From the NCBI GenBank assembly GCA_025350305.1, contig JANXYC010000101.1, positions 1 through 32,448 of the forward strand: 32,448 nucleotides of DNA, written 5' to 3'. Positions 1 through 32,448 of the stretch are shown here, in pieces. The DNA is from Cyclobacteriaceae bacterium (GTDB lineage: Bacteria > Bacteroidota > Bacteroidia > Cytophagales > Cyclobacteriaceae). Positions within the stretch are counted from its first letter, which is position 1, and each line of letters opens with the position of its first letter. The position numbers and the translations under genes were made by a program. The notes beneath the pieces were generated by a model that was not told the origin of the DNA, made no database searches, and worked only from the letters and a program-made list of their open reading frames with translations.

Positions 1-1
1 G

Positions 2-118
2 TCTGAAACATTCAATCCGGGTAACCTCCACAACGCTTCCGGTGATTTCTCTCAGGTGATGGTGGCCGCCATGAAGAAAGCAAACCTTATTTATAAGGAG
101 GGGAAAGGTAAGAAATAG
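2..118 (+). CDS. C-terminal tail of an unidentified protein (5' end outside the window)
   Basis: The window opens inside an open frame (bases 2-118) that encodes the last 38 residues of a protein and ends in TAG. The visible peptide begins SETFNPGNLHNASGDF and finishes with a lysine-rich tail. I do not recognise the family from so short a piece. A 9-bp-stem hairpin lies shortly after the stop and could mark the transcript end. The reading frame is an inference from the absence of stops and the protein-like composition; its start and full length cannot be seen. Confidence 0.6.
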   Translation, partial: SETFNPGNLHNASGDFSQVMVAAMKKANLIYKEGKGKK

Positions 119-486
119 ACCGGGTCAAATACCCTGGTACTATCCCATTGAAGATAGTATCATTGCATTTCGTCAAATTAATTGCTACAGGTACAGGAGC
201 CGGTGATGATGCCGGGTATGGAGCGCGTCTTCCCGACACGTGCCTTCATTCAAAACATTCGATAGCCAGATACCCTTTTCCATTTCCATGATAATCTCAC
301 AATATATAATCTCAAATTCCAATCAATCAGACTTCATTGCTTGTTGCTCATTCCTTTCCCCTTATTCCTGAAAAATTTGGAGTCAGGAAGCATCGATCTG
401 CCCAATTCATCAAATTGGTGCCTTGCCTTGGGAGTATTTGATCGTAATCCCTTAATATTGCACTCCCAAAATCAGAGATAATGCTG
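119..486. other. intergenic stretch without a recognisable gene
   Basis: Apart from the hairpin at 136-161 I see no coding frame with protein-like composition, no RNA gene and no clear repeat between the first gene's stop and the tRNA promoter. The sequence is moderately AT-rich. Confidence 0.5.
136..161 (+). terminator. hairpin after the first gene, possible transcript end
   Basis: GGTACTATC (136-144) pairs with GATAGTATC (153-161), a 9-bp stem with one G-T pair and an 8-base loop. It lies 18 bases after the stop codon at 116-118. There is no T-tract behind it, so it is only a weak intrinsic terminator candidate. Confidence 0.3.
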
Positions 487-494
487 TAATTTTG
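487..494 (+). promoter_or_regulatory. -7 box for tRNA-Asn
   Basis: TAATTTTG fits the Bacteroidota -7 consensus TAnnTTTG and ends 15 bases before the mature tRNA, which suits a start point around 499. No TTG at the usual -33 distance is evident, so this rests on the -7 box and its position alone. Confidence 0.45.
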
Positions 495-509
495 GGAATT
501 CCGGCAAAT

Positions 510-583
510 TCTTCCTTAGCTCAGCTGGTTAGAGCATCTGACTGTTAATCAGAGGGTCCTTGGTTCAAGTCCAAGAGGAAGAG
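510..583 (+). tRNA. tRNA-Asn (anticodon GTT)
   Basis: The sequence folds into a full cloverleaf. The 7-bp acceptor stem is TCTTCCT (510-516) with AGGAAGA (576-582) and a G discriminator at 583. The D arm follows from GCTC (519-522). The anticodon stem TCTGA/TCAGA encloses the loop CTGTTAA with anticodon GTT at 544-546, which reads AAC and AAU. The T arm is CTTGG-TTCAAGT-CCAAG. CCA is not encoded. A promoter-like TAnnTTTG box lies just upstream and a strong terminator just downstream, so it appears to be transcribed alone. Confidence 0.97.
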
Positions 584-595
584 CATGATCGACAG

Positions 596-624
596 GCAGT
601 TACGTAATTGTAACTGCTTTTTTT
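596..624 (+). terminator. intrinsic terminator of tRNA-Asn
   Basis: GCAGTTAC (596-603) and GTAACTGC (610-617) form a perfect 8-bp stem with a 6-base loop, followed at once by seven T residues (618-624). It begins 13 bases after the tRNA, a classic Rho-independent terminator. Confidence 0.9.
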
Positions 625-693
625 CATTTTTAGCCGCTACCGATTAAAGGTGGATTAGAGGTTCAAAGCAGTAAAGGGGATATAAAAAAAATT

Positions 694-950
694 GTCTGAA
701 TCGGGATTTGCTTGATTTAAAGATGATCGGGATTTTCTTCAGGTGGTGTAGCTCGTTTGTGGCTAGATTAGCATCATGTCATTGGATGAAATCATCTATA
801 CAATTAATGGTTGCGAAAAAAATGTCTGAATCGGATTTGCTTGATTTAAAGATGATCAGGATTTTCTTCGGGCGGCGTAAGTCATTTATAGTTAGATTAC
901 ATCGTGTCATTGGACGATATTACCTACACTATTAATGGTTGCGCTATGAA
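694..950 (+). repeat. imperfect tandem duplication (about 129-bp unit) covering the 5' end of the GxxExxY gene
   Basis: Unit 1 (694-823) and unit 2 (824 to about 950) both begin with GTCTGAATC and GGATTTGC, continue with TTGATTTAAAGATGATC and a GGATTTTCTTC block, and end with the first codons of a GxxExxY gene (ATTAATGGTTGCG at 803-815 and 931-943). They differ at scattered positions, so the duplication is not very recent. The upstream copy carries only the gene start, the downstream copy the whole gene. An in-frame stretch runs across both units, but it mirrors the duplication and does not look like a real protein. Confidence 0.85.
776..829 (+). pseudogene. truncated N-terminal copy of the GxxExxY gene
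   Basis: ATG at 776 opens a 17-codon frame reading MSLDEIIYTINGCEKNV and stopping at the TGA in the next repeat unit (827-829). It parallels the start of the intact gene at 904, MSLDDITYTINGCAMKV. Everything after residue 17, including the GxxExxY motif and nuclease core, is missing, so it is a relic of the tandem duplication. It supports the choice of the GTG at 904 as the start of the intact copy, because this paralogue has ATG at the same place. Confidence 0.75.
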
Positions 951-1305
951 AGTGCACAATACCCTTGGCAACGGCTTTCAGGAGGTTATTTATCAACGGT
1001 GTCTGGTCATTGAAATGGAACAGGTCAACCTGAATTTTGGACGGGAAATTGAACAAAAGATTTTTTATCATGGCAGGGAGGTCGGCACCCGCCGGGCAGA
1101 TTTTGTAGTCGAGAATAAAGTTATTGTGGAGTTGAAAGCGGTAGTTCAATTGGAAGATGTACACTTAGCTCAAGCTAAGAATTATGTGGTAGCCTACGAT
1201 TTTCCCGTTGGCCTCTTGATCAACTTTGGGGCCACCAGCCTTCAGTTTAAAAAAGTATTCAACCCAAAATATCATCCAGCCCCTCATAAACCACCGAAAT
1301 CCTGA
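904..1305 (+). CDS. GxxExxY-family protein (PD-(D/E)XK nuclease-like fold)
   Basis: A 133-residue protein starting with GTG. Near the N-terminus NGCAMKVHNTLGNGFQEVIY contains the family signature G24-x2-E27-x2-Y30. The centre has a PD-(D/E)XK-like core, RADF with D66 followed by VELKA with E76 and K78, then a conserved Gln in LAQAKNY (about Q90) and a strand PVGLLINFG. Length matches the family's usual 120-135 residues. Cellular function of the family is not established; a DNA-related or mobile role is often suspected from the nuclease-like fold. Here the gene sits between direct repeats on the left and an inverted repeat on the right, and its 5' end is duplicated upstream. The C-terminal tail (from about residue 121) is proline- and lysine-rich. 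The family call is firm, the activity is inferred. Confidence 0.9.
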   Translation: MSLDDITYTINGCAMKVHNTLGNGFQEVIYQRCLVIEMEQVNLNFGREIEQKIFYHGREVGTRRADFVVENKVIVELKAVVQLEDVHLAQAKNYVVAYDFPVGLLINFGATSLQFKKVFNPKYHPAPHKPPKS

Positions 1306-1470
1306 AAATGTCTGAATCAGGATTTGCAGGATTTATGGATAAGGAGGATCAATGCCTAAGCAGGGTAAGTAAATGAAAAGAGTGCAATTTTAAATCCGTG
1401 AATCCTGAAAATTTCTGATCCATGTATTATCCTGAAAATCCGTACATACTGTAAATCCTGATTCAGACAA
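1298..1470. repeat. GTCTGAATCAGGATTT inverted repeats downstream of the GxxExxY gene
   Basis: TGTCTGAATCAGGATTTGCA (1309-1328) reappears as the reverse complement at 1450-1469 (TGTAAATCCTGATTCAGACA) with one mismatch. The same core heads both left-hand units at 694 and 824. Between the two arms are further short copies of AATCCTGAAAAT and its relatives (near 1298, 1399 and 1428). The left arm begins 3 bases after the GxxExxY stop. Together the copies frame the gene as a repeat-bounded cassette of about 775 bp (694-1469). Confidence 0.85.
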
Positions 1471-1490
1471 GTGGCCCGGATCCTCCTAAC

Positions 1491-2252
1491 TCACAGCACT
1501 CCTTTAATCCATCCTCCATCAACAGCCAGGGATACTCCTGTAATGTAGCTGGCTCGTGCACTGGCCAGGAAGGCTACTGCGGCGGCGAATTCTTCGGGTT
1601 TTCCAAACCGTCCCAACGGTATTTCAGCGGTAACGGAAGCAAACGATGGATTGCTTTCAATAAGCCTTGTCAGCCGTGCGGTTTGGGTGTATCCCGGCAT
1701 GACATTGTTTACCGTTATGTGATACTCACCCAATTCATTGGATAGGGTTTTCATCAGCCCTACCACCGAGGAGCGCACCGCGTTGGATAATATCAAGTTG
1801 TTGACTGGTTGTTTTACAGCTTGCGATGTAATGGAAATGATGCGGCCCCATTTTCGCTCTTTCATCCCTGGCAGGAAACCTTTGACAAGCCCGACTACAC
1901 TTCCGAGCAATTGCTGCACGGCAATGTCCCAATCTTCTGAGGTAAATTCTTCAAACTTTCCCGGCGGTGGTCCACCCGAATTGGTTACAAGAATATCTAC
2001 TCCTCCAAACTCTTTCAGTGTTGCATCAACAAAGTATTCCCTGTCCTTGGCGATCGATAAGTCTCCAGCCAACGAGAGCACGGTAGTGCCCATCGTTTTG
2101 ATTTCTGCTTCAGCCGCTTTGAGCGACTCTTTGTTTCTTCCACAGATGACTATTCTGGCACCTTCTCTGGCAAGTTCCAGGGCCACGCTTTTACCCAGTC
2201 CCAGGCTTGAGGCCCCGACAAAGGCCACTTTATTCTTTAATCCTAAGTCCAT
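1491..2252 (-). CDS. SDR-family protein lacking the catalytic Tyr and Lys
   Basis: A 253-residue Rossmann protein resembling 3-oxoacyl-ACP reductases. The dinucleotide-binding loop reads VGASSLGLGKSVA (residues 12-24), the NNAG equivalent is TNSGG (90-94), the catalytic-loop serine is S143 and the C-terminus has the typical VDGGW. Thirteen residues after S143, where the family has YxxxK, the protein reads S156-N-A-V-R160, so both catalytic residues are replaced. I recall an SDR subgroup of this kind, with a normal cofactor site and an atypical active site; its substrates are unknown. It is the last gene of a minus-strand set, 3 bases after the cupin gene, so the two are almost certainly co-transcribed. 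Reductase activity should not be assumed. Confidence 0.9.
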   Translation of the reverse strand: MDLGLKNKVAFVGASSLGLGKSVALELAREGARIVICGRNKESLKAAEAEIKTMGTTVLSLAGDLSIAKDREYFVDATLKEFGGVDILVTNSGGPPPGKFEEFTSEDWDIAVQQLLGSVVGLVKGFLPGMKERKWGRIISITSQAVKQPVNNLILSNAVRSSVVGLMKTLSNELGEYHITVNNVMPGYTQTARLTRLIESNPSFASVTAEIPLGRFGKPEEFAAAVAFLASARASYITGVSLAVDGGWIKGVL

Positions 2253-2255
2253 GGG

Positions 2256-2615
2256 CTATTTTCTCAAGTAGTGATCCGAACCATCGAGCCAGTCCTGGCG
2301 CGGCGGGGCCCAGGTATCGACTTCTTCTACATCGCCGATCATCAGTGCTTCATGGGGGAGGTTGGATGGAATGACAACCACATCACCTGGACCTAACTCC
2401 ATTGACTGCTCTTTATTCGCTCCAAACCAAAACCTCATCTTACCCGATACGACCTGCGTAACCTGTTCGTGCATGTGGCTGTGCAGCGGCACCAGGAAAC
2501 CGTCTTTGAAATTCATGCGGGCTATCATCAGCTTCTCACCCGTGACGATTCTTCGTTTCATGGAAGAGTTTACTTCTTCCACGGGAACAGAGTCCCAGTT
2601 AACGTTCTTAAGCAT
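2256..2615 (-). CDS. cupin-domain protein
   Basis: A single-domain cupin of 119 residues. Motif 1 is seen as LHSHMHEQVTQVVSGKMRF with metal-ligand candidates H45, H47 or H49, and E50; motif 2 as LGPGDVVVIPSNLPHEA with H88. The small beta-barrel normally binds a divalent metal, and members may be dioxygenases, isomerases or sensors. No signal peptide is visible, so it should be cytoplasmic. It lies 3 bases upstream of the SDR-like gene on the minus strand and 54 bases downstream of the DUF3500 gene, which suggests one small operon. The substrate cannot be told from the sequence. Confidence 0.9.
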   Translation of the reverse strand: MLKNVNWDSVPVEEVNSSMKRRIVTGEKLMIARMNFKDGFLVPLHSHMHEQVTQVVSGKMRFWFGANKEQSMELGPGDVVVIPSNLPHEALMIGDVEEVDTWAPPRQDWLDGSDHYLRK

Positions 2616-2669
2616 TCTGGATATGGTTTAAGATTATTCTCAATTCTCAGTTCTCAATTCTAAGCTTTT

Positions 2670-3686
2670 TCAATGTTCCTTCTGATAATGCTCCCTTAAA
2701 ATATCCTCCGCAAAATCATTGGTCAAATCCCGTACTGTTGTGTGCACGTGGTTGGCGTTGTTTTGTGTATTGTCATATTCGATGAGCAGCATGGGACCTT
2801 GAATCCGGTAATACTGGGCGACTCCCGGAACGCGGCTTCCGGCCCACGCAAAGGACAAGTTGTCAATTCCAGCCGCTGTGATTTTACTCATCAGTCTTTC
2901 AGAAAAATCAAATGCATAATTTCTGACAAACACATTCAGCAATTGGAGAAATAACTTTTTTTGAATTTCATCCAGCGCAGTGAATTTAATTCCGTCGGGC
3001 TTCAAAAATACCGCCTTCCTGTTGGTCCCCGTAATAATTTCCGCCGGCGCTTTGTCGGCAAATATGGCTTGCTTCAATTGCGTTTCTGTAAGAGCATTCA
3101 CCAGGGCAAAACCCAAATCCGTTTCCATCTTCAGCACTTCCTTACCTTTTTCCGGCCCGGAACGTACAATCCCGGGATTAGAACCAAAAAATGAGGGTGT
3201 CGAAGAAACAATTTTTCCATCTGTCGATGCAAAGTTGAGGGCAACATGATGACCTTCAAATCGCCAGGCCCACGGTTTTCCCGAGACGGGTGTTCCGAAA
3301 ATAGAAAAGTGATAATTGAGGGGATCGCGATAGTGATCATCCGTACCGCGATTTTCAAGTGCGATCAATACTTTTTCCAGTTCAATAATCGACGTCGTCT
3401 TTTGAAATCCTTGTTCACTTAAAGAAGCCCTGAGTAGTTCGATCGCCGCACTTCTTTGCTTCTCATTGAAATCGCGAAAAGATGGGCCCTTGCGTTCCAC
3501 CGGCACAAAATTATAGTGGAAGCGTTCGACATCATCCAATAAAAACTGGGCTTTGTCCCGCAATTCCGGTGACAAGGAATTCAGAAAGGAATTTGCCTTC
3601 CCGGCTAAATCCTGACTGCTGCCCGGCACCGCAATCGCAAGGGCGACGAGGATATAAATGAAGTAACTGTTCAGTCTAACGTTCAT
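2670..3686 (-). CDS. secreted DUF3500-family protein
   Basis: A 338-residue protein with an N-terminal hydrophobic signal segment (residues 8-24, ending in PGSSQ) that suggests export. The body matches what I know of DUF3500: the region RGTDDHYRDPLNYHFSIFG, the WAWRFEGHHVALNF block (about residues 138-152), and a C-terminal FAWAG...YYRIQGPMLLIEYDNTQN...HVHTTVRDLTNDF segment. Family function is unknown; the conserved His residues in EGHH and NHVHT could bind a metal, which is inference. It is the first gene of the minus-strand trio with the cupin and SDR-like proteins and lies divergent from the gene at 3895, with 208 bases of shared upstream DNA. Confidence 0.9.
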   Translation of the reverse strand: MNVRLNSYFIYILVALAIAVPGSSQDLAGKANSFLNSLSPELRDKAQFLLDDVERFHYNFVPVERKGPSFRDFNEKQRSAAIELLRASLSEQGFQKTTSIIELEKVLIALENRGTDDHYRDPLNYHFSIFGTPVSGKPWAWRFEGHHVALNFASTDGKIVSSTPSFFGSNPGIVRSGPEKGKEVLKMETDLGFALVNALTETQLKQAIFADKAPAEIITGTNRKAVFLKPDGIKFTALDEIQKKLFLQLLNVFVRNYAFDFSERLMSKITAAGIDNLSFAWAGSRVPGVAQYYRIQGPMLLIEYDNTQNNANHVHTTVRDLTNDFAEDILREHYQKEH

Positions 3687-3894
3687 AGCGGTAATGATAA
3701 TGCCAGGTCAGCTACCACAGCCGTAGGCACTTCTAAACTACTAAGAATACTTTATTATTTACTTTTTTGTTGAAATCAATTCGCCCTTTTCGACCCTTGG
3801 AAGATTTTGCCGCCTGAAAGAAGTTTTGCCACTCATTCTATTATATGATTTGTAATGCGCACTCCTTACCTTACTCGTCTTAACCCTCGCCCCT

Positions 3895-5400
3895 ATGAAA
3901 GCCGTACTTTGCACCGCGTTTGGATTACCTGATTCGTTACGCGTTGCAGAAACTCCGCCGCCAAAAATCGAATCAACGGATGTGCTCATTCAGGTTCGAG
4001 CCTGTGGTGTAAATTTTCCTGACGTACTGATCATCCAAAATAAATATCAGATCAAGCCACCGCTTCCCTTTTCGCCGGGCGGAGAAGTGTCGGGTGAGAT
4101 TGTAGCCGTTGGTGAAAAAGTGAAGCAACTGAAAATCGGTGATCGCGTTGTGGCCCTCAGCGGTTGGGGTGGTTTCGCCGAACAAGTAGCGGTGAATGTG
4201 AACCGCGTTTTTCCAATTCCTCCAGGGATGGACTTCATCAACGCTTCGTGTACGCTGTACACGTACGGAACTTCCTATCACGCGCTAAAAGACCGGGCCA
4301 ATCTAAAAGCAGGTGAAACTCTTTTGGTACTTGGCGCCGCCGGTGGGGTTGGTCTTGCCGCCGTGGAATTAGGGAAAGTGATGGGTGCAAAGGTTATCGC
4401 GGCGGCTTCTTCTCAAGACAAGTTGACCGTCTGCCGGGAGAAGGGTGCAGATTATCTCATCGACTATTCCAAAGAGGATTTAAAAACGCGCATCAAGGAA
4501 ATCACCAATGAAAAAGGTGTCGATGTCGTGTATGACCCGGTGGGTGGTGCCCTGTCGGAGGCAGCATTGCGTTCGATGGCGTGGAAGGGCCGCTATCTGA
4601 CAGTTGGATTTGCATCGGGTGTCATTCCGCAGTTCCCTGCCAACCTTCCTTTATTGAAAGGTTGCTCCATCGTAGGAGTTTTTTGGGGAAGTTTTGCAGA
4701 ACGCGAACCACAACAGAGCCTTCAAAACTTTGGTGCCTTGCTCGCGTGGATCACTGCTGGCAAAATCAAACAGCATATTGATAAAATCTATTCGTTGGAA
4801 GAAGCGCCTGCTGCCTTGCAAGATTTGATGGATCGGAAAGTGAAAGGGAAAGCAGTCATAAAAGTTGGGACCTGGACAGAAGTTCCCACTGAAGTGTTAA
4901 CACCGCGTGTCGCGAACGCAAATAACGAAACCTCCGCTCGGGCGCCAAAACCCTTGGTACTGAATCTTAAGGATATTAAAAAGCATATTGGACAATCTCT
5001 GGCGGTCAGTGATTGGTTCACTGTATCTCAGGAAATGATCAACGATTTTGCAAAAGCCACGCACGACTATCAGTGGATTCACGTAGATACAGAAAAGGCC
5101 AAAGAACAAATGCCCGATGGTAAGACGATTGCCCATGGCTACCTTACTATGTCGCTTGCCTCAAAATTTTTCTTTGAATTGCTCGCGCTCAAGGGGGTTA
5201 CAACATCCATTAATTACGGTCTGAACAAAGCAAGATTTCCCGCAGTAGTAAAATCAGGAAGTCGTATCCGAATGAGTGGCCGCATCATGAACGTGGAGGA
5301 TATGCCCGGTGGAGTTAAACTTTTTCTGGAATGTAAAATTGAGGTGGAGGGGGAAGAAAAGCCAGCGTATGTGGGGGAATTGATAACAGCGTTATATTAG
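3895..5400 (+). CDS. fusion of NADPH:quinone-reductase-type MDR and MaoC-type hydratase
   Basis: A 501-residue two-domain protein. Residues 1-325 are a zinc-free medium-chain dehydrogenase of the quinone oxidoreductase type: CGVNFPDVL (37-45), FSPGGEVSGEIVAVG (59-73) and the NADPH loop LGAAGGVGLAAVE (146-158). A hydrophilic linker (about 328-355) leads to a MaoC-like hot-dog domain (about 356-501), with FAKATHDYQWIHVD carrying the catalytic-type D391 and H396, followed by GKTIAHGYLTMSL. MaoC proteins hydrate or dehydrate enoyl-CoA esters, and MDR partners reduce enoyl or quinone substrates, so the fusion may channel a CoA intermediate. The FabG-like reductase and acyl-CoA dehydrogenase downstream fit CoA-ester metabolism. 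Domain calls are firm; the combined reaction is inferred. Confidence 0.9.
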   Translation: MKAVLCTAFGLPDSLRVAETPPPKIESTDVLIQVRACGVNFPDVLIIQNKYQIKPPLPFSPGGEVSGEIVAVGEKVKQLKIGDRVVALSGWGGFAEQVAVNVNRVFPIPPGMDFINASCTLYTYGTSYHALKDRANLKAGETLLVLGAAGGVGLAAVELGKVMGAKVIAAASSQDKLTVCREKGADYLIDYSKEDLKTRIKEITNEKGVDVVYDPVGGALSEAALRSMAWKGRYLTVGFASGVIPQFPANLPLLKGCSIVGVFWGSFAEREPQQSLQNFGALLAWITAGKIKQHIDKIYSLEEAPAALQDLMDRKVKGKAVIKVGTWTEVPTEVLTPRVANANNETSARAPKPLVLNLKDIKKHIGQSLAVSDWFTVSQEMINDFAKATHDYQWIHVDTEKAKEQMPDGKTIAHGYLTMSLASKFFFELLALKGVTTSINYGLNKARFPAVVKSGSRIRMSGRIMNVEDMPGGVKLFLECKIEVEGEEKPAYVGELITALY

Positions 5401-5406
5401 CGTGGG

Positions 5407-5579
5407 CTGTTAGGTGTTGGGTTTTGGCTTTTGCGCAACTGATATGGGGAGTTGAGCCAGCATGAAGTACAATTCTCTGCGGCCTTCTCGTAAATTTCCT
5501 CCGCGATCTCTTCGGTAAAAAAGTCGGACGCTAACTATCAAGAACGAACCACCAAAACCTAAGACCCAACACCCAACAG
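5407..5579. repeat. intergenic inverted GGTGTTGGGT / ACCCAACACC repeat
   Basis: CTGTTAGGTGTTGGGT (5407-5422) is answered by ACCCAACACCCAACAG (5564-5579), 16 bases with one mismatch, and the outer TTTTGG and CCAAAA blocks also correspond. The arms are about 140 bp apart, in the gap between the fusion gene and the FabG-like gene. A related pair lies on the other side of that gene (6376-6475). They look like members of a dispersed G/T-rich intergenic repeat. Confidence 0.65.
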
Positions 5580-5634
5580 TCAACAGTCAGGACAAATAGC
5601 GACAATTCAAAAAAAACAACAAACAACACAACCA

Positions 5635-6372
5635 ATGAGATTAAAAGACAAAATCGCCATCGTCACCGGCGGGGCCAGTGGAATCGGACTTGCTACCGTC
5701 CATGCATTTGTCCGTGAAGGTGCAACCGTTATCCTGTGGGATCTCTCTGATAAGGGAACAGATATTGCCCAAAAGTTAACACAAGCAGGTCACCGCGTTA
5801 CATTTGCAAAAGTTTCAGTTGCCAACAAAAATGAGGTGCAAAAAGCCACCGAGGCCGTAGTGAAACAATTCGGTAGGATTGATATACTCATCAATAACGC
5901 CGGCATAACAAAAGACCGGACGTTGCTGAAAATGTCGAAGGAAGAATGGGATGATGTGATCTCGGTCAACCTCACGGGCGTGTTCAATTGCACGCAGGCG
6001 GTGGTTCCCATTATGAAAGAGCAGCACTACGGACGCATTGTGTCGGCCTCTTCCAACGTAGCCATCCGTGGAAATTACGGTCAGACAAATTATGTTGCGA
6101 CCAAAGCCGCCATCATCGGCATGGTAAAAGTATGGGCGCTGGAGTTGGGACGCTTTGGGATCACGGCGAACTGCATCGCTCCTGGTTTTATTAAGACCGC
6201 TATGACCGATGCCATTCCGGAAGATGTCAGAAATCAAATGATCACCCACATTCCCGCCGGCCGGTGGGGACAACCCGAAGACATCGCGAACGGATATGTT
6301 TATCTTGCGTCAGACGAAGCTTCGTTTGTGAATGGAATTTGTTTAACAATCGACGGCGGAGCAGCAAGATAA
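5635..6372 (+). CDS. FabG/PhaB-like 3-oxoacyl reductase (SDR)
   Basis: A 245-residue classical short-chain dehydrogenase. It has the cofactor motif TGGASGIG (residues 11-18), NNAG at 87-90, and an intact catalytic set S140, Y153 and K157 (YVATK). The C-terminal IDGGA is typical. FabG and PhaB members reduce 3-oxoacyl-ACP or acetoacetyl-CoA with NADPH; beta-oxidation-type 3-hydroxyacyl-CoA dehydrogenases of the SDR class look the same. The leader is A-rich without a clear Shine-Dalgarno sequence. It lies between the MaoC fusion and the acyl-CoA dehydrogenase, so a CoA-linked substrate is more likely than a housekeeping fatty-acid role. In contrast to the SDR at 1491-2252, all catalytic residues are present. 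Confidence 0.9.
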   Translation: MRLKDKIAIVTGGASGIGLATVHAFVREGATVILWDLSDKGTDIAQKLTQAGHRVTFAKVSVANKNEVQKATEAVVKQFGRIDILINNAGITKDRTLLKMSKEEWDDVISVNLTGVFNCTQAVVPIMKEQHYGRIVSASSNVAIRGNYGQTNYVATKAAIIGMVKVWALELGRFGITANCIAPGFIKTAMTDAIPEDVRNQMITHIPAGRWGQPEDIANGYVYLASDEASFVNGICLTIDGGAAR

Positions 6373-6375
6373 ATT

Positions 6376-6475
6376 GGGTGCCGGGTGTTAGGTACTGGCA
6401 GGTTAAGGTAATTTGAAATATCACTCCCATCGTAGTATCGGCCAGAACCCAAAACCAAGACCCAGAACCCACCCC
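6376..6475. repeat. second G/T-rich intergenic inverted repeat
   Basis: GGGTGCCGGGTGTTAGGTAC (6376-6395) faces GCCAGAACCCAAAACCAAGA and CCCAGAACCCACCCC (6441-6475), an imperfect inverted pair of the same character as the one at 5407-5579. It fills most of the gap between the FabG-like and acyl-CoA dehydrogenase genes. No gene or promoter can be assigned here. Confidence 0.5.
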
Positions 6476-6508
6476 AGCATTCACAACTAAAACAAATCCC
6501 CAGCCAAC

Positions 6509-8314
6509 ATGACCCCCTACACGAGCATGGCCCACCTCAAGTTCCTCCTCCAGGAAGTTCACCAGGTGAATGATTTGCTTTCCCTTGAAAAATTTTCCCA
6601 TCTGAACTGGGAGCAGGCGTGGATGATTGTTGAATCGGCAAAATTACTTGCCGACCGTTATATGGCACCCTATTTCAAAGAAATGGATGAAACACCTGCC
6701 CGGTATGATGGCAAGGGTGGCGTGGTCACTCATCCACAATTAAAAACAATTATACGGCAGGCGGCTGAACAAGGATGGATTGGCGGCGCAGCGAAATTTG
6801 AACACGGTGGTCTTCAACTGCCAATGATGATCTATAACGCAGGGCAACATATTTTTCAGGCAGCCAATAATGGTTGTCAGGGATATTTCAGTCTCTCTGC
6901 CGGCGCAGCGGCGTTGATCACGAGTTTTGGAAATGAGGAACAAATAAAGACTTTCGTTCCGCACGTGTATGAAGGCCGGTGGCAGGCTACCATGGCGTTG
7001 ACCGAGCCACAGGCCGGCAGTTCCCTAACTGACATTGTCACGAGTGCCCGGGAAGTTGGTGATGGAATTTATACGATAAAAGGTCAGAAGATTTTTATCT
7101 CCGGTGGCCAGCATGAAGCCTGCGACAATTTCGTTCATCTTACCCTTGCACGAATTGAAGGCGCTCCGCCCGGCGTAAAAGGCATTTCACTTTTTATTAT
7201 TCCGAAATTCTGGCCTGAAAAAGACGGCACGTTGAAATACAACGATGTATTTTGTGCAGGCGATTTTCAAAAAATGGGACAGCGTGGCTACTCTACTACC
7301 CACCTGGCTTTTGGTGATCAGGACCATTGCAAAGGATGGCTGCTAGGCGAACCGCACAAAGGCCTTTCGTACATGTTTCAAATGATGAATGAAGCACGCA
7401 TCGGGGTCGGACAGACGGCCGCTTCCGTTGCGATGGCTGCTTACCAGGCATCGCTTCAATATGCAAACGAGCGCCCACAGGGCCGGCTCGCCAGTGAAAA
7501 AGATCCATTGAAACCACCCACGATGATCATCAATCATCCCGATGTGCAGCGGATGTTGTTAACTCAAAAAGCTATTACGGAAGGAGCGCTGTCACTGGCC
7601 ATGGAATGTAACCGGTTGTATGATCTCGCCCACGCTTCAGCGGGTGACGAGCAGCACTCATCGTGGTTATTGTTGGAAATCCTAACACCGATCGTAAAGA
7701 CCTATTCATCCGAACATGGTAGCCGTTCGGCAGCGTTGGCGATTCAAACACTAGGAGGTTACGGCTTCACAACTGATTTTCCAGTGCAGCAACATTATAG
7801 AGATTTAAAAATCATGTCCATCTACGAAGGTACCACGGGTATTCAATCCCTTGACTTGCTGGGCCGCAAAGTGGTGATGGAAAAAGGTGAGGCCCTTCAC
7901 GAACTTCTAAAAGCTGTTAGTGATACGATCAACAAGGCCGACACCTATGAAGCGCTGAAACCTTATGCGAAAAATTTAAAAGATGAATTGCAGCGTATTC
8001 AGTCCGTCCTTGTTCACCTTGGAAAATTTGCCACGGCAGCCGAACTTGACCGTTACTTGTCGGATGCTGCAATTTTCATGGATCAGATCAGCTATGTGGT
8101 CATCGCATGGCAATGGCTGAAGCAGGCAACGATCGCCTATACGCAACTTCAGTCCGCCAACTTCTCGATGCAGGTCCGTGAATTTTACGAGGGCAAAGTG
8201 CACACCATGAAATTCTTCTTCCGCTACGAGTTGCCACACGCAGAAGCCTGTGCTAAGACATTGATGGACCCAGAGTTCCTTACCAATTTAAAAAAGCGGG
8301 AGGTTTTTGTTTAA
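6509..8314 (+). CDS. acyl-CoA dehydrogenase, long form with C-terminal extension
   Basis: A 601-residue flavoprotein, longer than the usual 380-400 residues. The middle has the FAD/substrate signature AGSSLTDIVTSA and a GQKIFISGGQHE strand, then NEARIGVGQTAASVA. The C-terminal part of the core holds GGYGFTTDFPVQQHYRDLKIMSIYEGTTGIQSLDLLGRK, in which E440 is the likely catalytic base. The extra C-terminal about 150 residues are helical, as in the acyl-CoA dehydrogenases that carry the additional C-terminal domain. It should introduce a double bond into an acyl-CoA and pass electrons to ETF. An internal ATG at 6527 is an alternative start. With the neighbouring MaoC and FabG-like proteins it could form a short beta-oxidation module; the chain type is not readable. 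Confidence 0.92.
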   Translation: MTPYTSMAHLKFLLQEVHQVNDLLSLEKFSHLNWEQAWMIVESAKLLADRYMAPYFKEMDETPARYDGKGGVVTHPQLKTIIRQAAEQGWIGGAAKFEHGGLQLPMMIYNAGQHIFQAANNGCQGYFSLSAGAAALITSFGNEEQIKTFVPHVYEGRWQATMALTEPQAGSSLTDIVTSAREVGDGIYTIKGQKIFISGGQHEACDNFVHLTLARIEGAPPGVKGISLFIIPKFWPEKDGTLKYNDVFCAGDFQKMGQRGYSTTHLAFGDQDHCKGWLLGEPHKGLSYMFQMMNEARIGVGQTAASVAMAAYQASLQYANERPQGRLASEKDPLKPPTMIINHPDVQRMLLTQKAITEGALSLAMECNRLYDLAHASAGDEQHSSWLLLEILTPIVKTYSSEHGSRSAALAIQTLGGYGFTTDFPVQQHYRDLKIMSIYEGTTGIQSLDLLGRKVVMEKGEALHELLKAVSDTINKADTYEALKPYAKNLKDELQRIQSVLVHLGKFATAAELDRYLSDAAIFMDQISYVVIAWQWLKQATIAYTQLQSANFSMQVREFYEGKVHTMKFFFRYELPHAEACAKTLMDPEFLTNLKKREVFV

Positions 8315-8480
8315 GGATCTCGCTGGTTTCCGCAGATTTTGAAACCTTAAAAAAAGCGTTCTTCAGCCTCAAAAAAATAGAGAAGTCGGGAAAAGCTCTG
8401 TGCGAATATCCTTTGTCCTTTCGTTCCCCGTTGACTGAATGGTTAATCGGGAATAACACTAACTTTCGAACTGAAACAAT

Positions 8481-9911
8481 ATGAGACGACTTCTCGGAAT
8501 TTTTGTCGTAATAATTTCAGCCTTTATCGGTGCGGTGATCGGCGCAATACTCACGCTCCGATATGTGGACGGGACTCCATCCTACAACTCCATTGAGAAC
8601 CGGCAAAACCTTGCGTTCGCAAAAATGGGCCTGGACTCGTCGCGAAAGGTTTCTATTGGTCCGAACTTTGAGTATGCCGCTAAACTGATTACTCCGGCTG
8701 TGGTGCACATCAGCACCGTATATGGCCCCGGGGAGTTTAGCTTAAATCCGCTGGAACTTTATTATCGACAGCAGCCCCATTCATCCGGATCGGGTGTTCT
8801 TATTTCTGATGATGGCTACATCGTTACCAATCATCATGTCATTGAAGATGCCACGAGCATTGAAGTTAAGATGAGCAACAACCAGCACTTTTATGCAAAA
8901 GTGATAGGACGCGACCCCACCACCGACCTTGCGTTGCTTAAAATAAAAGCCAAGAACCTTCCGTTCATCAACTACGGTAATTCAGACACGATTGTGCCGG
9001 GCGAATGGGTGCTGGCCATTGGCAATCCCTTCGATCTCAACTCCACTGTAACGGCCGGCATTGTCAGTGCCAAAGCAAGAAACATCGGTATCCTTGGTGA
9101 CCGGAACAATCTACAGGTAGAGTCCTTTATTCAAACGGATGCAGCAGTCAATCCAGGTAACAGCGGCGGCGCTCTCGTTAACCTGGAAGGTGAGTTGATT
9201 GGTATTAATTCCGCTATTGCAACTGCTACCGGCAGTTACTCCGGCTACTCATTCGCCATCCCTGTCAACCTGGTGAAAAAGGTCATGGATGATTTGTTGG
9301 AGTTTGGACAAGTGCAGCGCGGTTTGTTAGGAGTACAAATCAAGGATGTGGATGCAACAGTGGCTGAAGATGAAAGCCTGGACGTTTTCCGCGGCATTTT
9401 CGTCACCCGTGTTAACGAGGGAAGTGCCGCCGAGCAATCCGGCATCAAGCAAGGCGATGTAATCACGGCCATCGACAATCGTGAGGTTGGGAGCACTTCA
9501 GAACTTCAGGAATTGGTGGCACGTCACCGTCCCGGCCATACGGTGAACGTGACCTATCGCAGAAATGGAAAAGAAATTTCGGTTAAGACGATTTTAAAAA
9601 ATAGCGAAGGACGTGAATCTATCACGCGACAGGACATACAATATCGCATCGAAGGTGCCACCCTGGAGGATATCTCCTATGCAGAACTTACTAAACGAAG
9701 TCTGGATGGTGGTGTGTTGGTGAGGACCCTGGAGAATGGAAAATGGAAAAAAGCGGGAATGAGTGAAGACTTTATTATCACCCACATCGACAAGGTGGCT
9801 GTCGACAATGTAGAGGACCTTAACCGGATCTTACGCTATAAGTCTGGCGGATTTCTGGTGGAGGGCACCTACGGGAATGGGGAGAAAGGCGTGTATGGCG
9901 TATCCTGGTAG
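8481..9911 (+). CDS. HtrA/Deg-type serine protease with PDZ domains
   Basis: A 476-residue envelope protease. An N-terminal hydrophobic segment (about residues 3-25) is an uncleaved anchor or signal. The trypsin-like domain follows with catalytic H119 (TNHHV), D149 (TTDLALL) and S228 (GNSGG), all present, so it should be active. One clear PDZ domain lies at about 272-370 (RGLLGVQI, then GSAAEQSGIKQGDVITAID) and a second, more divergent one at about 385-470. Members degrade or refold misfolded periplasmic proteins. It is separated from neighbours by 166 and 103 bases and is probably transcribed alone. A short relic of a second protease of the same fold lies at 13732-13884. Confidence 0.95.
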   Translation: MRRLLGIFVVIISAFIGAVIGAILTLRYVDGTPSYNSIENRQNLAFAKMGLDSSRKVSIGPNFEYAAKLITPAVVHISTVYGPGEFSLNPLELYYRQQPHSSGSGVLISDDGYIVTNHHVIEDATSIEVKMSNNQHFYAKVIGRDPTTDLALLKIKAKNLPFINYGNSDTIVPGEWVLAIGNPFDLNSTVTAGIVSAKARNIGILGDRNNLQVESFIQTDAAVNPGNSGGALVNLEGELIGINSAIATATGSYSGYSFAIPVNLVKKVMDDLLEFGQVQRGLLGVQIKDVDATVAEDESLDVFRGIFVTRVNEGSAAEQSGIKQGDVITAIDNREVGSTSELQELVARHRPGHTVNVTYRRNGKEISVKTILKNSEGRESITRQDIQYRIEGATLEDISYAELTKRSLDGGVLVRTLENGKWKKAGMSEDFIITHIDKVAVDNVEDLNRILRYKSGGFLVEGTYGNGEKGVYGVSW

Positions 9912-9990
9912 GCGTTGGTAAACGGTAATCAGTAATCGGTGGTCTGTCGGCATCGGCAACTGCTGTCATGCCAGGTTCTGAAATCCTTCT

Positions 9991-9998
9991 TAGCTTTG
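9991..9998 (+). promoter_or_regulatory. possible -7 box of the aldehyde dehydrogenase gene
   Basis: TAGCTTTG matches TAnnTTTG and lies 16 bases before the ATG at 10015, implying a very short leader. No convincing TTG at -33 is seen. Confidence 0.3.
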
Positions 9999-10014
9999 AC
10001 GTTCAAATTCTATT

Positions 10015-11556
10015 ATGGAAAAATTCAACATCAAAACGATATTGCAGGACCTCGGGATAAAGCCAAGCAATCCAGGAGTTTCTACCGGCTCGAAATGGAT
10101 AAAATCATCCGGATCGGCACTCGCATCCTACTCACCGGTGGATGGAAAACTCATTGCTTCGGTACAAAGTGCGGATGAAAAATCGTTTTCAATAGTTGTA
10201 AAGGCTTCCAGCGAAGCTTTTCTTCAATGGCGGCTGGTGCCGGCACCCAAACGTGGAGAAATTGTGCGCCAGATTGGTGATGCCTTGCGTAAATCAAAAA
10301 AATCGCTGGGTATGTTAGTGTCTTATGAAATGGGCAAGTCCTATCAAGAAGGCCTTGGCGAGGTGCAAGAGATGATCGACATCTGTGATTTTGCTGTAGG
10401 ACTTTCGCGCCAATTGCACGGACTCACCATGCACTCGGAGCGCCCGCAACATAGAATGTACGAGCAGTACCACCCTCTCGGAATCGTTGGGATTATTTCT
10501 GCGTTCAACTTTCCGGTGGCGGTCTGGGCGTGGAATTCCATGCTGGCATGGGTCTGCGGCGACACGTGCATCTGGAAGCCCTCCGAAAAAACACCACTTT
10601 GCAGTATTGCCTGTCAGAATATTGTAGGCAACGTGTTTTTAAAAAATAATGTACCAGAAGGTGTCAGCAGTTTAGTGAACGGTGACTACAACGTGGGTCA
10701 ATGGCTTGCGGCCAGTGAGGAAATTCCTCTGGTGTCTGCCACCGGTTCCGTGCGGATGGGAAAGATGGTGGGCAAAACTGTTAGCGAGCGACTCGGAAGA
10801 CCGCTGCTCGAACTCGGAGGTAATAATGCGATCATCATTACAGCGAACGCCGATCTTAACATTGCTATACGCGGGGCACTTTTCGGCGCAGTAGGAACCG
10901 CCGGGCAGCGGTGCACCACAACGCGACGGCTTATCGTACACGAAAAAATTTATGATACCATCAAGGACCGGTTGAAGGAAGCCTATAGTCAATTAAAAAT
11001 CGGCAATCCACTGGACTCCAGGAACCATGTTGGCCCGCTCATTGATACGTTGGCGGTAAAAAATTATCTGCAGGCATTGAATCAAGTAAAGAAAGAAGGA
11101 GGAAAATTCCTGGTGGAAGGTGGGGTCATTTCCGGAAAAGGTTATGAATCGGGTTGCTACGTGAAACCTGCCATTGCAGAAGTGAAAAATGAGTATGCGA
11201 TCGTGCAGGCGGAAACCTTCGCACCCATCTTATACCTCATCAAATTCAAGACATTGGACGAAGCGATTAAAATTCAAAATGGTGTCAAACAGGGACTTTC
11301 TTCAGCGATCATGACGACACATCTGCAGGAAACGGAGAAATTTCTTTCGCAGACAGGAAGCGATTGCGGCATTGCCAATGTAAATATTGGAACGTCGGGG
11401 GCGGAGATCGGAGGCGCTTTCGGAGGTGAAAAAGAAACGGGTGGCGGACGGGAATCCGGTTCAGATTCATGGAAGGTGTATATGCGAAGACAGACCAACA
11501 CCATCAACTTTGGCAACACACTGCCGCTTGCGCAGGGAATCAAATTTGACGTCTGA
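10015..11556 (+). CDS. aldehyde dehydrogenase, antiquitin/aminoadipate-semialdehyde type
   Basis: A 513-residue ALDH of full length. SAFNFPVAVWAWN (162-174) is characteristic of the ALDH7 (antiquitin) branch. The general base is E266 in LLELGGNNAI and the nucleophile is C300 in GQRCTTTRRL. KPSEKTPL (188-195) contributes to NAD binding. ALDH7 enzymes oxidise alpha-aminoadipate semialdehyde, in equilibrium with piperideine-6-carboxylate, in lysine catabolism, but also act on betaine and lipid aldehydes. No other lysine-degradation gene is visible here, so the substrate is inferred from the family alone. No signal peptide, hence cytoplasmic. Confidence 0.92.
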   Translation: MEKFNIKTILQDLGIKPSNPGVSTGSKWIKSSGSALASYSPVDGKLIASVQSADEKSFSIVVKASSEAFLQWRLVPAPKRGEIVRQIGDALRKSKKSLGMLVSYEMGKSYQEGLGEVQEMIDICDFAVGLSRQLHGLTMHSERPQHRMYEQYHPLGIVGIISAFNFPVAVWAWNSMLAWVCGDTCIWKPSEKTPLCSIACQNIVGNVFLKNNVPEGVSSLVNGDYNVGQWLAASEEIPLVSATGSVRMGKMVGKTVSERLGRPLLELGGNNAIIITANADLNIAIRGALFGAVGTAGQRCTTTRRLIVHEKIYDTIKDRLKEAYSQLKIGNPLDSRNHVGPLIDTLAVKNYLQALNQVKKEGGKFLVEGGVISGKGYESGCYVKPAIAEVKNEYAIVQAETFAPILYLIKFKTLDEAIKIQNGVKQGLSSAIMTTHLQETEKFLSQTGSDCGIANVNIGTSGAEIGGAFGGEKETGGGRESGSDSWKVYMRRQTNTINFGNTLPLAQGIKFDV

Positions 11557-11657
11557 GGGTAGCGTCCCAATTCGTTTGGAAGCTTTTTCTGACAAAAATG
11601 CCCTTAACATTACGTCGACGTGGCCCAAAACAACAATTTGAAATGCGATCTCCATGC

Positions 11658-11687
11658 TTGTAATTAGCAGGTAACAGACTAACTTTA
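11658..11687 (+). promoter_or_regulatory. promoter of the receiver-domain gene
   Basis: TTG at 11658-11660, a 19-base spacer and TAACTTTA at 11680-11687 fit the Bacteroidota pattern TTG-N19-TAnnTTTG with one mismatch in the last base. The start codon follows at 11705. Confidence 0.4.
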
Positions 11688-11704
11688 GAGATATCAAAAA
11701 CTGT

Positions 11705-12112
11705 ATGCAAGCAAGACAATACCGTTCAGTCATGCTGATTGATGACAACGAGATCGACAATCTCATCAATCAGAAAATGATCGAATCGGCCTCCCTGACG
11801 GATCACATTTATGTCCACACCGGTGCGAAGAGTGCCATCGAGTTCCTCCGCAACATCGAAAAACTGGACCTGGCGGACCAAGTGTTACCCGACATTATAT
11901 TCCTTGACATCGACATGCCCCTCATGGATGGATTCCAGTTTCTGGATGAGTTCGAGAAATTGACGATGTCAACCAAAAAAAAATGCAAGATTGTGATGCT
12001 TACCTCATCGATTAATCCGCAGGATTTTAACCGGTCAAAGAAGTACGTAAATGTGAAACTCTATCTCAACAAGCCCTTGACGCACGAAAGTATCGTAGGG
12101 CTTAATATTTAG
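11705..12112 (+). CDS. stand-alone response-regulator receiver domain
   Basis: A 135-residue CheY-like protein with no output domain. Acidic D13 and D14 (LIDDN), phosphoacceptor D68 (FLDIDMP), T100 (MLTSS) and K123 (NKP) are all in place. Such single-domain regulators act by protein-protein contact or in phosphorelays. No histidine kinase is adjacent, so its partner is unknown. Its 3' end overlaps the convergent gene on the minus strand by 11 bases (12102-12112). The last helix is short, ending soon after the conserved lysine. Confidence 0.93.
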   Translation: MQARQYRSVMLIDDNEIDNLINQKMIESASLTDHIYVHTGAKSAIEFLRNIEKLDLADQVLPDIIFLDIDMPLMDGFQFLDEFEKLTMSTKKKCKIVMLTSSINPQDFNRSKKYVNVKLYLNKPLTHESIVGLNI

Positions 12113-13586
12113 GCGGCTCCTCAATGATTTCGCCTTGAATCTCCAGGGCAATCAGTCGTTGGACAAACTTCTTATCCATGCGGATGAGGTACGTTGGTGC
12201 GAAATAGTTCACGGACATCGATTTGAATTTGGGAATCAACGCCAAAATTTTCTTTTGCTTATCTTTCTTCGCCTCGCTAACGGCTATTTTCAGTATCTTC
12301 AGAAATGTAAGAACGTTTTCACAGGCATCTTTTCCAATTATCCGGATATTTCGCTGAACGCTGGTGGATAACTGATTATAAAGATCGATGTCCTTGAGCA
12401 TGCAATACTGCAGGCACAACAGTGCTTTGATTTCCATTTGTGCTTGTGGAAATTTCTTCAGGTTTACATCATTGATCAGGGTGTTAAGCAACTTTGCCGT
12501 TTCTTCATACCGTCCGGTGTAATAACTGCACATGGCCCGGTACACCGTATGGATGACGTGCTGCGGTACATTGTTTGGATCAGGTTCAAAATCGACAAAT
12601 AGCTCTTCTTGTTCCGCGTACAGTTCGGCCTCCTTTCCAAACCGAAGCGCCCGTTCGAACTTTGAGAGAAGGAACTGCATGGCAAATGTGTAATAGGGAT
12701 AGTTGACGAGCAGATTGGAAGCCGCATCATTGATTTCCTCAAAGTACCGCTCGGCTTGCTTGTAAACTTTGTAATGATTGTAATATTCCAGTTTTAAAAA
12801 TTCGAACAGCAGGTTGAGGTGATAGTACACGGGATCAAGGTTGTAGGTCTCGAAGATCCCCTGAACATGTTTGAAAATATCTTCGATGGATTCCTCATCC
12901 TGTTGAAGGTTTTCTTCTTTGTCTACGAAAAGGCGATGGAAAATTACAATGCAACACCGGTACACATAGAGGCGGTGTGATTCATACAGGTTGGCGATAT
13001 TGTGCATCTCCTTCATCAACATCTCCAGGCTGAGTTTTTCTGTCTCATCACCCGTCAGGAAGTAATTGCCATACTTTTTGAAGTAATCGGCCAATACATC
13101 TTCCGCTTTATCCACGGCCAGCATATAGGCAACATGACGGTTATACAATTGAGAAAACTGGAAGAAGTCCGGTGAATTAATGTGCAGTTTTTTTAATAGT
13201 TTATAAATCGTAGGGAGTTCACCTACCAGGTCGGCCTCAATTAATTCTTTTTCCAGTTTGCGCAGCATGGCGATGGCAATTGTTTTCTTTGTGGTAAAAA
13301 AAACTTCATTGATATTCGCCACCTTCCGAAGTAAATCCGTTCGCGGGCTTTCCATCTGCTCTACCAAATACTCTTCAATTCTCTGACTAAGCCGCGAACG
13401 CATGGTATAGTAGGCATTTGCATTTAACTCCAATTCCTCCATCACCTTGTTCTCCGAAAGCTGCCGTTCGCGCATGGCATTTAGCAGATAGGCTGACTTT
13501 TCGGCATTCCCATTGATTAAGGAGTCATAAATTGCATTATAATCTTTCTGAGAAAGCTGCTTAATGATATTCTTCAGTTTCGCCAT
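12102..13586 (-). CDS. uncharacterised long helical protein
   Basis: A 494-residue protein that I cannot assign to a characterised family. It is rich in Leu, Glu, Lys and Tyr, has no signal peptide or membrane segment and reads throughout like antiparallel helices, for example LLNAMRERQLSENKVMEELELNANAYYTMRSRL near the N-terminus split by short turns, and AMCSYYTGRYEETAKLLNTLI (about residues 355-375), which looks like a TPR repeat. A scaffold or protein-binding role is a plausible inference. It is convergent with the receiver gene and shares 11 bases with it. Upstream of its start, 145 bases separate it from the protease relic on the other strand. Confidence 0.75.
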   Translation of the reverse strand: MAKLKNIIKQLSQKDYNAIYDSLINGNAEKSAYLLNAMRERQLSENKVMEELELNANAYYTMRSRLSQRIEEYLVEQMESPRTDLLRKVANINEVFFTTKKTIAIAMLRKLEKELIEADLVGELPTIYKLLKKLHINSPDFFQFSQLYNRHVAYMLAVDKAEDVLADYFKKYGNYFLTGDETEKLSLEMLMKEMHNIANLYESHRLYVYRCCIVIFHRLFVDKEENLQQDEESIEDIFKHVQGIFETYNLDPVYYHLNLLFEFLKLEYYNHYKVYKQAERYFEEINDAASNLLVNYPYYTFAMQFLLSKFERALRFGKEAELYAEQEELFVDFEPDPNNVPQHVIHTVYRAMCSYYTGRYEETAKLLNTLINDVNLKKFPQAQMEIKALLCLQYCMLKDIDLYNQLSTSVQRNIRIIGKDACENVLTFLKILKIAVSEAKKDKQKKILALIPKFKSMSVNYFAPTYLIRMDKKFVQRLIALEIQGEIIEEPPKY

Positions 13587-13731
13587 GTATGGGCCAATTA
13601 ATAGTCTGAAAAATTACAAAAATTAACACGCTAAACAACTGCCGCATATTTATTGTCCTCTCAATTTCACGTCAAATTTTCAGGCAGCCTGTTTTGGAAA
13701 GGATTTTGAGCCCCTGACCGAAACAATACCT

Positions 13732-13884
13732 ATGGATGCTTTTTCTCAAATGATCATTGGCGCGGTCAACCAGGTCAAGAACTCCGTTGTGAAGATTGAT
13801 ATGTACAAAACACTGCAAGGTAAATTGTGTGCAGCAGGCTCAGGCTCTGGTTTTATTTTTTCTTCCGAAGCTAAACACTCATGA
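13732..13884 (+). pseudogene. N-terminal remnant of a second HtrA-like serine protease
   Basis: ATG at 13732 opens a 50-codon frame with the typical opening of S1C proteases: MDAFSQMIIGAVNQVKNSVV followed by KIDMY and then AAGSGSGFIFSS, the strand that normally runs into GYILTNSHVV. After SEAKHS the frame stops at 13882-13884, before the catalytic His, so protease domain and PDZ domains are gone. The 17 bases after the stop lead straight to the start of the hydroxyacid oxidase gene, so the missing part was deleted. The intact homologue at 8481 has only distant similarity here, so this is not a fresh partial copy of it. Confidence 0.65.
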
Positions 13885-13901
13885 TTCGTTAACTTCGGGT
13901 T

Positions 13902-15176
13902 ATGGAACTTCCTAAATTTTCGGCTGCCGACCGCCAAAAAGACATTTATCTGAAAGGCTTTGCCGGTATCCGCTCACAAGTGCCGGTTGATTGGCACAGA
14001 CTTGAGGAGAAAGCAAGAAAGCAGATGAGTCCGGAGGCGTTTGCTTATATCGCGGGAGGGGCCGGCCTTGAAAGTACGATAGCTTCCAACCGCGCTGCTT
14101 TTGACCATTACAAGATCGTACCGAGGATGCTACGAAATGTAAGTGAGCGAGATTCAAGTATTGAATTGTTCGGACATAAAATTCCGGCACCGCTGCTTTT
14201 CTCGCCGGTGGGTGTTCTTGAAATGGTACACCCGGAAGCTGATTTGGCAGTGGGTAGGGCAGCCGCAAAGGAAAGGCTGCCATTCATCTTCAGCAACCAG
14301 GCCAGTAAACCGATGGAAGAAGTAGCAGCAGCGATGGGGGATAGTCCCCGATGGTTTCAATTGTATTGGAGCAAATCGAACGACCTCGTAGCCAGTTTGG
14401 TAACGCGCGCTGAACGATGTGGATGTTCCGCGATCGTGGTCACCTTGGACACAACATTACTCGGATGGAGGACGCGCGACCTGGACCTTGCTTATCTTCC
14501 CTTCCTGGAAGGCAAAGGAATAGCACAGTACACTTCGGATCCTGTTTTCCAGCGACTGATGGACGAACCAGGCAACGGTTCCTCTCCCCGCAAAGCAACA
14601 TTCGAATCGTTGACAGGCCTCATTAAAATAGTAAAGGCTTATCCCGGAAACGGTTTTATAAAAAAATTACGATCGGGAAGACCGGTGAAGGCAGTCAGAA
14701 AATTCACAGAAATTTATTCTAACCCGGCACTGACATGGAAGGACCTCGCCTTTCTTCGTCAGCACACAAAACTTCCAATACTCTTGAAAGGAATTCTTCA
14801 CCCGGAAGATGCGGCGCTGGCAGTAAGCCATGGCGTGGATGATATTATTGTATCCAATCACGGCGGCCGGCAAGTGGATGGATCCATGGGTACATTAGAA
14901 GCGCTTCCGGAAATTGTCAAAGTAGTTCGTGCACAAGTACCAGTTTTGCTTGATGGTGGAGTCCTCGCGGGTGCAGATATGTTTAAGGCGCTGGCTTTGG
15001 GAGCAACAGCCGTTTGTATTGGAAGGCCGTACGTATATGGCCTGACCCTTGCGGGTGAAGCGGGGGTCAGGGAAGTGGCGCAAAATCTGATGGCAGATTT
15101 TGATTTGACGATGGGCCTGTCTGGCTGTAAAAACATTGTCGAAATCAAACCCGAAGCACTGATTCGATCATACTAA
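13902..15176 (+). CDS. FMN-dependent 2-hydroxyacid oxidase/dehydrogenase (lactate monooxygenase-like)
   Basis: A 424-residue TIM-barrel flavoprotein. The FMN and substrate site is complete: K296 (LLKGIL), the active-site base H320 and R323 (SNHGGRQVDG) and the phosphate-binding DGGVLAG and IGRPYVYG strands. TLDTTLLGWRTRDLDLAYLP (181-200) resembles lactate 2-monooxygenases more than glycolate oxidases, and R190 is the probable substrate-carboxylate ligand. The enzyme would oxidise L-lactate or a related 2-hydroxyacid to the oxo-acid, or decarboxylate it. No membrane segment is visible. The next gene starts 26 bases downstream, so a common transcript with the DUF4197 and PaaN genes is likely. 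Confidence 0.92.
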   Translation: MELPKFSAADRQKDIYLKGFAGIRSQVPVDWHRLEEKARKQMSPEAFAYIAGGAGLESTIASNRAAFDHYKIVPRMLRNVSERDSSIELFGHKIPAPLLFSPVGVLEMVHPEADLAVGRAAAKERLPFIFSNQASKPMEEVAAAMGDSPRWFQLYWSKSNDLVASLVTRAERCGCSAIVVTLDTTLLGWRTRDLDLAYLPFLEGKGIAQYTSDPVFQRLMDEPGNGSSPRKATFESLTGLIKIVKAYPGNGFIKKLRSGRPVKAVRKFTEIYSNPALTWKDLAFLRQHTKLPILLKGILHPEDAALAVSHGVDDIIVSNHGGRQVDGSMGTLEALPEIVKVVRAQVPVLLDGGVLAGADMFKALALGATAVCIGRPYVYGLTLAGEAGVREVAQNLMADFDLTMGLSGCKNIVEIKPEALIRSY

Positions 15177-15202
15177 AGACTTTCCTACCTTGCACTTAAA
15201 TC

Positions 15203-15922
15203 ATGAAACATAAAATAATTTTTGCTTTATTGCTTGCGACCGGTGCTTGTTCGTCGACACAAGTGAATCAAGCCATTGACGAAGCATCCAAAACTTTGGA
15301 GAGTGGATCTGTGCCTACTTCTGCGGAAGTTGGAGAAGGTCTGAAAGAGGCCCTTATAAAAGGAATTTCAGCGGGCACGAGCCAGGTTTCACAAACGGAC
15401 GGGTATTTCAAAAACCTCGCCATCAAAATTCCTTTTCCACCCGAGTTGAAAAAAGTTGAACAGAAGTTGCGCCAGCTCGGTTTTGGAAATGAAGTGGACA
15501 ATTTTGTTATGACGATGAATCGTGGTGCGGAAGATGCAGCAAAAGAAGTAAAGCCAATTTTTGTCAATGCCATCAGGTCGATGATGATTGATGATGCCTG
15601 GGGGATTCTGAAAGGTCCACACGATGCAGCGACGCAATACCTCAAGCGTACAACCTCCCTCCAGATCAAAGAAAAGTTTAAACCCGTGATCCAGAATTCC
15701 CTGGACAAAGTCAGCGCTACAAAATACTATGGCGACCTTGTCAACACCTATAATAGGATTCCGTTTGTTGAAAAGGTAAATCCCGATTTAAATGAATACG
15801 CCACCGATCTTGCCATGCAGGGACTATTTGTCACGATTGCAAATGAAGAGAAAAATATCCGAGACAACCAGCTTGAGAGAACGACGGATTTACTAAAGAA
15901 AGTATTTGGCTATCAGAAATAA
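15203..15922 (+). CDS. DUF4197-family lipoprotein
   Basis: A 239-residue exported protein. The N-terminus MKHKIIFALLLATGACSSTQ is a signal peptide with a somewhat atypical lipobox (TGAC), so it is probably lipid-anchored. The mature part has the DUF4197 pattern: KEALIKGISAGTSQVSQTDGYFKN, IPFPPELKKVEQKLRQLGFG, MNRGAEDAAKEVKPIFVNAI and ISDAWGIL-like DDAWGILKGPHDAATQYLK. The function of the family is unknown. It lies 26 bases after the hydroxyacid oxidase gene and 21 before PaaN, hence in one operon, but nothing in the sequence links its role to theirs. Confidence 0.9.
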   Translation: MKHKIIFALLLATGACSSTQVNQAIDEASKTLESGSVPTSAEVGEGLKEALIKGISAGTSQVSQTDGYFKNLAIKIPFPPELKKVEQKLRQLGFGNEVDNFVMTMNRGAEDAAKEVKPIFVNAIRSMMIDDAWGILKGPHDAATQYLKRTTSLQIKEKFKPVIQNSLDKVSATKYYGDLVNTYNRIPFVEKVNPDLNEYATDLAMQGLFVTIANEEKNIRDNQLERTTDLLKKVFGYQK

Positions 15923-15943
15923 AAATTACAACAACCTATTCAT

Positions 15944-17611
15944 ATGTCGCTTTTCGAAAAACATCAGTTAACCCTGAACAAGGCCATTGAAGCACTACAC
16001 ACCCGGACGTTTTATGCTGCATTTCCGGAACACCCCGCTCCTGCTATCTATGGCGAGACAGCCGATGCAAATGGGCAAGCAAAGTTCAACGCGGGACTTG
16101 GAAAAAAATTCGAGGAGTTAAAGCAAACAAATGCAGAAGGCTGGGCGGGTCAGGAAGAGTCTCCGTATCTCCAGGAGCCGTTGAAAATTTTATATCCTGT
16201 TTTCTCCGTAGCCACCTTAACTGAACGTTCTTCGAAAGCCTTTCAACAATGGAGAAAAGTCAGCGCGAAAGACCGTGCGGGGATTTTGGCCGAATCACTC
16301 GAGCGTGTGAAAGGGAGATTTTTTGAGATTGCATATGCTACCATGCATACCACTGGCCAGGGTTATATGATGGGGTTCCAGGCATCCGGACCACATGCTG
16401 CAGACCGCGCGCTGGAGGCGATTGCGGCAGGATACGAGGAGCTTAATCGATTTCCGGCTTCCGTGATCTGGGATAAGCCGATGGGTAAATTCAATATTCA
16501 GCTTAAAAAAGAATGGAGAGCTGTACCGAAAGGAATTTCAGTGGTCATCGGTTGTTCAACGTTTCCCACCTGGAATTCTGTCACCGGAATTTATGGAAGT
16601 CTCATCACGGGCAACACCGTTATCGTTAAACCACATCCTGGCGCAATCCTTCCCATCGCATTAGTGGTGGTGGAAATTCAAAAAGTACTGCTGGAAAATA
16701 ATCTTGATCCAAATATCTGCCAATTGGCGGTAGATACCTTTGATAAGATGATTACGAAACAGTTGGCCGAGCACCCTGATGTTAAACTCATTGACTTTAC
16801 GGGCAACTCAGCATTTGGTTCGTACCTCGAAGCCTTGCCAGGGAAAGCAGTATTCACTGAGAAGACTGGTGTCAACTCGGTGATCATTGATTCGGCAGAT
16901 GATATCGACAAGGTAGCGGCTAATCTTGCCTTTTCCGTAAACCTATACAGTGGTCAAATGTGCACAGCCCCACAAAATTTTTTCATTCCGGAAGGAGGAA
17001 TTGATACGCCGGCCGGCAAAGTTTCATTTGACCAGTTCGCTCAAAAGTTTGTTGATAATCTTAATGGCCTCGTTGACAATCCAAAGGCAGGGCCGTTTGT
17101 TTTAGGCGCTGTTCAAAGTAAGAAGACCAGGGAGCGCGTGGTGGAATCCGAAAAAATTTCCGGCAAGGTGTGGTTGAAGTCACGCGTATTTGAGAATCCG
17201 ATGTTTAAGAATGCCCGGGTGGCTACGCCGGTGGTGGTGGAAGTAGATGCCTCCAGGAAGGAAATTTTCAGCAAGGAGCTTTTCGGTCCGATTGCACTCC
17301 TTATCAAAACAAAGAACACGGACCAATCGATTGCCCTGGCAAAAGAAATAGCCCTTCAGCAGGGAGCAATTTCTTGTGGAGCCTACACAACGAATGGCGA
17401 CATGAAGGAAAAAATTGCCGATGAGATGGCTTCGGCCGCTACCCCGGTTTCATTCAACCTGACTGGCGGTATTTACATGAATCAGAATGCTGCCTTCTCC
17501 GACTTTCATGTTACGGGGGGGAATCCTTCCGGAAATGCATCTTTTACTAACCCGGAGTATGTGACCAGGCGGTTTACGTGGGTAGGGCATCGGGAGCCGG
17601 TGAAAACATAA
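15944..17611 (+). CDS. paaN: PaaN-type aldehyde dehydrogenase
   Basis: A 555-residue member of the ALDH superfamily matching the PaaN family in length and in its N-terminal region (FEKHQLTLNKAIEALHTRTF). The Rossmann part shows VIGCSTFPTWNS (201-212) and a KPHPGA cofactor segment (229-234). The probable general base is E306 (FTEKTGVNSV) and the nucleophile C340 (YSGQMCTAPQN). PaaN is associated with phenylacetate degradation, where it is thought to act on the ring-cleavage semialdehyde. None of the paaABCDE oxygenase genes is in the window, so the pathway assignment rests on the family. It closes the operon started at 13902. Confidence 0.88.
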   Translation: MSLFEKHQLTLNKAIEALHTRTFYAAFPEHPAPAIYGETADANGQAKFNAGLGKKFEELKQTNAEGWAGQEESPYLQEPLKILYPVFSVATLTERSSKAFQQWRKVSAKDRAGILAESLERVKGRFFEIAYATMHTTGQGYMMGFQASGPHAADRALEAIAAGYEELNRFPASVIWDKPMGKFNIQLKKEWRAVPKGISVVIGCSTFPTWNSVTGIYGSLITGNTVIVKPHPGAILPIALVVVEIQKVLLENNLDPNICQLAVDTFDKMITKQLAEHPDVKLIDFTGNSAFGSYLEALPGKAVFTEKTGVNSVIIDSADDIDKVAANLAFSVNLYSGQMCTAPQNFFIPEGGIDTPAGKVSFDQFAQKFVDNLNGLVDNPKAGPFVLGAVQSKKTRERVVESEKISGKVWLKSRVFENPMFKNARVATPVVVEVDASRKEIFSKELFGPIALLIKTKNTDQSIALAKEIALQQGAISCGAYTTNGDMKEKIADEMASAATPVSFNLTGGIYMNQNAAFSDFHVTGGNPSGNASFTNPEYVTRRFTWVGHREPVKT

Positions 17612-17689
17612 CAGCATTACTGGAAAATTCCTGAATATTATTTTGTTTGTGGGCGTTTGCAGACGTGCGCGAATCTTACACGGAAGCGA

Positions 17690-17713
17690 GTTGGTTGGGT
17701 TACCCAAACCAAA
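17690..17713. terminator. hairpin downstream of paaN
   Basis: TTGGTTGGGT (17691-17700) pairs with ACCCAAACCAA (17702-17712) with a single bulged base and a tight turn. No T-tract follows on either strand. It may mark the end of the paaN transcript or simply separate the two regions. Confidence 0.3.
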
Positions 17714-17726
17714 CGTGATAAAGTCC

Positions 17727-17791
17727 TAATCTAAATCATTTTTTTTGCTGATTAATGTCATCCAATGAAGGGAGACATTCATCTTGCTTTG
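17727..17791 (+). promoter_or_regulatory. CRP/FNR-type paired operator and -7 box upstream of the 17896 gene
   Basis: The proximal box is TGATTAATGTCA (17749-17760, centre 17754.5). A one-mismatch box TAATCTAAATCA (17727-17738) lies exactly 22 bp upstream. TTGCTTTG (17784-17791), one mismatch from TAnnTTTG, starts 29.5 bp after the proximal centre, the same spacing as in four other promoters here. That places the box near -41. A start point near 17796 would give a leader of about 100 bases. Confidence 0.6.
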
Positions 17792-17895
17792 AAGAATCTT
17801 TAGAAATTACACAAAGTACCCGAGGCCTTAAAGAGACAACGCTCAACGGAGCAGAGCATAGGACGTTATTTTCAAGCATAAAGCAAAACTAAAAT

Positions 17896-18252
17896 ATGAA
17901 AATTGTCATCAACGATCACCGGAAAATTTTTGCCATTCAGGAAGAATTTAACGGCATGTTCCCAAATTTGGAAATTGAATTCTTTGCGAAACCCAGCAAA
18001 ATAGGATCTGTCTCATCCAAAAAGTTGGTCGGACATAGCAAAAAACTGTTGGCATGCCGGGCAACGCATGAAGAGGGTGCTATTGAAATTCTGCCCTCCA
18101 TGACCATCCATGAGTTGAAAGACAATTTCAGCGATGTTTTTGAGTTGACCGTTAAGATCGTTCGAAAATCCTCAGATAGCGAGCGTGCGTTGCCCGTCCG
18201 TGAGAAATTTACACTCCAGGCAGAGAACAAACTTTGGACAAGTAAAATCTGA
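17896..18252 (+). CDS. small conserved hypothetical protein linked to the stress-protein cluster
   Basis: A 118-residue soluble protein without signal peptide or membrane segment. The pattern KIFAIQEEFNGMFPNLEIEFF...LPSMTIHELKDNFSDVFELTVKIVRKS resembles a family of short Bacteroidota proteins that I recall only as hypothetical. The usual family ending is divergent here (after residue 95). The gene has the same paired-box promoter as the neighbouring universal stress proteins, which suggests a role in the microaerobic or anoxic response; this is inference from regulation only. The 5' leader of about 100 bases is long for this region and may hold further control. A hairpin follows the stop. Confidence 0.75.
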   Translation: MKIVINDHRKIFAIQEEFNGMFPNLEIEFFAKPSKIGSVSSKKLVGHSKKLLACRATHEEGAIEILPSMTIHELKDNFSDVFELTVKIVRKSSDSERALPVREKFTLQAENKLWTSKI

Positions 18253-18261
18253 TGCTTAAAA

Positions 18262-18292
18262 GAGGTAACCCTTCAGATATGGAGGTTGCCTC
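18262..18292 (+). terminator. hairpin after the 17896 gene
   Basis: GAGGTAACC (18262-18270) pairs with GGTTGCCTC (18284-18292), a 9-bp stem with one T-G pair and a 13-base loop, 10 bases after the stop codon. No T-run follows, so it may act with a factor or as an RNA 3'-end stabiliser. Confidence 0.4.
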
Positions 18293-18426
18293 GTGCGATT
18301 AATCGTTCCATTAGTTCTTCATATAACCTTTGAGCCAATCTGTAACGCTTTGCCCTACGGAAGGCTATTTAACCAGAATTCGATGGTACAGGCGCATCCG
18401 AGATTGATGTTGGCGCACTTAAGAAG

Positions 18427-18491
18427 TGATTTAAGTCAGTTTTTCCATTGACGATCATCATATTACGGCGTTCGGTTATGGAATACTTTTG
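18427..18491 (+). promoter_or_regulatory. CRP/FNR-type paired operator and promoter of the first universal stress gene
   Basis: Two perfect TGA-N6-TCA boxes, TGATTTAAGTCA (18427-18438, centre 18432.5) and TGACGATCATCA (18449-18460, centre 18454.5), are 22 bp apart. TACTTTTG (18484-18491) is a perfect TAnnTTTG starting 29.5 bp after the proximal centre. No TTG is present at -33, as expected if an activator replaces it. The start codon at 18506 leaves a leader of about ten bases. Confidence 0.75.
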
Positions 18492-18505
18492 ATAAAAATT
18501 AACCT

Positions 18506-19339
18506 ATGAAAAAGATTCTTGTCCCATCTGATTTTTCTGACCCAGCCGTCCAGGCTTTCCGGTTTGCGATTGAGATCGCCAATCAAAGTAAGGGTGAAAT
18601 TATCCTGCTGAATGTCGTAGAGCTTCCAGTAATGCACGATACGGTACTGATGCCCACGCTCAATTTTGAAATGGAATTTTTGAAAGACTTGAAGACGAAT
18701 GCCGAAAAGAATTTTAACAAGATGAAAACCAAATGGGCAAACGATGGACCTAAGGTCAGCTCTTTTGTTGAGCATGGCCCGATTTCGACAACCATCGCCC
18801 ATTTTGCAGAGAAAAAGAAAGTTGATTTGATTGTCATGGGAACCAAGGGAGCTTCTGGCCTCAGAGAGTTTTTTGTGGGGTCCAATACAGAAAAGATCGT
18901 CCGCAAGTCGACAGTACCCGTAATAGCAGTGAAGAAATTTGTAAAGGCATCGTCCATTAAGAATATCGTGTTTCCTAATACCCTGGGTAAAGATCAGGAG
19001 GATTTGACCATGAGGGTGAAGGCGCTACAAGAGTTTTTCAAAGCAAAACTTCATATTCTATATGTCAACACACCCGCTAATTTTCAGGACGACATAAGTA
19101 CCAAACGACATTTAAAAGAGTTTGTCGATCGTTTTATGATTAAGAATTTTACCCTGAATGTATTTAATGACCTTGAACAGGAATCTGGTATGATACATTT
19201 TGCGCACGAAGTGGGAGCAGACATGATTGCAATGGCTACTCATGGTCGCCGGGGACTAAATCACCTGATGATGGGCAGCATCGCTGAAGATATTGTCAAT
19301 CATATCAACTGCCCGATTTGGACTTGCACGGAAAAGTGA
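18506..19339 (+). CDS. tandem-domain universal stress protein (UspA type) 1
   Basis: A 277-residue protein made of two UspA folds (about 1-145 and 150-277). The first starts KKILVPSDFSDPA and ends with the ATP-binding motif G112-x2-G115-x9-G125-S126 in MGTKGASGLREFFVGS; the second has the related MATHGRRGLNHLMMGS. Such proteins bind ATP and accumulate under starvation, low oxygen or respiratory stress. The promoter carries two perfect CRP/FNR-type boxes. A paralogue of the same architecture follows at 19557. Soluble, presumably cytoplasmic. Downstream, 217 bases separate it from the next copy, holding a doubtful short ORF and the next promoter. Confidence 0.95.
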   Translation: MKKILVPSDFSDPAVQAFRFAIEIANQSKGEIILLNVVELPVMHDTVLMPTLNFEMEFLKDLKTNAEKNFNKMKTKWANDGPKVSSFVEHGPISTTIAHFAEKKKVDLIVMGTKGASGLREFFVGSNTEKIVRKSTVPVIAVKKFVKASSIKNIVFPNTLGKDQEDLTMRVKALQEFFKAKLHILYVNTPANFQDDISTKRHLKEFVDRFMIKNFTLNVFNDLEQESGMIHFAHEVGADMIAMATHGRRGLNHLMMGSIAEDIVNHINCPIWTCTEK

Positions 19340-19343
19340 TTTT

Positions 19344-19454
19344 GTGAAGAAGTACCTCCTGATCTTAATGGTGGGACTACTTCCAATAATTTTTTCCCTC
19401 GCGTCGCTGCCCCAAAAAGCTTACGTAGACAATACATTTTTGCAAGTTCTTTAA
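19344..19454 (+). CDS. possible 36-residue membrane or signal-like peptide
   Basis: A GTG at 19344, 4 bases after the first universal stress gene, opens a 36-codon frame that reads as two lysines, a hydrophobic run (YLLILMVGLLPIIFSLASL) and a polar tail ending in TAA. It looks like a signal peptide or single membrane helix. There is no clear ribosome-binding site, and it ends just before the next promoter. It could equally be the remnant of a longer exported protein or chance. Confidence 0.25.
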   Translation: MKKYLLILMVGLLPIIFSLASLPQKAYVDNTFLQVL

Positions 19455-19471
19455 ATAATAGGACCGGTATC

Positions 19472-19536
19472 TGATATAAGTCAGGTTAGGGCATGACCTA
19501 TCTCAAGGGCACGTGTAAAAACGTATGATAAATTTG
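19472..19536 (+). promoter_or_regulatory. CRP/FNR-type paired operator and promoter of the second universal stress gene and ccoI
   Basis: TGATATAAGTCA (19472-19483, centre 19477.5; flanked as CTGA/TCAG) and TGACCTATCTCA (19494-19505, centre 19499.5) are 22 bp apart. TAAATTTG (19529-19536), a perfect TAnnTTTG, begins 29.5 bp after the proximal centre. No -33 TTG is seen. The expected start near 19541 is about 16 bases before the start codon. Confidence 0.75.
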
Positions 19537-19556
19537 ACGAATAAATCATTTCCGTC

Positions 19557-20405
19557 ATGAAGAAAATATTGGTCCCTTGTGATTTTTCGGCACCTGCTAT
19601 CAATGCTTATCGCTTTGCATTGGATGTGGCCGCCTTGTCCAATGGAACGGTTTATTTGCTTAATGTTATTGAGCTGCCGGTAATCCCGAATACAGTTTTT
19701 ACACCAGTACGCTCACTGGGTACGGCCCTGAGAAGGGAAATGAGCATAAAGGCTTACGAAAATTTCGACAAGATTTCAATCCGGTATAAAAGGGATAATG
19801 TCAAGGTTGTTTCGAATGTGGAATTTGGAATTCCTTCCAAGACCATCCTGAATTATGCAAAGAAGCATTCGATTGACCTTGTCATGATGGGTTCACATGG
19901 AGCCAGTGGATTAAAAGAATATTTCGTTGGTTCGAACACGGAAAAAATTGTAAGGCTTTCCACCGTTCCGGTTATGGTAGTGAAAGATTTTTATATGGGG
20001 CCGGTAAAAAATATTGTCTTCCCAAACGCATTGGATGTTGAAAATCAGAAAGATCTTATACGGAAGATAAAAGCATTACAGGCTCTCTTCAAAGCCCATC
20101 TGCACCTGGTCTGGATTAATACGCCCGAAAATTTTACGTCGGATACGTTTACCCTCAAGCGCCTGAATGCTTTTGCCAAGCGGTTTACACTCAGGGACTT
20201 TACAATCAATATTTTCAATCATTTGTCTGAAGAAGCGGGTATTATCCGGTTCACGAATGCGATCCATGCTGATCTGATCGCCATGGGAACGCACGGAAGA
20301 AAGGGGCTTTCCCATATAATGGCCGGAAGCATGACGGAGGACGTTACGAATCATGGAAAATCTCTGATTTGGACATGCGTTATGAAAAAGGACAAAAAAC
20401 AATAA
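19557..20405 (+). CDS. tandem-domain universal stress protein (UspA type) 2
   Basis: A 282-residue paralogue of the preceding stress protein with the same two-domain layout: KKILVPCDFSAPA at the start, MGSHGASGLKEYFVGS with G112, G115, G125 and S126 in domain 1, and MGTHGRKGLSHIMAGS in domain 2. Both domains keep the ATP-binding pattern. Only 9 bases separate it from ccoI, so it heads the operon that also encodes the copper ATPase and CcoS, tying this stress protein to low-oxygen respiration. The paired CRP/FNR-type boxes upstream support that. Confidence 0.95.
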   Translation: MKKILVPCDFSAPAINAYRFALDVAALSNGTVYLLNVIELPVIPNTVFTPVRSLGTALRREMSIKAYENFDKISIRYKRDNVKVVSNVEFGIPSKTILNYAKKHSIDLVMMGSHGASGLKEYFVGSNTEKIVRLSTVPVMVVKDFYMGPVKNIVFPNALDVENQKDLIRKIKALQALFKAHLHLVWINTPENFTSDTFTLKRLNAFAKRFTLRDFTINIFNHLSEEAGIIRFTNAIHADLIAMGTHGRKGLSHIMAGSMTEDVTNHGKSLIWTCVMKKDKKQ

Positions 20406-20414
20406 TTCCTGGCA

Positions 20415-22805
20415 ATGCCTTCAATTAAAATTGTTACAGATTTAGAATGCTATCACTGTGGGCAACTTTGTGACGAAATAGTATGGCTTCAGGATAAGCC
20501 CTTTTGCTGCAATGGATGCATGACGGTCTTTGAAATTCTAACCGATAACGAACTTTGTGAATATTATTCGTTGGATGCGAAGCCCGGCATCACCTTGCGA
20601 CATGTTAACGAAGAATCATACGAATACCTGGATGAGCCAACCGTACGGAAGAAGATCATGGAGTTTGATTCGCCTTCATTTGCCCGAGTCAGGTTTTATT
20701 TGCCCGCAATACATTGCATTTCCTGTATCTGGTTATTGGAAAATCTTCAGAAGATCCAAAAAGGAGTGTTGAAGTCTGAAGTGAATTTCGCCGGAAAGAT
20801 GGTATGCATTGATTTTAATCCTGCTCATGTTACACCTGGAAAATTGGCGCACCAACTGGCTTCACTGGGTTATATTCCACAAATCAACCTTGGCGACGAA
20901 AGAAAACAAAGATCAGTCGCCGGGAAAACATTGATTACGAAGCTTGCCGTGGCGGGATTTGCATTTGGCAATATCATGCTGTTGAGCTTTCCGGAATACC
21001 TTGGAATAGACGATTCGGACAAAAGTTTGCGCTCTGTATTTTCTTACTTAACTATAGTATTGGCTGTTCCGGTAATGATCTATTGCGCACAGGATTATTT
21101 TATGAATGCCTGGAAAAGCTTTGCGCAAAAGCAAATCAATATTGATGTACCCATTACAGTAGGATTGCTCGCGTTGTTTTCACGCAGTATTTACGACATT
21201 CTCTATCAAAGTGGTCCGGGCTATCTTGATTCGTTGACAGGCCTCGTTTTTTTCTTATTGATTGGCCGTTGGTTTCAAAGCAAGACCTATGAGAGCCTGG
21301 CCTTTGATCGGGATTACAAATCATATTTTCCATTGGTTGTACAAAAGCAGGTACATCGCGAATGGGTACCCATTATTATTCACGACCTTCAAGTTGGCGA
21401 CCAGATCAAAATACGGAATTTAGAAATCGTCCCGGCCGACAGCAATTTACTTTCCGATTGGGCCTATATCGATTATAGTTTTGTTACGGGCGAATCGAAA
21501 GCAGAGAAGGTCAAGTTGGGCGAACAAGTATATGCAGGAGGGAGACTCATCGGGCAGCCTATTGAGCTGGTTGTAACGAAAAAGACTTCCCAGGGACACT
21601 TGACCAGTTTGTGGAACAATCCAGTCTTTCAAAAACCAGAAGAGCGGGGGTATAGAAAAACAATTGACCGCGCAGCAAAGGGTTTTACCTGGGTGGTGAT
21701 GGTCCTTGCATTTGTTACGGCTGTTGTTTGGTATATCTATGATCCATCAAGAGTATGGCTGGTGTTGACTTCCGTATTAATGGTGGCGTGTCCTTGTGCA
21801 TTGGCGTTAGCGGCTCCTTTTACCTACGGTACCCTCCTGCGCATCTTCGGAAGAAATCACCTCTATCTGAAAAATACAGACGTTATTGAGCGTATGGCTT
21901 CGGTTGATGCCGTCGTGTTTGATAAAACCGGAACGGTGACCTACGCAAAGGAGCCCAATGTACAATTCGGAGGAGTGTTGAACGAAGAAGAAACCTCATG
22001 GGTTAAAACGCTCACCAGTTACTCCACTCATCCATTGAGTAATCTGATCACACGGTCTATTCATTTACGACCTGTTAACATTGTTCAGGCCTTCAAAGAA
22101 CATCCTGGCCATGGGGTTGAGGGAATCATTGCCGGCCATTCAATCAAATTGGGATCTGCGGCATTTATTGGATTCCGGCAGAACGTAAACGCGCAAGCCA
22201 CATTAGTTTTTGTTTCGATTGATGAAGAGATGAGAGGGTATTTTTCCGTTGCTATTGCTATCCGAAAAAACCTCCGAGAAATGCTTTTACGGCTGGGGGA
22301 AAGATGTTTTGCCCTGGTTTCGGGGGACACTGAAACAGATAAAGTTCAAATGAGCAACCTGTTCAACCCTTCCGTGCAACTTATTTTTAATCAAAGTCCT
22401 AACGATAAGCTGCATTACATTCGTGATCTTCAGCAGCAGGGTAGAAAAGTGATGATGCTGGGTGATGGACTGAACGATGCCGGGGCTTTGAAGCAAAGCG
22501 ATGTTGGAATTGCCGTTACGGATGACACCGGCGTGTTTACCCCGGCCTGCGACGGGATTCTTCAGGGTGAAATGATGGAATCGTTAGATAAGTTTCTTGC
22601 ACTTGCTAAATCTTCCACTTCCATTCTAAAGGCTGCTTTTACAATATCCTTTATGTACAATGCTGTTGCCTTAACCTTTGCCATAACGGGGCACCTTACT
22701 CCCCTGGTGGCCGCCATATTAATGCCCATCAGCAGTATTAGTGTGGTAGGATTCTCAACGTTGGCGGTCAATTATGTGGCCGCTGGAAAATTGAAAAACC
22801 GTTAA
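20415..22805 (+). CDS. ccoI: CcoI/FixI-type copper-transporting P1B ATPase
   Basis: A 796-residue heavy-metal P-type ATPase. The N-terminus has a Cys-rich segment (C12, C15, C19 and C31, C32, C35) typical of the oxidase-linked subclass, then a metal-binding domain with HCISC (C101, C104). Catalytic landmarks are VTGES (357-361), the membrane CPC at 459-461, D503 in DKTGT, the THPL motif and GDGLNDAGAL near the end. In cbb3 systems this ATPase exports copper for the CuB centre. It lies 9 bases after the second stress gene, and an inactivated acetyl-CoA hydrolase and ccoS follow, which supports the CcoI assignment over general copper resistance. Confidence 0.95.
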   Translation: MPSIKIVTDLECYHCGQLCDEIVWLQDKPFCCNGCMTVFEILTDNELCEYYSLDAKPGITLRHVNEESYEYLDEPTVRKKIMEFDSPSFARVRFYLPAIHCISCIWLLENLQKIQKGVLKSEVNFAGKMVCIDFNPAHVTPGKLAHQLASLGYIPQINLGDERKQRSVAGKTLITKLAVAGFAFGNIMLLSFPEYLGIDDSDKSLRSVFSYLTIVLAVPVMIYCAQDYFMNAWKSFAQKQINIDVPITVGLLALFSRSIYDILYQSGPGYLDSLTGLVFFLLIGRWFQSKTYESLAFDRDYKSYFPLVVQKQVHREWVPIIIHDLQVGDQIKIRNLEIVPADSNLLSDWAYIDYSFVTGESKAEKVKLGEQVYAGGRLIGQPIELVVTKKTSQGHLTSLWNNPVFQKPEERGYRKTIDRAAKGFTWVVMVLAFVTAVVWYIYDPSRVWLVLTSVLMVACPCALALAAPFTYGTLLRIFGRNHLYLKNTDVIERMASVDAVVFDKTGTVTYAKEPNVQFGGVLNEEETSWVKTLTSYSTHPLSNLITRSIHLRPVNIVQAFKEHPGHGVEGIIAGHSIKLGSAAFIGFRQNVNAQATLVFVSIDEEMRGYFSVAIAIRKNLREMLLRLGERCFALVSGDTETDKVQMSNLFNPSVQLIFNQSPNDKLHYIRDLQQQGRKVMMLGDGLNDAGALKQSDVGIAVTDDTGVFTPACDGILQGEMMESLDKFLALAKSSTSILKAAFTISFMYNAVALTFAITGHLTPLVAAILMPISSISVVGFSTLAVNYVAAGKLKNR

Positions 22806-22814
22806 CCTAAAACG

Positions 22815-23560
22815 ATGTACACGCCCGGAGAAGAAGCAGTAAAGATGATTAAATCGGAGAATCGTGTGTTTGTGCACGGTGGTGCAGCTACGCCTCATCA
22901 CTTGTTAGGAAAAATGACGGAACGGGCTTCGGAGTTGTTTAATGTCGAAATAGTAGGCATCAGTTTGCAAGGGGATGCGCTGTTTGCGCAAAAAAAATAC
23001 AATGATAATTTCCGGATCAACTCACTTTTTGTCTCGGAAAATGTTCGTGCGGCCGTAAATGAAGGGCGTGGTGATTATGTACCCATATTCCTGAGTGAAA
23101 TTCCCAATCTTTTCAGAAGTGGAATTTTACCCATCGATGTAGCGCTGGTTCAGGTCTCACCGCCAGACAAGCATGGGTATTGTTCTTTGGGAACCTCCGT
23201 TGATATTGCCCTTGCAGGTGTTAAAGCTGCCAGGAAAGTGATTCCGGTGTTGGTGGCCAGATGGATTTCATCCGGGGAGCTTCCCTTTCTGAAGGAGGAA
23301 AACCCATTATTGCCCTACCCTCAACAACAGGAAAGGGAATCTCAAGAATTGTTCCCTTTTTAAAGCAAGGAGCTGGGGTAGTCACAACACGAGCCCATGC
23401 TCATTACATTGTAACCGAGTATGGAGTGGCGTACCTGTACGGAAAGAATATGCGACAACGCGCAAAAGCATTGATCAAAATTGCCCATCCCAATCATCGG
23501 GAAGACCTGGATAAAGCAGCTTTCGAGCGGTTTCATAGTTATCAATTTGAACATTCTTAA
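22815..23560 (+). pseudogene. acetyl-CoA hydrolase/CoA-transferase with internal deletion and frameshift
   Basis: The N-terminal part (22815 to about 23243, about 143 residues, up to DIALAGVKAARKVI) and the C-terminal part (from about 23243 in the +1 frame, SGVGGQMDFIRGASLSEGG to AKALIKIAHPNHREDLDKAAF) both match the acetyl-CoA hydrolase/transferase family. About 180-190 residues of the usual 430, including the central catalytic region, are missing between them, and the join is out of frame. Reading on in the first frame gives an unrelated tail and a stop at 23361-23363. The gene is therefore inactive unless the assembly is wrong. It lies inside the ccoI-ccoS operon, 9 bases after ccoI and 8 before ccoS. 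Confidence 0.85.
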
Positions 23561-23568
23561 TCGTAGCC

Positions 23569-23760
23569 ATGGACATTATCATCGTTCTGCTCAGCATAAG
23601 TCTCTCCATCGCTGCAGGTTTTCTGGTCCTCTTCATCTGGAATATAAGGAGTGGTCAATACGACGATACCTACACACCATCCATCCGAATTCTTTTTGGG
23701 GACAAAAAAAAGGAATCGAAAGCGGGTAAAAGCGACCTTACATCAAAACATCAGCCGTAA
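23569..23760 (+). CDS. ccoS: cbb3 oxidase assembly protein CcoS
   Basis: A 63-residue membrane protein with one N-terminal helix (IIIVLLSISLSIAAGFLVLF) followed by WNIRSGQYDD and a basic tail, the pattern of CcoS. CcoS is required for inserting heme and copper into the cbb3 catalytic subunit. Start ATG 8 bases after the truncated CoA-hydrolase; it must be read from the ccoI transcript. Downstream lie 226 bases before the DUF892 gene, holding that gene's operators. Confidence 0.9.
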   Translation: MDIIIVLLSISLSIAAGFLVLFIWNIRSGQYDDTYTPSIRILFGDKKKESKAGKSDLTSKHQP

Positions 23761-23873
23761 AAGGCAATCTCTTGGTTGAGTAGTCTTCCACCAACGGATC
23801 TTGCTAAAATTGAATGATCACAGGATTGGCAATCATTAATTTCGACAATTCATTATTTCCGCCTGTAGTAAGC

Positions 23874-23917
23874 TGATGAAAATCAGGGGAGTAACTGACC
23901 TTCATCAGTCATTTTTG
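23874..23917 (+). promoter_or_regulatory. CRP/FNR-type paired operator of the DUF892 gene
   Basis: TGATGAAAATCA (23874-23885, centre 23879.5; flanked C/G) and TGACCTTCATCA (23896-23907, centre 23901.5; flanked AC/GT) are 22 bp apart, as in the other promoters. The -7 box does not follow the rule: at 29.5 bp from the proximal centre there is GAAGTTGC. CATTTTTG (23910-23917), one mismatch from TAnnTTTG, starts 30.5 bp after the distal centre. If that is the promoter, the second box would overlap it and could repress. Confidence 0.6.
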
Positions 23918-23986
23918 GAGATGCTTTCAGGAAGTTGCGTTCGGTATTGCGGTATATGATAATGTATTATACTTCCCATTAAAATT

Positions 23987-24502
23987 ATGAAAACAACCCT
24001 TAACAACTTGAACGAGACATTGGCGTATCTTCTTGAAGGAATGTACGATGCTGAGAAGAAACTTATGAAAGTCGTGCCCGATTGCCTTCACCTGGTTACT
24101 TCGCGGGCGCTGAAAAGTGAAATAAAGAAATACGTCGAGAGTGCGGCAGACAAGAGGATCAAGCTAAAAAGAATATTCAGCTACTTACTGGCAGGACCCT
24201 TCGGTCGGAAGAACAAGGTAATTGACAGAATGCTAAAAGATGCCGGGAATATTTTAAAATTTACATCATCCCCTGAAGTGAAGGATGCAATGCTTATTGG
24301 ATACTTGCAAGCTGTCAATCATCATAAAATTTCAGCATACGGTACCGCCAAGGCATTTTCTGTGGAGCTTGAGTTGCAGGCGGTCACCGATCTTCTGGCT
24401 GAAGTGCTCGAATGGGAAAAGGAAACAGACCAGGCGTTGACGAAAATTGCGTTGAAAGAAGTGAACCGAAAAGCCGCCGCATTAGCGGTAGTACTGGTGT
24501 AG
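23987..24502 (+). CDS. DUF892 (YciE/YciF-like) ferritin-fold protein
   Basis: A 171-residue all-helical protein beginning MKTTLNNLNETLAYLLEGMYDAEKKL, followed by LLAGPFGRKNKVIDRML, and SSPEVKDAMLIGYLQAVNHHKISAYGTAKAF, the layout of the DUF892 ferritin-like family. E and H residues in the helices (for example E17, E23 and the HH pair near 109-110) are candidate metal ligands, but the di-iron site cannot be confirmed by eye. Family members are stress-induced and of unclear biochemical role. It carries the paired CRP/FNR-type boxes and is followed by an AT-rich terminator, so it seems to be monocistronic. Confidence 0.88.
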   Translation: MKTTLNNLNETLAYLLEGMYDAEKKLMKVVPDCLHLVTSRALKSEIKKYVESAADKRIKLKRIFSYLLAGPFGRKNKVIDRMLKDAGNILKFTSSPEVKDAMLIGYLQAVNHHKISAYGTAKAFSVELELQAVTDLLAEVLEWEKETDQALTKIALKEVNRKAAALAVVLV

Positions 24503-24533
24503 TTGGATCTTTGTTGCATTATGAAGAAGCTTT

Positions 24534-24566
24534 ATAAAATTATCTCAATTTTATTTAAGTTTTTTT
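24534..24566 (+). terminator. AT-rich intrinsic terminator of the DUF892 gene
   Basis: ATAAAATT (24534-24541) pairs with AATTTTAT (24547-24554) around a 5-base loop, and a run of seven T follows at 24560-24566. The stem is all A-T, so efficiency is uncertain. Confidence 0.4.
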
Positions 24567-24650
24567 CTGAGCATATTTCCACACGGTCATCGAGTAAATG
24601 GATAATAACTCTTGCAGGTCCCTGATTCCTTTTTGAGGAACACCAAATCC

Positions 24651-24715
24651 TGACAAAACTCATCTTTTTCACTAACCTCCATCATGTTTGGTCTTTCTAT
24701 GTCATTCTATTTTTA
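24651..24715 (+). promoter_or_regulatory. CRP/FNR-type paired operator and promoter of the cbb3 oxidase operon
   Basis: TGACAAAACTCA (24651-24662, centre 24656.5) is a perfect TGA-N6-TCA box, and TAACCTCCATCA (24673-24684, centre 24678.5), one mismatch, lies 22 bp downstream. TATTTTTA (24708-24715), one mismatch from TAnnTTTG, begins 29.5 bp after the proximal centre. A start point near 24720 would be about 20 bases before the ccoN start codon. Confidence 0.65.
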
Positions 24716-24740
24716 TGAAACATAAAATCTTGGCAGCACT

Positions 24741-26876
24741 ATGGAATTAGAGAAATTCAGCTATGATAATAAGGTTGTCAAGGCGTTTATCATTGCCACT
24801 GTTGTTTTTGGATTGGTCGGGATGCTGGTAGGGCTCACAGCCGCCATTCAGTTGTTTTATCCCATCTTCAACTTTGATACGCAATACACCACATTTGGTC
24901 GTATCCGGCCACTACATACCAATGCTATCATCTTCGCCTTCGTCGGCAATGCCATGTTTGCCGGCATATATTACTCCATGCAGCGGTTGTTAAAAACGCG
25001 GATGTTCAGCGACTTGTTAAGTTGGATTCATTTTTGGGGTTGGCAACTTATCATTCTGGCAGCGGCAATTTCATTGCCCTTGGGCATGACCACCTCTAAA
25101 GAGTATGCCGAACTGGAATGGCCCATTGACATAGCCATCACAATCATCTGGGTGGTATTTGGATGGAATATGATTGGCACGATTATCAAAAGACGGGAGC
25201 GGCATATGTATGTGGCCATTTGGTTTTACATCGCCACGTTTGTAACGGTTGCGGTTTTACATGTCGTGAATTCGTACGAAATACCCGTGAATTTCTTCAA
25301 AAGCTATTCCGGGTACGCGGGGGTACAAGATGCTCTTGTGCAATGGTGGTATGGTCATAATGCTGTGGCTTTCTTTCTCACGACACCTTATCTCGGCATG
25401 ATGTATTACTTCCTGCCGAAAGCCGCCAATCGCCCAGTATATTCTTACAAGCTTTCGATTATCCACTTTTGGTCACTCATTTTTATATATATCTGGGCTG
25501 GGCCGCATCATTTACTGTACACGTCACTGCCAGATTGGGCACAGTCGCTGGGAGTTGTTTTTTCTATCATGCTGATTGCTCCGTCATGGGGTGGCATGCT
25601 CAATGGATTGATGACCTTACGAGGAGCGTGGGACAAGGTTCGTGAAGATCCGGTGCTGAAGTTCATGGTGGTTGCCGTGACGGCCTATGGTATGGTAACC
25701 CTGGAAGGTCCATTGTTATCCTTAAAAAATGTCAATGCCATTGCACACTTTACGGATTGGATCGTAGCGCACGTTCATGTGGGTGGCCTGGGTTGGAACG
25801 GCTTCCTCATTTTTGGTATCCTGTATTGGATGGTGCCACGTATGTGGGATACGAAATTGTTTTCAACGAAGTTGGCCAACCTTCACTTTTGGCTGGGTAC
25901 GCTAGGTATTATTTTCTATGCGCTGCCGATGTATGTTTCGGGTGTTGTGCAAAGCCTGATGTGGAAGGAGTTCAATCCAGAAGGTTTTTTAGTATACAAA
26001 AATTTCTTGGAGACAACGGTTCAAATTCTTCCCTTGTACATGTTGCGTGCTATTGGCGGCGGCCTTTATCTCATAGGCACCATCATCATGACCTATAATC
26101 TGATCAAAACCGCCTACGCCGGAAATTTCATTGCCAACGAAGCCGCAGAAGCAGCGCCTCTTGCAAAAGAGTATGCCGCTCCAGGAAGCGGCGGATGGCA
26201 TCACCGGCTACTCGAGCATAAACCCATCTTATTCACCGTTCTTTCACTAATCATTATCCTGATCGGCGGCATTATCGAGATGGTGCCAACCTTCCTGATC
26301 AAGTCAAACATTCCAACTATCACCAGTGTAAAACCCTATACACCCCTTGAACTTCATGGTCGTGATATTTATATACGGGAAGGATGTGTGAACTGTCATA
26401 CACAAATGGTCCGACCGTTTCGCTCGGAGACGGAACGTTATGGAGAGTATTCCAAAGCCGGCGAATATGTCTATGATCATCCATTCCTCTGGGGATCGAA
26501 GCGAACAGGCCCTGATCTGCAACGCGTGGGAGGCAAGTATTCCAATGCATGGCATTACAGTCACATGCTCGCCCCCGATGCGGTTTCAACAGGTTCGATC
26601 ATGCCACCCTATCCATGGCTGTTTGAGCAGACCATAGACAAAAATCAAACCGCAAAAAAGATTTCTGCGTTGCGAAAAGTGGGAGTGCCCTATGAAGAGG
26701 ATTATGAATCAGTAGCCAATGATGAATTGGATAAGCAGGCGACAGAGATCGTTTCCAATTTGAAAGGGGAAGGAATCGAAGTGATGCCTGAGACGGAGAT
26801 CGTCGCATTGATTGCTTATCTACAGCGACTTGGAAAAGACATCAAAGCTGAAAAGACTGCGGAAATAAAACAGTGA
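24741..26876 (+). CDS. ccoN: cbb3 cytochrome c oxidase, fused subunits I and II (CcoN-CcoO)
   Basis: A 711-residue fusion. Residues 1-470 are the twelve-helix heme-copper subunit CcoN with conserved histidines in RPLHTNAIIF, QWWYGHNAV, GPHHLLY and HVHVGGLGWNG. A short linker leads to one membrane helix (about 495-515) and the CcoO cytochrome domain, with heme c site C549-V-N-C552-H553, MVRPFRSE and GSKRTGPDLQRVGG; the distal ligand is in GSIMPPYPW. The complex reduces oxygen to water with high affinity and pumps protons. Fusion of CcoN and CcoO is common in Bacteroidota. It heads ccoNO-Q-P-G-H and has the paired-box promoter, in line with induction at low oxygen. Confidence 0.96.
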   Translation: MELEKFSYDNKVVKAFIIATVVFGLVGMLVGLTAAIQLFYPIFNFDTQYTTFGRIRPLHTNAIIFAFVGNAMFAGIYYSMQRLLKTRMFSDLLSWIHFWGWQLIILAAAISLPLGMTTSKEYAELEWPIDIAITIIWVVFGWNMIGTIIKRRERHMYVAIWFYIATFVTVAVLHVVNSYEIPVNFFKSYSGYAGVQDALVQWWYGHNAVAFFLTTPYLGMMYYFLPKAANRPVYSYKLSIIHFWSLIFIYIWAGPHHLLYTSLPDWAQSLGVVFSIMLIAPSWGGMLNGLMTLRGAWDKVREDPVLKFMVVAVTAYGMVTLEGPLLSLKNVNAIAHFTDWIVAHVHVGGLGWNGFLIFGILYWMVPRMWDTKLFSTKLANLHFWLGTLGIIFYALPMYVSGVVQSLMWKEFNPEGFLVYKNFLETTVQILPLYMLRAIGGGLYLIGTIIMTYNLIKTAYAGNFIANEAAEAAPLAKEYAAPGSGGWHHRLLEHKPILFTVLSLIIILIGGIIEMVPTFLIKSNIPTITSVKPYTPLELHGRDIYIREGCVNCHTQMVRPFRSETERYGEYSKAGEYVYDHPFLWGSKRTGPDLQRVGGKYSNAWHYSHMLAPDAVSTGSIMPPYPWLFEQTIDKNQTAKKISALRKVGVPYEEDYESVANDELDKQATEIVSNLKGEGIEVMPETEIVALIAYLQRLGKDIKAEKTAEIKQ

Positions 26877-26924
26877 TGGCTAATCCTACTTATAGGCACG
26901 ATAGGATGGTTTATTCCGATGGAA

Positions 26925-26947
26925 CTATGTGTTCTATGTTTCTATGT
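26925..26947 (+). repeat. triplicated CTATGT in the ccoNO-ccoQ gap
   Basis: CTATGT occurs at 26925-26930, 26934-26939 and 26942-26947, spaced 9 and 8 bases. The 110-base gap also has TCCTACT (26884-26890) answered by AGTAGGA (26964-26970). No -7 box or gene is clear there. Confidence 0.4.
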
Positions 26948-26986
26948 GGTTAAATTTTTCTGTAGTAGGACTAAACGTGAAACGCT

Positions 26987-27178
26987 ATGTATAACAATGT
27001 ACTTCAAAGCATCGAAAACATCGCCATCTGGCCGGTGATCTCGTTTATAATTTTCTTCCTGTTTTTCCTTTGCTTGCTATGGTATGTGTTTACTGCTGAT
27101 AGAGAATTCATTCATAAGATGGGACAGTTGCCACTCGATGATGCATCTACATCTGATAAGACACGTGTCGAACAATAA
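26987..27178 (+). CDS. ccoQ: small cbb3 oxidase subunit CcoQ (FixQ-like)
   Basis: A 63-residue protein with one hydrophobic helix (about 14-34, IWPVISFIIFFLFFLCLLWYVF) followed by TADREFIHKMGQLPLDD. Size, single N-terminal helix and position between CcoNO and CcoP identify it as the CcoQ/FixQ subunit, which stabilises the complex. Sequence conservation of the family is low, so position carries much of the weight. Confidence 0.82.
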   Translation: MYNNVLQSIENIAIWPVISFIIFFLFFLCLLWYVFTADREFIHKMGQLPLDDASTSDKTRVEQ

Positions 27179-27192
27179 AAACAGAATTTATC

Positions 27193-28284
27193 ATGAGCTG
27201 CTGCAAAGATGAAAAAACCTTGATTACGACCATGGACACTTCAGCCGATAAAGGACCGGGGCCCACACCGAAAATAGAATGTCAGCGGAATTGCGAGCGC
27301 TGTCAGAAAAAGCATGGACACAAAAAAGTAACCGGTATAAAAAACCCAATTCTCGTGATGGTATTTTTGTTGCTCAGTTCCCTTCGGGTATGGGCGCAAG
27401 ATACCGGGCCTGGTGCAAAAACATTTTGGGATGACCCCATCAACCATCCTCTGTTTCTCGTATACCTTGTTACCTTTTTTGTTTTCATCGTCATCCTCCT
27501 GACGCTCGCGGTGGCGATCATTACGCTTAGGGTACTCAATGTTTTTGTAGAGAAATCGTACGAGGAAAAAGCGGCCAAACTGGGCATACCCTACGTTGCC
27601 CCACAGCAGTGGTGGACGAAGTTTTGGCAAAATGCCAATGCGATGGTGCCCCTTGAAGAGGAAAAAAACATTGAGCTGGCTCATAATTATGATGGAATTC
27701 GCGAGCTGGATAACCACCTGCCCCCGTGGTGGAAAGGATTGTTCTACGGATCAATCATATTTGCCGTCATTTATTTAGTGGTCTATCACTTTTCAAATTC
27801 CCTTCCACTCTCGGGACAAGAATATGAAAATGAACTGGCCTTCGCAGAGCAGCAAGCAAGAATTTTCAAAGCATCACAACCTGTGGCGGTGATTGACGAG
27901 AATAGCCTATCCTTCACCAATGATGCAGACATCATCGCAAAAGGAAAATCGGTATTCATGAGTAGTAACTGTCAATCGTGCCACCGGAATGATGGCAGTG
28001 GGAACACCATTGGTCCTAATTTGACAGACGCATACTGGTTGCACGGTGGCGAAATCAAAAATATATTCTCGACGATCAAAAACGGTGTGGTTGAAAAGGC
28101 GATGCCGGCGTGGGGCAAAGTCATGAGCCAAAAAGATGTTCGTGATGTGTCTTTTTATGTGATGAGCCTGCAGGGGACGAATCCACAAAATGCCAAGGCT
28201 CCCCAGGGAGAACTGTTCATACCTAAACCGGATACTACAGCAAAGGATAGCACAAAAGTGAGCGCCATGATGAGGAATAAGTGA
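27193..28284 (+). CDS. ccoP: cbb3 oxidase cytochrome subunit CcoP with a Cys-rich N-terminal extension
   Basis: A 363-residue protein. Residues about 53-69 (LVMVFLLLSSLRVWAQ) look like the usual CcoP leader, followed by two membrane helices (about 87-113 and 182-202) and one cytochrome c domain with C260-Q-S-C263-H264 and a Met in KAMPAWGKVM. Only one heme site is present, whereas proteobacterial CcoP has two. Unusually, an in-frame extension of about 50 residues precedes the leader and holds SCCKDE and ECQRNCERCQKKHGH. If translation begins instead near 27355, the extension is lost. CcoP accepts electrons from soluble cytochromes. It is 14 bases after ccoQ and 14 before ccoG. Confidence 0.93.
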   Translation: MSCCKDEKTLITTMDTSADKGPGPTPKIECQRNCERCQKKHGHKKVTGIKNPILVMVFLLLSSLRVWAQDTGPGAKTFWDDPINHPLFLVYLVTFFVFIVILLTLAVAIITLRVLNVFVEKSYEEKAAKLGIPYVAPQQWWTKFWQNANAMVPLEEEKNIELAHNYDGIRELDNHLPPWWKGLFYGSIIFAVIYLVVYHFSNSLPLSGQEYENELAFAEQQARIFKASQPVAVIDENSLSFTNDADIIAKGKSVFMSSNCQSCHRNDGSGNTIGPNLTDAYWLHGGEIKNIFSTIKNGVVEKAMPAWGKVMSQKDVRDVSFYVMSLQGTNPQNAKAPQGELFIPKPDTTAKDSTKVSAMMRNK

Positions 28285-28298
28285 GGCTAGTTTAAAGA

Positions 28299-29750
28299 AT
28301 GGAAATAACACACGCTAACGACGATTTGTATCGCTATGACGAGGAGTTTCGGGATACCATTGCCACGGTGGACGAAAAGGGCAAAAGGATATGGTTATTT
28401 CCAAAAAAACCAGGTGGTACTCTTCACCGGTGGCGCGTGGTGGTCACCATGGTGCTGCTATCCATTTTCTTTAGCGGACCTTTTCTGAAAATTGGAGGCC
28501 ACCCTTTACTGTTGCTGAATATTTTTGAACGGAAGTTTGTCATCCTTGGTCAGGCTTTCTGGCCTCAGGATTTTGTTTTGCTGGCAATCACAATCATTAC
28601 CTTCTTCGTCTTCATTATCCTTTTCACCGTGGTCTTTGGTAGAATCTGGTGCGGATGGATGTGTCCTCAAACATTATTCATGGAGATGGTCTTTCGCAAA
28701 ATTGAATACTGGATTGAAGGCGATGGCCCCGCACAACGAAGGTTAATGGACGAGCCTTTCGGTTTCAGTAAAATCAGCAAGAAGACACTCAAGTACACCT
28801 TATTTATTATGATCTCAGTCTTGATTGCACATACAGCGATGGCTTATCTGATAGGGATCAACCAAACACTTGAAATTATTTGCCATTCACCTTCAGAAAA
28901 TCTGGCCGGCTTTACAGGACTCGTTGCTTTTACAGGAATATTCTGTGCTGTATTTGCCAAATTCCGTGAACAGGCATGTGTTGCGGTTTGCCCGTATGGG
29001 AGGCTTCAAAGTGTCCTATTGACAAAAGATTCGATTGTGGTGGCGTACGATTGGTTGAGGGGTGAACCGCGTGGAAAATTGAAAAAAAATCCGGTGGCGG
29101 AAGGAAAGTCCAACGATTGCATCGACTGTAAATTATGTGTCCACGTTTGCCCAACCGGTATTGACATCCGGAATGGAACGCAACTCGAATGTGTAAACTG
29201 TACTGCCTGTATTGACACCTGTGATGAGGTGATGCTCAAGATCGGCAAGCCGAAAGGGTTGATCCGCTATGCGTCGTACAATTCAATCCAGCATGGTGTA
29301 ACCAGACTCCTCACACCAAGGATGATTGGGTATGCAGTTGTGTTGGTGGCGTTGGTGGGCCTGTTAAGTTTTTCACTGCAGACCCGGTCGGATGTTGAAA
29401 CCAACGTATTCAAAGTTTCGGGCACCTTGTTTCAGCGAACCGATGACGACTTCATCACCAATCTCTACAATGTTGAATTTGTAAATAAAACGTTTGAAGA
29501 CTTGTCTCTTCAAATTAAAGTCGAATCACCAGTCAGTGCCTCACTGGTAGCGCCCGACGGTAAACTGTTACTAATTCCGGCAGGAGGCTTCTTAAAAAAA
29601 ATTTACTTTATCAAAATTCCTGCTGTGGATATAACCACGGCCCGGACCATCGTGTTCCTGGGTGTGTATCAAGAGGGAAGATTATTGGAAAGGGTAAAGG
29701 TTAAATTTATCGGGCCGGTCAATAACAAATCAAAAAGTCAATCACTATGA
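28299..29750 (+). CDS. ccoG: cbb3 oxidase accessory ferredoxin-like membrane protein CcoG (FixG/RdxA)
   Basis: A 483-residue membrane protein. Several helices lie in the N-terminal half (about 45-65, 90-115, 165-190, 205-220), with the conserved WCGWMCPQTLFMEM. Two 4Fe-4S motifs follow: C274, C277, C280, C284 (CIDCKLCVHVCP) and C298, C301, C304, C308 (CVNCTACIDTC). A further helix near 345-362 leads to an Ig-like C-terminal domain. CcoG is thought to reduce Cu(II) for delivery to cbb3 oxidase. Its stop overlaps the start of ccoH by 4 bases (ATGA), a sign of translational coupling. Confidence 0.95.
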   Translation: MEITHANDDLYRYDEEFRDTIATVDEKGKRIWLFPKKPGGTLHRWRVVVTMVLLSIFFSGPFLKIGGHPLLLLNIFERKFVILGQAFWPQDFVLLAITIITFFVFIILFTVVFGRIWCGWMCPQTLFMEMVFRKIEYWIEGDGPAQRRLMDEPFGFSKISKKTLKYTLFIMISVLIAHTAMAYLIGINQTLEIICHSPSENLAGFTGLVAFTGIFCAVFAKFREQACVAVCPYGRLQSVLLTKDSIVVAYDWLRGEPRGKLKKNPVAEGKSNDCIDCKLCVHVCPTGIDIRNGTQLECVNCTACIDTCDEVMLKIGKPKGLIRYASYNSIQHGVTRLLTPRMIGYAVVLVALVGLLSFSLQTRSDVETNVFKVSGTLFQRTDDDFITNLYNVEFVNKTFEDLSLQIKVESPVSASLVAPDGKLLLIPAGGFLKKIYFIKIPAVDITTARTIVFLGVYQEGRLLERVKVKFIGPVNNKSKSQSL

Positions 29751-30175
29751 ATTGGGGGAAATGGATCATTGTTTCGTTTGTCTTGTTTGCGGCTTTCATC
29801 GGCATTCTCGTAGTTATTTGCGTGCGACAGGATATTAGCCTAGTGTCAAAAAACTATTATCAGGAGGAATTGGCTTATCAGCAACAAATCGATCGTATGA
29901 ACAACACCGCTCGACTCGGGGAAAAACCGACGATTGCAATCACGGGCCAGACATTGGAAATACAATTCAGTCAATTTAACAATCTCGAGAGTGGCGAAGT
30001 GAAAGTATTCCGGCCATCCGATCTGCGATTTGACAAGCAATTTATCCTTCATACCTCAACAGAAACGACCCGGCGATTTGACATAAGCTCCTTTCCAAAG
30101 GGAATGTATCGTGTCAAAATGTGCTGGTCCATGAAGGACAAGAAGTATTATGTCGAACAGGTAATAATTCTTTAG
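29747..30175 (+). CDS. ccoH: FixH/CcoH family assembly protein
   Basis: A 142-residue protein with one N-terminal membrane helix (about 5-27) followed by VSKNYYQEELAYQQQIDRMNN, the characteristic segment of FixH/CcoH, and a beta-rich periplasmic domain. CcoH is a late assembly factor or stabiliser of cbb3 oxidase. It overlaps ccoG by 4 bases and is followed after 2 bases by the SafE-type gene, so translation is tightly coupled. Confidence 0.93.
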   Translation: MNWGKWIIVSFVLFAAFIGILVVICVRQDISLVSKNYYQEELAYQQQIDRMNNTARLGEKPTIAITGQTLEIQFSQFNNLESGEVKVFRPSDLRFDKQFILHTSTETTRRFDISSFPKGMYRVKMCWSMKDKKYYVEQVIIL

Positions 30176-30177
30176 TC

Positions 30178-30861
30178 ATGTGGCTGACCGCGCTGTTAAT
30201 AGGATTTGCAGGCAGTTTCCATTGTCTGGGCATGTGCAGCCCGCTGGTCATGGCTGTAACAACTTTGCGAAAACCGTTTTTCATCAACCGTTTGGTGTAT
30301 AACAGCGGCAGGATTTTTATGTACGGATTGTTGGGGGCGCTGGTAAGCGCTTTTGGGTCGCTGTTCAGACTTTCCGGATTTCAAAATATCCTCACCGTCT
30401 TATTGGGAAGTGTGTTGATCATCCTGGGATTGGCAGGCAGCAGCCAGTTCCGCATTCCATTGCTCACTAGTGTCGTGCTAAGAATTACGATTAGGATCAA
30501 ATGCTTGTTCTCAAAATTTTTGCATGAGAAAACAATCCTTTCCATTACGATCATGGGTATGCTGAATGGACTTTTACCGTGTGGCCTGACGTACCTGGCG
30601 TTGACGTATTGTCTTACGGTTGCCAATGCGGCCAATGGCTTCCTGTTCATGATGATTTTTGGTGTCGGTACCTTGCCGGTGATGCTCGGATTTACATCCG
30701 TCATACACGTGTTAATTAATCGCTTTAATTTTACTTTTCGAAATCTTTCAACAGTTGTCATGATAGCGCTGGGAGCACTTTTAATCACAAGGAGTATTTA
30801 TGTGCATTATCATGAAAATATCCATCCTCAGCAGGAAGAATCGATCGTGACCTGTCAGTAA
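30178..30861 (+). CDS. SafE/TauE-family (UreH-domain) membrane protein of the cbb3 operon
   Basis: A 227-residue protein with about six membrane helices. The start at 30178 is chosen because it is 2 bases after the ccoH stop and gives MWLTALLIGFAGSFHCLGMC; a longer frame from 30121 would overlap ccoH by 55 bases. H15, C16, M19 and C20 in the first helix and LPCGLTYLAL in the fourth are conserved in the subgroup that accompanies cbb3 clusters and is presumed to handle copper. Substrate is inferred from this context, not known. It is the last gene of the ccoNO operon. Confidence 0.88.
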   Translation: MWLTALLIGFAGSFHCLGMCSPLVMAVTTLRKPFFINRLVYNSGRIFMYGLLGALVSAFGSLFRLSGFQNILTVLLGSVLIILGLAGSSQFRIPLLTSVVLRITIRIKCLFSKFLHEKTILSITIMGMLNGLLPCGLTYLALTYCLTVANAANGFLFMMIFGVGTLPVMLGFTSVIHVLINRFNFTFRNLSTVVMIALGALLITRSIYVHYHENIHPQQEESIVTCQ

Positions 30862-31120
30862 TCAATTATCACTCCCGATTGGTAAGATACCACAATGACT
30901 TGAACCGCGAACAACGATTTAGCCAAACCAACTAGCAATGATGCCTGGTATTTTATTCTATTAGCTATGATTCGGATTCTACCATAAAGCAGGGCAAATC
31001 TTGATTTTTTTGTCTAATGGTTAAGGAATGAAGATCAACTATCCTCTTGTTCTGATCGATCACAATTGCCCGCTGTTAGCCCGTTACTGACAGGCACTCA
31101 GACAAAATCATACCGCTATC
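30862..31120. other. intergenic region between the cbb3 and nos operons
   Basis: No protein-like frame or RNA gene is seen in these 259 bases. TGATCGATCA (31053-31062) is a perfect palindrome but has a 4-base, not 6-base, interior between TGA and TCA. CTGA-N7-TCAG (31087-31101) is like the operators but one base too long. CAG-ACAAAA-TCA (31099-31110) lies 22 bp upstream of the perfect box at 31121 and keeps only the right half. No T-tract hairpin follows the SafE-type gene. Confidence 0.5.
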
Positions 31121-31163
31121 TGACAAAAGTCATGTTTTACCCAAAGCGTCCGGGGTAGGTTTG
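31121..31163 (+). promoter_or_regulatory. CRP/FNR-type operator and promoter of the cytochrome-nosZ operon
   Basis: TGACAAAAGTCA (31121-31132, centre 31126.5) is a perfect TGA-N6-TCA box with the longer TGAC/GTCA symmetry. TAGGTTTG (31156-31163), a perfect TAnnTTTG, begins 29.5 bp after its centre. Only a half-match exists 22 bp upstream, so this promoter has one full box rather than two. No -33 TTG is present. A start point near 31167 gives a leader of about 30-50 bases. Confidence 0.7.
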
Positions 31164-31195
31164 TAACATCAAAAAACGGGTAAAATAATTTTACC

Positions 31196-31684
31196 ATGTA
31201 CAAAAACCAGAAGCATATGAAATACTTATTCTTTATAGGAATTGCAGCCATGGCGTTAGCCTGCGCGCCCGACAAACCCAAAAACCAGGAACAATATCCT
31301 GATCAACCCACCAAGTCAGCGGTGGAAGCAGTTATTACAGATCCGACAAAAGGGATCGGCGCTGTGAAAAAAGTTACACTGAAGACTCCATTGGAACAGG
31401 AGCGAGTAGGACGTGGACTGGCGATTTTTGAAATGAAATGTTCTGCATGTCATCGGCTTACCACTGAACGCGTCGTAGGCCCTGGATGGAAGGATGTTAC
31501 CAAACGCAGACAACCGGAGTGGGTAATGAATATGATTACCAATGTGGATGTCATGTTGGACAAAGATCCGGAAGCGCAAAAACTCTTTGAACTCTGTTTG
31601 GTAAGAATGCCTAATCAAAATGTGTCCATCGGTGACGCCAGGGATATTCTTGAATTCATGCGTCAAAATGACGGCGCAAAGTAA
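31196..31684 (+). CDS. exported c-type cytochrome preceding nosZ
   Basis: A 162-residue monoheme cytochrome with a signal peptide ending in AMALAC (C23), so probably a lipoprotein. The heme is bound by C82-S-A-C85-H86 and the likely axial methionine is M138 in VRMPNQN. An internal ATG at 31217 gives MKYLFFIGIAAMALAC, a more compact signal peptide, and may be the true start. Small cytochromes like this commonly precede nosZ in Bacteroidota-type clusters and probably donate electrons to the reductase. It is 35 bases upstream of nosZ and shares its transcript. The promoter has one perfect CRP/FNR-type box. Confidence 0.92.
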   Translation: MYKNQKHMKYLFFIGIAAMALACAPDKPKNQEQYPDQPTKSAVEAVITDPTKGIGAVKKVTLKTPLEQERVGRGLAIFEMKCSACHRLTTERVVGPGWKDVTKRRQPEWVMNMITNVDVMLDKDPEAQKLFELCLVRMPNQNVSIGDARDILEFMRQNDGAK

Positions 31685-31719
31685 ATGATCCTTAAAAAAT
31701 TCAACCATAACGATACCAA

Positions 31720-32448
31720 ATGAAAAAATTAATCAAATCAACCGCGTTTTTCCTTCTGGCAGGGTCGGTCTTTATTTTTCAAGGCTGCAAACCTAAAGGC
31801 CCGCAAGAAGCAGTGGTAGGAAATGCAGCATCAAAAGTCTATGTGGCTCCCGGCAAGTACGATGAGTTTTACAACATCGTTTCGGGAGGATTTAATGGGC
31901 AAATGGCGATTTATGGCATTCCTTCCGGACGACTTTTCCGCATTCTTCCGGTGTTCTCACAATTCCCGGAAAACGGTTACGGCTATAGTGAGGAGACGAA
32001 ACCCATGCTAAACACATCTCATGGTTTTGTACCGTGGGATGACCTTCATCATATAGCACTTTCTCAGACGAATGGCGAGCACGATGGTCGCTGGGCATTT
32101 GGTAATGCGAATAATACCCCGCGCGTTGCCCGTGTAAGTTTGAGGACATTCAAAACGGAGGAGATACTGGAGCTCCCGAATAGCGGAGGCAATCACTCGT
32201 CACCATTCATTACCGAAAACAGCGAATACATTGTTGCAGGCACCCGCTTTAGTATTCCCATCGGTGAGAATAAAGATGTTCCCATCAGTACGTATAAAGA
32301 AAATTTTAAAGGCACCATTAGTTTTATAAAAATAGATCCTCAATCGGGCCATATGAGTATTGGCTTTCAGCTGAAAACTCCGGGTGTGAATTTCGACTTG
32401 TCAAGAGCAGGCAAGGGACCTTCTCATGGCTGGTTCTTTTTTTCGTGT
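31720..32448 (+). CDS. nosZ: nitrous oxide reductase NosZ, clade II type (3' end outside the window)
   Basis: The first 243 residues of NosZ are visible; the gene runs off the window. The N-terminus MKKLIKSTAFFLLAGSVFIF followed by QGC (C23) is a Sec lipoprotein signal, not a twin-arginine signal, which marks the clade II (atypical) lineage. The beta-propeller starts with YNIVSGGFNGQMAIYGIPSG, then the copper-ligand pair H110-H111 in DDLHHIALSQTNGEHDGRW, GNHSSPF, and at the end GKGPSHGWFFF, part of the CuZ region. The enzyme reduces N2O to N2 in the cell envelope using a CuZ cluster and CuA. The CuA domain lies beyond the window. NosL/NosD/NosF/NosY genes are expected downstream. Confidence 0.96.
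   Translation, partial: MKKLIKSTAFFLLAGSVFIFQGCKPKGPQEAVVGNAASKVYVAPGKYDEFYNIVSGGFNGQMAIYGIPSGRLFRILPVFSQFPENGYGYSEETKPMLNTSHGFVPWDDLHHIALSQTNGEHDGRWAFGNANNTPRVARVSLRTFKTEEILELPNSGGNHSSPFITENSEYIVAGTRFSIPIGENKDVPISTYKENFKGTISFIKIDPQSGHMSIGFQLKTPGVNFDLSRAGKGPSHGWFFFSC

Follow-up and report, generated by a model that had tools for sequence, protein, structure and literature searches.

Oxygen control through the FixL-FixJ-FixK cascade of rhizobia and Caulobacter involves a PAS histidine kinase, a receiver and a CRP/FNR-type output, with cbb3 and nos genes among the targets. The class II promoters of FNR and Anr in Proteobacteria contain a symmetric TGA-N6-TCA core placed at −41.5 and serve low-oxygen targets, including cbb3 and universal stress proteins (Usp). 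At class II and class III promoters of Escherichia coli CRP, the activator at −41.5 replaces the upstream element, and a second dimer lies on the same helix face.

The promoters described here, found in a 32,448-nucleotide stretch of a Cyclobacteriaceae genome (contig JANXYC010000101.1; the whole stretch analysed is called the window), and their candidate regulator resemble all three systems in these features, down to FixL-like heme pocket residues in the kinase. They differ from FixL-FixJ-FixK in that receiver and CRP output are one protein, the boxes are often tandem, and the promoters carry TAnnTTTG. They differ from FNR and Anr in that the outer bases are not TTGAT...ATCAA, a second box adjoins the first at 22 bp, the −7 box is that of Bacteroidota, and the genome's own candidate has a receiver and lacks the conserved N-terminal cysteine cluster. 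In comparison with E. coli CRP, the outer bases TGTGA/TCACA are absent, the second dimer would be only 22 bp off, and the effector, judged by eye, is apparently not cAMP.

Six promoters of the window share one architecture

The preliminary description placed eleven TGA-N6-TCA boxes in the window, and every one is found at its claimed centre. Overall, the window contains 24 copies of TGAN6TCA where 11.7 are expected, a count reached in 0 of 100 shuffles. Three pairs are perfect and two contain one mismatched box, with centres 22 bp apart (Table 1). The box centred at 31126.5 is perfect, as described, but not single: a degenerate partner (31099-31110), with its right half intact and its left half lost, lies 22 bp upstream. 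In the five promoters for which this had been claimed, TAnnTTTG starts 29.5 bp past the proximal centre, three times without mismatch and twice with one. The DUF892 promoter has no TAnnTTTG at the expected place (23931, GAAGTTGC). Two exact tandem sites outside the window, at C124 and C45, are also without a −7 box at the right distance; the one at C124 precedes a CHAD-domain gene.

Family matches uphold the earlier gene calls of cbb3, CcoI, stress proteins, DUF892 and NosZ. The NosZ fragment, which we take to be of clade II, matches TIGR04246 with E=4.7e-96 over 206 of 578 positions and, as a fragment, falls below the whole-protein cut-off. Family and context suggest the name CcoI for the P-type ATPase, whose gene follows a Usp gene after a 10-bp gap, the Usp gene probably being the first of a shared operon. 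The 118-aa protein has no match in Pfam or NCBIfam.

Table 1. Promoter modules and genes in the window
Feature	Position	Strand	Details
Promoter module of 118-aa ORF	17727..17791	+	distal box TAATCTAAATCA (1 mismatch), proximal box TGATTAATGTCA, centres 17732.5/17754.5; −7-like box TTGCTTTG at 17784 (1 mismatch)
118-aa protein ORF	17896..18252	+	3 homologs elsewhere behind exact module
Perfect module	18427..18491	+	TGATTTAAGTCA, 22 bp, TGACGATCATCA, 29.5 bp, TACTTTTG at 18484; centres 18432.5/18454.5
Universal stress protein, two Usp stretches	18506..19339	+	
Perfect module	19472..19536	+	TGATATAAGTCA, 22 bp, TGACCTATCTCA, 29.5 bp, TAAATTTG at 19529; centres 19477.5/19499.5
Universal stress protein	19557..20405	+	
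CcoI-type heavy-metal P-type ATPase (name suggested)	20415..22805	+	3 homologs elsewhere directly behind module
Perfect tandem boxes before DUF892	23874..23907	+	centres 23879.5/23901.5; −7 box absent
DUF892 protein	23987..24502	+	one homolog (L073) behind complete module
cbb3 operon module	24651..24715	+	TGACAAAACTCA, TAACCTCCATCA (1 mismatch), centres 24656.5/24678.5; TATTTTTA at 24708 (1 mismatch)
CcoNO fusion, cbb3 oxidase subunits I/II	24741..26876	+	10 homologs elsewhere behind exact module
Remaining cbb3 cluster	27193..30861	+	CcoP 27193, CcoG 28299, FixH-family 29747, DsbD_2-family 30121
nosZ-operon module	31099..31163	+	degenerate distal CAGACAAAATCA, perfect proximal TGACAAAAGTCA, TAGGTTTG at 31156 (29.5 bp)
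Small cytochrome c	31196..31684	+	5 homologs elsewhere behind exact module
Sec-dependent nitrous-oxide reductase NosZ, N-terminal part	31720..32448	+	cut by window end

The module recurs at fixed spacing and is conserved

The promoter module is real and conserved. The 4.2-Mb genome has 27 tandem boxes with at most one mismatch, of which the window accounts for five, and one instance of the reversed pattern; for the whole module at up to three mismatches there are 20 matches against 2 of the reversed pattern, the DUF892 pair being counted in both directions. Across 61 genomes from this class, 358 sites fit box-N23-TAnnTTTG and 12 the reversed pattern. An exact scan of GTDB contigs for the whole module returned at least 118 loci, maybe not a random sample, of which 114 belong to Bacteroidota as read from the record titles. 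With the seed boxes removed from the 118 listed loci, 16 perfect pairs are spaced at 22 bp, compared with 0–3 at every other spacing, and TAnnTTTG gaps peak at 23 (8 cases) and 45 (8 cases). Genome- and phylum-wide recurrence, proposed earlier as a check on the motif, is thus found, with the spacing enriched over controls. Tandem sites with at most one mismatch number 101 in the 61 class genomes against 358 exact single-box sites. One box at this distance is thus the more frequent form, and its doubling would seem to be an elaboration.

Because TGAN6TCA is a short, low-information palindrome and the window was chosen for its richness in it, the spacing might be thought accidental, or a by-product of repeats or families with no role in regulation. 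We give this reading practically no credence. A gap shifted to N18 yields 20 sites against the 358 at N23, and a search that allowed 289 spacing combinations, in 29 genomes picked for having the module, returned exactly (10,23) in 20 of 25 tandem sites, in agreement with the earlier claim that the spacing is not due to chance. Furthermore, the recurrence is almost only in Bacteroidota, before similar kinds of gene, and the first Usp promoter module (18427..18491) is kept in locus L111 although the DNA upstream of it has diverged.

Among 115 open reading frames (ORFs) downstream of the module, 18 encode Usp, 11 D-2-hydroxyacid dehydrogenase and 10 CcoN/NO; these counts are drawn from the 25 most frequent Pfam families out of 83 and omit 13 of 128 module sites, where no ORF of at least 70 aa starts within 300 bp. 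Each of the six window promoters has a gene whose homologs reappear behind the module elsewhere, in the case of DUF892 once only, in line with the expected conservation at homologous genes.

The module has class II geometry

The fixed distance from box to −7 element and the scarcity of an upstream element bear out the class II architecture of CRP/FNR type proposed for these promoters. TTG, where the −33 element would lie, occurs in 1–6 of 128 sites at each of four positions, the count being limited to 20–23 nt upstream of TAnnTTTG (positions 24–26 overlap the box and are uninformative), as if the activator site replaced that element. Counted from the usual position of the −7 box, the box centre would lie at about −41.5. 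In addition, the Y and R of TGAY/RTCA, letters outside the search pattern, are both present in 99/128 distal and 80/128 proximal boxes. The 128 module sites do not follow the TTGAT-N4-ATCAA site of FNR, with which they have the TGA/TCA core in common: T precedes TGA in 16% of the distal boxes and 34% of the proximal ones (T overall, 29%), and A follows TCA in 16% and 10%, respectively.

A receiver-CRP fusion tracks the module

Strong correlative evidence from genome sequences points to a receiver-CRP fusion as the candidate regulator. The protein (354 aa; G000:C63:10187-11251, minus strand) is encoded directly behind a PAS histidine kinase and consists of receiver, cNMP_binding and HTH_Crp_2 domains, each a standard Pfam family. 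Each of the best 25 of 107 NCBIfam matches covers either the receiver part or the CRP part; among these 25, none spans both or reaches the cut-off. Asp52 and Lys104 in the receiver, and Glu313 and Arg317 in the recognition helix, are invariant in 27 homologs.

The fusion is present in 38 of 247 genomes of the phylum, and the tandem motif in 24 of these 38 against 10 of the 209 others; conversely, 24 of 29 tandem-bearing class genomes have the fusion. Full-length receiver-CRP proteins are encoded in 27 of the 118 listed module loci (loci of at most 8 kb). Tandem sites also cluster at the gene, 17 of 100 lying within 5 kb against 0.19 expected, for coordinates entered by hand and expectations that take no account of contig ends. 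This test covered 100 of the 101 tandem sites of the class (one G099 site is missing) and 145 of the 358 single sites, from 29 of 61 genomes, with the partly listed G202 dropped and five single sites outside the class omitted; Fisher and Poisson values ignore the relatedness of genomes. A CRP/FNR-family gene that tracks the motif, sought in the preliminary description, is thus found by both presence and position.

The association is incomplete. Fourteen of the 38 receiver-CRP genomes are without a tandem module at up to one mismatch, yet hold 147 single-box sites; allowing two mismatches is little better: those 14 genomes then yield 20 tandem-like sites, and the 18 class genomes that have neither the fusion nor the motif yield 15. 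In the 23 class genomes that lack receiver-CRP there are still 114 single-box sites. In our genome no good module precedes the kinase/regulator operon itself, where the best match has six mismatches; inspection by eye shows only a perfect single box, at L142:12787, with a degenerate partner and a −7-like box shifted by one.

The earlier proposal of one CRP/FNR activator thus stands for a CRP-type regulator that tracks the motif but not for a stand-alone O2- or NO-binding protein, the receiver-CRP fusion being favoured; NO sensing has no support beyond nosZ as a target. The genome's own fusion lacks the N-terminal cysteine cluster of FNR; an alignment of 27 proteins shows one invariant cysteine only, C51, beside D52 in the receiver. 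Its output is cNMP_binding plus HTH_Crp_2, not the NarL/LuxR helix-turn-helix of FixJ-type receivers. The GDFxGxxA stretch, by eye, lacks the Glu and Arg-Ser of the E. coli CRP pocket; on this visual comparison, cAMP-CRP seems unlikely to be the closest model.

The adjoining kinase resembles FixL

The kinase adjoins receiver-CRP in 19 of 28 cases, our genome included, and is not seen beside it in nine, where some loci are cut. Compared by phmmer with FixL (reference stretch from PDB 1dp6), the kinase PAS gives E=1e-31 for locus L088 and 2e-12 for our genome. All 19 kinases compared retain the equivalent of His200, the proximal heme histidine of FixL, so both a homologous PAS and the heme-ligand histidine are found by sequence comparison. 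Arg220, the O2 contact in FixL, has an equivalent in 15 of 19 kinases, and Arg206 in 7 of 19. We infer that the PAS is a heme O2 sensor.

Other CRP-family proteins as readers of the boxes

The boxes might instead be read mainly by a conventional Fe-S FNR-like regulator of the L108/L094 type, a receiver-less protein with CxxC and further cysteines, with receiver-CRP as a side branch or acting at some sites only. Genes of this type adjoin module loci L108, L094, L097 and L089; four members have five cysteines in common, forming an N-terminal cluster, and the protein of L108 aligns with E. coli-type Fnr along almost its entire length (E=2e-28, below the cut-off). At E<=1e-60, a cut-off picked after the table was seen, the type is found in exactly the five motif-bearing genomes that lack receiver-CRP, plus one genome with both; receiver-less relatives at E<=1e-20 (open frame <300 aa) are present in 41 of 61 class genomes. 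Moreover, 19 of 145 single boxes lie within 20 kb of FNR-like genes against 1.34 expected. Because five of the 29 genomes with tandem sites carry a close FNR-like relative in place of the fusion, and because single boxes are enriched near such genes, the operator is not private to receiver-CRP. As the main reader, however, the FNR-like protein seems unlikely to us: the fusion accompanies most tandem-bearing genomes, tandem sites near FNR-like genes (within 5 kb, 4/100 against 0.24 expected) are fewer than near the fusion, and in our genome the FNR-like protein matches nothing but the receiver-CRP gene, although an FNR-like gene could be missing from the assembly, since the genome is 91.8% complete.

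Far less probable still is activation by another CRP-family protein of the genome, of the L019 type (C231) or L017 type (C109), both with a helix-turn-helix. The L019 type has, by eye, a Glu...Ser-Arg pattern in its recognition helix and a single-box site directly at the end of the genome's own gene, before an ORF that looks rhodanese-like by eye; of the 145 single sites, 5 are found no more than 5 kb from such genes (0.34 expected) and 6 no more than 20 kb (1.37 expected). Its presence is nevertheless independent of the tandem motif (25/29 against 27/32 genomes), and 0 tandem sites lie within 5 kb. Among the 29 motif-bearing genomes, 22 lack the L017 type, near which no site lies, and neither type occurs in the 118 listed module loci beyond weak L017 cross-hits. 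Both were rejected, by distribution and clustering, as general activators of the tandem module. A further CRP type of the genome, L021, has no match among the 118 listed loci.

A condensed Fix-type model for low-oxygen control

We consider it quite likely that the module is a phylum-typical, activator-dependent class II element, read here by receiver-CRP and its FixL-like kinase under low oxygen. A CRP/FNR-family dimer would bind cTGAYNNNNRTCAt near −41.5, taking the place of the −33 element, and recruit RNA polymerase at the Bacteroidota −7 box TAnnTTTG; at many targets a second dimer would bind one footprint upstream (22 bp, about two helical turns), possibly cooperatively. Because its PAS resembles the heme O2-sensor PAS of FixL, the kinase would be activated by low O2 and would then phosphorylate receiver-CRP. 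The phosphorylated protein would occupy the boxes and presumably activate rather than repress, jointly inducing cbb3 oxidase, the copper ATPase CcoI, universal stress proteins, DUF892 and the cytochrome c/NosZ operon. The scheme would correspond to FixL-FixJ-FixK with the receiver of FixJ fused onto a FixK-like output; with both in one protein, the model needs neither a NarL-type FixJ nor a separate fixK transcription step.

On a wider scale, we see the evidence as evenly balanced on whether much of Bacteroidota runs its low-oxygen regulon through such a two-protein, condensed Fix system. In it, a FixL-like heme kinase would phosphorylate receiver-CRP, whose dimers would sit on tandem operators one footprint apart, the pair sometimes serving two divergent promoters, and a cysteine-bearing FNR paralogue would read the same boxes in related genomes. 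If so, two different oxygen sensors have been grafted onto one DNA code.

Among titles and abstract openings, we found no account of low-oxygen sensing in aerobic or facultative Bacteroidota and no description of the module or of a receiver-CRP oxygen regulator in the phylum, which is weak evidence of novelty because most subscription journals lay outside the search. The analysis yields a concrete operator code, box-22-box-29.5-TAnnTTTG, with a target list and a candidate regulator paired with its kinase. The model predicts when the N2O reductase of this organism is switched on, and it is testable, since module and fusion occur together in the cultured genera Pedobacter, Mucilaginibacter and Flavobacterium.

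Module sites in the window and in the genome

The preliminary description's boxes, spacings and −7-like elements are all present in the sequence. The module consists of a TGAN6TCA box, a second box 22 bp on, and TAnnTTTG (the −7 box) 29.5 bp from the proximal centre; sites with both boxes are termed tandem sites, and those with one box, N23 and TAnnTTTG are termed single sites. As the earlier count of five promoters with a −7 box implies, the DUF892 promoter lacks TAnnTTTG at the expected place. The box at 31126.5, thought to stand alone, is present but has a half-decayed partner at 31104.5. TGAN6TCA occurs 24 times in the window, about twice the 11.7 found in shuffles, and 0 of 100 shuffles reached this count.

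The genome assembly (4.2 Mb in 305 contigs, 91.8% complete) contains six places with exact tandem boxes 22 bp apart, three of them inside the window. One place outside the window, on contig C72, carries a perfect −7 box and is followed by an ORF that, by eye, contains a CxxCH heme motif. The predicted genome-wide enrichment is borne out, with 20 matches to the complete module at up to three mismatches, against 2 for the reversed pattern.

Coordinates of features discussed in the text
Feature	Location	Strand	Remark
Exact tandem boxes with a perfect TATATTTG at exactly 29.5 bp	C72:356-420	minus	Outside the window
Perfect single-box module, from the stop codon of an L019-type CRP gene	G000:C231:29147-29189 (locus L143, 9148-9190)		Own genome
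Receiver-less FNR-like regulator	L108:5662-6378		CxxC and further conserved cysteines
Receiver-less FNR-like regulator	L094:4063-4887		CxxC and further conserved cysteines
118-aa protein	17896-18252		Window
Acetyl-CoA hydrolase domains	22815-23560		Window; two overlapping ORFs (182 and 99 aa)

Distribution and spacing of the module

Scanned for exact copies of the 18-letter module, the GTDB collection gave at least 128 sites in at least 118 loci; by our own arithmetic, chance would produce about 7.5 matches in 257 Gb of even base composition. Judged from record titles, Bacteroidota account for 114 of the at least 118 loci listed, and the others are a Legionella MAG, a Komeilibacteria MAG, an unnamed bacterium and a MAG labelled Bifidobacterium breve (L120). 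The L120 contig carries the module together with a receiver-CRP gene, the same regulator as at the Bacteroidota loci, and its label or binning is therefore probably wrong. At six loci (L042, L055, L056, L069, L074 and L078), one box pair is flanked on either side by a correctly spaced TAnnTTTG, so that one operator may serve two divergent promoters.

The spacing remains distinct across the at least 118 loci when the seed boxes are removed. At 22 bp there are 16 perfect pairs, and no other spacing up to 60 has more than 3; if the partner may carry one mismatch, 22 bp has 64 pairs and the other spacings from 12 to 44 have between 1 and 13. TAnnTTTG peaks at gaps of 23 and 45 (8 each; at most 2 elsewhere), the latter being the distance counted from the distal box. 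When both gaps were left free (17 × 17 choices), 20 of 25 matches fell at (10,23) in 29 class genomes picked for having the motif. Across all 61 genomes of the same class in our phylum sample, the single box with N23 gave 358 sites, N18 gave 20 and the reversed pattern 12, and it thus appears that the single-box class II promoter is the basic form and the tandem an elaborated one.

Candidate regulators of the module

Among eight PF00027 matches in the own genome, the protein on contig C63 is a Response_reg, cNMP_binding and HTH_Crp_2 fusion. Full-length relatives (42–55% identical) are encoded in 27 of the at least 118 module loci, none of which exceeds 8 kb. Among these loci, two other CRP-family types of the genome (L019 and L021) had no match, and a third (L017) gave weak cross-matches to CRP parts only. 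In 14 of the 27 fusion-bearing loci, the proximal box centre lies 34–163 bp past the end of the aligned regulator, on the same strand.

The fusion (E ≤ 1e-40) is present in 38 of 247 phylum genomes, all 38 within the class. The tandem module (at most one mismatch) occurs in 24 of these 38, in 5 of the 23 other class genomes, and, as one site each, in 5 of 186 genomes outside the class. As anticipated, a CRP/FNR-family gene tracks the motif: the fusion or a close FNR-like protein is found in 29/29 motif-bearing and 14/32 motif-free class genomes, at an FNR-like threshold (E ≤ 1e-60) set after the fact. The L019 type is independent of the motif (25/29 with, 27/32 without), and the L017 type occurs in 7/29 and 2/32, respectively. 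Furthermore, a fusion gene is found within 5 kb of 17 of the 100 tandem sites (0.19 expected), and an L019 or L017 type within 5 kb of none; a fusion gene is likewise found within 20 kb of 22 of 145 single sites (0.98 expected). Asp52 and Lys104 of the receiver and Glu313 and Arg317 of the recognition helix are kept in all 27 aligned homologs; by analogy, we take the latter two to correspond to the Glu and Arg by which CRP and FNR read TGA.

In some genomes, an FNR-like paralogue probably reads these boxes too. Close FNR-like proteins occur only in the five class genomes with the tandem module and no fusion, and in one genome that also has the fusion; more distant receiver-less relatives are common (41/61 class genomes, own count). 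FNR-like genes lie within 5 kb of 4 of 100 tandem sites (0.24 expected) and within 20 kb of 19 of 145 single sites (1.34 expected). Single sites number 114 in the 23 class genomes that lack the fusion, and 147 (reversed control, 3) in the 14 that have the fusion but no tandem module. At up to two mismatches, these 14 contain 20 tandem-like sites, and the 18 class genomes that lack fusion and tandem module alike contain 15 (reversed control, 2 across all 32), indicating that the tandem is largely absent from the 14. Single sites cluster weakly near L019 types (6/145 within 20 kb, 1.37 expected).

The FNR-like genes at L108 and L094 sit behind a UbiA/MenA-type prenyltransferase-like gene (by eye), upstream of module-driven genes. 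The single-box module on C231 precedes a small ORF, rhodanese-like by eye; the L019-type protein may be a further regulator that reads this box.

An adjoining kinase and a proposed low-oxygen switch

Of 28 fusion genes (27 from the module loci, one from the own genome), 19 have a neighbouring ORF that carries the histidine-kinase box SHEFRTPL and whose end lies no more than about 30 bases away; for the remaining 9, the locus is truncated or the fusion has no kinase beside it. The PAS domain at L088 aligns with Bradyrhizobium FixL at E = 1e-31, and that of the own genome at E = 2e-12. The histidine that serves FixL as heme ligand is kept in 19/19 kinases, Arg220 in 15/19 and Arg206 in 7/19. The FixL-like PAS domain and the conserved histidine support heme-based O2 sensing, as judged from sequence.

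Module promoters lack a −33 TTG, as expected if an activator replaces the −33 element. Together with the conserved fusion residues, this suggests a switch in which low O2 would turn the kinase on, the phosphorylated fusion would bind at about −41.5 and −63.5 as two dimers, which may cooperate, and transcription would start from TAnnTTTG. The parts (class II activation, FixL PAS, receiver, CRP output) are of known kinds. We found no description of the combination, the tandem operator or their breadth in the literature searched, which leaves most subscription journals outside its coverage.

Target genes

Of the at least 128 listed sites, 13 have no downstream ORF; the other 115 ORFs include 18 universal stress proteins (Usp), 11 D-2-hydroxyacid (D-lactate type) dehydrogenases, 10 CcoN/CcoNO, 4 cytochrome c and 3 HSP20. 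Clustered by homology, the module-driven ORFs include 18 relatives of the two window Usp proteins, 10 of CcoNO, 5 of the cytochrome c at 31196, 3 each of the 118-aa protein at 17896 and of CcoI, and 1 of DUF892. Each of the six window promoters thus has at least one counterpart. Conservation at orthologous promoters is likewise seen in L111, a related Cyclobacteriaceae MAG, where both Usp promoters retain the boxes, the 22 bp between them and the −7 box, and the DNA 5′ of the boxes has diverged at the first.

At nine loci (L029, L036, L052, L061, L088, L090, L103, L110 and L121), the module lies right behind the receiver-CRP gene and ahead of a D-lactate-dehydrogenase-like gene, which suggests that fermentation is part of the regulon. 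The 118-aa protein has no Pfam or NCBIfam match, and in other genomes three homologs of it follow the module; it would be an uncharacterised member of the putative low-oxygen regulon. Elsewhere in the window, the acetyl-CoA hydrolase gene looks broken or truncated, its N- and C-terminal domains being matched separately by two overlapping ORFs.
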